Virus record (IMG/VR): IMGVR_UViG_3300007639_000002
Coordinates: 1 to 64,000 of that record
Origin: a virus
DNA length: 64,000 nt
Strand: one strand, 5' to 3'
Made by a program: the position numbers and the translations under genes. Positions 1 through 64,000 of this stretch are shown one piece after another (positions within the stretch are counted from its first letter, which is position 1; each line of letters starts with the position of its first letter). Below the pieces are notes generated by a model, which was given only the letters and a program-made list of their open reading frames with translations, made no database searches and was not told the DNA's origin.

Positions 1-887
1 ATGTACAGTGCCTTAACGTCAAGGGCCACACGGCACACGGTGGGCACATAGTTCTTTGTAAACTTCATAAACTGCACACTGCTCGCCGTGACAAACCCCT
101 CAACCATGAACAAAGAAGAGAACACGATGCGGATAGGTAATGGGCTTAAGAACGCAGAGTTGCCATAGTTAACTGATGCGTCTTTTTCAAAGGATGCAGC
201 GTCAAATTCAGTAGCAGAAGCACCTCCAGTCCTAGAGTTGTAAGAAGTTACTGCTTTGTCTACGTAGTTCCAATAGTCTTTTAAGAACGATGTCATATCC
301 GGAGTAATAGACTGCCCAATAATTGAGTCTAAGACATAGAGGTCAGCAAGTACACCTAGGTCAGAAACGTTTGATTGTTGCCAGTTGGCGCCATAGTTAT
401 CAAGGGACCCTGACAAGGTGGCTCCTGTAACTAGGTTTCCATCATTGTCACGGTATTCCGACATGACAACCTCTGCCTGCCTGTCAAACAACAATTCAAA
501 ACTAAACTGAGCATTACCGTTGATTGGTTGAAACATCTGAGCAGGGTCTTGAAGCAGTGGCATCATAGTTTCACCGTTCATTGCCACGCTACGGTCTATG
601 GTTGCAGGGTTAAACTGAAAGAAAAGACGACGTTGTTTTACTTTTGCTGCCGATGGGTTAGATGTCCCACCAAGTACGGCAGGATAGATGCCACGAATAA
701 ACCCTCGTTGGAACCGTGTGTCAACTGTATACCGTTTATTTGAGTTACCTGTAATAGGGTTATAGATGTCAGGTACACGAGAATCCGGATATATGAAGTT
801 AGGGTTATCGTCTACAGTACGTTTAAGGTCTTTAGTAGGACCTTCGTAGTTTGTAAAGTTTTCAAATTGGTTTGTTGCGTAACCCAT
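1..887 (-). CDS. Baseplate/tail hub protein, CIS-tube/LysM-adaptor-like (C-terminus cut by window edge)
   Basis: The reading frame is open from the ATG at 887 to the window edge, so about 295 residues are visible and the C-terminus is missing. The ATG overlaps the TAA of the preceding tape-measure-like gene by one base (TAATG), which suggests translational coupling. Recognisable stretches are FQFNPATIDRS near residue 90, FELLFDRQ near 130, GVLADLYVLD near 180, and PLPIRIVFSS followed by FVTASSVQFMKFTKNYVPT near 255-285. This pattern is that of the contractile-injection-system tube/LysM adaptor family, which links tail tube, spike and baseplate. Its position just downstream of the tape measure fits a baseplate role. 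The family call is by resemblance only; other baseplate hub proteins are possible. Confidence 0.6.
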   Translation of the reverse strand, partial: MGYATNQFENFTNYEGPTKDLKRTVDDNPNFIYPDSRVPDIYNPITGNSNKRYTVDTRFQRGFIRGIYPAVLGGTSNPSAAKVKQRRLFFQFNPATIDRSVAMNGETMMPLLQDPAQMFQPINGNAQFSFELLFDRQAEVVMSEYRDNDGNLVTGATLSGSLDNYGANWQQSNVSDLGVLADLYVLDSIIGQSITPDMTSFLKDYWNYVDKAVTSYNSRTGGASATEFDAASFEKDASVNYGNSAFLSPLPIRIVFSSLFMVEGFVTASSVQFMKFTKNYVPTVCRVALDVKALY

Positions 888-3643
888 TATGTAGTCCTTA
901 GCATAGTTAGGCGAATTTCACGTTCCATTAAAGTGGCTACATCTCGTGCAAGTTTTGGAAGATCATATGTTCCACCGGCTCCACCTTGTAAAGAAATGTT
1001 AGGCGCAACAGTAATATTATAAGAGGCTCCACCAACCATAGTGGTTCCACCACCCATAGCCATTGGAGCGCCTGCTCCAGCACTATTTACTTTTACAGGG
1101 TCACCTGTTGTGCTATACCCTGCCGATTTTACGTATTTAGCAGCAGCGGCTGAGTTTGTATGTGCAGATGAATCCATGCCCTTATACTCACCCCAAGCAT
1201 GGAATGACTTATTACTTGATTTGTAGATAGCGTAAGCAGCACGAGCGTTTACGTTAGGGTCAAGCAATTCTTCATCGGACTTAATGCCAAACTGCTTACG
1301 ACGTGCAGGTCCTAAGTTTCCAATCATGTTGATCTGCATTAAACCAAAAGACTTATCTTTTGTTGTAACGTCAGGGTTATAGGCTCCTGTGTTGAACCTA
1401 GACTCACGTTGTGCAATGGCAACTGCTTTTACAAGATCAGCCCCACGGAATCCTGCGTTATAAAAGATTCGGGCAACTTCAATGCCGCCCAATGTTTTGC
1501 CTTTTGTGGAACCAGTACCGGCCTTACCACCACGTGTAGAGCCTTTTCCACTTCCAGATGATGTTCCAAAGGCAGTAACATGTCCACTTGTACTTAAAAT
1601 CTCACTCATGCCCATTCCAGACCATTTAAAGCCACCACTGCTTCCACCTGCACCGGGGGCAGATTCAGAAAGTGTAGATGCGGCTCCTCCAATAATGACG
1701 GAGTTAGGGTCAAACTTCTCACCCATAGTTCCCCAAGGGGAGCCATTGGCTTCATACTCACGCCGACTTCCCGGAAGTTCTATAGGCTGAACGTGCCATG
1801 GCTCGTTGTTTACATCTGCAAAGTGGCGAAGTCCAAACCGTTCAGCGTTTTCTACAATCCAAGGGAATTCAGATTCTGGTCCTAAGTCTGCTGCAAGTCC
1901 AATTTCGTGCATAGACATTCCCGGAGGAGCAGCAGCAGCACCCTTAACGTGCTTCCAATAAGTACCGTTCCACTTTAAATCTGTCTGTTGATTAGTAGGT
2001 TTATAACGGTCAAGGAACATTGCTTTTTGTTGGGCAGATGAACGAAGCCCGTTACCAATATAAAGGCGAGGGTTTTCTTCTAGCATTGCCTGCACCTTTT
2101 GTGCAAAGCGAGAGTTCAGTTGGCTGAGTGCTCCTGCACTTTTTTTGACGTTAGATGCTTGTGAACCTGACGTAGTTACCTTGGAGTTATTAGGTCCACC
2201 CTTACCTCCACCTTCAGGAGGTCCGTCACCGCTTGCCATGAGTGATGCACCACCAACACCTAGTGCTAAAGAAGCACCACCAGTGGGAGCGGCACCTAGC
2301 GCAGCAGCAGCCATCATACCTGCGCCAGCAATCTTCTTACCCCACTTGGTAACACTGCCCAAGAAACTACGCCCCGGTTTAGTGGCAATGTTTGCACCAA
2401 TTAAACCAGAAGTAAGTTCTTCTATTTTAGTTGTCAGTTTTTCAATGGCTTGAGTATTACGTTCAGCAGCAGCAAAGTTATCATTTTGACGCTTGTAGAA
2501 GTTTTCTTCACGACCAACTTTTACACGTTCTGTTTCTTCAAATTGTGTAGCGTATTGGTTTTTTTCAACACCCATAAAAGAACGTTGTTCTTTGTTACCC
2601 GGGTCATAGAACCCTTTGCCACCCTTTTTTTGGTAGGCAACGTTTTGCTGTGCATATTGGAGAATTGAATCAATCTGGTCTTCAGGTACTCCTGATTGAC
2701 GCAAACGTTCACGGGTCATAGAACCTTGTTGGAACGCTCCCTTTAACATCTTGTCATTAGTTAAACCAGTACGTTTAATAACGTCTTGGTAAACTTCCTG
2801 TTGGGTACGTTGCTTACCACCAACCCCATACATGCCTGTGCCAAGCATCATGAACATTTGGTTGCTGGATTGCGCTGATCCCAATGCTCGTGTTTGTGCG
2901 GCTATGTCAGCGGTGCTGTATTGAAACCCAGAGGATGCTCGCATAGCCTCAACAGAACCTGCTTGACGTTGGGCATTTAGACCAGTAGTAGCCTGAAGAT
3001 TAAGGAGTTCATTAATACCACCCATACCAAGTTTGTACTTTTGAAGTGGCTCTCGGTACGTTTTGTATGTTTGGTTTTGAGACAAACCAGACATCTGCTG
3101 GTACATCATGTTCATGCGGTCAGCACTAAGGCTATAAGAAGCCCCACGTGCAGCACGCTCATCCATTGCGTTTATAGCGGAGCCTGCTAGGTCTTTAATA
3201 GCACCCCATGCTGCACCAGCCATTTGACCTTTAGTAGGAGGAAGTGCTTCGCCACCGCCCCCGCCACCGCCTTGGTAAACGTTTACAGTTTTGTTAGACG
3301 TGTAACTGTTGCCAGAGTTTACGTTGGTAGCAGACCCCGCATCGGGGAAGTAACTTCCACCACCGGCTCCACCTTTAGAAGCAGCAGACATGCCCTTAGC
3401 AACTTTGTTAAGTTCAGATGCCCATTTCTTGGTGCCTTCAATAAGTTTAGGAAGGTCTGCCTGAAACTTTGTTACAAAAGTATTTAACTTTTTAAACTCA
3501 GCGTTAAGTTCTTTAAAAGCAGAAGAGTCAATAGCAGTGCGTGAGTTTACGTTGACCGTGCCAATACCCGGCGACTTACCTACAGCAGCGGTTGCACCGG
3601 GGTCCATTGGACTCCCGCCTACTTGCTTTTCGTTTTCAGCCAT
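887..3643 (-). CDS. Tape-measure-like tail lysin with M15 peptidase and lytic transglycosylase domains
   Basis: A 918-residue protein. Residues about 15-80 are helical and likely coiled coil, followed by Gly-rich linkers, and a hydrophobic Ala/Gly segment lies near 440-470. Residues about 505-625 form an M15 (VanY-like) D,D-carboxypeptidase domain with SMHEIGLAAD near 578 and EPWH near 616, which supply the zinc ligands and catalytic acid. Residues about 715-840 form an SLT-type lytic transglycosylase domain with AQRESRFN near 744 and SFGLMQIN near 768. The gene follows the tail assembly gene and precedes the baseplate gene, the normal slot for a tape measure. A Shine-Dalgarno AGAGG lies 6 nt before the ATG. 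The likely job is to set tail length and digest peptidoglycan during DNA entry. At 918 residues it could instead be a separate tail-associated lysin. Confidence 0.75.
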   Translation of the reverse strand: MAENEKQVGGSPMDPGATAAVGKSPGIGTVNVNSRTAIDSSAFKELNAEFKKLNTFVTKFQADLPKLIEGTKKWASELNKVAKGMSAASKGGAGGGSYFPDAGSATNVNSGNSYTSNKTVNVYQGGGGGGGEALPPTKGQMAGAAWGAIKDLAGSAINAMDERAARGASYSLSADRMNMMYQQMSGLSQNQTYKTYREPLQKYKLGMGGINELLNLQATTGLNAQRQAGSVEAMRASSGFQYSTADIAAQTRALGSAQSSNQMFMMLGTGMYGVGGKQRTQQEVYQDVIKRTGLTNDKMLKGAFQQGSMTRERLRQSGVPEDQIDSILQYAQQNVAYQKKGGKGFYDPGNKEQRSFMGVEKNQYATQFEETERVKVGREENFYKRQNDNFAAAERNTQAIEKLTTKIEELTSGLIGANIATKPGRSFLGSVTKWGKKIAGAGMMAAAALGAAPTGGASLALGVGGASLMASGDGPPEGGGKGGPNNSKVTTSGSQASNVKKSAGALSQLNSRFAQKVQAMLEENPRLYIGNGLRSSAQQKAMFLDRYKPTNQQTDLKWNGTYWKHVKGAAAAPPGMSMHEIGLAADLGPESEFPWIVENAERFGLRHFADVNNEPWHVQPIELPGSRREYEANGSPWGTMGEKFDPNSVIIGGAASTLSESAPGAGGSSGGFKWSGMGMSEILSTSGHVTAFGTSSGSGKGSTRGGKAGTGSTKGKTLGGIEVARIFYNAGFRGADLVKAVAIAQRESRFNTGAYNPDVTTKDKSFGLMQINMIGNLGPARRKQFGIKSDEELLDPNVNARAAYAIYKSSNKSFHAWGEYKGMDSSAHTNSAAAAKYVKSAGYSTTGDPVKVNSAGAGAPMAMGGGTTMVGGASYNITVAPNISLQGGAGGTYDLPKLARDVATLMEREIRLTMLRTT

Positions 3644-3645
3644 AA

Positions 3646-3787
3646 CTAACCTCTACTGTTTGCTCGCCAATGAGCCATTGAATGCCAATATGCCCTTTGT
3701 CTAACGGACATGTTTTTCAAGTCGTTAAACCCAAAACCTTTATATATGGAAGCAATTGATTCGTATTCCCAGTAGGTAACTTGTAAA
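3646..3787 (-). CDS. Probable frameshift extension of the tail assembly protein
   Basis: The 141 bp between the tail assembly gene and the tape-measure gene hold an open frame with no plausible start codon near its beginning. It encodes a protein-like sequence rich in Trp and Tyr (WEYESIASIYKGFGFN, then RQRAYWHSMAHWRAN). The frame is +1 relative to 3788-4573 and is closed further upstream by a TGA at 3817-3819. A ribosome would therefore have to shift between about 3816 and the zero-frame TAA at 3788-3790. Candidate sites are the run CTT TTA TTC and the GGT TAA stop context. Tail assembly chaperones just ahead of the tape measure commonly use programmed frameshifts, so this is inferred to be the extension domain. 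It could also be a decayed gene. Confidence 0.55.
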
Positions 3788-4573
3788 TTAACCGAATAAA
3801 AGTGAAACCCAGTCCATCAAGATCAATAAGTCTCCGTCACATTTGGCGCACTGAGTTTTCACCTCTTCCATTTTTGGACCCGGTGTGTCAGTGGTTAGCG
3901 CCTTTACCAACTTGTTTCTGTCGCCTAAATTCAACTTCTTTGCCCATGCTTCCGTATTATCTGGAGGGCTACCGTTCCAAGTGGAACAGCGTGACAACAT
4001 AAGCGTATTTTGTTCTGCCGTGGTTTTAGCCTTTTTTGCAACGTACAAACTATCCGCACCTGTCGGATAGTTTAATTTTACCACTGACCCATCCTTGAGT
4101 GTTACCTCAATGGGGGTGCGTAAATCACGCTTAGGTGGCTCTACTTTAAAGTCATCATCTAGATTAAGGGTTACAAAGTTTGTAGCATTGCAGTTTCCGC
4201 AACTTACTTCTAAGTCACGCATTCTGCCGTAGGTGGCTTTTACCGTGCCAATGAAAAGCATGTCACGGTCCCCAATCATAAGGTTGTCAATCAACCCGGG
4301 GTTCTCAGATACCTTTAAGTTGCCAATGCTTTGAACAGACCGTTCCAAAAGGATGGACATGTGCTCGGCGTATGACAATTCTTTCTTAGAGGATGCTGAA
4401 GCAACAACCTCTTCGTCTTCTCCAGTAAGTTCCCGGATTGAAGCATTGGTTTGCCATGCCCCTTCTACAGGGTCAAAAACACCCCTAAGCAACTCTACTG
4501 AGGTGTTAGGGGCATCATTGATGCGTGGGGCTGGGTCGGCAATAGCAGCGTTAGCCGCATTTGTATCTGACAT
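3788..4573 (-). CDS. T4 gp26/gp51-like tail/baseplate assembly protein with zinc finger
   Basis: A 261-residue protein with VxxRELTGEDEE near residue 48 (here IRELTGEDEE) and two CxxC knuckles (CGNCNATN near 126, CAKCDGD near 245). This is the pattern of the T4 baseplate-type family that includes gp26/gp51. The C-terminal part (residues about 190-261) resembles the length and composition of tail assembly chaperones. It lies between the tail tube gene and the tape-measure gene, where tail assembly chaperones are found. The zero frame ends in SLLFG, and a further open frame at 3646-3787 suggests a longer frameshifted product. The zinc fingers are seen; the chaperone role is inferred from position. 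Confidence 0.65.
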   Translation of the reverse strand: MSDTNAANAAIADPAPRINDAPNTSVELLRGVFDPVEGAWQTNASIRELTGEDEEVVASASSKKELSYAEHMSILLERSVQSIGNLKVSENPGLIDNLMIGDRDMLFIGTVKATYGRMRDLEVSCGNCNATNFVTLNLDDDFKVEPPKRDLRTPIEVTLKDGSVVKLNYPTGADSLYVAKKAKTTAEQNTLMLSRCSTWNGSPPDNTEAWAKKLNLGDRNKLVKALTTDTPGPKMEEVKTQCAKCDGDLLILMDWVSLLFG

Positions 4574-4598
4574 GTTGTACTCCTAATTGTTTAATTAT

Positions 4599-5219
4599 TT
4601 ATTTAGCGGATGGTAATGCGGCGATGTCTTCTGGAGTCCAAGCCAGAATCCAACCCTCATTGTGCAACACCAATTCTTGGATCATGATGTTGTTATCACC
4701 TGCGTTAAGACCACCCATTGCGTATGCGCCGGGCCAGCAGTTGAAGATTTTCATACCAAGTTTTGGTGTGCCTGAGAAAGTAGTTTTACTTCCTGCCTCT
4801 ACGCTGTCTGTATAAGAAGCGTTTGAGTGTGGGTGGTCATATACACGAACTACAACGTCACAACGGTAGTCAGAGCCACCGGTGCTACCGGGAACGCCGC
4901 TCTGCCAGTTGTGAATAAAGCGTTGCCACTTCCACAGTTGGTCTTGTTTTTCAATGACACCACGTGAGAATGTCACGGGATCAAAGTCAGACTGTCCAAC
5001 CATTTTGTGTGGGTGCGTATTCATTCCACCTTCACGGTAAGGAATCATTTCGTTACGTACCGACAAACCTGACATGGCAGCAAATCCAAGTTTGTTGATG
5101 CCTTGAGCAAATTCGCCAAGTCCAATGGTGCTTGGAGCACCTTCATTATTTTGATTTAGCGGGATAAACGAAACTTCAAACTTAAAGTTACGAATTGGGT
5201 CAGTTCTTACAATTGGCAT
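4599..5219 (-). CDS. Tail tube protein (T4 gp19-like)
   Basis: A 206-residue protein beginning MPIVRTDPIRNFKFEV, followed by GLSVRNEMIPYREGG near residue 57, TFSRGV near 85 and LVLHNEGW near 188. This is the usual signature of the gp19-like tail tube family of contractile phages and related injection systems. Length and position directly after the sheath gene agree. Subunits would stack as hexameric rings to form the inner tube. An ATG with a purine-rich stretch upstream (AAGGAGTAATAC) gives a clear start. Confidence 0.88.
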   Translation of the reverse strand: MPIVRTDPIRNFKFEVSFIPLNQNNEGAPSTIGLGEFAQGINKLGFAAMSGLSVRNEMIPYREGGMNTHPHKMVGQSDFDPVTFSRGVIEKQDQLWKWQRFIHNWQSGVPGSTGGSDYRCDVVVRVYDHPHSNASYTDSVEAGSKTTFSGTPKLGMKIFNCWPGAYAMGGLNAGDNNIMIQELVLHNEGWILAWTPEDIAALPSAK

Positions 5220-5229
5220 GTATTACTCC

Positions 5230-6735
5230 TTAAAAGGTTTCTTTGACTTGGTTACCGCCAACAAACTGTGTGACGGAGATGACGATAAATTCAGCAGGTG
5301 CCTGAAGTGCAACGCCAATTTCTACGTGAACTTCACCAACTTCCATAGTGCCGTTTGTGTTGTTCGTGCTGTCACATGTGATGTAATAGGCTTCAGCCGC
5401 ACTACGCCCCTTCAAGCCACCCTGTGCCCAGAAGTTTGAAAGGAAGTTTGCAAGACGGGCTGAGATGTCAGACCACAAACGCTCACCGTTTGGCTCAAAT
5501 ACTGCAAATTGAGTTAATGCTTCCGCATTAGACTTAATGTAATTAAGGCTACGACGAACAGGTACATACTTTGTAATATCAGTCTTCTTAAGGGTGCGAG
5601 CACCATTTACAATAACGCCAGCGCCGGGAACACCCTTAAGGGTGTTGATATTGGAACTGTACAACGTGCCAATTTCTGCTTCGGTGAATGAGTTCACAAG
5701 ACCAAAACAGTTACGCACATCGTATGAATAACCAGCAGGTGCCTTAGCAACTCCACGCTCTGTGTCTACACGAGTGTAAAGACCAGCAAGTGCACCACCG
5801 GGGTAGGTGTCACGAAGTGCAGCAGTTCCTGATGTTGCAGGGTTTGACATCTTCAGCATTGGGTAATACACAGCGGCGTAAGATGAAACTGTGTAACCGG
5901 CAACGGCACTTAAAGCGCCTGCGCTAGTTGTAGCAGTTGCTAATGGATCAATAATTAAGAACGAGTTGCCACGTCCTTCAACATACGCAATTGCACCGTT
6001 GATAATCGTAGAGTTTGACTTACCTACAAGGTTGAAAAGGAGTTGACCCTGTACGGAATCAAAACCAGACAATGCGCTGGACCACGCAGTTTGCGTAGCA
6101 CCGGCGGTGTCGTCAGTCAAAGCAGCACCGGCAGCACCGGCGGTCAAAGTAGCGGTAGCACTAGTTACTGTGTAACTAGCACCAGCAAGGGAGGCTACGT
6201 TGAAAGTTCGGACATATGTAGAGTACGTATTGATAACGTTGTTAACAAAACGATTATTGTCAGGATCAAGACTAAGTTCACTCCAACGTTCTACTTCAGT
6301 ACCACTGTTTTTAACAACAATATTAAAAGTAGGTGTTGAACCTGTAACTAATCCACTTGAGATTTCGCTGGTTAAAGAGTTACCCCATGTACCAACGTTT
6401 GCTGCACGAACAGAAAACACAGTTCCAGAACTGTTACTGAAGGTTCCCGCAACGGTTGCTGCTGCGCTAGAAGCACCTGCACCTGCAACACGTGCAACAT
6501 AGGCAGTACGCCCACCATTTGCAAAGTAGTGGTAAACGGCATAACCTAAATCATATGAACTTGAAAGGTCACCAAAAAGTGATTTATAAGTACCCCAAGA
6601 ATCAACAAGGGTTGGTGTAGTTGGTCCACGGGAAGACGTGCCTAAAAAGGCAGTAGCAGTGGTGGTAGGACCGGTCACTACGGCGGTAGCAAAAGGTCCT
6701 TCGGTTACGTAAACACCGGGTGAGGTGTAAGCCAT
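5230..6735 (-). CDS. Contractile tail sheath protein
   Basis: A 501-residue protein starting MAYTSPGVYVTEGPF, the classic sheath N-terminus (Y-x-x-PGVYV-x-E). The C-terminal region has YVPVRRSLNYIKSNAEALTQ and EPNGERLWSDISARLANFLSNFW, both hallmarks of the domain that packs against the tube, and ends with VGGNQVKETF. The middle is a variable Ala/Thr/Ser-rich insertion. It is followed 10 bp later by the tube gene. This gene defines the phage as a myovirus-type contractile phage. Confidence 0.95.
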   Translation of the reverse strand: MAYTSPGVYVTEGPFATAVVTGPTTTATAFLGTSSRGPTTPTLVDSWGTYKSLFGDLSSSYDLGYAVYHYFANGGRTAYVARVAGAGASSAAATVAGTFSNSSGTVFSVRAANVGTWGNSLTSEISSGLVTGSTPTFNIVVKNSGTEVERWSELSLDPDNNRFVNNVINTYSTYVRTFNVASLAGASYTVTSATATLTAGAAGAALTDDTAGATQTAWSSALSGFDSVQGQLLFNLVGKSNSTIINGAIAYVEGRGNSFLIIDPLATATTSAGALSAVAGYTVSSYAAVYYPMLKMSNPATSGTAALRDTYPGGALAGLYTRVDTERGVAKAPAGYSYDVRNCFGLVNSFTEAEIGTLYSSNINTLKGVPGAGVIVNGARTLKKTDITKYVPVRRSLNYIKSNAEALTQFAVFEPNGERLWSDISARLANFLSNFWAQGGLKGRSAAEAYYITCDSTNNTNGTMEVGEVHVEIGVALQAPAEFIVISVTQFVGGNQVKETF

Positions 6736-6781
6736 TATAAACTCCTAAATATGTGGGTAGACAGAGAAAACATTTAAAACC

Positions 6782-7453
6782 TTAGTACTCAATATTAGCG
6801 ATTACTTTAGATACCTGCTTGGTTCCATATACATCAGTGGATGGCAACTCTGCCCCCATCTGCAACGTGTAGATTTTGCGGAAAATGCGCTTGCGGTATC
6901 CTGCTTCGGCATCCAGTAGGTCAGCCGTAGTCCAGTCCAAAAGTTCCAAACGACGGTCTGTGTTATCAGCGTCCACATGGATTGACCCCCGCCTAAACGG
7001 GAAAACCTTACGGAGCATCAAAGATGTCATTTGGCGGTCATGTAGAGCAGTACGGGTGTAGGTAGAAATCTGGTAAACAAGGTCTATAGGGACAAACTCG
7101 TTGGTAGACAAGATGGGGAAACTGTTTTTATTGGCAAACTGAGAGAAGTTAGAGGATTCACTAGGCCAATACGTAAGGGCATTGGGTGCTTTTTGCCAGT
7201 TAGCAGGAGCAGACGCACCACCCGCTGTGTTGTAATAATTTAATTCTGACTCCGAGTGCTGCCTATTGCGGGCATGGATAAGGTCAATCATTTCAATTGT
7301 AATGAACGGGTAGTGGCGTTCGGTTTCACCCTCTGGGTACCGAAAGAACACTTGAACGTCACGTGAGGCATCACGATCATCAGTCACAGTTAAACCCGTT
7401 AAACGCTTTTTAATAGCCTCGTCTTCGGCAAGAAGGAATCCAATCTTAGCCAT
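6782..7453 (-). CDS. Putative tail terminator/neck protein
   Basis: A 223-residue protein lying between the connector genes and the sheath gene, with its start overlapping the stop of the preceding gene by one base. It contains VQVFFRYPEGETERHYPFITIEMIDL near residues 33-60, followed by a mixed alpha/beta region, and no membrane segment. Tail terminators and gp15-like sheath terminators occupy this slot in contractile phages. I do not recognise a specific family, so the role is inferred from synteny only. Confidence 0.45.
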   Translation of the reverse strand: MAKIGFLLAEDEAIKKRLTGLTVTDDRDASRDVQVFFRYPEGETERHYPFITIEMIDLIHARNRQHSESELNYYNTAGGASAPANWQKAPNALTYWPSESSNFSQFANKNSFPILSTNEFVPIDLVYQISTYTRTALHDRQMTSLMLRKVFPFRRGSIHVDADNTDRRLELLDWTTADLLDAEAGYRKRIFRKIYTLQMGAELPSTDVYGTKQVSKVIANIEY

Positions 7454-7872
7454 TAAAGACCGCCCGACAGTCCGGTACGCAGAGTTTGGTTAATGTCAGT
7501 AGACATATCATGTTGGCTACCGATAGCACTTGTACGAAGTAGTGGATCAGGTGGGTTAGTACCATCACCGTATTCAAGGGTCATTGCGTGAGACTGGGTG
7601 GATTCATCGCCCTCAATAGAATAAGAAAACTGCCGACCCTCATGGTCATATGCAACTTTTATTTTATCGGATATATCTTTCCATCCTGATTCCCGTGTAT
7701 TGGCTTCTTTTTGAACACGGGCTTGTTCAGCCTTAGCGTTATCTTTAAACGCTTGCATAAGGATTTCGTCGTACTTTGACAGGATGTTTTGGGCGTAATC
7801 AATGACCCCAAATGACTTCGTAAATACGCCTTTAGAACTCGTGGATGTATAAGAAGAAGAAGAGCCAGTCAT
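7453..7872 (-). CDS. Head-tail junction protein, gp10-like candidate
   Basis: A 139-residue protein with a Ser-rich N-terminus, a helical segment (residues 25-65) and a beta-rich second half containing FSYSIEGDE and TLEYGDGTNPPDPLLR. Such YGD/N-x-x-P-motif proteins of about 140 residues sit in the neck module of many phages and resemble HK97 gp10-type joining proteins. The stop overlaps the next gene by one base. The start is preceded by TGGAG. The function is inferred from size and position. Confidence 0.4.
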   Translation of the reverse strand: MTGSSSSYTSTSSKGVFTKSFGVIDYAQNILSKYDEILMQAFKDNAKAEQARVQKEANTRESGWKDISDKIKVAYDHEGRQFSYSIEGDESTQSHAMTLEYGDGTNPPDPLLRTSAIGSQHDMSTDINQTLRTGLSGGL

Positions 7873-7934
7873 GGCACACTCCAGAGTTCTAGGCGTTGGA
7901 CCTCCTAGCGCACGCTAAGATTACTTTTAGTTTA

Positions 7935-8471
7935 TCAGGTATTGCCTAGGGTTGAAGGCCAAGGAAGGTTTTTCACAGTCATTGGCGCTGGTCCTGTATC
8001 AAAAGGAAACTCTTGGTCAATGTAAAGTTCCAAGCCTTCAACAACTACCAGTACGTCATCACGAGCACGCCCACGAACTTTGTAAGACTGTACCGCCATG
8101 TATCTACCGTCGTACATAAAGATGTCGTTGAGATGGGCTTGGTATTCAAACGGAGACTGTACCCCTGCTACTCGCATGTCTTCAATGGACGCTACAAGGT
8201 TTACAAGTTGTACAGGTTGGCGACCTTCAGGGATGGCTCGCTTTGTATCTTCTGATTCGGTAATAAGAAGAACGGGAATTGTTATTCCTGTTTTATATTT
8301 ACGACCACCTGTGCCAACGTTGCCTTCGTCATAGACATCATCGTAGGTAGAGCCTGCACTAGCAGCAGCGGCAAAAGGTGAATATTCAAACCACACAACC
8401 GTTTCCCCAACCTTGCGGTGGTATTCACGGTACTGCTTGCGGATTAACCCTAGTTCTCTACGAGCATCCAT
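7935..8471 (-). CDS. Head-tail connector/stopper-like protein
   Basis: A 178-residue protein with a helical N-terminus (residues 1-20) and a beta-rich remainder, including GRQPVQLVNLVASIEDMRVAG and DDVLVVVEGLELYIDQEF. It contains no catalytic motif or membrane segment. It overlaps the preceding adaptor gene by one base (stop/start at 8471) and precedes the other neck genes, so it probably belongs to the portal-tail interface. I do not recognise the family with confidence. Confidence 0.4.
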   Translation of the reverse strand: MDARRELGLIRKQYREYHRKVGETVVWFEYSPFAAAASAGSTYDDVYDEGNVGTGGRKYKTGITIPVLLITESEDTKRAIPEGRQPVQLVNLVASIEDMRVAGVQSPFEYQAHLNDIFMYDGRYMAVQSYKVRGRARDDVLVVVEGLELYIDQEFPFDTGPAPMTVKNLPWPSTLGNT

Positions 8472-9268
8472 TAGTAGAACGCATTGCTAGTGACCCCAGT
8501 TTCGGGGTCCATGTCAATAAATACGTCGGTACGCAAGTCTTCTTCAGTTTCAATAAGGATATGACCTTCAGACTCTTCAGCAAAAATACGCTCAATTGGT
8601 CCGTAGTCCCCAATTTCCTTGGACTTGTAAAGGGGCACAAGGCGGTTAGTAGTACGGGACATCCGACGAAGACTCAATTGTTCAATGCGTTCAGGACCAA
8701 TATTCAAGTTATTAGCGTGTTTACGGTATTCAACTTCCCAGTGTTGGCACAAACTTTGAAGCATCCGAAACCGCTGGGAGCCGGGGATATGGACAGATTC
8801 AGAAGTCATTACGTCAATGTCACGTGCATACTCCGTCATTAGGGCCTGTAGAGCCTCTAGAAGCGCTCCAAGACCCACAACGTTTAATACCGCCGGAGTA
8901 GCATTTTCTAATGGTGTGCGGATTGTGGGCAGGTGGTAGTTAATAGAATGTTGTGCGTAGTATTGAAGGTCCTCTGGAAGAATCCATTCGTAGTAATAAC
9001 CTTCAACCAAAAGTTGAGTATTAGCCGCTGGAGTGTTAGTTAACCGCAACACACCATTTCGGTGATCCAGTGTGTAGGCAGAAGAAGTTAGAGGAGTTGC
9101 ACTACCACCCACAGTTGTGGCAATCCATACAGTTGTAGGGTCAATGTTAGGCTGACCTACTTCAAAAGTGCGCCCAACAGCATCAAAAGAAACCTGAAAG
9201 AATTTAGGGAAGTCACGCAAATAGTTACGTGCAAGTTGGACTGTGTGCTCTAAAGGTGTTAAAGCCAT
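8471..9268 (-). CDS. Head-tail adaptor-like structural protein
   Basis: A 265-residue protein. The first 85 residues are beta-rich (FKVSFDAVGRTF-like strands and VLRLTNTPAANTQLLVEGYYYEW). The rest is helical, with ALLEALQALMTEYARDIDV near 130-150 and several Arg-rich segments near 170-210. It lies between the capsid-side fibre gene and the neck genes and is coupled to both neighbours by one-base overlaps. This is consistent with a connector that bridges portal and tail. No family was recognised with certainty. Confidence 0.45.
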   Translation of the reverse strand: MALTPLEHTVQLARNYLRDFPKFFQVSFDAVGRTFEVGQPNIDPTTVWIATTVGGSATPLTSSAYTLDHRNGVLRLTNTPAANTQLLVEGYYYEWILPEDLQYYAQHSINYHLPTIRTPLENATPAVLNVVGLGALLEALQALMTEYARDIDVMTSESVHIPGSQRFRMLQSLCQHWEVEYRKHANNLNIGPERIEQLSLRRMSRTTNRLVPLYKSKEIGDYGPIERIFAEESEGHILIETEEDLRTDVFIDMDPETGVTSNAFY

Positions 9269-9420
9269 TATTGATCTCCTGATCCAACTCCGGGAACGGT
9301 ATCCAGTAACGCCTGATTTAACTGTGGCTGTGTCTCACGATGGCGTGGAGTCATAACACTACGCACCCTTGTGGTGTCAGTAACAGTGCCCGTAGGCTCA
9401 GGAATAAGACGGTCTGTCAT
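9268..9420 (-). CDS. Small protein, 50 residues, unknown
   Basis: An ATG at 9420 opens a 50-residue frame, MTDRLIPEPTGTVTDTTRVR and onward, ending GVGSGDQ. Its TAA overlaps the ATG of the next gene by one base, the same coupling used throughout this operon, which supports it as a real gene. It is polar with no membrane segment and no recognised domain. Its position in the head-tail module suggests a structural or assembly role. Confidence 0.55.
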   Translation of the reverse strand: MTDRLIPEPTGTVTDTTRVRSVMTPRHRETQPQLNQALLDTVPGVGSGDQ

Positions 9421-9424
9421 CTAA

Positions 9425-10744
9425 TTAAGAGAACGCAACCCAGTTACAACGAAGGGCACCACTAGTCCAGTTAATAACTTTTACGTAAAGGTAAGTAGTA
9501 TCTGTTGAATGTATAGAAAACACATGGTTATTGCCATAACTATTACCATCTCCGTTACAAACAATTGATGTAGAAGGGGTAACCCCCAATCCATGAGGCA
9601 CAGCAAAAAGACCGCCACCCGTTGTACCATAAAGATAGGCTTCTCCAGCACCGGGAGAACTTCTAGCAACAATGGTTCCCTTAGTCATAGTAGTTAAATT
9701 GGTGGCGTTGGTGGCGTTGGTGGCGTTGGTGGCAAAAGCAACGTTAAAGAGGCTTGGGTTGTACACGTAATGGTTTGTACCGTCATTACTTCCCCATAAC
9801 CAATTAGGTTGACCACCTTGACCGTTCCAGTTAAAGGTCATTGCAGGACCAGACCCACTTTGCAATAAACTAGATGCGCTAATACTGCCTAAAGACAAAG
9901 TAACGTTTGCTGATCCGTTAAGAGAAACAGAGCCTGATGCGTTCCCACTTACAGTAATTGTTCTGGCACTAGCCCAACTTCCTGCTGTACCAGAAACGTT
10001 ACCCGTCACGTTACCAGTGAGGTTACCAATAACGTTTCCTGTAAGAGTTCCCGTTACGTTTGCAATAACAGTTGAGGCGGTAATAGTTCCTGCTGCAAAG
10101 TTTCCACTGCCGTCACGACGCACAAGGGTGTTAGCAACTAGTAAATCAGTTTCAGGAACGGTGTATTCAGCAAGGTTTTCCCATAGCGCAGCAGCAGTCT
10201 TAAGCCATACTTGGGATTGACCACTGTTAGAAGAGATAGCGGTATTAACATAAGTATCACCGATTGTCCCTAAAGAGTTGGAAGGGGTTCCCGAACCGGT
10301 GCGTTTTGTATTGCTGGGCTGAGTAATGCTCTTGTCAATAATACGGGTAGACGTAACAACATCTGCTGTACCCGCCGCACGGTATACAGCGGCAAGAAGA
10401 ACATCGCCCGTTGTTAAGGCAGGAAAGGTAGGGTTACTGCCAGCGGTACCTTGGCGTTTAGCCACAGCACCTGCTGAAGTAACTACCACAAGGTCAAACC
10501 TAGGGCTAGTTGTATCCCCTTGACCTAAGGCTAAGGTAGTTCCGGTAACAGTAAAGTACGTACCATTAGATAGTACTTCTCCACTGGCAACAACTACGTT
10601 TTGATCGGCAACTCCTGAAGCGGTAACTGCACAACCGGAAACTACACCGCTAGAACGGTTACCAAGGGTTACAAAATCTACACTATCTGGCTCAGACTGG
10701 TCTGTTACGGATGCATCGGGAGCATTGGGAATTGTGTAACCCAT
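9425..10744 (-). CDS. Fibre-like virion protein with NLTGNVTGNV repeats
   Basis: A 439-residue, Ser/Thr/Gly/Val-rich protein. Residues about 1-135 resemble baseplate-wedge or fibre attachment domains (VVASGEVLSNGTYFTVTG and PRFDLVVVTSAGAVAKRQG). Residues about 215-250 carry the repetitive TLTGNVIGNLTGNVTGNV pattern typical of trimeric phage fibres. The C-terminus is a beta-rich domain with GLGVTPSTSIVCNGDG. It sits right after the capsid and a small capsid-linked gene rather than in the distal fibre cluster, so it may be a head fibre or a displaced tail-fibre gene. Confidence 0.6.
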   Translation of the reverse strand: MGYTIPNAPDASVTDQSEPDSVDFVTLGNRSSGVVSGCAVTASGVADQNVVVASGEVLSNGTYFTVTGTTLALGQGDTTSPRFDLVVVTSAGAVAKRQGTAGSNPTFPALTTGDVLLAAVYRAAGTADVVTSTRIIDKSITQPSNTKRTGSGTPSNSLGTIGDTYVNTAISSNSGQSQVWLKTAAALWENLAEYTVPETDLLVANTLVRRDGSGNFAAGTITASTVIANVTGTLTGNVIGNLTGNVTGNVSGTAGSWASARTITVSGNASGSVSLNGSANVTLSLGSISASSLLQSGSGPAMTFNWNGQGGQPNWLWGSNDGTNHYVYNPSLFNVAFATNATNATNATNLTTMTKGTIVARSSPGAGEAYLYGTTGGGLFAVPHGLGVTPSTSIVCNGDGNSYGNNHVFSIHSTDTTYLYVKVINWTSGALRCNWVAFS

Positions 10745-10752
10745 TAATTACC

Positions 10753-10986
10753 TCAGAGAGTGTCGTAGATGTTCCCGTGAGTCTTGAGGTGTGACCAAAG
10801 ATCCGACGGGATATTGTAAGTCTTGCCATCTTCAAAGTTAAAGATTGCACGACCCCAATACATGGTCCAAGTGCCTTTTATACGGGCACGGCGCAAACCA
10901 GAATCTGCTGGAGGAGCCGGGGTGACCACGACTTCCTCTTCAGAAGTTTCTTCTGCAAAAATGCTAGGTGTACGTTTTGTAGTCAT
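10753..10986 (-). CDS. Small capsid-associated protein, unknown
   Basis: A 77-residue protein with an acidic, Pro-rich N-terminus and a conserved-looking core, GTWTMYWGRAIFNFEDGKTY near residues 37-57. It is the first gene after the major capsid gene and is separated from it by a GC-rich hairpin, so it may be translated at a different level. Small proteins of this size in this place are often decoration, fibre-anchor or head-closure proteins. This is inference; the family is not recognised. Confidence 0.45.
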   Translation of the reverse strand: MTTKRTPSIFAEETSEEEVVVTPAPPADSGLRRARIKGTWTMYWGRAIFNFEDGKTYNIPSDLWSHLKTHGNIYDTL

Positions 10987-11021
10987 TATTACTCCTTAGT
11001 TTGTGAATGTGTATGAGTGGA

Positions 11022-11044
11022 GCGGGGGTCCGAAGACCCCCCGC
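11022..11044 (-). terminator. GC-rich UUCG hairpin after the capsid gene
   Basis: On the minus strand the 3' flank of the major capsid gene folds into GCGGGGGGUC-UUCG-GACCCCCGC, a stem of about nine pairs with one bulged base closed by a UUCG tetraloop. No U-run follows, so it is more likely an mRNA-stabilising or partial attenuation element that favours capsid mRNA than a full intrinsic terminator. Confidence 0.65.
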
Positions 11045-11061
11045 CACAACTATCTCCAATA

Positions 11062-12147
11062 TTAGGAGATAGCACCACCCTTAGTGTTGATAAGCACACG
11101 GGATTCTGCGGTGATAACACCGAAGCCCCAGATTGCGTACCATGCCAAACCATGCTCACGACCAAAGTCAATGACACCGCCGTCACGGAGTTCCACTGGC
11201 AATGCAATGGCTTGTCCGAAGGCGTTGTCACCGATCATGATTGCAGAGTATGAGTCAGCGATTGGATCTGTGTAACCGGCAGATGCTGGGTTGAGGTCAA
11301 CAACATCTGTGCCAGCCTGACCCTTAAGAACCTGAGTGGTTTCAATGAATACTACGTCGTACAAGCGACCAATTTCACCGAGCATGAAGTTGCCGGGAGC
11401 GGCGTACTTCGTGACTTCAATGAATTCAGGCCAGTCACGGAGCGCACGGCTCTGTGATGGGTGTACGAAACAAACGTATGTGTCGCCAAGGCGTGGGATG
11501 TTCTGTCCAGCAAGTACTTCAACTGCGTCCTTAACGGCAGCAGGTGAGAGGTATCCCGGTGCAGAAGCCGTACCGAGGGTACCAGCATCGTATGGTGAGA
11601 TGGAACCACGGGTTGCAGCAGCGGTACGTCCGAAGATAACCGAAGGAGCAACAGCAGCGCCACCACCGAAAGGAACTCCGGGGCTGTAAAGGGTGTTGCG
11701 TGCTTGGATGTCCATAGACTGTGCCATGTGACGACCAAGAAGGCGTGAAGATGAGGCCATAACGTCATCAAATGATGCATTGAGCAACAATTCGGTAACG
11801 GCTACAGACTTACCTTGTTCCTTAACTGTAATTTGAATCTGGCTTGCAGAAAGTGCAACTGGGTCCATACGGACACCTTCAACCAATTCTGCTCCAGCGT
11901 AGTCATCAACCGAGAGGTTGTTGTAACGCATGAAGTTAACGGTGAGACCGGGCATAACGCCAAGTTCAGTTTTCTTAACAGCAAACTGCTCAAAGCGAAG
12001 AACTGGCATCGCTTGGAACAAGATTTCTTTTGACCAAATGGTCTGAATTGCGGGTGAAAGTGTTGCATCACTTGAGTAACCTGTAGTCGTAATTGAACTA
12101 AGGTTAGCACCTGTTACTGCACCACCAGCGGGGCCGGGAAAAGCCAT
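11062..12147 (-). CDS. Major capsid protein (N4 gp56-like HK97 fold)
   Basis: A 361-residue protein starting MAFPGPAGGAVTGANLSS. It contains LSPAIQTIWSKEILFQAMPVLRFEQFA near residues 30-56, GLTVNFMRYNN near 68, an E-loop-like region about 85-110, and a C-terminal HGLAWYAIWGFGVI near 335. This resembles the N4 gp56-family major capsid proteins. It follows the coiled-coil scaffold and portal genes and is followed by a stable hairpin, as expected for the most abundant virion protein. A Shine-Dalgarno-like GGAGGA lies upstream of the ATG. No N-terminal delta domain is evident. Confidence 0.87.
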   Translation of the reverse strand: MAFPGPAGGAVTGANLSSITTTGYSSDATLSPAIQTIWSKEILFQAMPVLRFEQFAVKKTELGVMPGLTVNFMRYNNLSVDDYAGAELVEGVRMDPVALSASQIQITVKEQGKSVAVTELLLNASFDDVMASSSRLLGRHMAQSMDIQARNTLYSPGVPFGGGAAVAPSVIFGRTAAATRGSISPYDAGTLGTASAPGYLSPAAVKDAVEVLAGQNIPRLGDTYVCFVHPSQSRALRDWPEFIEVTKYAAPGNFMLGEIGRLYDVVFIETTQVLKGQAGTDVVDLNPASAGYTDPIADSYSAIMIGDNAFGQAIALPVELRDGGVIDFGREHGLAWYAIWGFGVITAESRVLINTKGGAIS

Positions 12148-12184
12148 ATGTTTATCCTCCGTGGATAGTGGTTATGATTGGGTT

Positions 12185-12982
12185 TTAAAACCTGCCCCGT
12201 GAAGGGCGGGCTGACATGAGCCTGTCACGCATCTTTGCATACTGTTCCATCGGCATATTCCGAATATCTTCGGCAGTCAATGTTTGGTGTTCCGTTTGAG
12301 TTTCCATTGGCCCGTATGGGGGAGCCGTTACCGGCGCACCCCGCAACCGACCCTGAGATTGCTGGGTCGCTTGTTGGATTGATTCAATAATAGCATTACT
12401 TCTCTCACGAAGTACGGCAATTGAATTTTCTATCTCTTCCTCAGTGTTTCCTGATACAAGATCAATCAACTCAGGGATGATTCCTTCCGACTCGTCGTTT
12501 AGACGGCGATTACGGTAAGAGTTAAGTGCTTGAAGCGCACGCTCTTTTTCTAGCAGGGCTTCCTGCTGAGCACGTTGTTGTTCAATCTCTTCAAAACGGG
12601 TGCGATAGTCCTGTTCAATCTGGGAAATCTTGACATTGAACTCATCTTCACGTTTTGCAAGAAGTTCTTTAGCGCTTAATTCAGCCACTTCACGTTGGCG
12701 AATGAGTTCCTGCTCTTGCTTAGAACGTTCTTCTGCTTCCTTACGAGCAGATTCACGCTCTTGGGCAATGATAGTCATTTGCTCTTCCACCGTTTTTACA
12801 CGTGTGTCGGCATCTTCAATGCGCTTGTACATCTTGTCTTTTTCCTGCTTACGGATGGCTTCTACTTCATCCTCAGAAAAAACACGGGATTTCTTAGTTG
12901 CGTCCTCTACAAACTGCTCTACCATTGGAGCATCCATAGGAACTGAAATGATGTCCCCTTCGGGAACGTTACGGTTTGACAT
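12185..12982 (-). CDS. Capsid scaffolding protein
   Basis: A 265-residue, highly charged protein. Residues about 35-160 are almost continuous heptad-type coiled coil rich in Glu, Lys, Gln and Arg. Residues 165-205 form a second helical segment, and the C-terminus is short and basic (RPSRGRF). It lies directly between portal and major capsid genes, the standard place for a scaffold. It would template procapsid assembly and then leave or be degraded. No protease domain is fused to it; the Ntn hydrolase at 15082-15687 is the nearest protease candidate. Confidence 0.8.
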   Translation of the reverse strand: MSNRNVPEGDIISVPMDAPMVEQFVEDATKKSRVFSEDEVEAIRKQEKDKMYKRIEDADTRVKTVEEQMTIIAQERESARKEAEERSKQEQELIRQREVAELSAKELLAKREDEFNVKISQIEQDYRTRFEEIEQQRAQQEALLEKERALQALNSYRNRRLNDESEGIIPELIDLVSGNTEEEIENSIAVLRERSNAIIESIQQATQQSQGRLRGAPVTAPPYGPMETQTEHQTLTAEDIRNMPMEQYAKMRDRLMSARPSRGRF

Positions 12983-13033
12983 AATTACTTAACCTCACTG
13001 GTTTGGCTATTAGGAACTTATTTAATAAAACGT

Positions 13034-14725
13034 TTAGTTGTCTTCGTCTGGGCTACGGCGTTGTGCAAAGCGCCCACCGTATGCCCGGGATACTATTTTA
13101 TTTACGAGTTCGCCTTCCATTGGAGCGGCTGCTCCAATACCCGGCAACGGTCCACCTTCGCTTCCCGCATTACTTACATTAGCACCTCCAGCAGATACAG
13201 GTTGTGAGCCACCATCTGGGGTAGGCACCATTCCTGTAGCGAGCATAATTGCTTGCTGGATTTGTGCTCTCATCATGTCAAGGGCACCTTGGTCTAACGC
13301 ATCGTCTTGCAATTCTTCAAAGATTTCCAACATCTTTTCATTTGGAAATTCTTCACCGAGAATGCGAAGAGCGCCTCGCTTAGATTCAAGACCAAGTTGC
13401 ATCTTGGCTTGTACCTCATTGAGTTTGATGAGAACATCTACTGGCAGTGGTTCAGGCCAGTGAACAGTTGTTTTATAAGTCAATTGATCCATTGGGTCCA
13501 ACTGTGTAAGTTGATCCGACTCTGGTTCAGCAGAAACAGCAGGGTTGTACTGCAATAGTTCTGGTCTAAAGATTGCGGCAGTACGGATAATCAATTCGTT
13601 AACACGCTCAAGACCCTTAGTAAAGTGGATCTTTTTCATGCTAAAACGGTTCATTAATGGCTGATACTGAATAGCCAAGGCAACACCTGAAGTGTTGGAT
13701 ACCGGCTGGAACTGACCAAGTGCGGTTTCAGGTACACCCGTAACTTCATGCATTGTGCGCTTAATTACTTGGATGTATTCCAAGGCACCAGACATCTCGC
13801 CACGTGATTCAAGGTTAAAGACACTGGCATCCTTAGGAAGACCAGCCCAAACCTTCTTAGGACCACGTTCTAACTGGGAAGCCTTGGCACCCGTGATGAT
13901 GGTTACCGGCGCTGCGTGGTAGTTGATGATGTCAGATACTTCCAACATCTTTTCGTTAAGTTCACGATTGAGAGGAATAATATCCCATATATCACTTTGC
14001 CCCCAAGGAGATGACGAAATGGTTACGTTCGGGATATGCACGATTGGAATAGTTCCAATTGCGTTGGGGTATTCGTCAATGAGTTCGTCGTTAATAAACT
14101 GCTGAACCATGTCATCAGAAAGGATTTCCGTAAAGGTGTATACCTGACGGGTACCTTCTGGAGATGTACCCCAGAAACGGTATTTAAGTTTGAACCGAGT
14201 AAGACGGTCACGGTCATGGGGGTGGTACTCAGGGAAGCAGTGCGCTGGGTTCAATGGGATAACCCGAATACGTCCTTCTTGTGGGATACCAATACCATCT
14301 ACGTAAGGCTCTTCATAAGCAATCTTTACAAAGCAGTCACCTGTTACTGAGGCAAGTTGCCCCATTTCCCAAAGGGCATAGTGCTTGTTGTTATGTACTT
14401 CCCATACTTGGTGCAGGAGGTTCGGGATGATTGCAGAGTTTTGCTCAGGGCAACGAAACTGGATACCCTTGCCAAAGCAGAAGTTGGTGATGTAGTCCGA
14501 CATAGTACGGACATAGTTCATGTAGAACTGGGATTCACCCATTTCACGACGGTATGAGTAGTGGTGACCCAAGTACCAAGCCCATGCTGCTGCATAACGG
14601 TTTAGTCGGGGACCGTGTACCTCAAACTCTTCGTCTGCAAGTTCTACAAGTCCAAGAGGAGAGATGGCAACGGTGAGGTCGCTAGATGACGCTCTATATG
14701 AGGGTGACCAGAAGTCAATTGCCAT
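13034..14725 (-). CDS. Portal protein
   Basis: A 563-residue protein with an SPP1 gp6-like layout. The clip/stem-type region contains GQSDIWDIIPLNRELNEKMLE near residue 240, RTMHEVTGVPETALG near 325, and SNTSGVALAIQYQPLMNRF near 345, typical of portal proteins. The acidic C-terminus (about 470-563) is helical then Pro/Gly-rich. It precedes scaffold and capsid genes. It would form the dodecameric DNA-packaging vertex and dock the terminase. Confidence 0.88.
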   Translation of the reverse strand: MAIDFWSPSYRASSSDLTVAISPLGLVELADEEFEVHGPRLNRYAAAWAWYLGHHYSYRREMGESQFYMNYVRTMSDYITNFCFGKGIQFRCPEQNSAIIPNLLHQVWEVHNNKHYALWEMGQLASVTGDCFVKIAYEEPYVDGIGIPQEGRIRVIPLNPAHCFPEYHPHDRDRLTRFKLKYRFWGTSPEGTRQVYTFTEILSDDMVQQFINDELIDEYPNAIGTIPIVHIPNVTISSSPWGQSDIWDIIPLNRELNEKMLEVSDIINYHAAPVTIITGAKASQLERGPKKVWAGLPKDASVFNLESRGEMSGALEYIQVIKRTMHEVTGVPETALGQFQPVSNTSGVALAIQYQPLMNRFSMKKIHFTKGLERVNELIIRTAAIFRPELLQYNPAVSAEPESDQLTQLDPMDQLTYKTTVHWPEPLPVDVLIKLNEVQAKMQLGLESKRGALRILGEEFPNEKMLEIFEELQDDALDQGALDMMRAQIQQAIMLATGMVPTPDGGSQPVSAGGANVSNAGSEGGPLPGIGAAAPMEGELVNKIVSRAYGGRFAQRRSPDEDN

Positions 14726-14752
14726 GTTTAACCTTTTTTAGTTAGTAGTTGA

Positions 14753-15037
14753 TTATTTTTTAGGGGCTGCCTTTTTAGGGGCTGCCTTCTTTTTGGCTAC
14801 TTCTTGCTTAACTTCTTCTACAACAATAGGTGCTTCTTTAGCGGCTTTTGCAAGAAAAGAAGCAGTGGCAGGGTCACCAACTTTAGTACTAGCGTATGCT
14901 AAACCAGTGATTAGTAGTGGCATAATTGCTGCCTGCATCCCGGGGTCAAGGTTTGCCTTGGCAAGGAAGAAAGAAGCAGCGCCAACAATAGCACCCTTAA
15001 TAGTCTGGTCGGTAATTTGGGAATCTTTAACGCTCAT
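14753..15037 (-). CDS. Small membrane protein with Lys/Ala-rich tail, holin candidate
   Basis: A 94-residue protein with two hydrophobic stretches (AIVGAASFFLAKA near 17-29 and AAIMPLLITGLAYAS near 36-50) and a very basic C-terminus (KKKAAPKKAAPKK). Small two-segment membrane proteins with basic tails are typical holins, but it sits in the capsid module rather than beside the endolysin, and the tail also resembles DNA-binding Lys/Ala/Pro repeats. Membrane location is supported by composition; the holin role is inferred. Confidence 0.45.
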   Translation of the reverse strand: MSVKDSQITDQTIKGAIVGAASFFLAKANLDPGMQAAIMPLLITGLAYASTKVGDPATASFLAKAAKEAPIVVEEVKQEVAKKKAAPKKAAPKK

Positions 15038-15081
15038 TGAAACTCCTTAAGGTTCTTCACAATGATACTTTATTTACAAGG

Positions 15082-15687
15082 CTATTGTTCTTGTATATGC
15101 GTATAAAACGGAGAACCAGTATGGGGGTCATATTGGGCGGCAATATTAAGAGCCTTTATACACAGGGTTTTGGCAGAGGCTGGGGTTAACTTGCTCTTAC
15201 CCGTGAGCGCTTTTAATGCTCCTAGAGCATAAGATGCCCCAGTTCCCAATGCATATACACCGCTTTGGTCTGATGCCCATGCGTAACTACTGTCAATGAC
15301 ATAGATGGTGGCGTTAACAACCGCTATGATTTCTGAACTTTGTTCCGCCTTATGGTCAGACGATTCCTTTTCAGGAGAGGCATATCCAGTCTTGTCAAAG
15401 CATTCCCTGAGTTCAGGAATGAACTTGTTGGTAAAGAACTTGTCCAGTTGCAATCCAGACAGATTGGCTGTGGGAGTAGGCGGGATAAAGACATGGTGCA
15501 GAATATTGATAGCCCGCATGTCTCCTGCTGCACCTAGTAGGTACTTACCGTTCTTTGCAATCTTGTTAGCGTTTGACCTGATGGTCATTATCTGAGATAC
15601 AAAGCCACCGGAATCCATTTCGGACAAACGAGAATCATTACCAATTACGGCAAACCCGTCACCTTGAATTCCTACAATTGTGGTCAC
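15082..15687 (-). CDS. Proteasome beta/HslV-like Ntn hydrolase
   Basis: A 201-residue protein. A GTG start overlaps the stop of the preceding gene (GTGA), with GGGGA just upstream. The protein begins M-TTIVGIQGDGFAVIGND, closely matching HslV and proteasome beta subunits. Removal of Met would expose Thr as the nucleophile. Asp of GND (near residue 18), Lys of NANKIAKNGK (near 42) and YLLGAAGD (near 50) match the family's catalytic and structural positions. A C-terminal SGVYALGTGASYALGAL motif also fits. No ATPase partner is seen nearby. It could be the prohead maturation protease, or act on host proteins. Confidence 0.7.
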   Translation of the reverse strand: MTTIVGIQGDGFAVIGNDSRLSEMDSGGFVSQIMTIRSNANKIAKNGKYLLGAAGDMRAINILHHVFIPPTPTANLSGLQLDKFFTNKFIPELRECFDKTGYASPEKESSDHKAEQSSEIIAVVNATIYVIDSSYAWASDQSGVYALGTGASYALGALKALTGKSKLTPASAKTLCIKALNIAAQYDPHTGSPFYTHIQEQ

Positions 15688-16832
15688 TCCCCGCCCAGCA
15701 ACTTTCCTTTATAGAACATTGTTCCGTCATGGATCGGCAACATCTCAGGATGGAAAGGTCCGTCACCTTCTTGGTAATGAATAATACCAAGACCTTGTTG
15801 CCAATCTTCTACGCAGGTAATTGGGCGACCATCTAAGTCCATACCACCCTTAGTTGATGGCACCATTCCATCTACACGTGCTAGACACCCAAAGGAAATA
15901 GCGGCAATGGTTTTTGGACCATCCCAATCACCACGGGTACGCTCAGCCCACTCACGGCGATGGATGTGCCCGTAGACTACAGATGATTTCTCTGTACCTA
16001 AGTACTTGTGTGCAGTAGAACCACCCGAAGCCACTTTGGTTCCATGAATAATCTTGATGCGGTTATTCAACCAAAACTGACTGGCTGGGTATCCAGCAAA
16101 GTACTCCACTCCAAAGTCTTCAAAGCGACACAGGAAGGGAATAGAAAGTACTGGAAAAGAGTCAGGTGTATTACCCTGCTTCAAACCAAATGCTGCTTTT
16201 GCGTTGTCAATAATGTAGTTGGTAAGACGAATTTCGTGGTTACCCTCCATCCAAACAATACGAGCATGTGGAGCAGCATCTCTAAGTTGTGCACAAAGAG
16301 TTGTCAAATAGTTAATGGTTGCCTGTGTAGTTAATGAGAACGCAGGACTCAAACGATACTTTGACATTTCAGGAAGGTCTGCGTTGTCACCGTTAAGTGC
16401 AATGATGTCAGGCTTCTCTTCTTTAATGACTGTAAGAGCGTAATCCATAGCAACTGGATCATGGGTACTAATTAATTCTCCATTAGCATCTCTAAAAAAA
16501 CCAGCCTGAATATCAGGAAGAACAACACACTTCTTCCAATTAGATATTGATTGCTTAACAGTAACCTTAGGCAACTTAATAGAAGGTCCTTGATATACAG
16601 GGTCCCATTCAGGTCCTTCAGCCCACTTAGGTGAAAACTGAATAGCAGCAAGGTCATGTACTTGTGCTTCACCATCTTGGTCTTTAGTTAAAGACTGGTA
16701 AAGAGATACACGTTTTACAGAACCAATTTCATTGATGTCAATGTTTTGACGATCAAGAATTTCAACAAGACGACCAAGCGCTTGTGCTTTTGATTCAGGT
16801 GGGTTACTCAGTTTATTTGCCAAATCGCTCAC
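15684..16832 (-). CDS. Calcineurin-like metallophosphoesterase
   Basis: A 382-residue protein. Residues about 105-320 form a metallophosphoesterase domain with the motifs in order: VLPDIQAG (DxH-like, His replaced by Gln), ALNGDNAD, MEGNHEIR, IIHGTKVA and VYGHIHRREW. The GDxxD, GNHE, HG and GHxH ligands for the two-metal centre are present. The DxQ variation in the first motif is worth noting. It would hydrolyse phosphodiester or phosphomonoester bonds in nucleic acid or nucleotide. It is coupled to the Ntn hydrolase downstream by GTGA, and its 5' end overlaps the preceding small gene by 20 bp. Confidence 0.8.
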   Translation of the reverse strand: MSDLANKLSNPPESKAQALGRLVEILDRQNIDINEIGSVKRVSLYQSLTKDQDGEAQVHDLAAIQFSPKWAEGPEWDPVYQGPSIKLPKVTVKQSISNWKKCVVLPDIQAGFFRDANGELISTHDPVAMDYALTVIKEEKPDIIALNGDNADLPEMSKYRLSPAFSLTTQATINYLTTLCAQLRDAAPHARIVWMEGNHEIRLTNYIIDNAKAAFGLKQGNTPDSFPVLSIPFLCRFEDFGVEYFAGYPASQFWLNNRIKIIHGTKVASGGSTAHKYLGTEKSSVVYGHIHRREWAERTRGDWDGPKTIAAISFGCLARVDGMVPSTKGGMDLDGRPITCVEDWQQGLGIIHYQEGDGPFHPEMLPIHDGTMFYKGKLLGGE

Positions 16833-17097
16833 AAGAACACTCCTTGTTTACGTGGCGTTGAGTGGTGCTTACACTAAGTGAATAACCAAAGTTTTTAAGA
16901 ACTTTAGTAAGCCAAGCAGTACTGTACGTTTTTGCTTTACCTACTCCGGCTTCATCACGAATACCGTTTACGGCTTTATCAAGTGCTGCTTTTTCAGCAT
17001 CGTTAAGGTTCTCACGTATCTGTGAAAACTTACAAGTAGCAGGGTAGTTGCCGTTGTCTGGCTTGTTTAAAGCCTCTAGCAAAGAATCGGGTGTCAT
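16813..17097 (-). CDS. Small HTH-like protein with C-terminal Cys pair
   Basis: A 94-residue protein with helices at about 18-45 and a C-terminal segment TAWLTKVLKNFGYSLSVSTTQRHVNKECSC that reads as a helix-turn-helix ending in His/Cys residues. Such small DNA-binding proteins are frequent near actinophage terminase and regulatory genes. The start is preceded by AAAGGA. It might be a small-terminase-like or regulatory protein; the sequence does not decide. Confidence 0.45.
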   Translation of the reverse strand: MTPDSLLEALNKPDNGNYPATCKFSQIRENLNDAEKAALDKAVNGIRDEAGVGKAKTYSTAWLTKVLKNFGYSLSVSTTQRHVNKECSCERFGK

Positions 17098-17178
17098 GCG
17101 TAATCCTTTTGGTAGCCAAAGTGCCCCTCACGAACACTTTCACTATCATACTAGCACTCCACGCATGGACGCAACTAA

Positions 17179-17430
17179 TTATTTCTTCAGATGCCAATCA
17201 ATATGACCGTCTAAGCGGTCACCAACGTGGGTAACACTATCTTGTACCTTGGTCAACCTACGAATAATTATATTATTCTCATCTTGCACTTGATCTAGTT
17301 TATGCATAACTATGCCGTGATCTAGGCTATTTGATTTCTGCATGTGGCGAAACTCTTTAATTGCAAGCCCAACTAAACCCCCAAGTACGGGAATGGTAGC
17401 GGCAATGATAGTTGCCCATGCAGCGTTCAT
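17179..17430 (-). CDS. Small membrane-anchored coiled-coil protein, holin/DUF2746-like
   Basis: An 83-residue protein with one N-terminal membrane segment (WATIIAATIPVLGGLVGLAI, residues 5-24) and a long amphipathic helix behind it ending in HIDWHLKK. This is the usual plan of DUF2746-type and related actinophage holin-region proteins. GGGATG lies upstream of the ATG, 3 bp from the previous stop. It is a holin or spanin-like candidate. Confidence 0.5.
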   Translation of the reverse strand: MNAAWATIIAATIPVLGGLVGLAIKEFRHMQKSNSLDHGIVMHKLDQVQDENNIIIRRLTKVQDSVTHVGDRLDGHIDWHLKK

Positions 17431-17433
17431 AAA

Positions 17434-18477
17434 TTACATCCCATGCCCAAGATCAAAATGAGCACGACGAATGGCAACAGGGACATCAGCCGCTGCACCT
17501 GCTCTATGTTCACGGACAAATCCAAACCTATTGGAATGGGGATTTAATGCATAAGCGCCAGTCCCAAAATTGCCTTGTAGTTTTTCAGTAAGGGCACCAA
17601 TGTGCCCTCTTTCAGGATCTGCCCAACGAGCATCGTCACGATCCATATTAAATGTAGGGGCAGTTATTGTTCTACCTGCTTTATCCTCAATAACCATAAA
17701 TGGATGAGGTTCTTCTTTTCTTGTTTTTATTACTGGAACTGCAACGTTTCTGCCACTTTCCAAAACTTGTTGAATACGTGGAGCAGTAGTAAGTTCACTT
17801 ACGCTTCCTGTAATATGAACACCTTTATAAGGAATTGTTTCTTCTTTATCTACAGCATCCCGCATAGTTTCTTTAGAATATTCAGAAGTTGTAGCCCCCG
17901 TAAGATGCTTCAACTCCTTTGGAATCATAATTCCACTTGGGTGCTTTTCAAAATCACCAATAATAGTTGGGGCAGTAGGTAATTTATGCCAAGGAATATC
18001 ACTTAGAGTGTTGCGGCGAAATACTGGGTGTAAACCATTCTGCCAAGCATCTTCAGCATGTGCTCGTTGGGAATCTCGTAAGTGCGCCAAAAACAAGTCT
18101 GGATGCAAATGGGCAAACTTGGTGCGAATTACCTGTGCTCTTTGTGCTGCATCTTGAGAAAAATGACCAGAATCACTGAGGCAATTTTCTCTACATCCCG
18201 GAGTAGAGCAAGACCCACAAGTGTCTGTAACTCCTGATGTAGCCGCTGGCGCTAAAGCCAGTGTTGCTTGTAGTGATAAACGTGCCATTGGGTTAGTAGA
18301 TGTTTCATTTTTCTTTGTTTTAGTATTAGATTTTTGACCAGTTAGCAACTGTAAATTTGGACTAGCACCCTCTGATTGGGCAAACTTCTTAAAAGCAGCA
18401 CCACCTCGTGCTGGTGGGATGGCTCCTAAGTCAGTATCAGATACTTCCTGAAGCGTTTTAAAAAGTGGTTTTACCAT
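17434..18477 (-). CDS. GP88-family-like phage protein
   Basis: A 347-residue protein. Residues about 83-100 carry a cysteine cluster (TCGSCSTPGCRENCL). LFLAHLRDSQRA near 130 and PVFRRNTLSDIPWHKL near 152-167 follow, then a YSKETMRDAV and VHITGSVSEL region and a C-terminal WADPERGHIGAL. This ordered set matches the GP88-type proteins common in actinobacteriophages, whose function is not established. The Cys cluster may bind zinc or an iron-sulfur cluster. It has no membrane segment. Confidence 0.6.
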   Translation of the reverse strand: MVKPLFKTLQEVSDTDLGAIPPARGGAAFKKFAQSEGASPNLQLLTGQKSNTKTKKNETSTNPMARLSLQATLALAPAATSGVTDTCGSCSTPGCRENCLSDSGHFSQDAAQRAQVIRTKFAHLHPDLFLAHLRDSQRAHAEDAWQNGLHPVFRRNTLSDIPWHKLPTAPTIIGDFEKHPSGIMIPKELKHLTGATTSEYSKETMRDAVDKEETIPYKGVHITGSVSELTTAPRIQQVLESGRNVAVPVIKTRKEEPHPFMVIEDKAGRTITAPTFNMDRDDARWADPERGHIGALTEKLQGNFGTGAYALNPHSNRFGFVREHRAGAAADVPVAIRRAHFDLGHGM

Positions 18478-18479
18478 AT

Positions 18480-18974
18480 TTAGTCTACCTTTATCGGGTT
18501 GTTACGGCGAGTTTCTGTGTTTCCCCTGTTTTCCGATTTGTAGGCACGGCGACCAGCGTTCTTGTATTCCTTTTTAGTGGCGTTCTCTTCTTGTGGAGTA
18601 ACGACTTCATCGGCAGAGGATTCTTTAAACTGTTGCGGAGCAAAGTTTTGCATAGGGTCAACCGGTGCAGGCCCTACCGCTTCCATGTTCTTTTCAACCC
18701 TTACAACGCCAGTAGAACCCCTGTGCTGGGCGCTGTAATCAGAACCATAGGCTATAGGGCGTGGCAAGGCAGGCTTTGATGCGTGTATACCATTACGGAA
18801 ATGGATGCTTCTAGAAGCGTTGTATTTATTAAATACAAATCCAGAACCGGCGTACACAGGGGATATGGGCATGCCAGATCCTGTAAAGGTGAGTTGGGGG
18901 GTATACCCCTGCCCAACTACTACCTCGTTTTGCCCTGCGTCAGCGGTCTGGGATATTTCCCCAGCCGCTTCCAC
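18480..18974 (-). CDS. Unknown protein, 164 residues
   Basis: A polar protein with an Asn/Gly-rich middle and a basic, Lys/Arg/Asn-rich C-terminus (KKEYKNAGRRAYKSENRG). It has no membrane segment or catalytic motif that I recognise. It lies 2 bp from both neighbours in the terminase-to-portal operon, so it may be a virion-assembly or internal virion protein. Confidence 0.5.
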   Translation of the reverse strand: MEAAGEISQTADAGQNEVVVGQGYTPQLTFTGSGMPISPVYAGSGFVFNKYNASRSIHFRNGIHASKPALPRPIAYGSDYSAQHRGSTGVVRVEKNMEAVGPAPVDPMQNFAPQQFKESSADEVVTPQEENATKKEYKNAGRRAYKSENRGNTETRRNNPIKVD

Positions 18975-18976
18975 GA

Positions 18977-19390
18977 CTAATCGCTTACGACAGTTGGGTT
19001 TGGACGGTTCATTTTACCGCCCGTGTTGTATTCATACTCAAAAGATGGCATTCCATCGCCAGCCATTGCGCCCTGAACAAAGTCAGACAACACTGTAGGT
19101 GCTTCAATCCAAGATGCAGAACCTACGTGAGCACGCTCACGCATTGTGTCCATTGCATGCTTGTAGAACATCTCAGGGTTATTATGGTTGTCACGTCCGG
19201 GTGCAGACGTTGTGTCCATATATGCGCCTTGAGCAAAGTCATTAGGTACATCGGTGTCTGTGGCTACGCCTTCTTCAAAACGAAGTGGTCCCTTGTTACC
19301 GGGAATGCTAGGTGCAAAACTACGTTCAAATACGGGTGTGCCTTTTTCAGGGAACATCGGTGCTGGTGCTACGTTCACTAAATCCTCCAA
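18977..19390 (-). CDS. Unknown protein, 137 residues
   Basis: An acidic, Pro/Asn-rich protein of low predicted order with NPEMFYKHAMDTMRERAHVG as its one clear helix (near residue 70-90). It is tightly spaced with the next gene and follows the terminase gene by 47 bp. No family was recognised; a packaging or assembly role is possible from position only. Confidence 0.5.
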   Translation of the reverse strand: MEDLVNVAPAPMFPEKGTPVFERSFAPSIPGNKGPLRFEEGVATDTDVPNDFAQGAYMDTTSAPGRDNHNNPEMFYKHAMDTMRERAHVGSASWIEAPTVLSDFVQGAMAGDGMPSFEYEYNTGGKMNRPNPTVVSD

Positions 19391-19437
19391 ATAGGGGTGT
19401 GGTTACTTACTATTACTTTACACTATTTTGATAGTGC

Positions 19438-21000
19438 TTACCTAAAAAACGGGTTATCAGCCACCATGATCTGGGGCATCGTGTCCTGAACCGTCATATG
19501 GCAGGCAATAGCAAGACTGTCGGGGTAGTCGTCAAAGGCTCCCTTTTCGTCAGGAGCAGCGGCGAGCATGTACGGGCCACGGTAAACCTTTTCAAGATCA
19601 GACATTTGTTGGTTAAAACGCTTCCACATACGGTTACGTCGTGCCTTAGAGTGTCCCGGAATAATCAACTGATCACGCTGAATCAGTTCAGTTAAGTGAA
19701 CCCACCGCTCATGCTGTGCCTTGGAGTCAGAGGATACCGAAAGTACTTCAATGTCTGGTAGCAATACCTGTAGACGTTCGGCTACCGCACCACCAACACC
19801 CTGTGCGTCTACACCCATGCGTAGAACGTCATAGTTTCTGATGAAGTCAATAATCTGAAAGTATTGGCTTTCCCAGTCCTCGTTGTTAATTTCCATCCAG
19901 TTAAGAATACGGTGCTCGTAGAAGCCAAATGGGTCTGGGTGGTCCCAGTCAACCCATACGGCGGTTACTACCGTGGAGTCATTGGCACGGGCTACGTCCA
20001 CTCCGATAACAACAGGGGTACGCCACCACTGCTTGACCAGCCCCATAGACGGGTCATACATACGCTCCATGCGTTCTTCGGTGACAAACATACCCTTTTC
20101 CAGTACCCACTTGTTGCAGTAGGACATTTGGAATTCGTCAGAGTCTTCCCCAATGCGTAGTTTTTCTTTAGAAATAAACTTGGCATAGTTGTTGTTGTAC
20201 TTAGCGGCAGTGCGCCAGTCATATTCAAAGTGGGCTTGGCGTACCCTACGGCTGTTGATGGTACGTCGTTTGTTGTACTGAATCATTTTGTAGAAGTAGC
20301 ATTTGTTTCTACTAGCCGTACCAGTCAAACAAATAGAACCGTTGTTAAACGCCAACATTGGTTTGATTGACTTGGTAATCATAAACTCGTCGGCTTCTTG
20401 AGCCTCGTCAATAAGAACAAAGTGATAGGTCTTAGATTCAATCTTTGCTTTAGGGTTACAAGTCTGCATACGACAGATAGAGCCTGAGTGCTTGAGGGTA
20501 ATGATGCGACCACGACCACGTGTACCACCGGATGTGGCTTTGTCGTCAATCTCTGGGTCAAGCAGGAAGTCCATTGCATGATCGCTAGTTAACTTACTTA
20601 CAATACGCCCAAACACCGTTTCAGCCTGCTCTTCAACAGGTGCAAACACCCCTACCCAAAAGCCTTTGTCAAACTTACTAAGCCACGTTGGGTATATAGG
20701 TGCCAACTTTGGAAGGATGACCATCATTGAAGCGCATACATTAGAGAGCACTTCAGACTTACCCGACTGACGGGTAGCCACTACAGTTATTTCTTCACCG
20801 TCACCCAAGATGATTGATTCAATAAGACGGTACGCAATAGGTACTTGGTATGGAAAGAGTGTGATATTACAAAACTCTTCCATAAAGATAATCAATCGTT
20901 TTACGAGATTATCAATAAACTCAGCAGAGGTTTCGTCTAACTCTTCTGCTAAATCCGCTTCCGCCTCAGCGTTTTCTATTTGTTCTTCTTCTGTGAGCAC
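19438..21000 (-). CDS. terL: Terminase large subunit
   Basis: A 520-residue protein using a GTG start at 21000. The ATPase domain shows ITVVATRQSGKSEV (Walker A, near residue 72-85), FVLIDEAQEAD (Walker B, near 190-200) and LTGTASRNK (motif III, near 225). The nuclease domain begins VIGVDVARANDSTVV near 325, with further acidic residues at MGVDAQGVGG near 398 and DDYPDSLAIACH near 490. Together these complete an RNase H-like site. It cuts concatemeric DNA and pumps it into the prohead. It follows a GC-rich double-hairpin intergenic region. Confidence 0.93.
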   Translation of the reverse strand: MLTEEEQIENAEAEADLAEELDETSAEFIDNLVKRLIIFMEEFCNITLFPYQVPIAYRLIESIILGDGEEITVVATRQSGKSEVLSNVCASMMVILPKLAPIYPTWLSKFDKGFWVGVFAPVEEQAETVFGRIVSKLTSDHAMDFLLDPEIDDKATSGGTRGRGRIITLKHSGSICRMQTCNPKAKIESKTYHFVLIDEAQEADEFMITKSIKPMLAFNNGSICLTGTASRNKCYFYKMIQYNKRRTINSRRVRQAHFEYDWRTAAKYNNNYAKFISKEKLRIGEDSDEFQMSYCNKWVLEKGMFVTEERMERMYDPSMGLVKQWWRTPVVIGVDVARANDSTVVTAVWVDWDHPDPFGFYEHRILNWMEINNEDWESQYFQIIDFIRNYDVLRMGVDAQGVGGAVAERLQVLLPDIEVLSVSSDSKAQHERWVHLTELIQRDQLIIPGHSKARRNRMWKRFNQQMSDLEKVYRGPYMLAAAPDEKGAFDDYPDSLAIACHMTVQDTMPQIMVADNPFFR

Positions 21001-21026
21001 GTACTAAGCATACTCCAATAGTAAGT

Positions 21027-21100
21027 GTGAGCACCCGGGAAGGAAAGGGGGACAACCCGGGTGCTCACGGGGCTGCTGGAAAAGAAGGGAAAACCAGCAG
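21027..21100. repeat. Two tandem perfect hairpins upstream of terL
   Basis: Positions 21027-21039 and 21056-21068 are a perfect 13-bp inverted repeat (GTGAGCACCCGGG and complement) with a 16-nt loop. Positions 21073-21079 and 21094-21100 form a second 7-bp inverted repeat (CTGCTGG) with a 14-nt loop. Loops are purine-rich on plus and pyrimidine-rich on minus. No U-run follows in either direction, so a simple intrinsic terminator is unlikely. It may be a packaging-site element, an mRNA processing site or a translational control element for terL. Confidence 0.7.
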
Positions 21101-21114
21101 ACGACTAAGTATAT

Positions 21115-21333
21115 CTAGTGGATGTCTCGCTGTGCAAGTTCATCCCAAACTGAATTAAGAACAGTCAGCGCTTCTGACACTTCTTCTTTAGGACCATCTT
21201 TAAACCGCCACTTATCAAATGACGCTGCAAAGTTCATGATGGTGGAATCCATCCAAGGGGTAAGCGCTGACGTTTCCATTTTTGCAATACGGTTATCCGC
21301 TTTTGCTTTTAACTCTTTGTTAAAAAACCTCAT
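21115..21333 (-). CDS. Unknown small helical protein
   Basis: A 72-residue, mostly helical protein (KELKAKADNRIAKMETS, then EVSEALTVLNSVWDELAQ). Its start overlaps the stop of the membrane-protein gene upstream by one base, and it ends just before the double hairpin. The function is unknown; small helical proteins directly before terL are sometimes small terminase subunits, but no DNA-binding motif is clear here. Confidence 0.5.
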   Translation of the reverse strand: MRFFNKELKAKADNRIAKMETSALTPWMDSTIMNFAASFDKWRFKDGPKEEVSEALTVLNSVWDELAQRDIH

Positions 21334-21797
21334 TACCAGTTTCCAATTTCACTAGGGGTGTCATCAGTAAACCTACCCTGAATAGCGGCGAGTACGCCAG
21401 TCTCATCAGTCAACTGTTGCCTCTTACAAAAGCCAATTTGAAGGGTGTATTTGAAAGCCCGCACTTGGATACCTTTACCGTGCCTCCAAGGTGGGTTTAT
21501 TTCTTTCATAAACCCTGTAGCAATTAAAGGGGTATTAGCAGGAACGTAGTCTCGTACTATTAAATAAACTCTGCCTACAGCCTGCACGGTGTTTAATGTG
21601 TTTTTAAAAAGAAAATAAGAAAAAAACAAAACAAAATACGTAAAGTACAAACCTTTAAAGCCGTGTACAACGGTCAAGATTAAGGTGGTTAATACAGTTA
21701 AAACAAAACCAACTAAAGGTGTGTACGCTTTACTCAGGGAAAGCGTCTGCTCCACCCAGTTTCGTGTAGTTATACCTATCCAATGACTTATGAACAT
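21333..21797 (-). CDS. Membrane protein, unknown; start uncertain
   Basis: The C-terminal 150 residues are certain. They contain two adjacent membrane helices (TPLVGFVLTVLTTLILTVVHG and LYFTYFVLFFSYFLF) and a soluble tail with KYTLQIGFCKRQQLTDETG. The frame is open further upstream to 21917, but that would overlap the KTSC gene by 188 bp. The ATG at 21797 (after GGGAG) or the GTG near 21757 is more likely. It could be a lysis-module membrane protein given the neighbouring endolysin. Confidence 0.5.
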   Translation of the reverse strand: MFISHWIGITTRNWVEQTLSLSKAYTPLVGFVLTVLTTLILTVVHGFKGLYFTYFVLFFSYFLFKNTLNTVQAVGRVYLIVRDYVPANTPLIATGFMKEINPPWRHGKGIQVRAFKYTLQIGFCKRQQLTDETGVLAAIQGRFTDDTPSEIGNW

Positions 21798-22212
21798 ACG
21801 CTCCCTTTGAATTGCTTCTTGAGAAGTCGTGGTATATAGCGAGTGGGACGTTTTCATATTTGTAGACATCTGGTCCTTTTGGTCTTCCATTTTTTCTAGT
21901 TCCCTCAAATAGTACATAAACAGTACCCAAGTTATTTGAGGTAGGGATTAAAGTATTAATTCCACCTTTAGGAATAAATTTATGTTTAGTAAGGCGGGTG
22001 CTGAACTGAGGTCCTTTTCCATAGTTCTCAGGTACTTCTACTAAAGAATTTACGTCTTCTGTGTTTGTTTGGTAGAGGTCGGCAATTGTCTTAGTACGGC
22101 TGATAACTTTTTGAGTTACCTCATCCGGAATAGCCCAAGGGAAAGCAGCACCTTCATTGTAGTCTACGTTACCTTTACCCCTGTTGGGACCAAGCCCACC
22201 TTTTCTAGCCAT
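21730..22212 (-). CDS. KTSC-domain protein
   Basis: A 160-residue protein. The C-terminal region (residues about 95-155) has VYVLFEGT, VYKYENVPLAIYHDF and SKGAYVHKSLDRYNYTKL, which match the KTSC domain (small strand-rich domain with Y-x-Y-x-x-VP and S-x-G-x-Y-x-x motifs). KTSC domains are found in phage and lysyl-tRNA synthetase-linked proteins and their role is not settled. The start overlaps the stop of the 43-residue gene upstream. Confidence 0.65.
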   Translation of the reverse strand: MARKGGLGPNRGKGNVDYNEGAAFPWAIPDEVTQKVISRTKTIADLYQTNTEDVNSLVEVPENYGKGPQFSTRLTKHKFIPKGGINTLIPTSNNLGTVYVLFEGTRKNGRPKGPDVYKYENVPLAIYHDFSRSNSKGAYVHKSLDRYNYTKLGGADAFPE

Positions 22213-22336
22213 TACCTACCTGTTGGGATTGCTGTGAGTTAAGTGCTTTTAAAACTGCCAACTCTACATTGAGTCGTGCAATTTCATTAGTAAGGTGCTG
22301 AATGACCTGTTGTAGGTCTACTTGCTGGTCTTCCAT
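22205..22336 (-). CDS. Small coiled-coil protein, 43 residues
   Basis: The ATG at 22336 opens MEDQQVDLQQVIQHLTNEIA and continues RLNVELAVLKAL, a near-perfect amphipathic helix with leucine heptads. The TAG at 22205 overlaps the ATG of the KTSC gene by 8 bp, a coupling typical of this operon. It follows the endolysin gene by 10 bp. It is probably an oligomerising accessory protein; function unknown. Confidence 0.55.
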   Translation of the reverse strand: MEDQQVDLQQVIQHLTNEIARLNVELAVLKALNSQQSQQVGNG

Positions 22337-22346
22337 TTGATGTCCT

Positions 22347-22904
22347 TTAGGCTGGTTTTAATGCTGGTGGCACTTTATCAGCAATGGCGTACTGCCAGTG
22401 CCATGCTTCAAACTCTGCTGACGTAGGGTCAGAGCCTTGAAGGTAGAAGCCGTATTTAGGACCATTGGTGCACATCCACTTAAGCATCTTAGGGTGTGCC
22501 GAAAGGCTTTCAATCTTGCCCTTGATCTCTACACCAAGGTCAATAGCAAGACCCCATCCGTGATTTGACTTGCCGGGAGTTGAGCAGGGGGCCATGCCGG
22601 GCTTGAGGTACCAAGTAGCACCTTCATAGGTACGGGTTACTTGTGGCTTGCGACCTTTGTCTTCTTTGGAGTAACGCTCAAGAAACAATTTTAATGCTGG
22701 CTCAAGTGGGCGGTAGTCACCAATGTTCTTAAGTTCAATACCAGCGGCTAAAGCAGCGTCGTACATGGCATTGAAAGACTTAGCGGCGGTAATCCACATT
22801 TGACCACCACATTTTACTTTTGCAAGTAAAGCGGCATCCATTTTACCGTTAGGCACTTTTGCAAGTGAGGGGGGCATGACCAGTTTGATGTAAGGATATT
22901 CCAT
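22347..22904 (-). CDS. Endolysin, M15 D,D-peptidase (VanY-like)
   Basis: A 185-residue protein. The domain spans about residues 40-175 and shows GDYRPLEPALKLFLERY near 62, the zinc motif SNHGWGLAIDLG near 114 (His and Asp ligands) and EAWHWQY near 165 (catalytic Glu and His ligand). It would cleave peptide bonds in peptidoglycan at lysis. It has no signal sequence, so a holin is needed. The start is preceded by TAAACT and 6 nt (GGGTGC), so the transcript may be leaderless. A second M15 domain occurs in the tape-measure protein. Confidence 0.85.
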   Translation of the reverse strand: MEYPYIKLVMPPSLAKVPNGKMDAALLAKVKCGGQMWITAAKSFNAMYDAALAAGIELKNIGDYRPLEPALKLFLERYSKEDKGRKPQVTRTYEGATWYLKPGMAPCSTPGKSNHGWGLAIDLGVEIKGKIESLSAHPKMLKWMCTNGPKYGFYLQGSDPTSAEFEAWHWQYAIADKVPPALKPA

Positions 22905-22913
22905 GCACCCAGT

Positions 22914-23972
22914 TTAGCGCAGTTCGTACCAGCCAGCGCCCCACAAAGACAACAACCGATTGAAGTATTTGTCATACATCATGGCAACCGTATCTAAACC
23001 GTATCGTTCCTTGGCGTACTTACTAATGGCTTTACGGTCAAGGGTTTTGACGTTCTCAGCGGCATCCACAAACTCTTGCAGAGAATGGCACCTAAAACCC
23101 GTTACGCCGTCAATGACCGTTTCCGTGAATGCACCCCAGTCGGTAGATATAACTGGGGAGCCACATGCCATAGCCTCAATAGCAACAGTGCCAAAAGGCT
23201 CAACATAAAGAGTTGGGGTAAATGTGGCGATAGCACCACCCATTAACTTGGCCCGCTCCTCTGTACCCACCACACCGACGTATTCACCGTATTCTGGGGG
23301 AATGCCCTGCCCAGCGATGATTAGGCGCTTACCGAGCAATTTACATACGTCTACGGCAATCTGGTACCCCTTACGGTCAATCAGACGACCAATGTACAAA
23401 TAGTAGTCATCAGATGTTTCCTGTAGCGGGAAGTCTTTAACGTCAATGTAACTTGGGATTACGGTGTCAAAGAACTTGCCGTCAAGGGCGTGGGGGTCAG
23501 TTACCTTAGATCCATAGCAGGAGTGCATCCACGCATAAGACTCAAACACTTTGTAGTCTGCAAATGAACCACCATACCCAATACCAAACTCTACGCTGAG
23601 CGCTTGAGGGAATGCGTCTGCAATAGGTTTAGAAGCATAACCTGTAATTAGGCAAATAAAGTCTTGTTGTTCAAGGCGTTTGCCAATCTCCCTAATCGCA
23701 TTACCATTAAATGTCTGCCAGTGAGGAAGATTCCAGTCAAAAGAAGCCGCTGAGTAATGGTTACTACCAACTGCCTCTAAACGCTGTTCTTCAGTAATGC
23801 ACGTAATCCATTCGTCACATGGCGCTTCATTGGATGAGCCTGCGTACAAGTACACAGTGTGCCCAAGGCTCTTCATCATGATGCAGAACTTACGGACTTT
23901 CTCTGTGTAGGCACAGGCCGTGAATTCTTCTGTTGTATTTGTGTGGGGAAGGCTAACTACGTGAAAACGCAC
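22914..23972 (-). CDS. Glycosyltransferase family 4-like (GT-B fold)
   Basis: A 352-residue protein. The N-terminal half is a Rossmann-like acceptor domain. The C-terminal half has DDYYLYIGRLIDRKGYQIAVDVC near residue 190-212, LIIAGQG near 222, the ERAKLMGGAIATFTPTLYVEPFG segment near 245-268, and AIEAMACGSPVISTDWG with the Glu-x7-Glu nucleotide-sugar motif. It would transfer a sugar from a nucleotide donor, perhaps modifying virion proteins or host surface glycans. A related enzyme lies at 59378-60454. Confidence 0.85.
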   Translation of the reverse strand: MRFHVVSLPHTNTTEEFTACAYTEKVRKFCIMMKSLGHTVYLYAGSSNEAPCDEWITCITEEQRLEAVGSNHYSAASFDWNLPHWQTFNGNAIREIGKRLEQQDFICLITGYASKPIADAFPQALSVEFGIGYGGSFADYKVFESYAWMHSCYGSKVTDPHALDGKFFDTVIPSYIDVKDFPLQETSDDYYLYIGRLIDRKGYQIAVDVCKLLGKRLIIAGQGIPPEYGEYVGVVGTEERAKLMGGAIATFTPTLYVEPFGTVAIEAMACGSPVISTDWGAFTETVIDGVTGFRCHSLQEFVDAAENVKTLDRKAISKYAKERYGLDTVAMMYDKYFNRLLSLWGAGWYELR

Positions 23973-24317
23973 TTAGAACCACCAGAAGTGTTTAAGGATT
24001 GAAAGTGATGCAAGTACAACCCAAGCGCAGTTAAACAAAATGATTGTTGGAAGTGTTTTACGGGTTGAAGTCCAAATAAGAGCAACGCTTGAGATAATGG
24101 CAAAGATGTAGAGCCACCAGAATTGTTTGCCAAGAAGTAGACCGGGAAAGATAATTGCAATCTTGGTAGCAAATCCCCACGCCTCTACTGTGTTTACCTT
24201 GTTCCAGTACTTCTTGGAACTCATGGTCTTGACAGCGTTAAATACCTTGTTGTCCATTTTTGGTTTCTTAATAAACGGTTTGTAAGTTTCCCCAAGTAAG
24301 GGGGATAAGTCTTCCAT
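23973..24317 (-). CDS. Membrane protein, three segments, unknown
   Basis: A 114-residue protein with hydrophobic stretches near 45-60 (GFATKIAIIFPGLLLG), 64-82 (FWWLYIFAIISSVALIW) and 90-112 (IILFNCAWVVLASLSILKHFWW). The N-terminal third is soluble and Lys-rich. It lies between a glycosyltransferase and an unknown gene, so it might aid membrane-linked sugar transfer or lysis. No family was recognised. Confidence 0.5.
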   Translation of the reverse strand: MEDLSPLLGETYKPFIKKPKMDNKVFNAVKTMSSKKYWNKVNTVEAWGFATKIAIIFPGLLLGKQFWWLYIFAIISSVALIWTSTRKTLPTIILFNCAWVVLASLSILKHFWWF

Positions 24318-24991
24318 TAAAAGCGTTCCTCAAGTTTTTTAAGTGGGTACTGGTCCATCTTTGCAGAGAACCATTCCTTCATAGCATTTGAAATGTTTGG
24401 AAACTCGGTAGGGCGTGTTCTAGCATTTAGGTCACCCTTGAGATATCTAAACACATGCATGTCTGGCATGTTCTCTATTTCTTGATACAACTCTGACGGC
24501 ATCTCCATGACTTCAAAGAAGCGTTTGGAGTGGGTTGCAATTGCTTGGGTATTGTTCCAAGGCTCTTCGGTAACTTTTGACCATTCATATGTCAAGCGGA
24601 GCCACTCTCCAAGGCTCTTTGCCAACCATGTCTGTGTCTCCATAGGTGGATTATGCGTTTCCATCTCTGGTGCAGGTGTACCTAAGTTGCCAAACACCCC
24701 GTCCTCTTTGTACAACTCAAAGTACATTACAAAGAAATCAGGAGCAGCGTCTATTAATTCTTTGTTATTGCCTACGTTTGGTAGGGCAAACCATGTTGCA
24801 CCAAAGTGTGTCTTTGTTTCTGGGTTCCATGCAAACCCTACTGGCGCATAGTTCAAGTTGTCACAACGACCAGCCTGAGCAGCAAACTTGCTTTCGTCTA
24901 CAAAAACAGCCCGTGCAAGAGCAAACAATCCATGATTGTTGACATCAAAAGGTTTAAAAACTTTAGTCTCTTTAAAAGAATCGCTTACCAT
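24317..24991 (-). CDS. Unknown protein, 224 residues
   Basis: A soluble, Glu/Phe/Trp-rich protein with EELYKEDG-type helices and WLAKSLGEWLRLTYEW near residue 125-140. It overlaps the stop of the halogenase-neighbour gene by 20 bp and so belongs to the same transcript. No catalytic motif was recognised. Confidence 0.5.
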   Translation of the reverse strand: MVSDSFKETKVFKPFDVNNHGLFALARAVFVDESKFAAQAGRCDNLNYAPVGFAWNPETKTHFGATWFALPNVGNNKELIDAAPDFFVMYFELYKEDGVFGNLGTPAPEMETHNPPMETQTWLAKSLGEWLRLTYEWSKVTEEPWNNTQAIATHSKRFFEVMEMPSELYQEIENMPDMHVFRYLKGDLNARTRPTEFPNISNAMKEWFSAKMDQYPLKKLEERF

Positions 24992-25790
24992 TTTTTAATT
25001 TACTCCAAAAACTAGACTGTTCTTCCTCTTCAATTCTATCGTCAACAACTTTTACGTATCGCCTGTATGGGGCGGCAGTACCAATCGCAGGGATTGGTTG
25101 CAGCGGAGAATCCCCAAAACCTCTTCCAGATGAGAGTAAGTAATCATCCGTTGTACCCGTCACTATCTTTTCAAAATCTTTATTCCTTTTTATAGGAATA
25201 AGGTGAGCAATTGGCGTGCCGTACTTAATGTTAAAAGAGTTACCAGTAGTAATATTCAACACTACATTCATTGTGTGGTACACATCAGTATGCACAATGC
25301 TTGGGACTATCGTGTAGTTGGGATTTGGGTCAAATAGTGGAGGAAGTATCAAAGTAGACCATCCCGGAGCGGTACGCACCATGAACGGGTTTACTAATTT
25401 TGGGTAACCTGCGTCTTCTATTTCCCGAACGCTGGTCATAGGGCATTTACCAGTGGACTCAAAAGTAAATGGTTCATTTGAAAAGAAATTGCCAAAGGGC
25501 AGGTTTTCCATTTCAACACTCCACTTCAACTCTATATTTGGGTTGGGTGTGAAGTAAGCGTTTGACCAGAAGGGAAGCGTTGCCCCAAGAGACAAGTAGT
25601 CTAATGTCCCAGCACATCTGCGAATAGACCCTTGTTGTTTTGATGAGTTTTTAAACCAGTCCGGCAACGTCTTATGGGTATTTATGTAAGGGGATGCCTC
25701 TAGTAAACGCTCATCCCTTGGCATGATGAGTAGTTCACCTTCTTTTGGTTGATAAACATTTTTGTATAATCTGTGTTTTTTCTTAGTCAT
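24972..25790 (-). CDS. DUF6065-like companion of the halogenase
   Basis: A 272-residue protein with LPDWFKNSSKQQ near residue 42, TFESTGKCPMTSVREIEDAGY near 105-125, and RTAPGWSTLILPPLFDPN near 137-155. It then has SIVHTDVYHTMNVVLNI and KYGTPIAHLIPIKR near 195-210. The P-x-GWS, hydrophobic-VHTD and G-TPIA-x-L-x-P pattern is what I associate with DUF6065 proteins, which are often encoded beside flavin-dependent halogenases in marine and freshwater phages. Its biochemical function is unknown. It overlaps the halogenase stop by 8 bp. Confidence 0.5.
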   Translation of the reverse strand: MTKKKHRLYKNVYQPKEGELLIMPRDERLLEASPYINTHKTLPDWFKNSSKQQGSIRRCAGTLDYLSLGATLPFWSNAYFTPNPNIELKWSVEMENLPFGNFFSNEPFTFESTGKCPMTSVREIEDAGYPKLVNPFMVRTAPGWSTLILPPLFDPNPNYTIVPSIVHTDVYHTMNVVLNITTGNSFNIKYGTPIAHLIPIKRNKDFEKIVTGTTDDYLLSSGRGFGDSPLQPIPAIGTAAPYRRYVKVVDDRIEEEEQSSFWSKLKNGKRFF

Positions 25791-27261
25791 ACCTAGTTAA
25801 GTTTCTAAGAGATTCCGCATGATCTACCAATTCGTGGTTATTGCGTCCTGAGGATTTATCATACATATCTTTTTTAACAATATTACGAATACCTAGACGA
25901 TCTATTGCTCTAGTTGTAGATTGTATGTTAAGCACATTTTGTCCTTGTGCAACATGTATAAAATGACCAGACGAGAACAACCCGTAAAAACTACCAAAGT
26001 CGTCGTAACGCATAGGTGGTCTTTCAGACCACAAATCAAGCATTTCTTGTAGTGTGTCGTTTATTGGCATTTCCGATACTGCTTGCCAAAATGGTGTGTC
26101 TCGCCTATCACTGATGTAATGAAGACGAATCATTGTCAGCAAGTTATCCATAACACTGGACATCGCTTTGTTGTATTGCTTTTGTGAGTGCTTATAAGTA
26201 GGAGTATAACTTGCTAAATAAGGAATTAAAGCCTTTATTTGTTGGATAGTACTGCCAATGGATGTGGCCTCTAAAGGTTCCACAAATGACGAGGCAAGCC
26301 CCACAGCACAGCAGTTGTTAACCCAAGGTTTCTTTAAGTATCCGGGGTCAAACTTAAAGTGACGGTGTTTATCAAAAGAATAACCTGTTAGGTTAGATAA
26401 CTCTTCTGCTGCCTTATCCTCATCCATAAATTGTGAAGAGAATACATAGCCATTGCCACGTCGTTCCTGTGTAGGAATCTCCCACGCCCAACCTGAAGAC
26501 ATTGCCCGTGCTCTAGTGTATGGGCGTATTTGGTTAGAGGGGTCTGACTCTGTTGGGCCAGCAATAGCCGAGTCACAGAGTAAGTATTTACTAAACGACT
26601 CCCAATCGGTGTTTCCTATATGGGTCATTAGTACTTTGGAAAAACCGCTTGCATCAATCCAGAAGTCGCCAGATAAAGAGCCGTGAGTCTCCAGTACAAC
26701 AGATTCAATGTTTCCGGTCTCAGGGTTCTGCACCACGGACAGAACATCGTCGTCCATTAATTTTATGCCTCTCTCAAAGCATAAAGATTCAAAATAATTA
26801 TTTAATTTAAAAGTATCAAAATGAAATTGATTTGTATTTTCATGCAGGTTTACACGACGAATCTTATTTTCTGTCAAACCAGCAGACGTGGTTTGTATGG
26901 TTAATAGTTTTTCACGTTCTATAAACCCCATATAAGTTGGGTAAAGACCATAAGCAAAAATGGTCTCATCACCAGAAACGCTATGGAAGTAATCAGGGGT
27001 TTGACGTGTCCAATTTTCAAAACGAATCCCGTATTTGTGAGTAGCGTCTGTGCGTACTAATAATTCTTCAGTTGGTATCTCACAAATACGCATGAATTCA
27101 CGCCAGTGCTCAGTAGAGCCTTCGCCCACCCCTATTATCCCTACTTTTTTAGAAGAGACAACAGTAATGGATGAGTTTGAAAAGGCTTTTTGCAGAGATA
27201 ACGCAGAGATTAGACCAGCAGTTCCAGAACCAATTATGACAATATTTAAGTTGCTATTCAT
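25783..27261 (-). CDS. Flavin-dependent (tryptophan-type) halogenase
   Basis: A 492-residue protein. The ATG at 27261 overlaps the oxygenase stop (ATGA), so it is preferred over the GTG nine bases upstream. Signature residues are present: GSGTAGL near residue 10 (FAD binding), GVGEGSTE near 43, the catalytic Lys in ATHKYGIRFENW near 77, GWAWEIP near 255 (the WxWxIP motif that excludes monooxygenase activity), and FVEPLEATSIG near 325 with the catalytic Glu. It would use FADH2, O2 and halide to halogenate a small molecule or residue. The substrate is not evident. An oxygenase and a DUF6065-like protein flank it. Confidence 0.88.
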   Translation of the reverse strand: MNSNLNIVIIGSGTAGLISALSLQKAFSNSSITVVSSKKVGIIGVGEGSTEHWREFMRICEIPTEELLVRTDATHKYGIRFENWTRQTPDYFHSVSGDETIFAYGLYPTYMGFIEREKLLTIQTTSAGLTENKIRRVNLHENTNQFHFDTFKLNNYFESLCFERGIKLMDDDVLSVVQNPETGNIESVVLETHGSLSGDFWIDASGFSKVLMTHIGNTDWESFSKYLLCDSAIAGPTESDPSNQIRPYTRARAMSSGWAWEIPTQERRGNGYVFSSQFMDEDKAAEELSNLTGYSFDKHRHFKFDPGYLKKPWVNNCCAVGLASSFVEPLEATSIGSTIQQIKALIPYLASYTPTYKHSQKQYNKAMSSVMDNLLTMIRLHYISDRRDTPFWQAVSEMPINDTLQEMLDLWSERPPMRYDDFGSFYGLFSSGHFIHVAQGQNVLNIQSTTRAIDRLGIRNIVKKDMYDKSSGRNNHELVDHAESLRNLTRYD

Positions 27262-27854
27262 CTGTACCACGTTACTAAAGAGTATTTAACCCCGTCAACC
27301 ACGGGATTGGCGTAGTGGGTGTAGGGGTAAGAGGACGGAAATATAAGAACAGAGTTTTCTTCTGCCTTTATAGTTGTATTAAAGTACGGCAATTCTAAAT
27401 CTCCCCCAGTTGATGTGTTTTTAAGATACGCAACAATGCTAAACACCCTGTGCATGTCAGGACCATAATCGTAATGGCTTCTGTAGTGTGCACCTGCCGA
27501 ATACTTTAACAAATTAAAAGGTTCATGTAGCCCATGATGTACTGTGTACTGCTCGCAGTAATCATTGACACACTCATATATTTTATTTCTAATTTCCTGC
27601 GTAAATAAACTTTTTACAGGAGAGTCTTGTCTAGGGTCCATGAATAGATCAAGATGGCAGGCAAGAGATGACCTATAGTCGGAAAGACTGCCATTTCCAG
27701 TAAAAGAGTCATCCCAGTACAGACCCCCAGTGCTGTCGGAGCACTCTTGCTCTATGGCATCAATAAAAGTTGAAACGGCTTTTAGATTAAAAACGTCAGT
27801 ATATATATTTACAGCAGGAACTGGGGTACTAACTGTATTTGGTGCTGATGGCAT
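27258..27854 (-). CDS. 2OG-Fe(II) oxygenase (prolyl-4-hydroxylase-like)
   Basis: A 198-residue protein. The double-stranded beta-helix core spans about residues 100-198. It has LLKYSAGAHYRSHYDYG near 118-133 (the H-x-D iron ligands), RVFSIVAYLKNTSTGGDLELPYF near 138-160, and THYANPVVDGVKYSLVTWYR at the C-terminus (distal His ligand and the basic residue that binds 2-oxoglutarate). It would hydroxylate a protein side chain or a small molecule. It is coupled to the halogenase, which suggests a common target. Confidence 0.82.
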   Translation of the reverse strand: MPSAPNTVSTPVPAVNIYTDVFNLKAVSTFIDAIEQECSDSTGGLYWDDSFTGNGSLSDYRSSLACHLDLFMDPRQDSPVKSLFTQEIRNKIYECVNDYCEQYTVHHGLHEPFNLLKYSAGAHYRSHYDYGPDMHRVFSIVAYLKNTSTGGDLELPYFNTTIKAEENSVLIFPSSYPYTHYANPVVDGVKYSLVTWYR

Positions 27855-28260
27855 TTATGTCTTCTTCTCCTACTACATTTTGTTTATTTTTTAAAACAAC
27901 ATGCCATCTTCCCAACAGCGGGAGCCTAGCAATATACTTTACATAGCGTTTTTCAACCAAAACAGGGGTACCCTCAACTACGGTACCATCTTCAGACGTA
28001 TATATACAAGACAAATTCTTTATATCAAAATCTTCAAAAAAGGTGCATGACACTGAGTGTGCTTTGTGGACAACTGCTTTTGTGTAAGTTTCAAATGCAA
28101 TAAGTAGGTTTGTATTGATAATTTGAACTTTTGTTCTATCAAAGTTTAAATTAACAGTTTGAGAAGAGTCCCCAACGAGAATGGGAAGTTTTAATTCCTT
28201 TGCTAGTTTTTCAGCCTCTTCTAAACAGTTTTCAGAAGGACAATAGACTAGGCGACTCAT
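27829..28260 (-). CDS. Unknown protein in halogenase cluster
   Basis: A 143-residue alpha/beta protein (LVYCPSENCLEEAEKLAKEL near the N-terminus, RYVKYIARLPLLGRWHVVLKN near 105-125). It is tightly packed with the oxygenase (26-bp overlap). I recognise no conserved active site. The alternating strand and helix pattern could be an incomplete Rossmann-like or methyltransferase-type domain, but this is weak. Confidence 0.4.
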   Translation of the reverse strand: MSRLVYCPSENCLEEAEKLAKELKLPILVGDSSQTVNLNFDRTKVQIINTNLLIAFETYTKAVVHKAHSVSCTFFEDFDIKNLSCIYTSEDGTVVEGTPVLVEKRYVKYIARLPLLGRWHVVLKNKQNVVGEEDINAISTKYS

Positions 28261-28261
28261 T

Positions 28262-28531
28262 TTAACTATTTAATGTTTGTATCTGCTCAGTCAATGCTTT
28301 GTGTCTTTGGCACATATCATATAGGTTTTGCTTGTCACCATAATTAGAATGTATTGCAATTACTGTAGGATCAAAGGTTAATGACGGGTCTGGATACGTG
28401 TTGGGGTCAAAAGTCTCGGGGTCTATAGCAAGAATACTGCACAGTCTATAAAGTTCACGAGTTACGGAGTCCTTCATAGAAGTTGCAATAGTCAGTTTTT
28501 CTGCATTTGAAAGGTTTGCAAAAATGGTCAT
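28262..28531 (-). CDS. Unknown small protein, 89 residues
   Basis: Helical at both ends (SNAEKLTIATSMKDSVTRELYRLC-like N-terminus, DMCQRHKALTEQIQTLN C-terminus) with a Pro/Asp-rich middle. It is one base from the next gene and 8 bp from the fibre gene, so it lies in the same operon. It could be a fibre-assembly helper by position only. Confidence 0.4.
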   Translation of the reverse strand: MTIFANLSNAEKLTIATSMKDSVTRELYRLCSILAIDPETFDPNTYPDPSLTFDPTVIAIHSNYGDKQNLYDMCQRHKALTEQIQTLNS

Positions 28532-28539
28532 TAAGTCTC

Positions 28540-30096
28540 CTAGGCGTTTAAAACGATATAAGTATATCCAGATGATCCTGAGTAATTATCTGAATCTGCT
28601 GTCTGTCCAGCAAGCGTATCATAGGAAATTCCAGATGGAGTTGTATCAGTTATAACAATTATACCTCCACCGCCTCCTGCTCCGCCTCGTTTACCAGCAG
28701 AACCGGTTACAGCAGGTGCACCTGCTCCACCAGCGCCACCGACACCACTTGCCCCTCCCGCACCACCTGCACCGCCTGCGTAATGAGTGTGATTTGGAGT
28801 ATGACTTAACGTATGGTGATTTGGGGTATGGTGCCAGCGTGCAGTGTTGTCCGAACCCGTGTTGTGCACGTATGGTTCATATTTTCTATACGACGGGTTT
28901 TGGTGGTGTATGTTTGCGGTTGAGTAAGTGTAATGGTTGTGTGCATATCCAGCACTATCATGATGTGTAGTGTCTATATAAGCAATATGCGGGTAACCAT
29001 GATGAAAGTTTCCAGCGTGCCACTGGTGGCTATTGTGTCCTTGGTGCGATCCATGATAATGCCCTGTATGGTCTCCACTTTTTCCGCTACCACCCGTAGA
29101 ATGGGAATGAAAGTTTCTGCCGACGTGGGCAGTGTTTGTGTGGTTTGGTGTATGAGGTCCGTTGTTATGTGCATGGTAGGTGTGCACTGGGCTGTGGCTC
29201 GTAATTACTGCAATTGATGGTGCCGTTGCGCCCGGAGTTCCAGTTGCACCGTTAGCCCCAGCACCACCGGGGGTTCCCGATGCGCCAGCAGAACCAGCAG
29301 AACCAGCGGCTCCACTTATACCTCTAGAGATAACTTTGCCAGTTCCTGTAATCGTTTTTGCTGCAAGTAAAACTATTCCACCTCCTACACCTCCTGAACC
29401 ACCAGCACCACCGGGTCCAGACGTATGGTTAGTTACAGTTCCCGGTGAACCACTTGCCCCAGCGGTGCCAGAAGCACCAGTTCCACCTTTACCTCCACCC
29501 GCACCTACCGTTGAGGCATTTGGTGGATAACCACCATTTGCTCCAGCAGCACCTGCGCCACCCGGAGAACCCGTTGCTCCTGCTTTACCGGGCCAACTAT
29601 CAGGAGCAGTGTAAGCCGTACCTGTTGCACCAGTAGAACCGCTTGATCCAGCAGATCCACCAGAAATAGTTGTTATGGTTCCATCATTTTGAATTACTTT
29701 TCCACTTATCAAAGAGTTAATATGTTGTCTATAACTCACTGGAAGTTGCGTAGCAGTAGTTGCCGTGCCACCTCCACCAGTGTTACCCACTGAGTAAGTA
29801 AGCGAAGTAGATGTAGAAGTACCGGCAACTGTTCCTGTAGAAACAGAAGATGTTGGTTCAGCGCCTGCCCCGGTGCCATGCCCGATGTAACCGTTTAAAG
29901 TTAATGTTCCCTGCACAAACACACGGAATCCGTTAGTTTTAAGGATAACCCCAGAGTTAATCGTGAGGTTTTTGTAGTTCATGTCTGTTGTCAGAGTGGT
30001 ATCCGCAGAGATAATAACTGTTCCGTCTGCTCCAGTGCCATAAACTGTGTCATTACCAAGACTTGAAACACTTTGTTCGTATCTAGATATAGCCAT
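28540..30096 (-). CDS. Glycine-rich tail fibre with histidine-rich insert
   Basis: A 518-residue protein. Residues about 1-100 form a beta domain shared with the next gene (TVIISADTTLTTDMNYKNL, GFRVFVQGTLTLNG). Residues about 140-290 are Gly/Ala/Ser-rich with collagen-like GGAGAAGANG tracts. Residues about 300-440 contain roughly 30 histidines, many as HxH or HH pairs. The C-terminus is again Gly-rich and ends in GGGGGIIVITDTTPSG. HxH motifs in phage fibre tips bind metal ions in T4 gp37. It is probably a receptor-binding fibre with metal-supported rods. Confidence 0.7.
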   Translation of the reverse strand: MAISRYEQSVSSLGNDTVYGTGADGTVIISADTTLTTDMNYKNLTINSGVILKTNGFRVFVQGTLTLNGYIGHGTGAGAEPTSSVSTGTVAGTSTSTSLTYSVGNTGGGGTATTATQLPVSYRQHINSLISGKVIQNDGTITTISGGSAGSSGSTGATGTAYTAPDSWPGKAGATGSPGGAGAAGANGGYPPNASTVGAGGGKGGTGASGTAGASGSPGTVTNHTSGPGGAGGSGGVGGGIVLLAAKTITGTGKVISRGISGAAGSAGSAGASGTPGGAGANGATGTPGATAPSIAVITSHSPVHTYHAHNNGPHTPNHTNTAHVGRNFHSHSTGGSGKSGDHTGHYHGSHQGHNSHQWHAGNFHHGYPHIAYIDTTHHDSAGYAHNHYTYSTANIHHQNPSYRKYEPYVHNTGSDNTARWHHTPNHHTLSHTPNHTHYAGGAGGAGGASGVGGAGGAGAPAVTGSAGKRGGAGGGGGIIVITDTTPSGISYDTLAGQTADSDNYSGSSGYTYIVLNA

Positions 30097-30099
30097 TTT

Positions 30100-30890
30100 T
30101 TACACCTGTTGAATATAAATTGAGGTTCCTGCGTTTGCGCCCGTTACATCAGTAGAGATGGATGCAGGAAGTGCACTAGCAGAGGATACAACAATGATGA
30201 CACCACCGCCGCCGGGAGATGTTGCAGGGGCTTTGATATAACCAGTTCCAGAAGATGGTCCAGAAATGTAACGAGCAGCAACGATTACTACTCCTCCACC
30301 AGCCTGAGTAGTTCCTCCAGCACCCCCACGCAGGGGCGTAGGACCGCCAGAAGCGGTTATTGAATAACCAGTAACTGCTTGCTGTGCAACTCTAAAATAA
30401 CTTGTTCCACCCTGAGCGGCGGTTGGGGCAGTTGCCGTGTACGTGGCTGCTGCGTTTCCACCAAGACTGCATGTAACAGATGTTCCTACGCTTCCCGTAG
30501 TAGAACCGCCTTGGGCAATAGACCCAGCAGTAGAAAACCCAGCAGTAAACCCAATAATTGAGTTGTTGTTTAACTTTAATATATTTTTTACAAAAACACG
30601 GTAACCGTTGGGCGCTATTCGCACGCTTGCGTTAATGGTTAAGTCATTGAAGTAAACATCTCGTGTTAGGGAGTAAACGCTTGATGAGGGAACAATAGTT
30701 GTGGAGTCACCCAATGTAAGAGTGGTGGTTCCGTCTAGTGTCCTATCACCGTCGTAACCGTTTCCATAAACAATGTCTGGGCTTTCGTTGTAGTAGGAAA
30801 CCCAGTAGGAGCCATCCCACTGCCAACTTTTAGAGCCAACAGTGTAAACCTGATACTGGTAAGGAGAAGCAGGAAAAGTAATTGCTGGCA

Positions 30891-30891
<1 letters not shown>
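30100..30891 (-). CDS. Tail fibre/receptor-binding protein, Gly-rich
   Basis: A 263-residue protein. The N-terminal YQVYTVGSKSWQWDGSYW motif is a repeat often found at phage fibre junctions. NDLTINASVRIAPNGYRVFVKN near 80-100 is homologous in style to the adjacent 518-residue fibre, so the two look like paralogues. The C-terminus is Gly-rich (PGGGGVIIVVSS). Its ATG overlaps the stop of the preceding fibre gene by one base. Confidence 0.6.
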
Positions 30892-32255
<1,364 letters not shown>

Positions 32256-32288
32256 CTATGTTGTGACCCCTCAAGGTCTATTTAAGTA

Positions 32289-33623
32289 TTAGCCTACTAC
32301 AACGATTGTGTAATCGTTAGCGGAAATAGTACCGTAGAGAACAACGGAGAGAGCATCTGCGTTAGAACGGGTTACATCCCCAATAACGGTTGCACCGGTT
32401 GATACTTCGTAAATCTGTACGTTTACATCAGTAGTATTAAAGTTGTGAGTAACTACGGTAGTAGAAACACCTGTGCTAGAAGCAGCACATCCCTGTTTAG
32501 CAACACGGGCAAGAGCGGGCGTGCTAGTTGTACGACCTGTGGCTTCAGCGGCTGCCGATCCCAAGTTAGTACGAGCAGTTGCTGCCGTTGAAGCACCAGT
32601 ACCACCGCTTGCAACAGCAATATTTGTTGCGCCAGAACCCCAAACACCAGTGGTAATTGTGCCAAGTGTTGTGATTGAGGACTGACCAACATAGTTGGCT
32701 GAAATATCAATAGCATCAGACGTAATTGCTGTTCTGTTAGCGGTTACGTTGACATTGACTTGTGTGCCGGTCTTTGAGAGTCCGTCACCAGCCTCAAACG
32801 AGCCAGCACCAGAGAACTGCGTCCAAGTAATTCCTGTTGAGCCAACAGTTATTGTTCCGTCTGTGGAAATAACAAAACCCGAATCAAAGTTAACGGTTCC
32901 TTCTTCAACAAAAGCAAAAGTTCCTGATTTGAGTTCACCGGTATCGGCTGTTCCGTTAGCGTCAGAAGAACGAGAAGCGGCACCAGAAGCGACAGCAACG
33001 TAGATACCGTTTTCTGATGTAGTAGTTTGGTTTTTGAGAAGTACACGGTCACCAGCGACAAGTGTTACCCCGTCAATTATGTCTCCGGCTTCAAGTCCAG
33101 TTGAAATGGCTACGTTTGCAGTTGATGCCACTCTTACTGATTGTTTTACATCAAGCCCTTGGCGGGCCGAGTCAACATAGCCCTTGGTGGCAATATGTGC
33201 GGAATCTGTTGGGGTAGCGACTTTGGCCCGACCGCTTGCGTCACGAATTACTAGTTTACTAGCAGTAGCATCAGCAGTCGCATCAGCAAGTTTTGTGAAA
33301 TCGGCAGCGCTGAGGAGACCAGCGTTTGTTCCGTCGGCAAGATTTGGTGTGACGGTTATCTGACCATTATCTTCAGTGATTGTTAAAGCAACAGAATGTG
33401 TTCCACCAGAGATAACGCCTGCGGTTACACCATCGTAGCCAGCAACGATTTTTCGCCAACGAGATGCCGTGGAGTCGTAAACCTTGATAACGCCTTCTTC
33501 GCTATCAAAATACATCCGACCATCAAAAAGGTTCGTACTAGGGTTGGTTGCCAAAACCTCAAACTTAGCGTTAACCAGTTGGTTCTGGTTGAGGTCAATG
33601 TTAGTTAGAAATTTCTGAGCCAT
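32289..33623 (-). CDS. Tail fibre protein
   Basis: A 444-residue protein starting MAQKFLTNIDLNQNQLVNAKF, an N-terminus shared with the neighbouring fibre (MAQKFITPI). It continues with GRMYFDSEEGVIKVYDSTASRWRK near 35-58, HIATKGYVDSARQGLDVKQSVRVAS near 145-168, and GDRVLLKNQTTTSENGIYVA near 190-210, which are hallmarks of phage fibre shaft proteins. The C-terminal 90 residues (VVTHNFNTTDVNVQIYEV, VVLYGTISANDYTIVVVG) form a strand-rich receptor-binding tip. It probably binds host surface glycans. Confidence 0.78.
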   Translation of the reverse strand: MAQKFLTNIDLNQNQLVNAKFEVLATNPSTNLFDGRMYFDSEEGVIKVYDSTASRWRKIVAGYDGVTAGVISGGTHSVALTITEDNGQITVTPNLADGTNAGLLSAADFTKLADATADATASKLVIRDASGRAKVATPTDSAHIATKGYVDSARQGLDVKQSVRVASTANVAISTGLEAGDIIDGVTLVAGDRVLLKNQTTTSENGIYVAVASGAASRSSDANGTADTGELKSGTFAFVEEGTVNFDSGFVISTDGTITVGSTGITWTQFSGAGSFEAGDGLSKTGTQVNVNVTANRTAITSDAIDISANYVGQSSITTLGTITTGVWGSGATNIAVASGGTGASTAATARTNLGSAAAEATGRTTSTPALARVAKQGCAASSTGVSTTVVTHNFNTTDVNVQIYEVSTGATVIGDVTRSNADALSVVLYGTISANDYTIVVVG

Positions 33624-33632
33624 TAAGGTTCC

Positions 33633-34058
33633 TTACGTGAGATAGGCAAATCCGGAGAACGCTGATGTAAAGTTTACTACAACTTGTGTAGTACTTATGT
33701 AGTTAATTTCCCCAACAACCACTGTTTTAGCGCTATCTACAATGGTTACCGAAGGGTAGCCCCCTAAGGCGTGGTTAATCGTCCATGCCGTTGAAACAGT
33801 CCCTTGGGTATGGATATGGCGGGTAGAAGTAGGGTAAACAAGATTTAATACTTGGTTTGGAGCAACGCCAGTAATAGTGGCACTTGCGTCAGTTGCAGTT
33901 GTAACTGTTCCAATAGTAAGAACATTTGGAGGTCCGGCAACACCGGGATCGCTTACTTCCAACACCTGTTCCGCTGGTTCAATTACAGTGGATACGTTTT
34001 TTTGTTGAGTGACCGTTACATACCTGTTAGGGGTTCTTGTAACTTCTATAGTGCTCAT
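33633..34058 (-). CDS. Fibre tip/baseplate-fibre protein
   Basis: A 141-residue protein. The last 70 residues (TAWTINHALGGYPSVTIVDS, VVVGEINYISTTQVVVNF, SGFAYLT) match a small beta-sandwich module widely found at the C-terminus of phage tail fibres. The N-terminal part is linker-like. The start overlaps the previous stop by 4 bp (ATGA). Confidence 0.6.
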   Translation of the reverse strand: MSTIEVTRTPNRYVTVTQQKNVSTVIEPAEQVLEVSDPGVAGPPNVLTIGTVTTATDASATITGVAPNQVLNLVYPTSTRHIHTQGTVSTAWTINHALGGYPSVTIVDSAKTVVVGEINYISTTQVVVNFTSAFSGFAYLT

Positions 34059-34765
34059 GTGGGCGGTGCTGAAACCGCTGCCTCAACTACAAGGGTTCCT
34101 GATGATAGGCAGTCCCAGTCACCTGCTGAGTCTTGTACAAAGAGGTCAAAGGAGTAAGAACCTGCGGCTACGTTGTTTGTGTTAGAAACGTGCAATTCTA
34201 GGGTGGCACCAGTTGCCGGAGCCAAATAACCACGCTTGTTGGCGGGTGTTAGGGCAATTACAGTGGCTTCAGATGGCGTGGCGGAATACCATCGCAAGTC
34301 TAGAACGGTAGTACCCGTGGATGTCTTAGCCTGCATAAAGGCACTTTGGACAGAGATAACAACCCCATCTGCGTCTTTCCAAGTGAAGGTACGGCGGTAA
34401 TCCGTGTATTGCTTGAATCGGATTTCCATAGCCTGTGCGTCCTCCAGTGGGGTGATGTTATCTAATGCAGTTACAGTAATTGTACCCTGAGTGATAGGGC
34501 GCTGAATCCCATTAACAGTAGCCAACACGTCGTACTGTAGGTCGCCCAAAGGCAAGTCTTGCGTTTCCTCAGCAGTCAACGACAAAAGAACACCGTTTTC
34601 AGTAGTAATGCTTGTAGTTATTTCAAATTTTGAGGTAGTTCCTGTTTTAATGTAAGAACGGGAATCTGTTGGCTTTAGCAATTTGTGGTTGTACTTATTT
34701 TTGATGATTACTAACCGACTCCACGGCAAGCCACGGGTAAGTGCGTAATTGATAGTACGAGTCAT
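34055..34765 (-). CDS. Minor tail/baseplate-fibre protein
   Basis: A 236-residue beta-rich protein. Residues about 110-200 (RRTFTWKDADGVVISVQSAFMQAKTS, LDLRW, LELHVSNTNN, SYSFDLFVQD) follow a beta-sandwich pattern common in upper baseplate or fibre-linker proteins. It starts the fibre operon. The start lies 6 nt after TAGAAT, an actinobacterial -10, so it may be leaderless; no good Shine-Dalgarno is present. Confidence 0.5.
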   Translation of the reverse strand: MTRTINYALTRGLPWSRLVIIKNKYNHKLLKPTDSRSYIKTGTTSKFEITTSITTENGVLLSLTAEETQDLPLGDLQYDVLATVNGIQRPITQGTITVTALDNITPLEDAQAMEIRFKQYTDYRRTFTWKDADGVVISVQSAFMQAKTSTGTTVLDLRWYSATPSEATVIALTPANKRGYLAPATGATLELHVSNTNNVAAGSYSFDLFVQDSAGDWDCLSSGTLVVEAAVSAPPT

Positions 34766-34785
34766 GTATCTATTCTACTTCAGAG

Positions 34786-34953
34786 TTAGCCGTCTTTTTT
34801 TACGAGCACTCCACCAATGTGGACAATAAGAGCAGAAACACTGATAGCGAGGGCATAAGACTGTACTTGACCAGATAAAGTGATTAAAACTAGACCTGTA
34901 CCAGCCAAAGTCCACGCTAAAGAATGTAGTTCTTTAATTAGTTTTTTAAACAT
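34786..34953 (-). CDS. Small two-helix membrane protein, holin-like
   Basis: A 55-residue protein, MFKKLIKELHSLAWTLAG followed by LVLITLSG and a second hydrophobic stretch ALAISVSALIVHIGGVLV, with a basic tail (KKDG). The ATG overlaps the TAA of the secreted-protein gene by one base. Two membrane segments and charged ends fit a class II holin, but no lysin is adjacent. Confidence 0.5.
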   Translation of the reverse strand: MFKKLIKELHSLAWTLAGTGLVLITLSGQVQSYALAISVSALIVHIGGVLVKKDG

Positions 34954-36296
34954 TAATTCCTCATACCAAAACGGCGTTTACGAGACTCGGATGAACCGCT
35001 GGTATCACTTCCTCCCCCACCGCCACTTCCACCAGACGGGCTAGGAGCCGGTGCTGGGGGACTGGAAGAAGGTAAGGAAACAGTTGGTGCTACAAATAAT
35101 ACACCCGTTGCGGCTATCAGCGTTTTACGGGTTCTTACGTTGACTTTAGAGTCAACAGGAACGTATGTACCAAACTTCTCACCAAATACGTTAATCTCTG
35201 ATTCAAAGGCGTTACGGACCGATTCAGGGGCATCCTGTACCGCTGTGATGAGTTGGTCGGCTTGCGCTGTAGACAATTCACCCGTGTCAATGGCATCAAA
35301 GATTTCAGTTGCTTGACTCGTAGTTAGAACTGCAAGTACCTCGGAATTAGTAGCAAGAGCCACAGCCTCTTTATCATTCACTCCGCTAGAGATAATGTCC
35401 TCAACAGCAGATTGAATTTCATCTTGACTCTTGTCCATTAACGTAGTTATCAGGGCTGCTACGGCAGGATCTACTTGTTCAGGGGTTGGTGCAATTGTTG
35501 TAGTTGGAGTTGCTATAGTAGTGGGAGTTTCAACAACGCTGGAGGTAGTAGATGCGACACTTGTGGAAGGCTCTGGGAGCGTTGTTCTTGGTATTGTGCT
35601 GGTGGTTGTGGCGACAACAGTCGTTGTTGTGGCAACGGTTGTCAAAGGAACATAGGCTTGAGTAGTAGTTGTAGGGGGGACAGTTGACGACGTTGTTGTG
35701 GTCGTTGGTAATTCCGTTGTTGTTGTTTGCAACATGGTGGTTGGGACCACGAGAATAGTTGTTGTAGTTGGTTCCTGAGTTGTAGTCGTAGGTGGCACTG
35801 TTGTTGTAGTGGTCGTAGTTGTAGAAGTAGTTGTGGTTGTACTAGTTGTAGTTGTGGTCGTAACTTCTGGCTGAGTAGTGCTCGTAGTCGTCGTTGGCAC
35901 GTTTGTTGGGGCAGAGTCGGATTCCACCATGTAGAACTGGTTGTACCACCTATTAGGGTCGCCACAGCAAACACTTGTGCGTAGACGATAAATACCTGAT
36001 TCCTGAACATTATATGAAATGTACGAATCTAGACCAAACCAGTCGTCATTTACGGCTACAACGGTGTCGGCGCTGTTGTAAAGCCATAACTGACTGTCAA
36101 TGCCATATTGCTGGGCGTAAGTCCTTAGGGTAAAGGTTGTGCCGGACTCTAACTCAAAGTAGTAGTCATTGGCACCTTCAGTACGAAATGACTCTGCTTT
36201 GGCTGGAGATACGGGGTAAATAGCAATAATGCTAAGTAATACGGGAAGTAATGATATGGGGCGACTAATTATCCTACGAAAATTAAATCGTAACAA
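34953..36296 (-). CDS. Secreted Thr-rich surface protein with beta-sandwich domain
   Basis: A 447-residue protein with a TTG start after AGAGGAG. Residues 1-35 are a signal peptide (basic FRRIISR, hydrophobic core, PAKAE cleavage site). Residues about 36-130 form a pre-peptidase-like beta-sandwich with GVYRLRTSVCCGD-like strands. Residues about 140-270 are almost only Thr, Pro, Val and Ser, mainly TTTT runs. Residues 280-380 are helical. A hydrophobic stretch near 400-415 may anchor it. The basic C-terminus is RKRRFGMRN. Such Thr-rich linkers are usual in secreted proteins of aquatic Actinobacteria. It may alter the infected cell's surface, or be a virion protein processed on the way. Confidence 0.6.
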   Translation of the reverse strand: MLRFNFRRIISRPISLLPVLLSIIAIYPVSPAKAESFRTEGANDYYFELESGTTFTLRTYAQQYGIDSQLWLYNSADTVVAVNDDWFGLDSYISYNVQESGIYRLRTSVCCGDPNRWYNQFYMVESDSAPTNVPTTTTSTTQPEVTTTTTTSTTTTTSTTTTTTTTVPPTTTTQEPTTTTILVVPTTMLQTTTTELPTTTTTSSTVPPTTTTQAYVPLTTVATTTTVVATTTSTIPRTTLPEPSTSVASTTSSVVETPTTIATPTTTIAPTPEQVDPAVAALITTLMDKSQDEIQSAVEDIISSGVNDKEAVALATNSEVLAVLTTSQATEIFDAIDTGELSTAQADQLITAVQDAPESVRNAFESEINVFGEKFGTYVPVDSKVNVRTRKTLIAATGVLFVAPTVSLPSSSPPAPAPSPSGGSGGGGGSDTSGSSESRKRRFGMRN

Positions 36297-36396
36297 TCAT
36301 TCTCCTCTAGAGTATTTAAGGTTATTTAATTCTACCACTAGACACGAAGAGGGACCGCTCGCAAGCAGCCCCCCTCGGTGGGTTAGACCTCACTAA

Positions 36397-36422
36397 TAAT
36401 TATACACGATTAGGTATAATTA
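36397..36422. repeat. AT-rich inverted repeat with TATAAT on both strands
   Basis: TAATTATAC (36397-36405), an 8-nt loop and GTATAATTA (36414-36422) form a perfect 9-bp inverted repeat that places TATAAT on each strand. It overlaps the stop of the zinc-ribbon gene and lies about 100 bp upstream of the secreted-protein gene, so it may hold that gene's promoter. No convincing -35 element was found. Confidence 0.35.
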
Positions 36423-36560
36423 GTACACGCCCTCACAGCAGGCATCTCTTTGCCCGCATTGGTTACAACGATAATGGGCATGTTCCTGCCTCATGTCCCC
36501 ACCACACCATACACACTGCTCTGACGTGTCATCAGAGCAAACTACTTTGGGAATTTCCAT
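36420..36560 (-). CDS. Small zinc-ribbon protein
   Basis: The ATG at 36560 lies within the end of the preceding gene (19-bp overlap) and opens a 46-residue frame. It contains CVWCGGDM, then HAHYRCNQCGQRDACC, so two CxxC knuckles plus further His/Cys that could bind one zinc ion. The cysteine spacing is a zinc ribbon of the rubredoxin-like type. Such proteins bind nucleic acid or proteins; the target is unknown. Confidence 0.6.
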   Translation of the reverse strand: MEIPKVVCSDDTSEQCVWCGGDMRQEHAHYRCNQCGQRDACCEGVY

Positions 36561-36829
36561 TCAGGGTTAATAGATTGACGGATATTGCGCTGAATATCAC
36601 CTTGAATGTTTTTAATGGCACGGGAGTCGCTGGGGGTCTTAGACAAATGCACTAAACCATCTCCAACTATTTTAAGTTTAATGTGTTCACTACCAGCAGA
36701 CGCAACAAACTTAACGTCATTATCTACAAGTTTGCCAAGAGTTTCACGAACGCCTTTGTGTGACGTTAGGCTCTTAATATGAGCGTGATTCATGTGCTGG
36801 TCTGAGTTTAGAGCGTCAGAAGCAGACAT
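36542..36829 (-). CDS. HicA-like double-stranded-RNA-binding-fold protein
   Basis: A 95-residue protein. The second half reads VKFVASAGSEHIKLKIVGDGLVHL and then SKTPSDSRAIKNIQGDIQRN, which matches the HicA-type G-S-x-H core and the TPSD-x-R-x-x-N ending seen in actinobacterial and phage HicA-like proteins. HicA toxins cleave mRNA, but in this variant the catalytic His falls in SEH. No HicB antitoxin is recognised beside it. It may be a toxin remnant or a phage-adapted RNA-binding protein. Confidence 0.5.
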   Translation of the reverse strand: MSASDALNSDQHMNHAHIKSLTSHKGVRETLGKLVDNDVKFVASAGSEHIKLKIVGDGLVHLSKTPSDSRAIKNIQGDIQRNIRQSINPEWKFPK

Positions 36830-36987
36830 TACTTACTCACGTCTAAGGTAATGAGCCATTCCGTTTCAGCAAGCCGTTGAACGCCCAAAGTAATAAAGTT
36901 TGTAAAGCCGTGCGACTTAGCCGTGTTTTTGGCAATGTCAATAGCAGAAGACTGGGAAACTACGTTAACTGGGTATTTAACAATCAT
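36829..36987 (-). CDS. Small protein, 52 residues, unknown
   Basis: The ATG at 36987 opens MIVKYPVNVVSQSSAIDIAK and onward to ETEWLITLDVSK. The TAA overlaps the ATG of the HicA-like gene (TAATG). The short strand-helix-strand layout with a V-x-x-V-x-x-x-A-x-x-x-A pattern is typical of small mini-domain proteins. Coupling to the HicA-like gene raises the possibility of a partner role, but it does not resemble HicB. Confidence 0.5.
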   Translation of the reverse strand: MIVKYPVNVVSQSSAIDIAKNTAKSHGFTNFITLGVQRLAETEWLITLDVSK

Positions 36988-37219
36988 AGATATCCTTACG
37001 GCATTCCCATGTTTTTAGAGAGTCACGAGTGTTTTCTTCTGATGTAGTGTCATCCAGCAAACAAGGGCTGTCAAACAAAAAGGATAAGTCATAGGAGTGT
37101 GGAGACTTCTCCATAGCATTCATTGTCTGGTTAGCAACTGCCGACAAAAGTAAGTTTAAAATAAACTTAGTTGCGTCTATTGCCTTGATTAAAGCAATAA
37201 AACGAATACGTTTTATCAT
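36977..37219 (-). CDS. Unknown small protein, 80 residues
   Basis: The N-terminus has a hydrophobic helix with basic residues ahead of it (MIKRIRFIALIKAIDATKFILNLLLSAVA), which could be a membrane anchor. The rest is acidic with LFDSPCLLDDTTSEEN. It overlaps the next gene by 11 bp. The function is unknown. Confidence 0.45.
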   Translation of the reverse strand: MIKRIRFIALIKAIDATKFILNLLLSAVANQTMNAMEKSPHSYDLSFLFDSPCLLDDTTSEENTRDSLKTWECRKDIYDC

Positions 37220-37231
37220 TTTAAATAGTCT

Positions 37232-38050
37232 TTACATATCCCAAGGAAGAGGGTACTTTTCAAAGTCCATGTCACCTGCTGGGTGATGGTGCTCTAAAAG
37301 ATCCTGAGGCTGGAAGAAGGATTCTCCTCCGGCTTTATCTTGAGCAAGCAACGCTTTCCATTCAGGATGTTTTGGGTCAGCAACTTTGTACTCACGCACC
37401 ATTTGGCCTTTACGAGATTGTTTTCCATCTATCATAGGATATACACGGGTGTCTGTAGGAATACTAGGAATTGGTGGTTGGCCCGATGTCCAAGAAGAGC
37501 CTGTACCGGTTTGGTAACGAGTATCGGCACCCATTAGTTCCATACCTTTAGCACGGATGGCTTGGCAACGAGGGTGTTCACAACGACCAGCAGTACGTAA
37601 CATAAATACACCAGTTTGGTATCCGGGGTTTTGTTTGTGAGTTTCGTAGTACCTAGATGGGGCACCACCAAATGCTCCTGCACCTGAACCAGCCATAGAA
37701 GGACGTAAAGACGCAGGGTCATCACCACTGGAGCCTTCGTCAAGTGACGGGTTCTTAACGTAGTCACCAGAACTTCCTGCTGCTTCTTCTGAAACTCTAG
37801 CGGCATCTATTTTATTAACAGAACCACCCAAGTTTACTGAGGTGCTCAGTCCAGCGCCACCACGTTGTGCAGAACGTGTACGTGCGTAAGCAGGATCAAC
37901 CCGTTCATTCATCCTACGAAGACCTTCTACTTGGTCAGCGGTAAAAGAACCATATGATTCTGCTTCAGGAGCGCCGGACTCAATACCGGCAAGTTCTGCG
38001 TCAGAAGGTCCACTTAGACCAGAAAACTGTGATGAGGAAAGATCAGGCAT
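37232..38050 (-). CDS. Unknown protein, 272 residues
   Basis: A polar, low-complexity N-terminal 120 residues (Ser/Gly/Asp-rich), then a folded-looking region with RTAGRCEHPRCQAIRAKGMEL near 155-175 (two Cys plus His, a possible zinc site), and HPEWKALLAQDKAGGESFF near 225-243. The end is DLLEHHHPAGDMDFEKYPLPW. The start is 6 nt after TAGAAT. It could be a minor capsid or MuF-type companion; not resolved. Confidence 0.4.
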   Translation of the reverse strand: MPDLSSSQFSGLSGPSDAELAGIESGAPEAESYGSFTADQVEGLRRMNERVDPAYARTRSAQRGGAGLSTSVNLGGSVNKIDAARVSEEAAGSSGDYVKNPSLDEGSSGDDPASLRPSMAGSGAGAFGGAPSRYYETHKQNPGYQTGVFMLRTAGRCEHPRCQAIRAKGMELMGADTRYQTGTGSSWTSGQPPIPSIPTDTRVYPMIDGKQSRKGQMVREYKVADPKHPEWKALLAQDKAGGESFFQPQDLLEHHHPAGDMDFEKYPLPWDM

Positions 38051-38070
38051 GTATGTATTCTACCTTATAT

Positions 38071-38325
38071 TTAGAAGTTAGGATTACCAAGATTGTCAAA
38101 TAGTGTTGTAGGCATTTGGTCTTCTTTGCCGTGTGCTTCATGGAACTCTTGCGACCTATTGCCGTATTTGTTGGGTTCGGCACGCCCGTGCAGAATGTCC
38201 ATTTTGCGTTGCAAAGAGTCTGCATCTTGTTGTTTTCTTTTAGCACGCCACTCAGCCATTCTACGGTTTTTGTTTGGCGTAAAATCCCCTGAATAGCGGT
38301 CATAATCTTCGCCGGACATCCCCAT
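38071..38325 (-). CDS. Unknown small charged protein
   Basis: An 84-residue protein with a basic helical core (RRMAEWRAKRKQQDADSLQRKMDIL) and a C-terminal MPTTLFDNLG that resembles the short clamp-binding motif seen in neighbouring accessory proteins. The ATG overlaps the TAA of the gene upstream by one base. The function is unknown. Confidence 0.45.
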   Translation of the reverse strand: MGMSGEDYDRYSGDFTPNKNRRMAEWRAKRKQQDADSLQRKMDILHGRAEPNKYGNRSQEFHEAHGKEDQMPTTLFDNLGNPNF

Positions 38326-38483
38326 TAGTGGTCGTCCTCAGAGTAGTGGTACATCTGCTGGTATTCACGATCATTGTGATTAAACTTGCGAAGTCGCCCA
38401 CGCTTGTCGTAATATAGGATGTTACCCTCGTCATCAGCATAGGAATCGTCGTCTGGTTGGCTCCAGTTTTGGGAGGAAGGCAT
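38325..38483 (-). CDS. Small acidic protein, 52 residues
   Basis: The ATG at 38483 lies 6 nt after TATACT, with no Shine-Dalgarno, so the transcript is probably leaderless. The protein has DEGNILYYDKRGRLRKF near residues 18-34 and DREYQQMYHYSEDDH at the end. The TAA overlaps the next ATG. Function unknown. Confidence 0.55.
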   Translation of the reverse strand: MPSSQNWSQPDDDSYADDEGNILYYDKRGRLRKFNHNDREYQQMYHYSEDDH

Positions 38484-38497
38484 ATCTACAGTATAAA

Positions 38498-39085
38498 CTA
38501 ACTCTTAGGTATATTATTGAAGCGGTAGGCTAACTGCCAGTAGAACTTACCCACGACGGGCCAAGTAACATTCGTACTTCCTTCAAACCATGATGTACCA
38601 CTTGCGTCATTGGGAATTACATCAAATACGTTGGTAACATCGTTAAAATTCAAGGAATTCAACAACTTCTCAACCCTTGTCTCGTGGCAGTTCCAGTGAT
38701 GATGAGCGCCGTCCCACCATTCCAAGCCGGGAACGTGGGTATCAGGAACATCTAAATGCTCCATAACTGACTCTACTAACCACCAAGGCTGAGTGCCATC
38801 TTTCCATAATTTAATAGTTTTATGAACGTCTGGACCAACAACAAGCATCGGTGCATTGGGTTTAGCAATGCGTTGCATATCTTTAAGAAATGTGGATACT
38901 TCTAACCATGGAATGTGCTCCAATACGTGACCCATATACACGGCATCAAACGTATTGTCTTCAAAAGGGTATGGTTCACCGGGAGTTACTTTGACATCTG
39001 GTTTGGTGTCTTCTGTTTCCCACGTATCCGAATTTACCCAACCCTGTGCATAATGGGTTCCACAACCTACATTTAATAGTTTCAT
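38498..39085 (-). CDS. Class I SAM-dependent methyltransferase
   Basis: A 195-residue protein. LLNVGCGTHYAQGW near residue 3-16 is the SAM-binding motif I, PFEDNTFDAVYMGHVLEHIP near 40-59 is the motif II/III region (LEH), and RIAKPNAPMLVVGPDV near 72-87 is the following strand. It overlaps the dioxygenase stop (ATGA), so the two are translated together. The substrate is not evident; it may modify sugars or surface glycans beside the phage glycosyltransferases. Confidence 0.8.
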   Translation of the reverse strand: MKLLNVGCGTHYAQGWVNSDTWETEDTKPDVKVTPGEPYPFEDNTFDAVYMGHVLEHIPWLEVSTFLKDMQRIAKPNAPMLVVGPDVHKTIKLWKDGTQPWWLVESVMEHLDVPDTHVPGLEWWDGAHHHWNCHETRVEKLLNSLNFNDVTNVFDVIPNDASGTSWFEGSTNVTWPVVGKFYWQLAYRFNNIPKS

Positions 39086-39867
39086 TTGAGGGAACTACTT
39101 TCATCATCTACTGGAAAACAATAACCGTCACCGTGTGTGTATGCTTCAGGCATATCTTGTCGGTGGTTAATACCCGAATAATGGGCAATTAAAGATTTAC
39201 GTTCCATATCGGGAATGTTTGGTAAAGAACCACGGTGCAATAGTCGCCCATGCCATAAAAGCACATCTCCACGCTTTGGTAGGTGAGAAGTTATTTCTGC
39301 GTTTCTAGATTCAATCTCTTCAGTGAACAAAGGGGTAAGTAGGCGCTCTGAGTGTGTAGGCCACCTGTGGTCACGCTCTGAAGGGTCAAGAGCCTCAAGT
39401 ATCTTTTCACGAGTAACTAAAGGCCACTTATGGGACCCTTTAACGTATTGAAAAGGTCCTGAATCAGGATGAATAGTGTCTAAGGCAATCCAAGCAGCAA
39501 CATAATAGTCACCAACGTGTGGAGGGTTTAAATAGGAATCTTGGTGCCAATTACGGGTGGTTGACTTCCAACCCGTTAAGTTAAGGTGCACACCTGCCGG
39601 TTCCCCAATTAACTTCTGCATTTCCTCTTGTAATGGTCCATAACAAAGGATGTCACGTATTTCTTCATGCTGGCGATAAGGGGTGCAGTAATCCCATCCA
39701 CCTAATCTTGGGTTTACACCCTCTGGTCCATTTTGACGCAACCAGCATTCTTCGTAGGCAACCATTAACTCTTCAGGAATAAAGTTCTCTAGAACTACTA
39801 CTCCGTCTTCATTCCAGTCAATGGCACCATTTGGGCTGTACGGGATTGTTATATCGTCTAGTTTCAC
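39082..39867 (-). CDS. Phytanoyl-CoA dioxygenase-like 2OG-Fe(II) enzyme
   Basis: A 261-residue protein. It shows GVVVLENFIPEELM near residue 23-36, TRNWHQDSYLNPP near 108-120 (H-x-D iron ligands), PDSGPFQYVKGSHKW near 136-150, and LLWHGRLLHRGSLPN near 203-217 (distal His and Arg for 2-oxoglutarate). It would hydroxylate a small molecule or sugar. It is coupled to the methyltransferase, so both may tailor the same compound. Confidence 0.8.
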   Translation of the reverse strand: MKLDDITIPYSPNGAIDWNEDGVVVLENFIPEELMVAYEECWLRQNGPEGVNPRLGGWDYCTPYRQHEEIRDILCYGPLQEEMQKLIGEPAGVHLNLTGWKSTTRNWHQDSYLNPPHVGDYYVAAWIALDTIHPDSGPFQYVKGSHKWPLVTREKILEALDPSERDHRWPTHSERLLTPLFTEEIESRNAEITSHLPKRGDVLLWHGRLLHRGSLPNIPDMERKSLIAHYSGINHRQDMPEAYTHGDGYCFPVDDESSSLK

Positions 39868-39882
39868 AATTTAAATCCTAGT

Positions 39883-40107
39883 CTATTTTTTGTCTACCTT
39901 GTTAAACACATCATTAACTTCGTCGGCATCAAGTTTGCCGTCGTCCATGAAGGCTCTTGCAAGACCTTCAACTACAAATGCTACACCACCAATACCCGCC
40001 ATAAAACAGGCTTTAAGTGGGGAAACGCCTGCTAAGGCTCCGGCACCAATTACACCAAGGCCAGAAGCGGCAAATGCAGCCATAATTCTAAATAAAATGT
40101 TCTTCAT
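39883..40107 (-). CDS. Holin-like membrane protein with acidic tail
   Basis: A 74-residue protein with two short hydrophobic segments (FRIMAAFAASGLGVIGAGAL and ACFMAGIGGVAFVVEGLA) and an acidic C-terminus DDGKLDADEVNDVFNKVDKK that reads like an EF-hand loop. This two-segment layout with a charged tail is seen in many phage holins. The calcium-binding reading is inferred. Confidence 0.5.
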   Translation of the reverse strand: MKNILFRIMAAFAASGLGVIGAGALAGVSPLKACFMAGIGGVAFVVEGLARAFMDDGKLDADEVNDVFNKVDKK

Positions 40108-40138
40108 TACATGCTTTCTCTATAAGGATATAAACATG

Positions 40139-40237
40139 TTATTCATCGTCTTTAGAAGTGGTTTCACGGATAAACGCCAAGGCTTGGCTAACTATTAAAC
40201 ATGAGACCACGAATATAGCAACAACTGTAAAACGCAT
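40139..40237 (-). CDS. Very small membrane peptide, 32 residues
   Basis: The ATG at 40237 lies 6 nt after TACAAT. The peptide has one hydrophobic stretch (FTVVAIFVVSCLIVSQALAFI) and an acidic tail (ETTSKDDE). It lies between the zinc-ribbon and holin-like genes. It may be an accessory membrane protein. The size makes this uncertain. Confidence 0.4.
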   Translation of the reverse strand: MRFTVVAIFVVSCLIVSQALAFIRETTSKDDE

Positions 40238-40249
40238 TAACCTATTGTA

Positions 40250-40423
40250 CTACCCGCCGTTGCGATAGAATCCCCTACCAACAAGATTTACTGTTGGAGC
40301 GCTAAATACACGTTTTAGTTGTTCAGCGCATTCTGGGCAAAGCATAAGGGGTTCATCGTCATGGATTCCCCGTTCCTGCTCCCACTGGTGTTCATTTGGG
40401 CACTTATATTGGTACGTTGGCAT
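40250..40423 (-). CDS. FmdB-type zinc-ribbon protein
   Basis: A 57-residue protein, MPTYQYKCPNEHQWEQE at the start, LMLCPECAEQLKRVFSAPTVN in the middle, and GRGFYRNGG at the end. This matches the FmdB putative regulatory/zinc-ribbon family, in which C-P and C-P-x-C knuckles bind zinc and a GFY motif ends the domain. The start is 7 nt after TATACT, with no Shine-Dalgarno. These proteins may regulate transcription or fold-assist other proteins. Confidence 0.75.
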   Translation of the reverse strand: MPTYQYKCPNEHQWEQERGIHDDEPLMLCPECAEQLKRVFSAPTVNLVGRGFYRNGG

Positions 40424-40438
40424 GGCAAAGAGTATAGG

Positions 40439-41044
40439 CTAAAAAGTCTCCATGCCGGGCAAGGGAGTGTTTTCCGCTGGTGCAGGTGTTGCTTTTTGAC
40501 TTGTTTTTCCACGTAATTCTCTTAGATGCTTTTTTGCACGACGCATTGTGCCCGCTGGAATCTCATGCATTGTGGAATCTTGCCTAAAATCGTCAAGTTC
40601 ACCAGCGTTCATAGTGTTTTCCATTAAACTCATGCTGTTATGGTTTGAAATTGGCTCAGTAGTCACAGGCAATCCTAGTTTTTTAGCGTGTTCTACCAGT
40701 TGACTACTGTATTTAGACAAATCGTTACTAGGAACAATTGGTGCATTGTACTTTTGATGTAAATTTGCAACCATTGTTGGGGCATGAATACGCAAACTAG
40801 GGTCAAATACCATGTAATTTACGTGAATCCCAGCCGGGTTATGACTAAAAAGGGTACGATTGCCATTATCGTCCGTACTATGGTAGTAACTGTAGTAATC
40901 TGGCCTGTATTCACCAGTGATGTTACCGTAAGGTCTTTCAAGGTTGCCAGAAAAGGCTTTTACAGATTGAGAACCAAGCACAAAATGGTCAAAACGCTTT
41001 GTGCCGTCACCCCTAGCGAATTCGCTTTCGTGGAAAGTACTCAT
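40439..41044 (-). CDS. Unknown protein, 201 residues
   Basis: It has YGNITGEYRPDYYSYYH-like N-terminal segments, NYMVFDPSLRIHAPTMVANLHQKYNAPIVPSNDLS near 75-110, and a basic helical C-terminus (MRRAKKHLRELRGKT). The ending ENTPLPGMETF includes a short hydrophobic motif. It is spaced 5 bp from the previous gene. No fold was recognised. Confidence 0.4.
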   Translation of the reverse strand: MSTFHESEFARGDGTKRFDHFVLGSQSVKAFSGNLERPYGNITGEYRPDYYSYYHSTDDNGNRTLFSHNPAGIHVNYMVFDPSLRIHAPTMVANLHQKYNAPIVPSNDLSKYSSQLVEHAKKLGLPVTTEPISNHNSMSLMENTMNAGELDDFRQDSTMHEIPAGTMRRAKKHLRELRGKTSQKATPAPAENTPLPGMETF

Positions 41045-41049
41045 AACTA

Positions 41050-41739
41050 CTAGTATTCTTCTCTTTCGCCTACATGCTTAAGAAGTTGCTCTGTCTCTGG
41101 GTTATAAGTGTACCTTTGAAAACCATGCTCTTCGGTTGGGTGGCCCAAATTAGTGTAATGCTCAACATTAATAAGGTTAGAAAAAGGAGGTAATGGAGCA
41201 GTCAATATTTTCATGCTTTCACCAAGGTTTTTAAGTCTTCCCTCTGCATGCCAGTTACTGGTGTCAATTTTATTATGTGTTGCTAAATGTTCATGAATAT
41301 CTTTAACTGTTTTATTAGTCATGTCGGGGTGTGGTGCCCATACACCGTTTGTATTAAAAGCGCCACCGCCGTTTTTATAGTTTATTTCAAAAAACCTGTC
41401 ATGACCAGTGCCCTCTTCGTCATGTCTTTCATACCCAAGTTCTAGTGGAATCATTGCGTCAACCGCACGAGAGTGGTATCCAGTTTTAATATTACGACCA
41501 GTAGTAATACTGGAAACAAGTGGGCTTTCTGATTGCAATACGTTTGAGTCTAAATGTTCAGTACCCCAACCACCACCACCACCATGATAGTCTTTAAGGC
41601 TCAATGTATGTCCCAGCGCCATGCCATACTTTTTTCCATCAATGTGTGCTGTTTTAGGGTCTGTTAAAACATCATGACCCATATTGGAAGCATGGCGTAG
41701 TGCTTTTTGAACTCGGGTAATGTCAAGGTAATTGTCCAT
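41050..41739 (-). CDS. Unknown protein, 229 residues
   Basis: A His/Gly-rich soluble protein with DGKKYGMALGHTLSLKDYHGGGGGW near 34-58 and FEINYKNGGGAFNTNGVWAPHPD near 118-140. The start is 7 nt after TAAACT, and no Shine-Dalgarno is present. It lies in a run of accessory genes with similar promoters. No family was recognised. Confidence 0.4.
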   Translation of the reverse strand: MDNYLDITRVQKALRHASNMGHDVLTDPKTAHIDGKKYGMALGHTLSLKDYHGGGGGWGTEHLDSNVLQSESPLVSSITTGRNIKTGYHSRAVDAMIPLELGYERHDEEGTGHDRFFEINYKNGGGAFNTNGVWAPHPDMTNKTVKDIHEHLATHNKIDTSNWHAEGRLKNLGESMKILTAPLPPFSNLINVEHYTNLGHPTEEHGFQRYTYNPETEQLLKHVGEREEY

Positions 41740-41744
41740 GTCTA

Positions 41745-42032
41745 CTAGTTTACGTTAAACCCACGTTGAATGCCCTGAGACTTTTGAAACTTTCCTAGGG
41801 CAAGGGACTGGCGCATTTTCTGTGTAGCAGGTGGGCAACCATGGCGACCAGAGCAGGTGCTGGACGCAGTATAAGGATTCCCTCTATCGTCAAAGTGCAG
41901 GTGCCCCGGCTTTAACTCAGGAGTTCCGTCTTTACGAGTGTACTCTTGGTCTAACTCAGGCTGTAGAGATACTTCCCAAGCCCAGTCATGGTGCTCTTGT
42001 GGAATGAACTGTGGACCATCAGGTGCGGGCAT
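41745..42032 (-). CDS. Unknown protein, 95 residues
   Basis: It has a Trp-containing N-terminus (HDWAWEVSLQPELDQEYTRKDG), a GHLHFDDRGNPYTASSTCSGRHGCPP segment with two Cys and two His (a possible metal site), and a helical basic end. The start is 7 nt after TAAACT. Function unknown. Confidence 0.4.
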   Translation of the reverse strand: MPAPDGPQFIPQEHHDWAWEVSLQPELDQEYTRKDGTPELKPGHLHFDDRGNPYTASSTCSGRHGCPPATQKMRQSLALGKFQKSQGIQRGFNVN

Positions 42033-42042
42033 ATCTACTAGT

Positions 42043-42681
42043 TTACTTTACATTTACAATCTTGTAGTCGTAAGCGTTGTCGTCAGAGGTAAGCCACTTG
42101 CTACCGTCCTCAACACCCCATACCTTATCGCTTACTAGTCGCTCAATGAGCGTTTCACCCTTTTTGGTTGTATGAGAGGGGTCCCATAGTTTTATTCTAT
42201 TGTTTGGCTGGATTGCAAAGTTGCCGTCTTCTCGCTCAATAACGTGCCCACACTTGTGGTTAGCGGAGTCTTCTGAGTAGTTTGTGTTCGGGATGTTGTT
42301 GTCGGGGTGGTGCCAGTCAAGAGTAAACAGGTAAGAGCCGTTTACGTCCTTCTTATGCCTGTCAATGTACGTGACAGACCTGCCACGCATGTGCTCAAAT
42401 GTCGTTACTGCTATATAAGGGGAGAAGCAGTTCCACATGACTAAATCATGGATATCCACTTCAGGGCTGTCTTCTCGCATGCAGAACGCATTTATTGGTG
42501 CTCTCCACCAAACTCCCCCGTCTTCCATCAAGAAGTGGAACACAGGCGCTCTATCCGTTACTGAGGCGACTCCAAAGATAACAACTGGGAACTTTAAGTC
42601 ATGACTGTCCTCTTGGTTCCGAAGGAAGTTGCCTCTAACAAAACAGTGAACTGGAGGAACATTGGCGTTAAGTTCAGGCAT
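42043..42681 (-). CDS. Conserved-type unknown protein, 212 residues
   Basis: It contains FPVVIFGVASVTDRAPVFHFLMEDGGVWWRAPINAFC near residues 30-68, LVMWNCFSPYIAVTTFEHMRG near 80-100, and LFTLDWHHPDNN near 118-130 followed by RIKLWDPSHT. The Trp-rich beta pattern recalls a conserved hypothetical protein of T4-like cyanophages. The start is 6 nt after TAAACT, and that box overlaps the stop codon of the gene upstream. No function is known. Confidence 0.4.
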   Translation of the reverse strand: MPELNANVPPVHCFVRGNFLRNQEDSHDLKFPVVIFGVASVTDRAPVFHFLMEDGGVWWRAPINAFCMREDSPEVDIHDLVMWNCFSPYIAVTTFEHMRGRSVTYIDRHKKDVNGSYLFTLDWHHPDNNIPNTNYSEDSANHKCGHVIEREDGNFAIQPNNRIKLWDPSHTTKKGETLIERLVSDKVWGVEDGSKWLTSDDNAYDYKIVNVK

Positions 42682-42690
42682 GCATGAAGT

Positions 42691-43005
42691 TTACTCTATA
42701 TGCTTTAGCATGTACGGGTGAATGTCGTGCGTGAGCACATTACCATGAGATTCTGTCCATCCCCAAGGCGCAGAGTCAGGAAGTTCTACGGAGAACACTT
42801 CGTCGCCGTATTCTTTAGCGGTATTAAGGTCTTCAGTAAGGTACACGCCTGTAGGATGCCCCGAGTCTTCATACCCCTCTGGAAACTGGTCACTATCAGC
42901 AGCAGGGTTATTTGCTTTTAAGCCGTGCTCTTTAATTGACTCCACGTTATGCGCCCCTGTACCGTGGTAATAAGTACGAAACTGATGTGGATTAAGGGAA
43001 GCCAT
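42691..43005 (-). CDS. Tpt1/ADP-ribosyltransferase-fold protein
   Basis: A 104-residue protein. YYHGTGAHNVESIKEHGLKA near residue 12-31 and TGVYLTEDLNTAKEYGDEVFSVEL near 52-75 match the H-G-T and Y-x-T motifs and the start of the conserved core in ADP-ribosyltransferase-like proteins (KptA/Tpt1 or DarT type). A C-terminal catalytic Glu is not clearly visible. It would use NAD to modify a host macromolecule, or be a structural remnant. The start is 6 nt after TAAACT. Confidence 0.5.
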   Translation of the reverse strand: MASLNPHQFRTYYHGTGAHNVESIKEHGLKANNPAADSDQFPEGYEDSGHPTGVYLTEDLNTAKEYGDEVFSVELPDSAPWGWTESHGNVLTHDIHPYMLKHIE

Positions 43006-43048
43006 CTATTTAGTTTACTCTACTACCGAAGATTTTTTAGCCGTCTAC

Positions 43049-43621
43049 TCAATCCCTGCCCCAAGGACCAGTTTCAACGTCCTTGTTCCTAAGCCCTAAG
43101 TAGTCCACTTGGTCGGGGTTAACCAGATGTTTAGGCAACATATAAGAAACAGAGCCTTTATCCTCAAACTGGTTAAGGTATGGCACTACTTTATTACCAC
43201 GCCCCACATCTTCAACGGGCTTTACGGTTGTCTCCCACAAACTTCTTTGCTGTGGTCCATGTATGTTTTCGTTGTCTTGGGGATTAAAGGAATAGGCAGA
43301 ATCTGAATCCATGTGTACTTCGTCAAGCATTGTTTTTGGAACCTTGTAGACATGGTGCCACGAACTTCTTCCAGCCCTAGTACGGGCTGCGCCCAGTGTG
43401 CCAAGGTGGATTACGTCGTTGGACTGGTTAGACGAGAAGGGACTAGAACCTAATTCTAGTAAATGCAAATCAGGATGGTCTTGAGTATGCGGGGGGACTG
43501 GGCTGCTACTTGCGTGGTACGCCAAGACATGTGTGCGTGGTCTTACCTGAACAGGTGTTTCTTGAGGTGTGGGGCGGGCAACGTTCCCAAATAAATCTAA
43601 ATTGAGATGGTCTGCTGACAT
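43049..43621 (-). CDS. ADP-ribosyltransferase-like protein (tentative)
   Basis: A 190-residue protein with VLAYHASSSPVPPHTQ near residue 32-47 and VIHLGTLGAARTRAGRSSWHHVYKV near 70-95, and then TKTMLDEVHMDSDSAY-like residues. The Y-H-x-S start and later H-x-G-T resemble the ADP-ribosyltransferase-like neighbour. The N-terminal HLNLDLFGN resembles a sliding-clamp binding motif. The start is 6 nt after TAAACT. The fold is inferred and uncertain. Confidence 0.35.
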   Translation of the reverse strand: MSADHLNLDLFGNVARPTPQETPVQVRPRTHVLAYHASSSPVPPHTQDHPDLHLLELGSSPFSSNQSNDVIHLGTLGAARTRAGRSSWHHVYKVPKTMLDEVHMDSDSAYSFNPQDNENIHGPQQRSLWETTVKPVEDVGRGNKVVPYLNQFEDKGSVSYMLPKHLVNPDQVDYLGLRNKDVETGPWGRD

Positions 43622-43639
43622 CTAACTAGTTTACTATGC

Positions 43640-44623
43640 CTAATCAAAGAGATTGAGTTGTTCTGGTTGTTTTTTAGCAGGAGCAGGCTCATTTTCCATA
43701 TTTTCAAAATGGTGCCCCGTGGCTTTTTTAAAAGTATAATTGCGGGTTTGAACAAAAGTATCCCGTGCTTCAGGATCATTAAATAATTCTGGTTTATACC
43801 CATAACCGGGGCGAGTGCCTGCATCACTGCCTAAATTTCTTATAAGTCTTCCAAATTCCCCACCAGCAGCGTCTTGGTCACGCCTTTTCTGACCACGTGT
43901 AACACGGGCATGCGCCAAACGATAACCTTCTGCAACTCCTTCGGCACGTGGTAATACCAGTGAACCCATTGGATTAGTTGTAGTTGCGTTGTAGGTATGC
44001 CCTGCGGGGTCTTTTTGTGCTTTGATACGCTCACTATGGAATTTAAGTGGGTTTTGGTTAGCATCTAAAGCATGCCCAACTTCGTGCAATAAAGTAGTTT
44101 GGATGTTTGTAGACGTTGGACCCGTTTGAGACATGCCAATATGATAAGGCTCTTCGTCTGGAATAGTTAACTTAACTTCATGATTGATAGGAACATACGA
44201 TGGATTGTCGTCACCTTTAGATACAGAAACTTGTAATTGACCTTCTGGGCGGTGTAATTTCTTTAAATCTGAAATTGGTGCCGTAGAACGTGCAAGACCT
44301 TCTGTGACAAGAGATTTTGCTATTTTGTCACTTGCTGGGATTATTTTATCATGCAGCAGCATGGAATTACGAATGCCAGACGCAGGGTTTGACATGTCAC
44401 GCACATACTCTGGATGAAGGTTAGGAGAACCATTAACATCAAAATGCATGTTGTTAATGGCTTCAATACGCTTAGGATTGTAACCTTTAGGCCATACGTG
44501 CTCATGGAACAGTTTTAACTGCCCGCCCCTGCCTACAGGGTGTTGTTGACCCTCTTTAACCTCTGTGAACTTCTCTGCATGGGCAACTGGTACAGGGGGA
44601 GGTATTTTTCTAGAGGATGCCAT
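43640..44623 (-). CDS. Zincin-like metallopeptidase with clamp-binding-like motifs
   Basis: A 327-residue protein. TTLLHEVGHALDANQNP near residue 180-196 is a classic HExxH zinc site. VAEGYRLAHARVTRG near 225-240 may supply the third ligand (Glu). The N-terminal GRGGQLKLFHEHVWP near 32-46 and the last six residues QLNLFD both match the QLxLF sliding-clamp binding pattern. The start is 6 nt after TAAACT. It probably cleaves a host protein or acts near the replisome; this is inferred from motifs. Confidence 0.6.
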   Translation of the reverse strand: MASSRKIPPPVPVAHAEKFTEVKEGQQHPVGRGGQLKLFHEHVWPKGYNPKRIEAINNMHFDVNGSPNLHPEYVRDMSNPASGIRNSMLLHDKIIPASDKIAKSLVTEGLARSTAPISDLKKLHRPEGQLQVSVSKGDDNPSYVPINHEVKLTIPDEEPYHIGMSQTGPTSTNIQTTLLHEVGHALDANQNPLKFHSERIKAQKDPAGHTYNATTTNPMGSLVLPRAEGVAEGYRLAHARVTRGQKRRDQDAAGGEFGRLIRNLGSDAGTRPGYGYKPELFNDPEARDTFVQTRNYTFKKATGHHFENMENEPAPAKKQPEQLNLFD

Positions 44624-44667
44624 ACGTCTAGTTTACATGTATACAACAGGTATACAAGTTCAATACA

Positions 44668-44683
44668 TGTTCCACGTGGAACA
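44668..44683. promoter_or_regulatory. parS-like palindrome 1
   Basis: TGTTCCACGTGGAACA, a perfect 16-bp palindrome that matches the bacterial centromere site parS (consensus TGTTNCACGTGNAACA). It lies between the zincin gene and the ParB/Srx-like gene. Two more identical copies lie at 45657 and 45693. Host ParB is the most likely binder. Confidence 0.8.
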
Positions 44684-44685
44684 AT

Positions 44686-44985
44686 TTAGTCTTCTTCATG
44701 AACCATAATTGGTATTTTTTCAATACCTAAATCACGAGCCACAATTGCTCTATGGTGACCATCTATTAATAGGTTTTTTTTAAGAGACACACTAAGTGGA
44801 ACTTTAATACCTTCATTTTTAATGGAATCATGGAGTGAGTTATATCGTTCACTATCGTGTTGAAAGATATTTTCAACGTCTAATTCCCCAATTGTGTAAT
44901 CTTTGCCAGAAGGGTCATCAATTTGCATATCCCTAGAAATGAGACCACGCAGTTGCTCTTGATTAATGTGTTCGTGTGCTGCCAT
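44686..44985 (-). CDS. ParB/Srx-domain-like protein
   Basis: A 99-residue protein. GELDVENIFQHDSERYNSLHDSI near 33-55 is followed by VPLSVSLKKNLLIDGHHRAIVARDLGIEKIPIMV near 62-95. This matches the ParB N-terminal (Srx-type) domain, with DGHHR at the site of the nucleotide-binding GERR motif. It lacks a helix-turn-helix, so it cannot bind parS by itself. The start is 6 nt after TATACT, so it may be leaderless. Three parS-like palindromes lie within about 700 bp on either side. It may be a nuclease-like or CTP-binding protein that interferes with host ParB. Confidence 0.65.
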   Translation of the reverse strand: MAAHEHINQEQLRGLISRDMQIDDPSGKDYTIGELDVENIFQHDSERYNSLHDSIKNEGIKVPLSVSLKKNLLIDGHHRAIVARDLGIEKIPIMVHEED

Positions 44986-45124
44986 ATACCTAGTATAGGG
45001 CTATCTAGGCGTTGTTTTTTGGTTAGCGGATTTTTGGAATAGGGCTATTGGGCCACTGGGCTGCTAGAGGGGGGTGGGTCCTGCCGGGCCACCCAGTAGT
45101 AGCGGCGACTTAACCATGGGGGGT
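44986..45124 (-). ncRNA. Untranslated leader or small RNA from block copy 1
   Basis: A promoter block ends at TATACT (45131-45136), so transcription should begin at A45124. The next 139 nt contain no good gene. They have a GGGTGG/CCACCC stem and several GGCC-rich stretches. The next start codon (44985) has its own -10 box TATACT, so this RNA may be a structured leader for the ParB-like gene or a stand-alone RNA. Confidence 0.4.
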
Positions 45125-45130
45125 ATCCAC

Positions 45131-45167
45131 AGTATAGCACCGCTACCTTACTGGTCACGAATCCTAG
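45131..45167 (-). promoter_or_regulatory. Promoter block 1 (non-ATG +1)
   Basis: CTAGGATTC, GTGACC (45153-45158), 16 nt, TATACT (45131-45136), 6 nt, +1 A at 45124. The 5' end of the block overlaps the stop of the 45164 gene. No start codon is at +1, unlike most copies. Confidence 0.65.
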
Positions 45168-45358
45168 GCGAGTAACAACTCCCTGTGCTTCCGAGCCACT
45201 TCCATGTCTAACAGGTTCACCAGTGCATGAGCCAGTACGTCGTACTCGGCTTCACGCCCTGCTAAGACTGCGCCAATATCATCCACCATTGTCTGCATCA
45301 CATCTACCAATGCGACTGCTGTAACCATTTGCTTGCTGAGTTGTTTTGTTGTTGTCAT
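45164..45358 (-). CDS. Small helical protein, 64 residues
   Basis: MTTTKQLSKQMVTAVALVDV followed by QTMVDDIGAVLAGREAEYDVL and ALVNLLDMEVARKHRELLLA: almost entirely helical. The ATG is at the +1 of its promoter block. The TAG stop is inside the next block, in CTAGGATTCG. Function unknown. Confidence 0.65.
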   Translation of the reverse strand: MTTTKQLSKQMVTAVALVDVMQTMVDDIGAVLAGREAEYDVLAHALVNLLDMEVARKHRELLLA

Positions 45359-45397
45359 ACTGCCACCTTACCATGTCCCTGCTGGGAGTCACGATTC

Positions 45398-45589
45398 CTA
45401 GATTTCCTCTTCCCAGTCTGAGTTCAGGCGCTCCAATGCCCGCAGTTCCTCCGCCACATCAAATGCAGTAGCGCATGGTGTGCAGAAGTATAACTCAGTG
45501 AGCCACCTGTCCGAGTACATAGGCTCGTGCGTTGGGCTAGGTATTGGAGCGTTGCATTCAACGCAGGTGTTTTGTGTTGTCGTTGTCAT
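45398..45589 (-). CDS. Small zinc-ribbon protein
   Basis: A 63-residue protein with CVECNAPIP near residue 8-16 and LYFCTPCATAF near 34-44: two CxxC knuckles, a likely zinc ribbon. The rest is acidic (EELRALERLNSDWEEEI). The ATG is the +1 position of its block (leaderless). Function unknown; probably nucleic-acid or protein binding. Confidence 0.65.
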   Translation of the reverse strand: MTTTTQNTCVECNAPIPSPTHEPMYSDRWLTELYFCTPCATAFDVAEELRALERLNSDWEEEI

Positions 45590-45656
45590 GCTTCCAACCT
45601 ATCACATGACCCTCTCAGGTCACGATTCCTACATAATGAGAATGATTCTCAACTAA

Positions 45657-45672
45657 TGTTCCACGTGGAACA
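45657..45672. promoter_or_regulatory. parS-like palindrome 2
   Basis: TGTTCCACGTGGAACA, identical to the copy at 44668. It lies in a 177-bp gene-free stretch between the zinc-ribbon gene and the 53-residue gene at 45767, only 20 bp from the third copy. Confidence 0.8.
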
Positions 45673-45692
45673 TTCCTAGAGTTGGGGCTATA

Positions 45693-45708
45693 TGTTCCAC
45701 GTGGAACA
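45693..45708. promoter_or_regulatory. parS-like palindrome 3
   Basis: TGTTCCACGTGGAACA, third identical copy. Its flanks (TA at the 5' side, TTGG at the 3' side) differ from copy 2, so identity is confined to the palindrome core plus an A/T pair. Centre-to-centre distance to copy 2 is 36 bp. Confidence 0.8.
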
Positions 45709-45766
45709 TTGGTGCGGAGCGTAGGCAGGTATCCACCTACCCACACCCACCCAGCCATTGCTGGCA

Positions 45767-45928
45767 CTACTTGGGAGCACATGATGCCCAGTGCTCCAAT
45801 GCCCACTCTGCCCATGCGTTATGATCCAATGCCCACATATCCAGCGTGACAGTCTCGTCACAATAAACGCAGTGAGCGTTCAAGTACTGTGGGCATTCCA
45901 TGTCGTTGATGTTCTGTGTTGTTGTCAT
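45767..45928 (-). CDS. Small Cys/His protein, 53 residues
   Basis: MTTTQNINDMECPQYLNAHC followed by VYCDETVTLDMWALDHNAW and AEWALEHWASCAPK. Cys12, His19, Cys20 and Cys23 could bind a metal ion, and the C-terminal half is Trp-rich and helical. The ATG is at +1 of its block. Function unknown. Confidence 0.6.
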   Translation of the reverse strand: MTTTQNINDMECPQYLNAHCVYCDETVTLDMWALDHNAWAEWALEHWASCAPK

Positions 45929-45967
45929 GTAACCAACCTATCATCTAGTGGCTCTGAGTCACGATTC

Positions 45968-46135
45968 CTAGTCCCTGTATTCTTGGGCGTTGTTGTAGTG
46001 ATATAGAGCCATGGCGTACTGTTGCTTTTTCAGGTCTGCGTATTTGCAAACCTCTGCCCTGTCTGCGTATTTCTTGGACAATCCCATGTAGTAGTCGTAT
46101 TGCTCTTTATTGGTAAATTGTTTTGTTGTTGTCAT
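45968..46135 (-). CDS. Small Tyr/Lys-rich protein, 55 residues
   Basis: MTTTKQFTNKEQYDYYMGLS and KKYADRAEVCKYADLKKQQYAMALYHYNN: helical, with Tyr repeated every three to four residues. The ATG is at +1 of its block. The stop TAG lies in the next block. Function unknown. Confidence 0.6.
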   Translation of the reverse strand: MTTTKQFTNKEQYDYYMGLSKKYADRAEVCKYADLKKQQYAMALYHYNNAQEYRD

Positions 46136-46174
46136 GTCTCCAACCTATCACGCCACCCACGTGAGTGACGAATC

Positions 46175-46369
46175 CTAGATAAATATATTCTGATACTCAT
46201 TTTGCGCATAGTACTCAGTGCGTAACCTTTCAGCACTGTTCATGAACCTACCCTCAGCCCGTGTTAGACCATAGGTGTACTCATGTGCCTTTAATGCATT
46301 CATCAGGTCTTCCAAAGCCTGCATTATTTTGATCTCAGTATCTGATAGTTGCTGTTGCGTTGTTGTCAT
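46175..46369 (-). CDS. Small helical protein, 64 residues
   Basis: MTTTQQQLSDTEIKIMQALE, then DLMNALKAHEYTYGLTRAEGRFMNSAERLRTEYYAQNEYQNIF. One amphipathic helix region and a Tyr-rich end. The ATG is at +1 of its block, whose -35 is GTCACC. Function unknown. Confidence 0.6.
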   Translation of the reverse strand: MTTTQQQLSDTEIKIMQALEDLMNALKAHEYTYGLTRAEGRFMNSAERLRTEYYAQNEYQNIFI

Positions 46370-46408
46370 GCTTCCACCTTACCCTAGGGTCACCTTTGGT
46401 GACGATTC

Positions 46409-46576
46409 CTAGAACCTTGTATCTGTCACTGGGCGAACCTGCATATCCCTATGGCTGAGCCAATAGACGTTGCAGGCTTGGCGACTGCCGACCATGACTA
46501 CACACTTACGTGAAGAGTCATAGACTTCATGTGCTTTAGTGCTGGGCTTTACCTTTTTCATTTGCGTTGTTGTCAT
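46409..46576 (-). CDS. Small basic protein, 55 residues
   Basis: MTTTQMKKVKPSTKAHEVYD, then SSRKCVVMVGSRQACNVYWLSHRDMQVRPVTDTRF. Basic with strand-like CVVMVG and VYWLSH. Start at the +1 ATG. Function unknown. Confidence 0.6.
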   Translation of the reverse strand: MTTTQMKKVKPSTKAHEVYDSSRKCVVMVGSRQACNVYWLSHRDMQVRPVTDTRF

Positions 46577-46615
46577 ATCCACACCTTATCAGGTCACCCT
46601 GCTGGGTCACGAATC

Positions 46616-46864
46616 CTACTTCAGCATTGCTTTCAGTTCAGCCTTCACCACACGTGCCGTGTCTCCACGCCATGCAGATGCATTGCTGAGGAAATAGGCG
46701 ACGATATCCCTAGCGGAGTCGTACCCATATGAGCCACTGATAGAGTCCAGCGAACGCATAGCGTCTAGGTACGGCACAGCACCAAAGTATGGCTTTTTCC
46801 AGTCTGCACTAATGTCACGTGCAATGGTTGATATTGGGCGATGTTGTTGTTTTGTTGTTGTCAT
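46616..46864 (-). CDS. Small protein, 82 residues
   Basis: MTTTKQQHRPISTIARDISA then DWKKPYFGAVPYLDAMRSLDSIS and DIVAYFLSNASAWRGDTARVVKAELKAML. A YGYDSARDIVAYFL segment reads like the tail of a helical accessory domain that follows the A-M-x-S-L pattern. The start is at the +1 ATG. Function unknown. Confidence 0.55.
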   Translation of the reverse strand: MTTTKQQHRPISTIARDISADWKKPYFGAVPYLDAMRSLDSISGSYGYDSARDIVAYFLSNASAWRGDTARVVKAELKAMLK

Positions 46865-46903
46865 GTAATTACCTTATCAGTTAGTCGGGTTAGGTCACGA
46901 ATC

Positions 46904-47113
46904 CTAGATGTTATGTCCATCTAGTTCAGTTATTTTGGCGATTGCCAAAGATAGTACAGGCTTCAGCCCTAAGAGGAACATCCACACGCCGATCATCTCA
47001 GTGCGTAGTTCATCATCCTTTAGGGCATCTTCCACGGCAGTGTTCCATTCACCGAGCCTGCCCAGTACTTCTAATGTTGATGGTAGTGGTTTGGTTGTTG
47101 TTGTCGTTGTCAT
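46904..47113 (-). CDS. Small acidic protein, 69 residues
   Basis: MTTTTTTKPLPSTLEVLGRL then GEWNTAVEDALKDDELRTEMIGVWMFLLGLKPVLSLAIAKITELDGH. The ATG at 47113 is the +1 of the block and is preferred over the GTG two codons upstream. A mid-protein hydrophobic stretch (IGVWMFLLGLKPVLSLAI) may be an amphipathic or membrane segment. Function unknown. Confidence 0.55.
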   Translation of the reverse strand: MTTTTTTKPLPSTLEVLGRLGEWNTAVEDALKDDELRTEMIGVWMFLLGLKPVLSLAIAKITELDGHNI

Positions 47114-47122
47114 GTTCACACC

Positions 47123-47314
47123 TTACCAGCCTGCTGGCTCTAGTGACGATTCCTGATGCTCTTCTACTAGGTTGTCGTAGCACCATGTGCATACGTCAGT
47201 TCCCCAGTCTTCAGGGTCAAATCCATTATGCCCATCCACGATAGGGATCAGCATAGAAGATGCTCCACACCGTTCGCAGGCTCCGATATAAATGTTGTTG
47301 TTGTTGTCGTTCAT
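47123..47314 (-). CDS. Small zinc-ribbon protein, 63 residues
   Basis: CERCGASS near residue 13-20 and VCTWCYDN near 41-48 are two CxxC knuckles, so a zinc ribbon. The C-terminus (HQESSLEPAGW) reads straight through the next promoter block: the stop TAA is part of that block's -10 TAAGGT. The start is at the +1 ATG. Confidence 0.65.
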   Translation of the reverse strand: MNDNNNNIYIGACERCGASSMLIPIVDGHNGFDPEDWGTDVCTWCYDNLVEEHQESSLEPAGW

Positions 47315-47353
47315 GTAATCACCTTACCACCTAGGAGCGTTAGGTCACGAATC

Positions 47354-47587
47354 CTAGATACCTTTCATATCGCAGATGTAATTGTGGCGAGCGTCAAAGT
47401 ACCAGTCAGACTCTTGAAAGGCTTGCTCGTCGCTGGGCGTTCCATCCTGTGCATATGCCATGAACTCTGCCCAGTTATCTAGGTAGTCGTCAGAGCCAAT
47501 GTAGGACTCTTCCCATTCTTCTATATCTTCAGGTGTTACGACTAATTTAGCCGATTCCATGTCTTCCACAGATGTGTATGTGAACAC
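47354..47587 (-). CDS. Small highly acidic protein, 77 residues
   Basis: A GTG start, six bases after GGAGG, in the leader of a block whose +1 (47616) is ATC rather than ATG. The protein is rich in Glu and Asp (TPEDIEEWEESYIGSDDYLDNWAEFMAY), resembling DNA-mimic antirestriction proteins, though no family was recognised. The stop is TAG inside the following block. Confidence 0.55.
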   Translation of the reverse strand: MFTYTSVEDMESAKLVVTPEDIEEWEESYIGSDDYLDNWAEFMAYAQDGTPSDEQAFQESDWYFDARHNYICDMKGI

Positions 47588-47646
47588 TATGTGCCTCCGT
47601 TGTTGTCGTTGTTGATAGTTCTAACTTAGCACGTCACCCTGCTGGG

Positions 47647-47826
47647 TCACGAATCCTGCCGTGTGTCCATGTTCCACAGAATGCACTTAGCATCTTTTAA
47701 GATGTTGTATAGATTCATCTCTTCCCATGTCATGCCATAGTACCCATCACGCTGGGTCAAATCAGCCATGAACATAGTAAGCGTTTCATACATTTCAGTG
47801 TTGGTTATTTTCTTTGCTGTTTTCAT
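47647..47826 (-). CDS. Small protein, 59 residues
   Basis: MKTAKKITNTEMYETLTMFM then ADLTQRDGYYGMTWEEMNLYNILKDAKCILWNMDTRQDS. Helical and Met-rich. The stop TGA is inside the -35 GTGACC of the next block. The start is the +1 ATG. Function unknown. Confidence 0.55.
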   Translation of the reverse strand: MKTAKKITNTEMYETLTMFMADLTQRDGYYGMTWEEMNLYNILKDAKCILWNMDTRQDS

Positions 47827-47871
47827 ATCTTCACCTTACCATGTAGTCGGGTTGAGTCACGATTCCTAGTG

Positions 47872-47942
47872 GGTATATTTGGTTAGATTAGCCTCAATAT
47901 ACCAGTGAGGTGCTTTCCCCGCTAACCATGCGGGTTTTCGTT
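47872..47942 (-). ncRNA. Candidate structured small RNA 1
   Basis: A promoter block (-35 at 47971-47976, -10 TAAGTT at 47949-47954) points to a +1 A at 47942, which is AAC, not ATG. The RNA has a CCCGC/GCGGG hairpin (47917-47935 region) with an AUGGUUA loop. Further down GGUAUAUU (47896-47903) pairs with AAUAUACC (47872-47879), an 8-bp perfect stem. No Shine-Dalgarno-led reading frame longer than 11 codons is present. The first bases (AACGAAAACC) are shared with the next RNA's start. Probably a small noncoding RNA. Confidence 0.45.
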
Positions 47943-47989
47943 AATCCCAACTTACCATGATGGAGTGTTGGGTTACGATTCCTAATAAA

Positions 47990-48050
47990 GGATGGCATTC
48001 AATGCCTTAGGAGGTGTCATGAATGCCACCCTCTATTAGTTGTCGTCGTT
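47990..48050 (-). ncRNA. Candidate small RNA 2 with anti-Shine-Dalgarno loop
   Basis: A block (-35 at 48079-48084, -10 TAGGTT at 48057-48062) points to a +1 A at 48050 (AAC). The RNA ends in a 12-bp hairpin (48020-48031 with 47990-48001) followed by UUUAUU, so it also looks like an intrinsic terminator. The 18-nt loop contains CACCUCCU (48009-48016), which is identical to the 3' end of 16S rRNA. A 12-codon open frame (ATG in the loop) has no clear Shine-Dalgarno. It is probably a small regulatory RNA, alternatively a terminator. Confidence 0.45.
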
Positions 48051-48089
48051 AATCCCAACCTACCACGTGGGTAGGCTGGGTCACGATTC

Positions 48090-48296
48090 CTAGAGGCTGA
48101 TATGCGCTCCTGAGAGCAAGTCTTCAACCTCATTGCGGATGGTGTCGCTGATGCTGTCACTGAAAGATGAGTTATCAGTGAAATCGTATTCATGGAGGAT
48201 GTCGTTAATGCGATCCTCCAAAGCATCTACTACTTGGTTCATTACCTTGTCACTGATTGCATTGACAAGTTGATTAAGCAATTCTTCCATGGTCAT
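48090..48296 (-). CDS. Internal start of the preceding frame, 68 residues
   Basis: The block copy with +1 at 48324 (ATC) gives a leader of 28 nt carrying GAAAGG, so the ATG at 48296 could be translated separately: MTMEELLNQLVNAISDKVMN and on to SGAHISL. The protein is acidic and helical. Which of the two forms is made cannot be told from sequence. Confidence 0.5.
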   Translation of the reverse strand: MTMEELLNQLVNAISDKVMNQVVDALEDRINDILHEYDFTDNSSFSDSISDTIRNEVEDLLSGAHISL

Positions 48297-48515
48297 GTTG
48301 TTAGTGCCTTTCGTTGTTGTTGATGAGTTCACTTTATCAGGTGGTTGTACTGAGTCACGATTCCTAGACTCCATGGCGATTTGCTCTTCATGATACTCAC
48401 GTAATAACTCTACGGTATAGTTCATGTAGATACCCTTTGCCATGGCATCTTCTACTTCAGTCTTTGCCATTAGTAAATGGAACACTTTAAGTTGTTGTTG
48501 CGTTTCGTTGTTCAT
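48090..48515 (-). CDS. Acidic two-part protein, 141 residues as one frame
   Basis: The ATG at 48515 (+1 of a block) opens MNNETQQQLKVFHLLMAKTE and continues YTVELLREYHEEQIAMES. The frame then reads without a stop through a second block (SRNRDSVQPPDKVNSSTTTKGTNN) into a helical acidic domain MTMEELLNQLVNAISDKV. This may be a fused protein or a long frame holding a second gene with its own promoter (48090-48296). Here the linker residues come from promoter DNA. Function unknown. Confidence 0.5.
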   Translation of the reverse strand: MNNETQQQLKVFHLLMAKTEVEDAMAKGIYMNYTVELLREYHEEQIAMESRNRDSVQPPDKVNSSTTTKGTNNMTMEELLNQLVNAISDKVMNQVVDALEDRINDILHEYDFTDNSSFSDSISDTIRNEVEDLLSGAHISL

Positions 48516-48554
48516 GTAAGCACCTTATCAGGTGACATTGTTAGGTCACGATTC

Positions 48555-48782
48555 CTAGCGAATCTCTACAACCCTGCCTAAGCAAGTGAGTAAGTTGCCT
48601 ACGCTCGTAGTGGTTTCCCCTGCCGTGGTGGTGATAACTGCATCATCACCCACTACTTCTACAGAGATAACCCTTGTAATGATTGGGCGTGAGACAGGTG
48701 TCCATGATGGAATGACGATAAACTCGCCTTCTATAATTTGGTCAGCCCGTACTGTGAATGCTGGTTGTTGTTTCGTTGTCAT
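48555..48782 (-). CDS. Small beta-rich protein, 75 residues
   Basis: MTTKQQPAFTVRADQIIEGE then IPSWTPVSRPIITRVISVEVVGDDAVITTTAGETTTSVGNLLTCLGRVVEI. Strands dominate and it reads like a small beta-barrel. The start is at the +1 ATG. Function unknown. Confidence 0.55.
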   Translation of the reverse strand: MTTKQQPAFTVRADQIIEGEFIVIPSWTPVSRPIITRVISVEVVGDDAVITTTAGETTTSVGNLLTCLGRVVEIR

Positions 48783-48821
48783 GGTTTCACCTTATCATGT
48801 TGAGTTGGTAGGTCACGAATC

Positions 48822-49133
48822 CTAGTATGACCTGAACACGTAACCATCAAGTTCCCACACGTCACCACCTAGTTCTAGGTCACGTGCGAATGACTCATAG
48901 TCAAAGTATCCAGTTTTGACTGCTTCAGAAAAGATATCGTCTGCCAACTCTTCAGCGTACTCACGTACTGATGTGACTGCTACGTAGGCATCCTCAAATG
49001 CTGATACTTCGCTGTCGTAGTCTTTGGTTATGCCAAGGTTCCAGCAGTAGATGGCAAAGGCTTGCTCGTCTATGTTGTTGTCTTCTGCTACCTGTGCAAT
49101 TTCTGCGTTGCTGTATTTATGTGTTGTTTCCAT
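48822..49133 (-). CDS. Short ArdA-like antirestriction protein
   Basis: A 103-residue acidic protein. IYCWNLGITKDYD near residue 28-40, then AFEDAYVAVTSVREYAEELADDIF near 45-68, and YFDYESFARDLELGGDVWELDGYVFRSY at the end. This matches the C-terminal region of ArdA antirestriction proteins (F-x-D-A-Y and Y-x-x-E-x-FARDLE-x-GG-D patterns), which mimic DNA to block type I restriction enzymes. Full ArdA is usually about 160-180 residues, so this is a shortened form. It is leaderless from its block. Confidence 0.65.
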   Translation of the reverse strand: METTHKYSNAEIAQVAEDNNIDEQAFAIYCWNLGITKDYDSEVSAFEDAYVAVTSVREYAEELADDIFSEAVKTGYFDYESFARDLELGGDVWELDGYVFRSY

Positions 49134-49172
49134 ACCTGTACCTTACCCTCTAGTAGTTGTTAGTCACGAATC

Positions 49173-49358
49173 CTAGAACGATGTTCCTACCAGCGCATTA
49201 TCAAATGTGCGATAGATTACAATGCTCCTAGTTTGGTCTATAGATTCCCACATGGATGCCAACCACGTTGGCAGGTGTGCATCATGCAGTGTGCGTATGT
49301 ACGTTTGGGGGTCACCCTCTAGTTGATATTGTACTTCTACTTTTTTCGTTGTTGTCAT
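49173..49358 (-). CDS. Small protein, 61 residues
   Basis: MTTTKKVEVQYQLEGDPQTY then IRTLHDAHLPTWLASMWESIDQTRSIVIYRTFDNALVG. Strand-helix-strand pattern. The start is at the +1 ATG. Function unknown. Confidence 0.55.
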   Translation of the reverse strand: MTTTKKVEVQYQLEGDPQTYIRTLHDAHLPTWLASMWESIDQTRSIVIYRTFDNALVGTSF

Positions 49359-49397
49359 GGTTTCACCTTAGCATTCTGAGTTAGTGGGTCACGAATC

Positions 49398-49652
49398 CTA
49401 CAACTCAAAAGAATGCAGTATCTTAGACGTTTCGTCTTGTGAATGTTTATTGGATGTCCAAAAGTGAACCTCTGTACGTGTGTAGATACCACCATGGCAC
49501 ACCATGCCTAGGCGATTACGTGCTTCTTTTTCTGCACGTTCTTCATTGTCGTAGTCTGCACCACCTACGTAGTCTTCGTTGTTGTCCCAAAAGTGTACTG
49601 TGTACCCTGAAGCAATATCTTGATTCATGTTGTTGCCTTTCGTTGTTGTCAT
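49398..49652 (-). CDS. Small protein, 84 residues
   Basis: The +1 ATG (49652) begins MTTTKGNNMNQDIASGY. The same leader also carries GAAAGG before ATG at 49628 (MNQDIASGYTVHFWDNNED), so both leaderless and Shine-Dalgarno-led starts are possible. The rest is acidic with two WDNN/FWTSN strands and EERAEKEARNRLG. Function unknown. Confidence 0.55.
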   Translation of the reverse strand: MTTTKGNNMNQDIASGYTVHFWDNNEDYVGGADYDNEERAEKEARNRLGMVCHGGIYTRTEVHFWTSNKHSQDETSKILHSFEL

Positions 49653-49682
49653 GTAATCAACTTACCACGTGGTGGTGTTAGG

Positions 49683-50048
49683 TCACGAATGCAGTTCCCG
49701 CATTTTGACCAACCCAACCTGATAATTGGCGGTATTGGTCAAGTTAAGCCACCAGCCAGTGACGAATCCATTTTCGTATTCGTCACAGATATGCTCGTTG
49801 TATTCGCCATGCTCGGTGAGAAGATCACCCAGTAGTTCGTTGATGGATTCCCCTGCCCATTCACCTGATAGTGGTGATGGTGGCATGAAATCGTCGGGGA
49901 GATCACACTCGTCATATAGGCGAAGGAACTCTACATATGTTTCCTGCGTAGTGTTACCGTCAAAGATCCATGATGATGCATTCTTGCCAGCAACTAATCC
50001 ACGAATGTATGCATCATATGCATCAGTTGTTTTGGTTGTTGTGTCCAT
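49683..50048 (-). CDS. Acidic protein, 121 residues
   Basis: MDTTTKTTDAYDAYIRGLVA followed by WIFDGNTTQETYVEFLRLYDECDLPDDFMPPSPLSGEW and ESINELLGDLLTEHGEYNEHICDEYENGFVTGWW. Many acidic residues. The start is at the +1 ATG. It overlaps no neighbour except for the stop of the next gene in the block. Function unknown. Confidence 0.5.
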   Translation of the reverse strand: MDTTTKTTDAYDAYIRGLVAGKNASSWIFDGNTTQETYVEFLRLYDECDLPDDFMPPSPLSGEWAGESINELLGDLLTEHGEYNEHICDEYENGFVTGWWLNLTNTANYQVGLVKMRELHS

Positions 50049-50057
50049 GTGAGTACC

Positions 50058-50282
50058 TTACCCTGCCTTGATGTCCAGTGACGAATCCTGCCATACTTCT
50101 TTGTCTTCTTTAAGTTTGTATGCCCATTTGTATGCTGTGTTCATTGCTGTCCACATTTGGCTGTATGGGGAATTGAATGAGTCTTCTTGATGAGCGTGTA
50201 AGTTGTAGCACACTGATTCCAGTGCATCTATCGCATTAAATAGTTCTTCAAGTGTCATGTCTTCGTTGATGTCGTGTTTCAT
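50058..50282 (-). CDS. Helical protein, 74 residues
   Basis: MKHDINEDMTLEELFNAIDA then LESVCYNLHAHQEDSFNSPYSQMWTAMNTAYKWAYKLKEDKEVWQDSSLDIKAG. Mostly helical. It reads through its downstream block so that TAA is the first half of the -10 box for the 50048 gene. The start is at the +1 ATG. Function unknown. Confidence 0.55.
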   Translation of the reverse strand: MKHDINEDMTLEELFNAIDALESVCYNLHAHQEDSFNSPYSQMWTAMNTAYKWAYKLKEDKEVWQDSSLDIKAG

Positions 50283-50321
50283 GTTGTCACCTTATCATTT
50301 TGTTGTTGGTAGTCACGAATC

Positions 50322-50831
50322 CTATCCATACACCACCTCACCAAAGAGAATGAATTGCAGAATGGAGTCTGCTGTGAGAGCGTCGTACCAACCATCAAAG
50401 GCATCATCATCGTTGAAATAGATGGCACGTAAGCATTGCAACGCAGTCTTACCCAGTTGTCCATGGTCAGGTACGTTCTCCTGTGAGAACTCACCTGTGC
50501 CTACCTTGACGATAAAATCTATAACCATTTGCTCGTTGATAGGGTAAGCCTTGCCATAGGTGAACCATTCATCCCAGTCGTTTATTCCTTCTTGAAAACC
50601 ATGTTCTTTGTTGGCATACAGTGGGTGGGTTTTGTCCACCTCTGTTACTTCTTCTTCTACGTAGATGGTTGCGCTACAGTACTGATCAGTGTTACCCAAT
50701 TCGTACTCTCCGTTTGCACTTCCCCATTTGTAGTTCTTGCGAATCGCCCAGTACCCACATCCTAGTTCCAAAGCATCTGTAAGAATTGTGCAGGCTCCGT
50801 ATGTCATTTGTTGTTTATTTGCTGTTGTCAT
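50322..50831 (-). CDS. Unknown acidic protein, 169 residues
   Basis: Contains CGYWAIRKNYKWG near residue 25-37, YVEEEVTEVDKTHPLY near 57-72, EWFTYGKAYPINEQMVIDFIVKVGTGEF near 87-114, and CLRAIYFNDDDAFDGWYDALTADSILQFILFG near 132-163. The acidic Tyr/Trp-rich pattern recurs in this island. No domain was recognised. Leaderless from its block. Confidence 0.5.
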   Translation of the reverse strand: MTTANKQQMTYGACTILTDALELGCGYWAIRKNYKWGSANGEYELGNTDQYCSATIYVEEEVTEVDKTHPLYANKEHGFQEGINDWDEWFTYGKAYPINEQMVIDFIVKVGTGEFSQENVPDHGQLGKTALQCLRAIYFNDDDAFDGWYDALTADSILQFILFGEVVYG

Positions 50832-50870
50832 GTCATCAACTTATCAGGTGAGTGTGCTGAGTCACGAATC

Positions 50871-51329
50871 CTACCAACTACTTTGATAGGAGAACTGGTA
50901 CTCTTCGTCAAGAGACAGCGCATTTTTAATGATGGAAATTGAGTACTCTAGGCTCTCAAAGTACCACTCGTCGTACTCAATGTTGCCAAAGAAGAAACCA
51001 CTAGCGGTGGGTAACAGGTCATCGGCAAGGCTATGGTCACCTAGAACCTGTTCGCAGACGTTCATTAACTCCGCAAGTTTCTCACGTGACACGTATGCAT
51101 CTTGGCATTCATCTACGCCATCCTGTACGTTGTCCACGAACCACTGGTGGATGGCGTTGGCTTTACGCCAGTAGCCCACCATGCACCGTACTGTGATAGA
51201 TGGATAGTCAGTGTCTAGTTCAATGTCTAATACTTTCCTGACTGCATGGTACGCTTCATTAACGTCGTCACCGTAGTGTGATGCTGGTGAGAGGTAGCGT
51301 TCTGCTTTGAGGTACTGATCTAATCCCAT
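50871..51329 (-). CDS. MGLDQYL-family phage protein, 152 residues
   Basis: It starts MGLDQYLKAERYLSPA and contains YWRKANAIHQWFVDNVQDGVDECQDAYV near 53-80 and LLPTASGFFFGNIEYDEWYFES near 105-126. This pattern (MGLD-x-YL, WRKAN-x-IHxWF, GFFFG-x-x-YD-x-Y) marks a widespread phage and plasmid family of unknown function. The leader begins AGTAACAAC and has AAAGGA before the ATG, so this one is not leaderless although its block is normal. Confidence 0.65.
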   Translation of the reverse strand: MGLDQYLKAERYLSPASHYGDDVNEAYHAVRKVLDIELDTDYPSITVRCMVGYWRKANAIHQWFVDNVQDGVDECQDAYVSREKLAELMNVCEQVLGDHSLADDLLPTASGFFFGNIEYDEWYFESLEYSISIIKNALSLDEEYQFSYQSSW

Positions 51330-51426
51330 GTTGTTATCCTTTTGTTGTTGGTTGTTGTTACTGAAGTTACTTTATCATGTTGTTGTTATGAGTGGCGAAT
51401 CCTGTGGAATACACCGATTTCTACGA

Positions 51427-51453
51427 CTAGGGGAAACAACAACGAAACCCTAG
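51427..51453 (-). other. Hairpin with loop complementary to mRNA starts
   Basis: On the minus strand CTAGGG (51448-51453) and CCCTAG (51427-51432) flank a 15-nt loop, TTTCGTTGTTGTTTC. The loop is the exact complement of GAAACAACAACGAAA, a sequence shared in part by several start regions here (for example ACAACAACGAAA at 49652 and 48324). It sits in the 3' flank of the 51480-51674 gene. It may be an antisense control element. Confidence 0.4.
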
Positions 51454-51479
51454 GAGCAAACCGATGTACTCCACATGAC

Positions 51480-51674
51480 TCACCACTCATGTTCTTGTAT
51501 AGATAATATCAGCACTAATGCGTTAAACATCAACAATATGCTAAGAAAACCTAAGAGCAAATTACCTGTATTTTCCATACCACCCATGAACCCAATGCTC
51601 AGGATGATAAGAGGCAGAATACAGCGTTTCTTTGTACGTGTCCAGCGATACCAGTTGGTCACCCTGATCCTCAT
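51480..51674 (-). CDS. Small membrane protein, 64 residues
   Basis: A basic N-terminus (MRIRVTNWYRWTRTKKRC) then two hydrophobic segments (ILPLIILSIGFMGG and LLLGFLSILLMFNALVLILSI). The ATG overlaps the TGA of the upstream acidic gene (ATGA). The two hydrophobic segments make it a holin- or membrane-disrupting-type candidate. Function unknown. Confidence 0.6.
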   Translation of the reverse strand: MRIRVTNWYRWTRTKKRCILPLIILSIGFMGGMENTGNLLLGFLSILLMFNALVLILSIQEHEW

Positions 51675-51919
51675 AACTCTTCCCCGTTTTCGTCAGTGAA
51701 GATCAGGTCAGAGATATCTGTCTGATGACCCCAGCCACATGAAAAATCATCAGTCTTGGCAAGATGTTCAATGTGCTGAACAACATCGTCTAACGTGATG
51801 TCCATGTCTTCATCTATGTCACTATTGAGAGTCCTGATGTCTTTGATTACGTCGTACACGTCATAAGTTATTACTTTTGTAACGTTGATGTACTTGGGTA
51901 GTTCTGTTGTTTCGTTCAT
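51671..51919 (-). CDS. Acidic protein, 82 residues
   Basis: The ATG at 51919 (MNETTELPKYINVTKVITYD) is at the +1 of its block; the ATG 6 nt upstream is too close to the -10. It is rich in Asp (DVIKDIRTLNSDIDEDMDITLDDVVQHIEHL) and ends WGHQTDISDLIFTDENGEEL. Coupled to the downstream membrane protein. DNA-mimic-like, function unknown. Confidence 0.55.
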   Translation of the reverse strand: MNETTELPKYINVTKVITYDVYDVIKDIRTLNSDIDEDMDITLDDVVQHIEHLAKTDDFSCGWGHQTDISDLIFTDENGEEL

Positions 51920-51958
51920 ATCCATACCTTATCTTGTTGTTAGTGTTAGTCACGAATC

Positions 51959-52360
51959 CTAGATATTGGCTTCCCAGTCAATATCAGAGTCATAAATGTC
52001 AATGCCAAAACGTGAGTCCCAACGCCATACTTCCTCAAAGGCAACGGTATCTGCACGAACCATTACCCTGCCACGAATGAAACCCTCTTCAGGATTAGTC
52101 TCGTCTGCGTTCCATTGTTTCACGTACTCACCTACACACTCGTACACGTAGCCCTGTAGGGCATCTACGTGCTGTGGGTTATCTAAACACCATGTGTTTT
52201 CTATCACGTCTACGAGCATCCCCATGACCATTAGTTTTGGGTTGCTTTCGCACATATTTATGATGCGATTGAGCATACGCTCTATTTCGCTTGCTGGTAA
52301 TACACCATCCCAGTACGCCATGGTTTCTTGCTCGTAGTACAAGCCTTCACAGCCATCCAT
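51959..52360 (-). CDS. Acidic protein, 133 residues
   Basis: MDGCEGLYYEQETMAYWDGV followed by SEIERMLNRIINMCESNPKLMVMGMLVDVIENTW and YVYECVGEYVKQWNADETNPEEGF. Helical, acidic. The ATG overlaps the TAA of the upstream gene (TAATG). No own block, so it is cotranscribed. Function unknown. Confidence 0.5.
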   Translation of the reverse strand: MDGCEGLYYEQETMAYWDGVLPASEIERMLNRIINMCESNPKLMVMGMLVDVIENTWCLDNPQHVDALQGYVYECVGEYVKQWNADETNPEEGFIRGRVMVRADTVAFEEVWRWDSRFGIDIYDSDIDWEANI

Positions 52361-52809
52361 TATGCTTCCAAATCTTCTAGTGGGTACAACACCTTACGTG
52401 CGTACACTTCTTCAATAGCGTCAAGAAGAACCTCATGGTAGTTGCTCCATGCTTTTTCATTGGAAATAGCAAACGCTGAAATAATCTCTAGTGTTTCTTT
52501 ATCAACATCAAAAGCCCATACAACAGAGTCTTTGATATCGGGATCGGGAGTACCCCAATGAACTTCTAATTCTTCACGAATAGAGGCAGGTGAGTAACAA
52601 ACGCTGTTGCTGTAGTTCACGTCACCCCATCCTGTATGGTCACCCATAAACTTCAATGAGATGCCATGCTTACGTGCAATGTTAGATATTTCTTCGTCAG
52701 AAAATGCTTCTAAGGCTGACTCTTCTGATGTAAGGTCATCAGTATCAACGATATAGCAGTTGTCTGCATTAACAATAGTTCCTGATTGTGCGTCAATAAG
52801 TAATTTCAT
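52360..52809 (-). CDS. Acidic protein, 149 residues
   Basis: MKLLIDAQSGTIVNADNCYI then VDTDDLTSEESALEAFSDEEISNIARKHGISL, and CYSPASIREELEVHWGTPDPDIKDSVVWAFDVDKETLEI. Its N-terminal strand-turn and acidic mid-part are seen in other small proteins of this island. Leaderless from the block at 52809. Function unknown. Confidence 0.5.
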   Translation of the reverse strand: MKLLIDAQSGTIVNADNCYIVDTDDLTSEESALEAFSDEEISNIARKHGISLKFMGDHTGWGDVNYSNSVCYSPASIREELEVHWGTPDPDIKDSVVWAFDVDKETLEIISAFAISNEKAWSNYHEVLLDAIEEVYARKVLYPLEDLEA

Positions 52810-52825
52810 AGTTGTACCTTAGCCT

Positions 52826-53068
52826 TCAGAGGCTGTTACTCACGAATCCTAGTTTGTCAAGGATAGCGTCACGTACCCATTCAATATCAGGACAAATCTC
52901 ACATACATCGTACTGATTGCATATTTCTGCCCATGCATCTTTGGTAAGTACTTCATAATCATCATCGTCATAAAGGCTTGATGCCCATTCGTATGAGTAG
53001 ATGTCACAACAGATGTCGTCGTCATCTTTTAAGTTTGCGATAATCTCTTTTAAGGTTGATACCTTCAT
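52826..53068 (-). CDS. Very acidic protein, 80 residues
   Basis: MKVSTLKEIIANLKDDDDIC then CDIYSYEWASSLYDDDDYEVLTKDAWAEICNQYDVCEICPDIEWVRDAILDKLG. Two DDDD runs and several Cys. AGAGG precedes the ATG, so it is Shine-Dalgarno-led. Its last codons (FVSNSL) are in the next block. Possible DNA mimic. Confidence 0.55.
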   Translation of the reverse strand: MKVSTLKEIIANLKDDDDICCDIYSYEWASSLYDDDDYEVLTKDAWAEICNQYDVCEICPDIEWVRDAILDKLGFVSNSL

Positions 53069-53205
53069 GTTGTTTCCTCTATTAGTTTTTCTAGTTTGTT
53101 AATGAGTTCTAGCATTTCATCTGTCAATGGACTGCACCACGTTGTCTTAACGTTACGTAGTTCTGTCAATAGCAGGTGTAAGCCAAAATCTAATTGCTGT
53201 GTCAT
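53065..53205 (-). CDS. Small helical protein, 46 residues
   Basis: MTQQLDFGLHLLLTELRNVK then TTWCSPLTDEMLELINKLEKLIEETT. The start has AGAGG seven bases before the ATG. The TGA overlaps the next ATG (ATGA). It is helical with leucine heptads. Function unknown. Confidence 0.55.
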   Translation of the reverse strand: MTQQLDFGLHLLLTELRNVKTTWCSPLTDEMLELINKLEKLIEETT

Positions 53206-53483
53206 TGTGTTACCTCTACATTCACTATATTATGAACAGAGCCTGAGTCACGAATCCTAGAGAACGTGCTACCTTTTGTCGGGTCTGTGCGGATGAAATA
53301 GAATGAGTCTGCCCACTGATGGATATCGTCGGCAATGTCTTCATTCATGGCGACTACCTGCCCATGCTCATGGTCAATATAGACTGCCAGTTCACCGTCT
53401 TCTGTTATATACAATCCGATATACCAATCGCCCATCATTATCTGTGCGGAGTTATCGGTTTGCTCAATGTAGTTGTTACTCAT
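53202..53483 (-). CDS. Acidic protein, 93 residues
   Basis: MSNNYIEQTDNSAQIMMGDW then YIGLYITEDGELAVYIDHEHGQVVAMNEDIADDIHQWADSFYFIRTDP. The C-terminus (SRIRDSGSVHNIVNVEVTQ) reads through a promoter block that serves 53205. Coupled to the previous gene (ATGA). The beta pattern is typical of small phage proteins. Function unknown. Confidence 0.5.
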   Translation of the reverse strand: MSNNYIEQTDNSAQIMMGDWYIGLYITEDGELAVYIDHEHGQVVAMNEDIADDIHQWADSFYFIRTDPTKGSTFSRIRDSGSVHNIVNVEVTQ

Positions 53484-53725
53484 AAACAGAACCCATTACA
53501 ACGTGGGAATCCGCAGGCTGGGCAGTAAGACTCTTCTTCTTCTTCTTCTTCGTCTTTTGTGATGCCAAAGATGGTATAACCAGCCTCAACCAAAAGGTCA
53601 GCAACTAGGTCTAATGACTCACCATCGGTGTACTCGTACTCTAGGTCTTTGGGATTAGAACCTTCAACACGCTTTTCTAAGATGTTGATGATTTCTTGAA
53701 TGAGTTCGTCGTTTGCTGTTGTCAT
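53480..53725 (-). CDS. Small acidic protein with C-terminal zinc knuckle
   Basis: An 81-residue protein. MTTANDELIQEIINILEKRV and ITKDEEEEEEESYCPACGFPRCNGFCL: an acidic poly-Glu stretch then C-x-x-C-x4-C-x3-C at the end, a probable zinc knuckle. Leaderless from its block (spacer 17). Function unknown. Confidence 0.55.
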   Translation of the reverse strand: MTTANDELIQEIINILEKRVEGSNPKDLEYEYTDGESLDLVADLLVEAGYTIFGITKDEEEEEEESYCPACGFPRCNGFCL

Positions 53726-53734
53726 ATCATCAAC

Positions 53735-54016
53735 TTACCATACTGGTGGTGCTAGGTCAGGATTCCTGAGAGAAGAGGTATTTGGGATTACGTCACAGTT
53801 CATTAAATAAATGGCGTTGCTGAGTAGTGATGAAAGTTCATCTTCATTGTCAATGTACTCCCCGTCACCAAGATAAGCAACAGACCATTCATGTGTGTCG
53901 TTGTGCTGTACTGTGCCGTCAGAGAAATGCTCTTCCTCAGCGTTAGTATCCCATTCCCACTTGTTGGTGGATGAATCGTATGAGACTATGAAATAGTGTG
54001 TATGGTTTCCGTTCAT
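53735..54016 (-). CDS. Small acidic protein, 93 residues
   Basis: The ATG at 54016 overlaps the TGA of the upstream gene and starts MNGNHTHYFIVSYDSSTNKW. EEEHFSDGTVQHNDTHEWSVAYLGDGEYIDNEDELSSLLSNAIYLMNC follows. The C-terminus (NPDLAPPVW) and TAA lie in the next block. Function unknown. Confidence 0.55.
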   Translation of the reverse strand: MNGNHTHYFIVSYDSSTNKWEWDTNAEEEHFSDGTVQHNDTHEWSVAYLGDGEYIDNEDELSSLLSNAIYLMNCDVIPNTSSLRNPDLAPPVW

Positions 54017-54174
54017 TGTGTTACTTCCTCTATGTCTGTTGTGTTCCATGTTTCTTGCTCGTCTACACACCATGACTCGTTGCTGTCAAAGAGTTGTTTA
54101 GCCTGTTCAATGCTGTCGGCATCTACTTCGTGGCGGTAGTGAGTTACTTTTTCGTATGTGAGTGTGTACTTCAT
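54013..54174 (-). CDS. DpnD/PcfM-like small protein
   Basis: A 53-residue protein, MKYTLTYEKVTHYRHEVDAD then SIEQAKQLFDSNESWCVDEQETWNTTDIEEV. The strand with alternating hydrophobics, the A-D-S-x-E-x-A helix and an acidic end match the small DpnD/PcfM-like fold. The ATG at 54174 overlaps the preceding TGA (ATGA). A paralogue lies next to it, and another at 55766. Function unknown. Confidence 0.55.
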   Translation of the reverse strand: MKYTLTYEKVTHYRHEVDADSIEQAKQLFDSNESWCVDEQETWNTTDIEEVTQ

Positions 54175-54365
54175 GCTGGTTCTTCCTCTTCTACATCTTC
54201 TACATCCCATGGAGTGTTCCACTCACGAAAGCCCCACATATCTTTTGACTCTAAATCGTCATCTGTGAACTTATCGTAAGCCTCTAGCGCACCCTCTTCT
54301 GAGTCTGCTTTAATTTCGTAGCAGTGGCTAATTACTTCATCTACACGTACTAAATAAGTTTTCAT
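54171..54365 (-). CDS. DpnD/PcfM-like small protein
   Basis: A 64-residue protein, MKTYLVRVDEVISHCYEIKA then DSEEGALEAYDKFTDDDLESKDMWGFREWNTPWDVEDVEEEEPA. The same strand, A-D-S-E-E-x-A-x-x-A helix and acidic end as the neighbour. Its leader begins AACGACAACG and has GAAAGGA before the ATG, so it is not leaderless. Function unknown. Confidence 0.55.
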   Translation of the reverse strand: MKTYLVRVDEVISHCYEIKADSEEGALEAYDKFTDDDLESKDMWGFREWNTPWDVEDVEEEEPA

Positions 54366-54425
54366 GTTGTTCCTTTCGTTGTCGTTATTTACAACTTACC
54401 ATTAGAAGTGTGTTGGTCACGAATC

Positions 54426-54809
54426 CTACGTAGCGTCACTCATGACGAATGCCGATACACAAGCCTGCTCGTACTCTTCTGCATTGCGTACCCCATAGAA
54501 GAAATGGTCACCAGCACCTGTAGTAATCTCTGCCCACGTCATCAGTGAGTCTGTTGTGATGTCTCCATTGTCTAGGATCACTGTTCCCCACATAGCGTCG
54601 GCAACAGACATGACGTACTCTTTAATGTTTTCAGCCATATCAAAATGATCTACGTAGTCAATACGCCACCTGCCTTCACAGGGGAACCCACTCTCTAGGT
54701 CTACTGGCTCATTCTCATTGGCAGGTATAAACCCCACAAGTGTAATGTCATCTACATTCTCCACCAGCATTGCTAGGCGGTCATACTTTTGGTTAGAGTC
54801 CGATGGCAC
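54426..54809 (-). CDS. Small acidic protein, 127 residues (start chosen from Shine-Dalgarno)
   Basis: A GTG at 54809 follows AGAGG by six bases and is chosen; an ATG at 54845 would overlap the preceding gene by 53 bp. From the GTG it reads (M)PSDSNQKYDRLAMLVENVDD, GFIPANENEPVDLESGFPCEGRW near 22-45 and AEITTGAGDHFFYGVRNAEEYEQACVSAFVM at the end. The function is unknown. It is cotranscribed with the Api92-like gene. Confidence 0.5.
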   Translation of the reverse strand: MPSDSNQKYDRLAMLVENVDDITLVGFIPANENEPVDLESGFPCEGRWRIDYVDHFDMAENIKEYVMSVADAMWGTVILDNGDITTDSLMTWAEITTGAGDHFFYGVRNAEEYEQACVSAFVMSDAT

Positions 54810-55392
54810 TACGCACCTCTTCTTCGCAGGCTTCACGTGCTTCAATGTATGCGTTGTCTACACGCTCCCACATGGTGTCCATGTCAGTATCCTCAAAACT
54901 ACCCTCTACCGTGATGTTCTCTGTGAACGAAGAATGCCATTGACCGTCATGGTATGAACTAGCACCTGCAAAGCCCATGCCCTGCTCGTCATAAGACAAA
55001 ACAAACTTAAAGTTTGGATACAACGTAGAGATATGCTCAAAAGCCTTTTCGGGTGGTGCCCATGCTGAGTTGAAGTAAAACGAACGGTAGCCGATGTCTT
55101 CGCCACCCATCTCAGTATCGTAATCACCCCACTTGGTTCCCCAGTTGTCACAACACCAGTCGTACCAATCCTTGTGACCGTACTTGGCGATGTTCGCCTC
55201 TTGTTGTATGCGATGCTCTTCTGCTTTATCTGCACCCATGAAGCCTGCCACTGTCTCGTATAGTTCTGTAGGGCAAGGGTAAAGAGAACGTATGATCTTT
55301 ATACGCCCGTCTACTGTGATGTCTTCTACAAACTTCTGTAGTGCTAATTCGTTACCCCATACGTAGAGGTTATTACTGCAATCGTTAGGCAT
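54793..55392 (-). CDS. Api92/YubB-like protein
   Basis: A 199-residue protein with MPNDCSNNLYVWGNELALQKF at the start, then PCPTELYETVAGFM near 38-52, DWYDWCCDNWGTKWGDYD near 75-92, and FNSAWAPPEKAFEHISTLYPNFKFVLSYDEQGMGFAG near 108-145. The M-P-N-x-C-x-N, NWGTKW and WAPP motifs belong to Api92-like/YubB-type proteins with a ferredoxin-like N-terminal domain. They are widespread in phages and plasmids. The function is not established. It overlaps the 113-residue gene. Confidence 0.75.
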   Translation of the reverse strand: MPNDCSNNLYVWGNELALQKFVEDITVDGRIKIIRSLYPCPTELYETVAGFMGADKAEEHRIQQEANIAKYGHKDWYDWCCDNWGTKWGDYDTEMGGEDIGYRSFYFNSAWAPPEKAFEHISTLYPNFKFVLSYDEQGMGFAGASSYHDGQWHSSFTENITVEGSFEDTDMDTMWERVDNAYIEAREACEEEVRSAIGL

Positions 55393-55726
55393 TTACTTTC
55401 CAATCTTCTATGATGCGGTTATTTTTCATGTCTTTTACAAGTAGGCGTACCCACTCAGACGTATTTGCAAATCCAACTTCTTCGCCGTCGTCGTACTCAA
55501 CTGGGTACACGGTGACCATGATGTTTTCATCACCGAACTCATCGTTATAGTCCCATGCAAAAGTGTTGAAATCAAAAGCCAAATCCCCGATGATGATAGA
55601 TTCCCATGCATCTTCGTCGCCAGTGAACTTACGGCGAGAACGGTGATTCTTCTTAAGTATCTTGTAAGCGTGTTTCATTAACGCTTTTTTATTTTGTTTA
55701 ATGTCTTGAAGAGTTGATGTTTTCAT
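55385..55726 (-). CDS. Unknown protein, 113 residues
   Basis: MKTSTLQDIKQNKKALMKHA then YKILKKNHRSRRKFTGDEDAWESIIIGDLAFDFNTFAWDYNDEFGDENIMVTVYPVEYDDGEEVG. Basic N-terminus then acidic. Leaderless from the block at 55726. Ends in overlap with the Api92-like gene. Function unknown. Confidence 0.5.
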   Translation of the reverse strand: MKTSTLQDIKQNKKALMKHAYKILKKNHRSRRKFTGDEDAWESIIIGDLAFDFNTFAWDYNDEFGDENIMVTVYPVEYDDGEEVGFANTSEWVRLLVKDMKNNRIIEDWKVNA

Positions 55727-55765
55727 ATATGCACCTTATCATTGAGAGTGGTTGAGTCACGAATC

Positions 55766-55972
55766 CTATTGCTGTTCAATAAGAAAAGATGGGCGTTCAA
55801 TAGTTGAGTGAGTACCCTCTACGACTGTGATGCCGTAGTGAACTTCACCCCAACCTAAAATGTCTGTAGGGTCATTGCCTAACAATGCTTCGTACACAAG
55901 GTCTTGTGCCTGCATTTCGTTCTTGGCTTTGACAAAGTATGTTCCTGTTGCTGTTACTGTGTAGTAGTTCAT
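55766..55972 (-). CDS. DpnD/PcfM-like small protein
   Basis: A 68-residue protein, MNYYTVTATGTYFVKAKNEM then QAQDLVYEALLGNDPTDILGWGEVHYGITVVEGTHSTIERPSFLIEQQ. Similar strand-plus-helix pattern to 54013 and 54171. The start is at the +1 of the minus-strand half of the divergent promoter hub. Confidence 0.5.
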   Translation of the reverse strand: MNYYTVTATGTYFVKAKNEMQAQDLVYEALLGNDPTDILGWGEVHYGITVVEGTHSTIERPSFLIEQQ

Positions 55973-55978
55973 ACCGCC

Positions 55979-56048
55979 ACTTTAACTCACGTGATGGCTG
56001 AGTCACGAATCCTAGGAATCGTGACTGAAGCAGGTAGAGTGCTAAGTT
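55979..56048. promoter_or_regulatory. Back-to-back divergent promoter pair
   Basis: Two promoter blocks meet head to head and share CTAG. Minus: -10 TAAAGT at 55979-55984, -35 at 56001-56006. Plus: -35 GTGACT at 56021-56026, -10 TAAGTT at 56043-56048. The shared core AGTCACGAATCCTAGGAATC followed by GTGACT is a near-perfect palindrome of 26 bp. It divides leftward and rightward genes and would fire both. Confidence 0.75.
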
Positions 56049-56054
56049 GTGTTT

Positions 56055-56075
56055 ATGGAAAGGGACAACACATGA
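56055..56075 (+). CDS. Six-codon leaderless mini-cistron upstream of helicase
   Basis: The ATG at 56055 is exactly at the +1 of the plus-strand block. The frame reads M-E-R-D-N-T and stops at TGA 56073-56075, which overlaps the helicase ATG at 56072 (ATGA). This may be a coupling leader peptide. AAAGG inside it is also a Shine-Dalgarno for the helicase. Confidence 0.4.
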   Translation: MERDNT

Positions 56076-57961
56076 ATGGTCTTACACCACGACAACAACG
56101 TGAAATACGTGAAGAACTAGACAAACGTCTTACGCCATTAGAAATGGTGAACTGCGTTGATGACTGGATTACGTTGAACGAACTTGACAGGCTTACCTTT
56201 AGGGGAGCCTCTGAGTTACTTGACTATATCGCACGGTTGCCTGTAGAGAGGACTCCTGCGTTAGCGCACGTTCCATCTACCGCCACCAAGATCATCGTCA
56301 ATAGCGCACGAGGGGTTTGTGCGTTATGTGACGAAATGGTAACGGCTGGGCAGGGGCATAAAGCCTTTGTCAATGGGGCATGGAGTGTTTATCATGCCGT
56401 AGACGTTTGCCCTGCCGTTACCGTGACTCCTGTCGTTACATATTCGTCGGGCTTGCGTAAGCAACTTGATGATTTTGTACAAACGTTAGACAAGACAGAG
56501 CCACCGATTCTCCCTGATGAATCATTATTTAATCTTTCTAATGCACACCAATTTGACATAGATTTTGATCTTGAATTACCGCTATTGGGGTACCAAAAGG
56601 CGGCGATTGAATATGCACGTCGTACTCACCGTACCCTTGTATGTCAAGACATGGGGTTGGGTAAAACGCCTATCGGCATTGCCCTGACTCATATTGCTCT
56701 TAATGAGGGTCACAAGGTGTTAGTGGTTGTACCGCCAAACCTTGTCTACCAATGGACATCGGAGTTCAAGAAGTTTGCTCCATGGATTAAGGTGGGCAGT
56801 GTACGTGGGCGTAAGGTCGGCAAGTTGCCCAAGACGGATGTACTCATTATCGGGGACTCCATCGTTGAGGCATGGCAGAATGTCCTTGCGGAAAAGTACA
56901 CCAGCATCATTGTTGATGAGGCACACCGCTTTAAGACTGAATCCAGCGGGCGTTCTAAGGCTCTGACTCGTATTGCATCGTTTGTTCCCAAGGATGGATA
57001 CTGCGTTCTGCTATCGGGAACCATCATTCCTAACCGCCCATCGGAGTTCATATCGCCACTGCGTATCATTGGCAGGCTTGAGCCTGTATTCGGTACTAAG
57101 AAGCAGTTTCAGATTAGGTACTGCGATTATCAGATGGTCAATGGGTTTCCTGTGACGGGTGGAGCCAGCAACGTGACAGAGTTAAATACTTTGTTGCGTA
57201 GCACGTGCTACACACGTACCAAGAAAGTAGATGTACTAGATGACCTGCCACCTAAGCGCAGGGCACAACTAGACGTAGAACTAACTGAGACATCCATGCG
57301 TAAGTACCGTAAGGCTGAGGAGGATTTCCTTGCCTTTGTGTACGAGAACTATGGGAACGATGCTTTTCTCGCTGCATCCAAAGCACCTGTGATTACACAG
57401 ATAAATAAACTCAGGCAACTACTGGGTGAGGCAAAGATAGATTCTGCAAAGGAGCACATACAGTCCTTACTGGACTCAGGTGAGCAGGTCATTGCCTTTG
57501 CGTACCACACCAATGTCCTGAAGACTCTCAAAGAGCATTTTGAGGATCAGGGCGTAGTGATGGTTGCCGGTGGTATGACCGCTGAGGCTAAAGACAAGGC
57601 TGTGCAGAAGTTCACTAGCGGTGAGGCACGACTGTTCTTAGGTCAGTACGAAGCAGCCTCAGTAGGTCTTAACCTACAGGTCGCCAGTCACGTGGTCATG
57701 GTTGAGATGCCATGGTCACCTGCTACTGGTTCACAGGCAGAAGACAGGGCATGGCGTTACGGCAACAAGAATGCTGTAGTGGCATGGTGGCTCACTGCCA
57801 TTGACCCCAATGCCCCCACCATTGACTCACGTATGTGGAGTCTCCTGAACGCAAAGGCAGAGACCATCTCAGCCTGTTTAGACGGGTGGGGAGAAGACAT
57901 GAAGGCTGAAGCAGGTAGCATTACCGCCCTGCTACTTCAAGACATGATGAGTGCTTCGTAG
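56072..57961 (+). CDS. SNF2-family helicase/ATPase
   Basis: A 629-residue protein starting MNGLTPRQQREIREELDKRL. Residues about 165-190 (LLGYQKAAIEYARR and CQDMGLGKTPIGIAL) carry Walker A. IIVDEAHRFK near 278 is the DEAH-type motif II, and VLLSGTIIPNRPSEF near 310 is motif III. QYEAASVGLNLQVASHVVMVE near 525 and WSPATGSQAEDRAWRYG near 548 supply motifs V and VI. It would remodel DNA or protein-DNA complexes. The ATG at 56072 is chosen because the frame further upstream crosses the promoter. Confidence 0.88.
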   Translation: MNGLTPRQQREIREELDKRLTPLEMVNCVDDWITLNELDRLTFRGASELLDYIARLPVERTPALAHVPSTATKIIVNSARGVCALCDEMVTAGQGHKAFVNGAWSVYHAVDVCPAVTVTPVVTYSSGLRKQLDDFVQTLDKTEPPILPDESLFNLSNAHQFDIDFDLELPLLGYQKAAIEYARRTHRTLVCQDMGLGKTPIGIALTHIALNEGHKVLVVVPPNLVYQWTSEFKKFAPWIKVGSVRGRKVGKLPKTDVLIIGDSIVEAWQNVLAEKYTSIIVDEAHRFKTESSGRSKALTRIASFVPKDGYCVLLSGTIIPNRPSEFISPLRIIGRLEPVFGTKKQFQIRYCDYQMVNGFPVTGGASNVTELNTLLRSTCYTRTKKVDVLDDLPPKRRAQLDVELTETSMRKYRKAEEDFLAFVYENYGNDAFLAASKAPVITQINKLRQLLGEAKIDSAKEHIQSLLDSGEQVIAFAYHTNVLKTLKEHFEDQGVVMVAGGMTAEAKDKAVQKFTSGEARLFLGQYEAASVGLNLQVASHVVMVEMPWSPATGSQAEDRAWRYGNKNAVVAWWLTAIDPNAPTIDSRMWSLLNAKAETISACLDGWGEDMKAEAGSITALLLQDMMSAS

Positions 57962-58001
57962 GATTCGTGACTACGTACACCCCTGAGATAAAGTAACAAT
58001 A
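57957..58001 (+). promoter_or_regulatory. Plus-strand promoter block, leadered
   Basis: GTAGGATTC then GTGACT (57967-57972), 16 nt, TAAAGT (57989-57994), 6 nt, A at 58001. The helicase stop TAG is inside the block. The next ATG is at 58037, after a hairpin (58006-58020) and AAAGGA. Confidence 0.65.
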
Positions 58002-58005
58002 AGAA

Positions 58006-58020
58006 AGAGGCAAAGCCTCT
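58006..58020 (+). other. Leader hairpin AGAGGC-AAA-GCCTCT
   Basis: A perfect 6-bp stem with an AAA loop at the 5' end of the DUF932 mRNA, about 16 bases before its Shine-Dalgarno AAAGGA. It lies at the start of the transcript and could protect the mRNA end or tune translation. Confidence 0.55.
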
Positions 58021-58036
58021 CAACCAAAGGAAACAC

Positions 58037-59068
58037 ATGAGCAAAGAAACGTTCAAGACATTAAACACAATGACGTTGATCGGCAACACCGACAAGCGCA
58101 ACTCAAAGGCATGGCACTATCGTGCAGACCTACAAGGTGATGAGCCAAACCACTATGCAGGAGCAATCCCCGTAGAGGAAGTACGCCGTCGCTTGTTCAA
58201 CTGGCAGGCTATTGAAGCACCAGTGTTCGTGGGCATCACAGATGGAGACAATAAAGTAGTGCGCTACGTACAACAAAATGATCGCAAGGCAATTATGCGT
58301 AACGACAACAACCATGTAATGGGTGTGTTCAAGGACTCATACGCCATCCACCAATACGACGAATGGCTCATTGAGAACGTCAGCACCATCATTGACGATC
58401 ACCAACTGGTCATTGACTCAGCCGGTGCTTTACGTGAGGGTGCTATTGCATGGGTAACCATTTCTATGCCCGACAACGTAGAAACGTCTGCTGGGTTCCC
58501 TGTTCGCCCATATCTCCTTGCCACCACCTCACATAACGGCACTATTGCCACCACCTACAAGCAGGTGTACAACGCTCCAGTATGTGACAACACGCTGTTC
58601 GCAGGGTTGGCTGAAGACGGGGCACAGCACAAGACACGCCACAGTAAGCACAGCGTCAATCGCATCCAGTCAATCCGTGATGCTTTAGACATTGTGTTCA
58701 CCATGACAGAAGACATCGTTGCTGAGATTGAGCGCCTGTCAAGTATTACGGTCAGTGACCGTGAGTGGGATGCCATTGTGAATCGCATTGTGCCAGTGGG
58801 TATCAGTGGTGAAGTAGCACAGTCTGCTATCTCTAAGATGGAGAATAAGCAAGAGGTAATTCGTAACATGTACCGCAACGACGCAATGGTGTCACCTTGG
58901 GCAGGCACTGCGCTGGGTGTGCTTCAGGCATTCAACACCTTCAACCACCACGTGTCGGGTAACGACAAGACACGCTCTGAGCGCAACGCACTGAACGCCA
59001 TCAACGGCAAGATTCAGCAGTCAGACATCAAAGTAATCCAAGCCATCAACGAATTGGTGTTGGTGTGA
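58037..59068 (+). CDS. DUF932 phage/plasmid protein
   Basis: A 343-residue protein. GDEPNHYAGAIPVEEVRRRLFNWQ near residue 34-57, FKDSYAIHQYDEWLIENVSTIID near 97-120, SAGALREGAIAWVTISMP near 127-144, PYLLATTSHNGTIATTYKQVYNAPVCDNTL near 158-187, and the Lys/His-rich HKTRHSKHSV near 198-208 match the DUF932 family. These proteins are common in phage and plasmid early regions. The role is unproven. The AAAGGA start is Shine-Dalgarno-led. Confidence 0.85.
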   Translation: MSKETFKTLNTMTLIGNTDKRNSKAWHYRADLQGDEPNHYAGAIPVEEVRRRLFNWQAIEAPVFVGITDGDNKVVRYVQQNDRKAIMRNDNNHVMGVFKDSYAIHQYDEWLIENVSTIIDDHQLVIDSAGALREGAIAWVTISMPDNVETSAGFPVRPYLLATTSHNGTIATTYKQVYNAPVCDNTLFAGLAEDGAQHKTRHSKHSVNRIQSIRDALDIVFTMTEDIVAEIERLSSITVSDREWDAIVNRIVPVGISGEVAQSAISKMENKQEVIRNMYRNDAMVSPWAGTALGVLQAFNTFNHHVSGNDKTRSERNALNAINGKIQQSDIKVIQAINELVLV

Positions 59069-59412
59069 CAGGTGCTGTAAAGGATGGGGGGTTCAGTCCT
59101 ATGATTGAACTCCCCAGCCTTAAGCACGTAATGGATTTGGACTGGCGTGAGCATTCTGCCTGTTCCACGGTATCTAAGAATGTGTTCTTTGACTACAACT
59201 CAGTGAGTCTCCTTAAGGTACAGAAGAAGGCATACGAGCGGGAGGCATTAGATACTTGTGCCAGTTGCCCTGTACACACCCAGTGTTACGAGTTCGCTGT
59301 TAAGAACAACGAGAAGTACGGAATATGGGCAGGCACATTCCCTGACCAACGCAAGGCACTGTACAAGATTTATAAAACTACAGGTGTTCTAGAAACTCTA
59401 CAAGTTGTTTAG
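59065..59412 (+). CDS. WhiB-family iron-sulfur regulator
   Basis: A 115-residue protein. HSACST near residue 31, then DTCASCPVHTQCYEF near 69-84 (Cys-x2-Cys-x5-Cys), and KYGIWAGTFPDQRKAL near 92-107 (G-I/V-W-G/A-G helix-turn) are the WhiB signature. The GTG at 59065 overlaps the DUF932 stop (GTGA); an ATG at 59101 is another possible start. WhiB proteins bind a [4Fe-4S] cluster and modulate the host sigma factor in Actinobacteria. The host type and a control role follow. Confidence 0.85.
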   Translation: MTGAVKDGGFSPMIELPSLKHVMDLDWREHSACSTVSKNVFFDYNSVSLLKVQKKAYEREALDTCASCPVHTQCYEFAVKNNEKYGIWAGTFPDQRKALYKIYKTTGVLETLQVV

Positions 59413-60454
59413 TACCAACCCCGATATCCCTTTGCCATACTGCTTCTCTTAATGCAGAACCTTCAGCAGAACGGGTGTCGGGGTTTTTTAATGCCTTTAA
59501 ATGCTTAATCCACTGGGTAGGTTTCTTTGCAATACGCCCCATGCCCCAGTCACTAGCCAGTTTTGAGTACGCAGAGAGATTTGAAGCAATCCATGGGATG
59601 CCCGCTGCGGAGTATTCAAGTAATTTAATATCACTCTTGGCGTGGTTAAAAGGAGCATCACGTAAAGGTGCAATGCCCACATCCATTGTCAATAATGCTG
59701 GATACAACTCAGGGTCTGAAGCAGGAATACGTAATACAGCGTCTTCAGGTAACAGCCATGCATCAGATACCAATGCATTGCCGTCATGGTAACCGCTGTG
59801 TTGTAGGCGAATGTCCCCGTTGTCATACAACGGTTTTATAATACCCCTAAGTTGCTCTAGGTCATTAGAACGGTGACTGGTAGACCCAACCCAACCGACT
59901 ATTGGAGTAGTGGTGTCTGAATGCTCTAACGGTGTGAACCTGCCAACGTCCACCGTGTTGGGGATGACCTCAATAGGGCAACGAACAAAGTTCTTGATGC
60001 GGTCTGCTAAATACTGTGTTGATACTGTGACTACATCACTAGCGTTTAATACCGACTTGTAGTGGTTGATATTTTCAGTCGGGTTGCTTTTAGGGTGTGA
60101 CGACATGAAGGCGTGGTTGCTGGGGTCTAACCCCCAATACCAATCGTCTAGGTCATTGACAACAATTTGCCCTGTTGCACGTGCTTTGTAGATATGGTCG
60201 GCAAGACCTTGGTGCATAAGACGTTGAATATAAACAACATCTACGTCTACGTAGTACTGTTTATCATCCGTGATGTCAATAGAAAAATGATCCCTGTTCC
60301 ACACCAGTGCGCCTGTGTAGGTCTCAAAGCCATGTTCAGACAGGCGATTTTGATATTGTCCTAGACGAACCCATCCTGCACCACCCCAATGGTTTTTACC
60401 ATCGGTTGCTTTGCTAGGTGAGATCCTATCTCCGCTTGCTATCCCTACTATCAC
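59378..60454 (-). CDS. Glycosyltransferase (GT4-like)
   Basis: A 358-residue protein from GTG at 60454 (after GGAG). GGAGWVRLGQYQNRL near residue 20-34, DVDVVYIQRLMHQG near 68-81, TVSTQYLADRIKNFV near 131-145 and IPNTVDVGRF near 150-160 are GT-B features. PIVGWVGSTSHRSNDLEQLRG near 170-190 and KLLEYSAAGIPWIASNL near 283-299 (nucleotide-sugar Glu region) follow. It converges on the WhiB gene and overlaps it by 35 bp. Similar in fold to the 22914 enzyme. Confidence 0.8.
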   Translation of the reverse strand: MIVGIASGDRISPSKATDGKNHWGGAGWVRLGQYQNRLSEHGFETYTGALVWNRDHFSIDITDDKQYYVDVDVVYIQRLMHQGLADHIYKARATGQIVVNDLDDWYWGLDPSNHAFMSSHPKSNPTENINHYKSVLNASDVVTVSTQYLADRIKNFVRCPIEVIPNTVDVGRFTPLEHSDTTTPIVGWVGSTSHRSNDLEQLRGIIKPLYDNGDIRLQHSGYHDGNALVSDAWLLPEDAVLRIPASDPELYPALLTMDVGIAPLRDAPFNHAKSDIKLLEYSAAGIPWIASNLSAYSKLASDWGMGRIAKKPTQWIKHLKALKNPDTRSAEGSALREAVWQRDIGVGTKQLVEFLEHL

Positions 60455-60581
60455 GTTTCTCCAGTTCGTAAACCTTGTTGAGTCTCTTCTTACATTCGTG
60501 TGTTGGTGGCTCAGGAATCGTAACACCGATACCTACAGATACCCCACATACTGAACATTCATATTGTGTTATCTGTGTCAT
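60426..60581 (-). CDS. Small zinc-knuckle protein, 51 residues
   Basis: MTQITQYECSVCGVSVGIGV then TIPEPPTHECKKRLNKVYEL and a basic end. CSVC plus HEC suggests a treble-clef or ribbon zinc site. The last 29 bp overlap the glycosyltransferase start. AGGA precedes the ATG by 7 nt; TAGGAT plus 6 nt would also place a leaderless start here. Confidence 0.55.
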   Translation of the reverse strand: MTQITQYECSVCGVSVGIGVTIPEPPTHECKKRLNKVYELEKRDSRDSKRR

Positions 60582-60593
60582 TGTTTTATCCTA

Positions 60594-61343
60594 CTAAAAT
60601 CCCCAGTTACGCATAGGGTGAGAGTTACTGTCTATCATAAACTTACTAACCTTTAGGTTACAGTCTAGTGTCCGTAGTATGCCCGACTGTGGAGTTGCTC
60701 CACATAGTTCCTTTGTAACGCTGTACCAACTGCTATTGACCTGAAGTAACCCACTATCAAAGGTGTCCCACGCTTTGCAGGATACTAAGTACTTTTTAAA
60801 CTCTTGTCGTTTGCAGTCCCATGCTGATTTACCATGCTTGTAGTTCCAGCCCACTGCTTTTACATCGCAACGGCTTTCACGCCAACTGACATATGACATG
60901 ATGTCCACGGGTAATCCATACTTGCGGAAAGCGCTTTCATACTTAATGCACCTTTTGCTCTTGTCTAATGGCAGGCTAATCTTCTGTTTTTTATAGTGGA
61001 CTGTGTACCACTTGTTGATGTATTTGGTGGGCACATCAGGCAATATGGCGGTGCTAAGGCTGTTGGCAATAAGGTAGGCACGATGTGCTGACCACGTGCT
61101 TGTCCCATAGATACCATCAGTGGTTGTCTTAATGACCTGCTGCAAACGTCGTACTGAAGACCCACGATCATCAAAGTCATAAGACCGTTGAGCAATTTCA
61201 GTGGGGGTTGGGATGGTCTGAGGAGCCACTACAACGAGTGGTGCTCTACTCACACTCCTTACGGGCTGGGGTTCCCTTGTAGGTGTTACTCCTAAGAATG
61301 TTGTAACTGTCAAAACTCCGGCTGTAAGAGTGCGTAATATCAT
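60594..61343 (-). CDS. Secreted lysozyme/SLT-like protein with peptidoglycan-binding domain
   Basis: A 249-residue protein from the ATG at 61343 (GGAG four bases upstream); the ATG at 61379 lies inside a terminator hairpin and is rejected. Residues 1-20 form a signal or membrane anchor (ILRTLTAGVLTVTTFLGV). FDDRGSSVRRLQQVIKTTTDGIYG near 57-80 is a peptidoglycan-binding repeat. DIMSYVSWRESRCDVKAVGW near 147-166 and DSGLLQVNSSWY near 195-207 are the SLT catalytic Glu and G-L-x-Q-x-N motif. A muralytic enzyme for cell-wall entry or exit. It resembles resuscitation-promoting or lysozyme-like actinobacterial proteins. Confidence 0.7.
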   Translation of the reverse strand: MILRTLTAGVLTVTTFLGVTPTREPQPVRSVSRAPLVVVAPQTIPTPTEIAQRSYDFDDRGSSVRRLQQVIKTTTDGIYGTSTWSAHRAYLIANSLSTAILPDVPTKYINKWYTVHYKKQKISLPLDKSKRCIKYESAFRKYGLPVDIMSYVSWRESRCDVKAVGWNYKHGKSAWDCKRQEFKKYLVSCKAWDTFDSGLLQVNSSWYSVTKELCGATPQSGILRTLDCNLKVSKFMIDSNSHPMRNWGF

Positions 61344-61361
61344 CAGTCTCCAATGTCCGTA

Positions 61362-61384
61362 CAATAAAAAAGCCTTCATAGGCT
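61362..61384 (-). terminator. Intrinsic terminator after second whiB operon
   Basis: On the minus strand AGCCT-ATGA-AGGCT forms a short stem followed by TTTTTATT. It lies 34 bp downstream of the WhiB gene at 61418 and separates it from the lysozyme gene. Confidence 0.65.
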
Positions 61385-61417
61385 CATGGTGAGGTATGAA
61401 GGAGTTACCCTAGTGTA

Positions 61418-61834
61418 CTAGTCTTTGCTTGACAAGAGACTGAAATGGATCATTTCCAAATCTTTAACTGGTTCTTCCCAAGATGGAATTGCATTCATGT
61501 TGATGTTTTCGTGTTGTTTCTCATGTGCCTCAAGGCACGAACGACATTGGCACCCTTGTCGGTACCTTATCCATGAACCATGTGGCTTATGGGCTGATGC
61601 CGATGGCTTAAGCGCACTAAACACGGTACGTTCAAGTGGCGTAAGACCACCCCACATACCCCAGCGTTCGTCAATACCCGCATCTAAACAGTCTTGCCAC
61701 ACAGGGCATCGGTGACAAAGTTCACGACCCACGGAATAGTATTGTTCGGGTACTTTTGCTTCTAGTGGGGGGTACCAAAAGATGTTGTTACGTTTCTTAC
61801 ATAGGGCATCAGACATCCATTCATGTAACTGCAT
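61418..61834 (-). CDS. WhiB-family regulator with C-terminal Cys-rich extension
   Basis: A 138-residue protein. DALCKKRNN near residue 9-17, VGRELCHRCPVWQDCLDAGI near 35-54 and RWGMWGGLTPLERTVF near 57-72 (G-x-WGG) give a full WhiB core with four Cys. The C-terminal RYRQGCQCRSCLEAHEKQHE near 87-106 adds three Cys, which may bind zinc. The longer tail distinguishes it from 59065. It overlaps the upstream gene stop (TAATG). It may replace or block a host WhiB. Confidence 0.85.
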   Translation of the reverse strand: MQLHEWMSDALCKKRNNIFWYPPLEAKVPEQYYSVGRELCHRCPVWQDCLDAGIDERWGMWGGLTPLERTVFSALKPSASAHKPHGSWIRYRQGCQCRSCLEAHEKQHENINMNAIPSWEEPVKDLEMIHFSLLSSKD

Positions 61835-62031
61835 TAGTTGTCTGCTTTTCCTTCTCTTGCTACACGTAAAACAGTTTCAATGCTGTCTTGTAGTGTGCTT
61901 AGCATGCGGTCATAACGTTCGTTTAAAGCATTTAATTCTTTTTTAAGTTGAAAGTTCTCTTCTGTAAGAACCTCAACAAGGTCTAGTGAGGTGGCGTTGA
62001 TGTACGCCTTGCTCATCTCCTCAAAATCCAT
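61834..62031 (-). CDS. Small coiled-coil protein, 65 residues
   Basis: MDFEEMSKAYINATSLDLVE then VLTEENFQLKKELNALNERYDRMLSTLQDSIETVLRVAREG. The start at 62031 overlaps the DUF6378 TAA (TAATG) and is preferred over the longer frame. A clear heptad helix, likely oligomeric. Function unknown. Confidence 0.6.
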   Translation of the reverse strand: MDFEEMSKAYINATSLDLVEVLTEENFQLKKELNALNERYDRMLSTLQDSIETVLRVAREGKADN

Positions 62032-62390
62032 TAAAGATATGTACTCTCTATGCATTCCCAGCCACAACCTGCGTAACCAACAATGTCAAGCCAGTGGTCA
62101 CGTTTAGCAGGAGTCCATGACAGACGTGAAATCTTAAGGAGCATCATCATTACCGCAACGTCATGTGGGTCAAGATAGATCTCTTCCAATGAACGTGCTT
62201 CCATTGCTCGTCGTAGGTACACCTGCCACAACTGAGCAGTCATAGCAAAGTCGTCTACTGGGTCACCGTAATCATTGTTACGGTCACCGTTGATTAGTCG
62301 GGCTGCCTCATGAAGAAGTTTGGTTCTTGGGGGTAATTCTGATTCCTGAATATCAGGTCTTTGTTCTTCTTCTTGTCGGGGTAAATCCAC
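62031..62390 (-). CDS. DUF6378-like phage protein
   Basis: A 119-residue protein with AARLINGDRNNDYGDPVDDFAMTAQLWQVYLRR near residue 29-61 and LDPHDVAVMMMLLKISRL and WTPAKRDHWLDIVGYAGCGWE near 72-112. This is the DUF6378 domain (R-N-x-x-YGDP, helical, K-x-x-R). Many phages encode it. No function is known. GTG start at 62390; no internal start fits, so the 97-bp overlap with the HAD gene is real. Confidence 0.7.
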   Translation of the reverse strand: MDLPRQEEEQRPDIQESELPPRTKLLHEAARLINGDRNNDYGDPVDDFAMTAQLWQVYLRRAMEARSLEEIYLDPHDVAVMMMLLKISRLSWTPAKRDHWLDIVGYAGCGWECIESTYL

Positions 62391-63010
62391 GGTGGTGTCT
62401 CCTGTTTTACGGGGGTTACTGCTGACGGCTTAATAACTACTGAAGAGTTATATCCTTTAATGAATCCAATAAACTCAGTAAGTGTATTTACCCTGTTGAG
62501 ACTATCTTCCGTTTGGTTCCACGGGCGGTTTAAAAGACAAGGGATGATACTGGATGACTTGGCTTCTTTGTAGTATTGCACGTGGTCATCAATCATTACT
62601 GCTTTGCCCTTGGCAATGTTAAATAAGAATTTCTTAGAAGGGTGAAAGTGCAGGCTGTCAGCATACAATTTATGAGCGAATAACCATTCAGCGGTTTGTG
62701 CCCATGCCGACTGAGGGCGAGCGGTCATTACGTGGATACCTAAACCCATGTCCTTCATCTGTTGCCAAGCCTCTATTACCTCTTTGTCAGGGGCATAGGT
62801 AGAAAACACTTTGTGGGTAGTAGCAGCCTCGGAAATCCACTCTTGAAAGGTGTCGTGGTTAATGCCCCAGTCCTCATAGAAGTTCCACTTTGTGGCATCA
62901 GGAAGGTAACTGACGTTGAGGCGTTCTTTGCAATAGATTTTAAAGGCATCAATGAAGGGGTAAATAACACCATCTAGGTCAATACCTACGTCTGTAATTA
63001 AATCGTTCAT
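62294..63010 (-). CDS. HAD-family 5'-nucleotidase-like phosphatase
   Basis: A 238-residue protein. VGIDLDGVIYPFIDAFK near residue 8-24 has the DxDGV nucleophile motif. HVMTARPQSAWA near 93-104 is motif II, HPSKKFLFNIAKGKAVMIDDHVQYYKEAK near 122-150 gives the Lys and the acidic DD motif. It would dephosphorylate nucleotides or sugar phosphates. The tail of about 55 residues is polar and overlaps the next gene. Preceded by TAGGGT and 7 nt before the ATG. Confidence 0.75.
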   Translation of the reverse strand: MNDLITDVGIDLDGVIYPFIDAFKIYCKERLNVSYLPDATKWNFYEDWGINHDTFQEWISEAATTHKVFSTYAPDKEVIEAWQQMKDMGLGIHVMTARPQSAWAQTAEWLFAHKLYADSLHFHPSKKFLFNIAKGKAVMIDDHVQYYKEAKSSSIIPCLLNRPWNQTEDSLNRVNTLTEFIGFIKGYNSSVVIKPSAVTPVKQETPPWIYPDKKKNKDLIFRNQNYPQEPNFFMRQPD

Positions 63011-63023
63011 TTAAGGAACCCTA

Positions 63024-64000
63024 TCATGTTTCTTCTGAGAGGTCAATGATCTCCGCATACATAGCGTTGGTAGCATCAGGACCCATTCCACCGCCGGGAA
63101 GCATTCGTGCCTGTTCTCCTGCCTTGTTGCCAAAGAGTCGGGAGAGTACTCCCGAACTACCACGTGCCTCTACCTCAAAACGAACGGTGTCACGGGTATC
63201 GGAAATGTTCTTGAACTTGTCTACAAGGTTAAACAGTCTGTCCATCTCTTGTGACAGGGCGGGGTCAAGACCTTGCCCCTCTAGTTCTTCAGCGAACCTA
63301 GCGAACATCACACGACCTACTTGCATCTCCATAATGGCTCGCATCGCAGCCTGAAGTTGGTCTTTTGTGCGGATCTCAATGGGCAAAGAAAACGCACACT
63401 CAGAATGTTCCTTAAAACTGGGGCAACGTGAGGAGAGATAGCAACTATCACACTGCCTTAAAGGGTTCGCATTGTACTTAATTACAGGGGTAGATTCAGG
63501 GGCAATTTCAATAGATTCCCCTTCATTATCATAGGTTTGGCTACCTATAGACACCACGTTTTCAATGCCCATAACTGGTAGCAATAGACGTTCACTCTCG
63601 TGCCGCTTCTCAGGGGCATTGATAGCAATAGATGACCCCCTCTGTGCCACGTTTGGCAAAGTAGGGTTAGGGGGGGAGATAGCAACTATGTCCCCTGTTT
63701 TAGGGTCAATAAACTCATGCTCATCATCATCACTTACAGGGTCATAGCCCCCAAAAGTTCGGGTCTCCCACTGCTTCCAAGACTCAACTGCTAACGCACC
63801 AACTACGGCAACTTCATCCTCAATCACGGCATCGTAGTCAATACCCAAGCGCATGATGTCGGCACGGTGCTTACGACGAGCAGAGTCTTTTTGCTGTGCA
63901 GGATATCTTCTTAGTCCGTGCCCATCCCACACCTGTGTCTCGCCATAACGCAATACACTCGTCCACGAGACCACGACTACAGACTCCCAAGGGATGCCCT
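63024..64000 (-). CDS. Unknown protein with Cys cluster (5' end outside window)
   Basis: The frame is open to the window edge, so the N-terminus is missing. The visible 325 residues include WDGHGLRRYPAQQKDSARRKHRADIM, an acidic middle, a cysteine cluster (QCDSCYLSSRCPSFKEHSEC), and MQVGRVMFARFAEELEGQGLDPALSQEMDRLFNLVDKFK. The cluster probably binds zinc or an iron-sulfur centre. The long helical end would suit a DNA- or protein-binding role. I do not recognise the family. Confidence 0.45.
   Translation of the reverse strand, partial: GIPWESVVVVSWTSVLRYGETQVWDGHGLRRYPAQQKDSARRKHRADIMRLGIDYDAVIEDEVAVVGALAVESWKQWETRTFGGYDPVSDDDEHEFIDPKTGDIVAISPPNPTLPNVAQRGSSIAINAPEKRHESERLLLPVMGIENVVSIGSQTYDNEGESIEIAPESTPVIKYNANPLRQCDSCYLSSRCPSFKEHSECAFSLPIEIRTKDQLQAAMRAIMEMQVGRVMFARFAEELEGQGLDPALSQEMDRLFNLVDKFKNISDTRDTVRFEVEARGSSGVLSRLFGNKAGEQARMLPGGGMGPDATNAMYAEIIDLSEET

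Follow-up and report, generated by a model that had tools for sequence, protein, structure and literature searches.

A predicted promoter array with a lineage-specific box ahead of small, mostly leaderless genes in an uncultured phage group

What does a short block do that recurs 33 times within about 13 kb of a viral genome, and what would read it? The block is directional and 36 to 37 bp long (n = 33 in the window, by which we mean the whole 64-kb stretch of DNA analysed here). The phage probably infects actinobacteria.

With 3 mismatches at most allowed, the pattern TAGGAWTCGTGACY-N16-TARRKT has 32 matches within the window, 30 on the minus strand and 2 on the plus strand. The chance expectation was a mean of 0.07 and a maximum of 1 (100 dinucleotide-preserving shuffles of the window), and the reversed pattern gave 0 matches. 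The 33rd copy (53732-53768) has a spacer of 17 nt instead of 16. All copies lie within 45131-57994, and a motif scan found none in the remainder of the 79,143-base record. This bears out the original prediction of a 33-copy array at 45 to 58 kb. An Rfam search of the array region gave no match. The evidence supports reading the array, from its sequence, as a promoter array that would start small genes, mostly without a leader.

The column profile of the block is AGGA-W-TCGT-g-AC-Y (30 aligned copies). A TANNNT -10 lies at positions -12 to -7, as had been predicted; its TA...T is invariant and its middle is variable. The window copies have an extended -10 (TGN), with G in 29 of 30. Position +1 is A in all 30 aligned copies, and -1 is a pyrimidine in 31 of 31. 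The block thus has the -10 and the purine +1 of a sigma-A-type promoter, and transcription would start at +1. It lacks a consistent TTGACA-like -35 at 16 to 18 nt: the window has GTGACY at 16 nt, and C-rich boxes occur in relatives. In about 20 copies the gene upstream has its in-frame stop at the block's TAG. Most of the remaining in-frame stops are a TGA (within GTGAC) or a TAA (within the -10).

An ATG stands at the predicted +1, exactly 6 nt past the -10, in 24 of the 33 copies. That count had been claimed beforehand and is correct, though it comprises 23 real predicted leaderless gene starts and one mini-ORF. The 23 copies are on the minus strand, at 45365-45400 (predicted leaderless ATG at 45358), 45596-45631 (45589), 45935-45970 (45928), 46142-46177 (46135), 46376-46411 (46369), 46583-46618 (46576), 46871-46906 (46864), 47120-47155 (47113), 47321-47356 (47314), 47833-47868 (47826), 48522-48557 (48515), 48789-48824 (48782), 49140-49175 (49133, an ArdA-like gene), 49365-49400 (49358), 49659-49694 (49652; 3 mismatches), 50055-50090 (50048), 50289-50324 (50282), 50838-50873 (50831), 51926-51961 (51919), 52816-52851 (52809), 53732-53768 (53725; the 17-nt spacer), 55733-55768 (55726) and 55979-56014 (55972). 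The last forms a divergent pair with the copy at 56013-56048 on the plus strand. The ATG of that copy, at 56055, opens a mini-ORF of 6 codons (MERDNT*) that overlaps the ATG of the helicase gene.

The leadered copies on the minus strand are at 47623-47658 (GGAGG ahead of a GTG start), 48057-48092, 48331-48366 (AAAGG), 51369-51404 (AAAGGA), 53224-53259 (GAGG) and 54393-54428 (AAAGGA). A further leadered copy (57959-57994, plus strand, AAAGGA) precedes a DUF932 gene and WhiB-1. Two minus-strand copies have no ORF directly after them. The copy at 45131-45166 is the final one of the array and has the -10 TATACT. The RNA from the copy at 47949-47984 would open with the hairpin CCCGC-AUGGUUA-GCGGG. 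Among nine copies that open no complete leaderless gene (a set that takes in the copy with the mini-ORF), +1 is A in 9 of 9, and a Shine-Dalgarno sequence (AAGG, GGAG or GAGG) precedes the start in 8.

The ACA/ACG codons after the ATG had been proposed to be conserved as nucleotides. This holds: a CA-rich run with only 10% T lies downstream of +1 in leadered copies too, and CAACGA occurs in two reading frames (27 and 24 cases). We rejected a Met-Thr-Thr-Thr peptide signal on both grounds. We also rejected, as a sole explanation, that TAAGGT is a Shine-Dalgarno sequence and not a -10, given that only the middle of the hexamer varies, with its TA and last T fixed. TAAGGT is found in the window in 16 of 22 leaderless copies and in 0 of 9 others (p = 0.0002), and its AAGG could there serve read-through mRNAs. 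The association was not seen in lineages with C-rich boxes.

Relatives were found through the neighbouring SNF2/DEAD-type helicase gene (56072-57961, plus strand), at 73 to 82% identity. They have the array in the same layout: nine genomes or fragments contain 138 copies, of which 102 are leaderless by geometry. These counts are from strict patterns; looser patterns that required A at +1 were set aside. When viral and genome collections were scanned for the exact motif, the matches were near-identical relatives and chance singletons only. No array was seen in Streptomyces phage BRock (terminase 46%), and most of its early genes that were read have Shine-Dalgarno leaders.

The -10, the +1 A, the ATG and the CA-rich start are constant across the relatives. 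The element over the -35 position differs by lineage and is uniform inside each, for example AGGAWTCGTGACY, CCCTACCCCAYGCA and CCTCGGCTA. Its distance to the -10 is constant inside each relative. GTGAC had been taken for a TTGACA-like -35. The evidence does not support so simple a reading, since relatives swap the box for C-rich sequence that cannot form a -35 hexamer and leave the other parts unchanged. Box likeness is 0.66 to 0.83 inside single genomes. Between genomes it is about equal for ortholog and non-ortholog pairs (0.57 vs 0.55 for relatives F and G; 0.62 vs 0.61 for F and H). For F and H, ortholog pairs are more alike than non-ortholog pairs in the spacer (0.73 vs 0.45, p = 0.014) and the -10 region (0.84 vs 0.66, p = 0.002). 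The spacer and -10 thus keep the ancestry of orthologous genes and the box does not, so the box evolves in concert. A trans-acting factor probably reads it in place of a -35. Since the lineages with C-rich boxes have neither a recognisable -35 nor TGN, they seem to need an extra factor.

The best candidate for this reader is WhiB-1 (59065-59412, plus strand), a WhiB-family protein that would be the box reader. It is the second gene of a block-driven operon, after the DUF932 gene (58037-59068, plus strand). Its match to the Pfam Whib profile scores 62.5 bits against a cut-off of 23.6. It has the four invariant Cys and the G-x-W-x-G turn (GIWAG) of the family. Its AlphaFold2 model (pLDDT 77.5) resembles WhiB1, WhiB3 and WhiB in complex with sigma-A region 4 or RNA polymerase (top PDB matches 8cwt, 6onu and 8dy9). 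A second WhiB-family protein, WhiB-2 (61418-61834, minus strand), has a conserved Cys-rich C-terminus. WhiB is present in 9 of 9 relatives, with two copies in 8. WhiB genes are generally common in actinophages (PMC8612146), so this co-occurrence is weak evidence. Box type falls into two deep clades in step with the helicase tree, and this does not point to WhiB in particular. We found no simple code from WhiB-1 residues to boxes; L067, L069 and L072 have a common box but are unlike one another in the C-terminal helix of WhiB-1. A MerR-like HTH protein is encoded at 77415-77849. It, or any unannotated early protein, could also read the box. A profile search (E up to 0.1) found sigma-70 region 2/4 genes in 0 of 5 records, which argues against the regulon of a phage-encoded sigma factor. 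Two cultured Planktophila phages do encode a sigma factor (PMC10202952).

We consider it probable that the array is a phage-specific promoter class, with the box read by a phage factor together with host sigma-A. In this mechanism, nearly all small genes and short operons in an early region of the host-takeover type would each have one promoter unit ahead of them. The unit would comprise a directional box of 13 to 14 bp at about -42 to -29, a near-fixed spacer, a sigma-A-type -10 and a start from the invariant A. That A would mostly be the A of the start codon and would give leaderless mRNAs that open with the A/C-rich run. The box would stand in for the -35 hexamer, and a phage-encoded factor would recognise it with the host sigma-A holoenzyme. 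Through binding to sigma-A region 4, WhiB-1 would recruit RNA polymerase to all boxes, either by itself or together with a partner. Its own operon is also box-driven and would be self-activated. We infer that the box acts in activation rather than repression. One factor that reads 15 to 33 sites would let its specificity and all sites drift jointly, so that each lineage has a private box. Should the array genes be the first to be transcribed in infection, the factor would have to be supplied by the virion, the host or a basal promoter.

Known systems share parts of this design. In T4 middle promoters a MotA box near -30 replaces the -35, and the sigma-70 -10, often extended, is kept; this is sigma appropriation by AsiA and MotA, with a phage protein bound to region 4 of sigma (PMC6755090, PMC7403470). 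The array appears to follow the same plan, judged by its motifs, with a box in place of the -35 and the -10 kept. Unlike in T4, the candidate factor is a WhiB protein, the promoters are fused to start codons and upstream stops, and the box is wholly different among relatives. WhiB7 of mycobacteria activates promoters, its own among them, through contacts with SigA region 4 and with the DNA immediately 5' of the -35 (PMC3905903), which is like the location of WhiB-1 in a block-driven operon. WhiB7, however, has a C-terminal AT-hook, an AT-rich site and a retained -35; no AT-hook is evident in WhiB-1, and the boxes are not AT-rich.

The original comparison with start-associated repeats holds loosely. 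The start-associated sequences (SAS) of cluster K mycobacteriophages are copies of the 13-bp GGGATAGGAGCCC, and roughly half of them have 17-bp inverted repeats on their upstream side (PMC3203893). Like them, the array has many directional copies immediately upstream of genes. They are described without -10/+1 geometry (PMC3203893), whereas the block has both elements; its consensus differs from GGGATAGGAGCCC and ends in the -10. In cluster O mycobacteriophages the predicted +1 of leaderless SigA promoters falls on the start codon's first base (PMC4351075), as predicted for the array. In cluster O the predicted SigA-like promoters number just eight or nine and have no common box; the 34 copies of its 17-bp repeat are palindromes, most of them unlinked to promoters (PMC4351075).

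It is unlikely that the box is instead the operator of a phage repressor, with promoter activity by host sigma-A alone. The stoperators of cluster A mycobacteriophages are likewise many, short, asymmetric, oriented with transcription and group-specific in step with their repressor (PMC6550527), and a repressor could act at the box because it overlaps the -35 position. Stoperators, however, are elongation-blocking repressor sites of temperate phages and mostly lie off promoters (PMC6550527), whereas every box here is at a near-fixed distance to the -10 and +1. C-rich boxes give sigma-A no -35 in lineages that also lack an extended -10. The five records, possibly incomplete, gave no match to an integrase (tyrosine or serine) or resolvase and no ParA-type ATPase or HTH_3 repressor above the cut-off, so the temperate setting of stoperators was not found in them.

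Ordinary, unusually uniform host sigma-A promoters (GTGACY -35, extended -10) with no phage factor are quite improbable. The window -35 does resemble xTGACx, the extended -10 is present, and a good -35 is dispensable for promoters of that type. The box, however, is near-invariant and about 8 nt longer than a hexamer, and relatives exchange all of it and retain the -10. A plain sigma-70 scan of the region found 12 promoters vs 23.4 in shuffles and missed nearly the whole array. A consensus -35 was available, since the relatives have a TTGACA-TAGACT leaderless promoter elsewhere. A host-encoded regulator, with box turnover by host switching, is very improbable: concerted turnover needs just some trans-acting reader, but the motif had only scattered single matches in unrelated taxa among 84,980 species genomes, with no host regulon seen.

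Beyond the phage-specific promoter class itself, we advance a broader claim tentatively, at somewhat less than even chances: an uncultured actinophage group may use WhiB as a sigma-appropriation factor for a lineage-specific box at 15 to 33 mostly leaderless genes, with reader and sites changing together. WhiB proteins are the most abundant regulators reported in actinophages, and the one named as studied in infection is TM4 WhiB, an inhibitor of a host gene (PMC8612146). The array offers concrete promoters to test as targets of a phage WhiB. It further serves as a natural experiment on the joint change of one regulator and dozens of sites, and it supplies compact promoter-start units for actinobacteria. 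If the proposal is true, this would be a striking case of a virus that runs most of an early region on leaderless mRNAs, and the joint change of reader and sites would keep the early programme of each lineage private.

The window comprises bases 1 to 64,000 of a 79,143-base virus record. The pattern TAGGAWTCGTGACY-N16-TARRKT, at three mismatches or fewer, matched it 32 times, against 0.07 matches expected from shuffles. A 33rd copy (53732-53768) has a 17-nt spacer, so the original prediction of 33 promoter blocks stands. A motif scan of the whole record placed every copy in 45131-57994 and none in the remainder, and the predicted fixed distance to the leaderless ATG was recovered. There are 31 blocks on the minus strand and two on the plus strand. 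The plus-strand blocks lie upstream of the helicase gene (56072..57961, +) and of an operon containing a DUF932 gene and the WhiB-family gene WhiB-1.

The window box, AGGAWTCGTGACY, spans about -41 to -29 when the invariant A is numbered +1. It is followed by a TGN extended -10, TARRKT at -12 to -7, and the A. Position -1 is a pyrimidine in 31/31 copies. The predicted count of 24 ATG codons at +1 was correct, but the leaderless genes number 23, as the ORF that begins with the 56055 ATG has only 6 codons and overlaps the start of the helicase gene. In leaderless copies, exactly 6 nt always separate the -10 from ATG, and first start codons displaced by 1 to 5 nt from that position do not occur. 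The predicted RNA begins with A in all nine non-leaderless copies (the mini-ORF copy counted), and eight of these contain AAGG, GGAG, or GAGG ahead of the real start. The A kept at +1 even outside ATG supports it as the putative start of transcription. We regard the case for a promoter reading as strong, with a real, unusually regular array that is predicted to be mostly leaderless.

An ACA/ACG run follows +1 in coding and noncoding contexts alike. Leadered copies contain 10% T and 43% A from +2 to +24, and CAACGA occurs in two frames among 102 leaderless genes (27 and 24 cases). The run was therefore rejected as a peptide feature. Its predicted conservation as nucleotides was borne out, and on sequence grounds it belongs to the RNA 5' end or the initial transcribed DNA. 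It would hold the 5' end unstructured for initiation.

In viral and genome collections, the exact window motif was found only in near-identical phages, besides single chance matches. A helicase search retrieved about 20 relatives with 73 to 82% identity, and a number of these are near-identical to the window. In two long relatives, most of the sequence runs collinear with the window record, and core proteins are mostly 55 to 90% identical. Arrays were present in seven lineages, and an eighth (L065/L066) had one copy. Strict patterns gave 138 copies, 102 of them leaderless, across nine genomes or fragments. All lineages share the -10, +1, ATG, and A/C-rich start, and the box differs. It is AGGATTCGYCACT in L064, AGGATTCGTCCAY in L073, AGGATTTGGACA in L067/L069/L072, CCCTACCCCAYGCA in L077/L081, CCYCCYYCGGCTA in L083, and CCCCCCCCnaGCA in L075. 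Within any one genome, box and -10 are always the same distance apart. Relatives also contain a near-consensus TTGACA-type leaderless promoter, unlike the array promoters (L067:11923, L072:7927, L075:16062, and L077:17899, -). The gene behind it starts ATGTC(T/A)AAA.

Orthologous leaderless genes of L081 (F), L083 (G), and L075 (H) were compared. Box similarity was 0.57 for orthologs versus 0.55 for non-orthologs, 0.62 versus 0.61, and 0.55 versus 0.51 in the F/G/H comparisons, and 0.66 to 0.83 among copies of one genome. In F-H pairs, orthologs exceeded non-orthologs in the spacer (0.73 versus 0.45; p=0.014) and the -10 region (0.84 versus 0.66; p=0.002). These two parts keep ancestry in F-H pairs, and the box does not. 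F-G and G-H pairs showed the same direction with weaker p values. For the window and L064, just four pairs were usable, and they showed no difference; boxes that differ at one or two positions would be expected to give this result.

The box could be a repressor operator, like the stoperators of cluster A phages, whose consensus varies in step with the repressor (PMC6550527), analogous to array boxes changing together. This reading is weakened, since no tyrosine integrase, resolvase/serine integrase, ParA-type ATPase, or HTH_3 repressor was found above cut-off in five records. Gene conversion of a 14-bp element sparing its flanks is unlikely, which makes a trans-acting reader the natural cause of the concerted turnover. 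We infer with good confidence that such a factor reads the box.

Lineages with a C-rich box retain neither a -35 nor TGN, so sigma-A alone should not suffice. T4 middle promoters, in which a box substitutes for the -35 and the -10 is retained, are an architectural precedent (PMC6755090). Five records gave no match to sigma-70 region 2 or 4. Pfam gave two WhiB genes and one MerR-like HTH. WhiB was present in 9/9 further records tested, with two copies in eight. WhiB-1 (59065-59412, +) overlaps the DUF932 gene in its block-headed operon, and a matching plus-strand block precedes this operon in L064, L081, and L075. Its between-lineage identity is about 48 to 60%, versus 73 to 82% for the helicase. 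The best matches of its AlphaFold2 model (pLDDT 77.5) were WhiB3, WhiB1, and WhiB complexed with sigma-A region 4 or RNAP. Against this candidate, WhiB-1 residues did not track box type across lineages, and actinophages in general often encode WhiB (PMC8612146). WhiB-1 as the reader is plausible only. WhiB-2 (61418-61834, -) has a conserved C-terminal HGSW-RYRQGC-C--C motif past its WhiB domain, which may form another unit for binding metal or nucleic acid.

The blocks overlap neighboring genes, and upstream stop, promoter, and downstream start share about 45 nt. The box TAG is the upstream in-frame stop in about 20 copies. With CAGG-type boxes, the upstream gene mostly stays in that frame and ends at the TGA within GTGAC or at the -10 TAA. 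Terminator-like sites are few between array genes on the minus strand, so transcripts from upstream promoters probably read through. The -10 reads TAAGGT in 16/22 leaderless versus 0/9 other window copies (p=0.0002); this association was not seen in the C-rich lineages. In a read-through mRNA, the AAGG of TAAGGT would stand 7 nt 5' of ATG, so in the window this hexamer could serve as both -10 and Shine-Dalgarno. ORF-less copies occur at window 47942 and 45124 (-) and at 80791 (-) of the relative G007. Their predicted RNAs contain AUGGUUA near the start. Two form perfect hairpins (stems CCCGC/GCGGG and CCCCCC/GGGGGG) with the same 7-nt loop, possibly a small RNA or attenuator. Rfam gave no matches in the window region.

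Palindromes of 16 bp cluster at the far end of the array. TGTTCCACGTGGAACA occurs at window 44668, 45657, and 45693 and three times in the L064 contig (G010; 292, 345, and 433). Two relatives contain TGTTTCACGTGAAACA (G007 80638, 81182, and 81212; G008 72256), which we take to be the canonical chromosomal parS sequence. A weakly matching ParB_N-like gene (44686-44985) adjoins the palindromes. With this match weak and no ParA-type ATPase found, the ParB engaged by the phage may be that of its host.

The WhiB genes, and DUF932 relatives that are mostly in actinophages, suggest that the host is an actinobacterium. For the terminase, the nearest matches are Streptomyces phage BRock and its kin (46 to 47%). 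Most of the BRock early genes that were read have Shine-Dalgarno leaders, and no array was seen there. A tryptophan-halogenase family gene (25783-27270, -; phrog_2928, 367 bits) lies among the virion genes. Array genes mostly encode small proteins without assigned function. One leaderless gene encodes an ArdA-like antirestriction protein (48822-49133, -), as expected for early anti-host functions. Its orthologs in relatives stand under a different box. We rate the array as a variant of phage-specific, box-dependent promoters.
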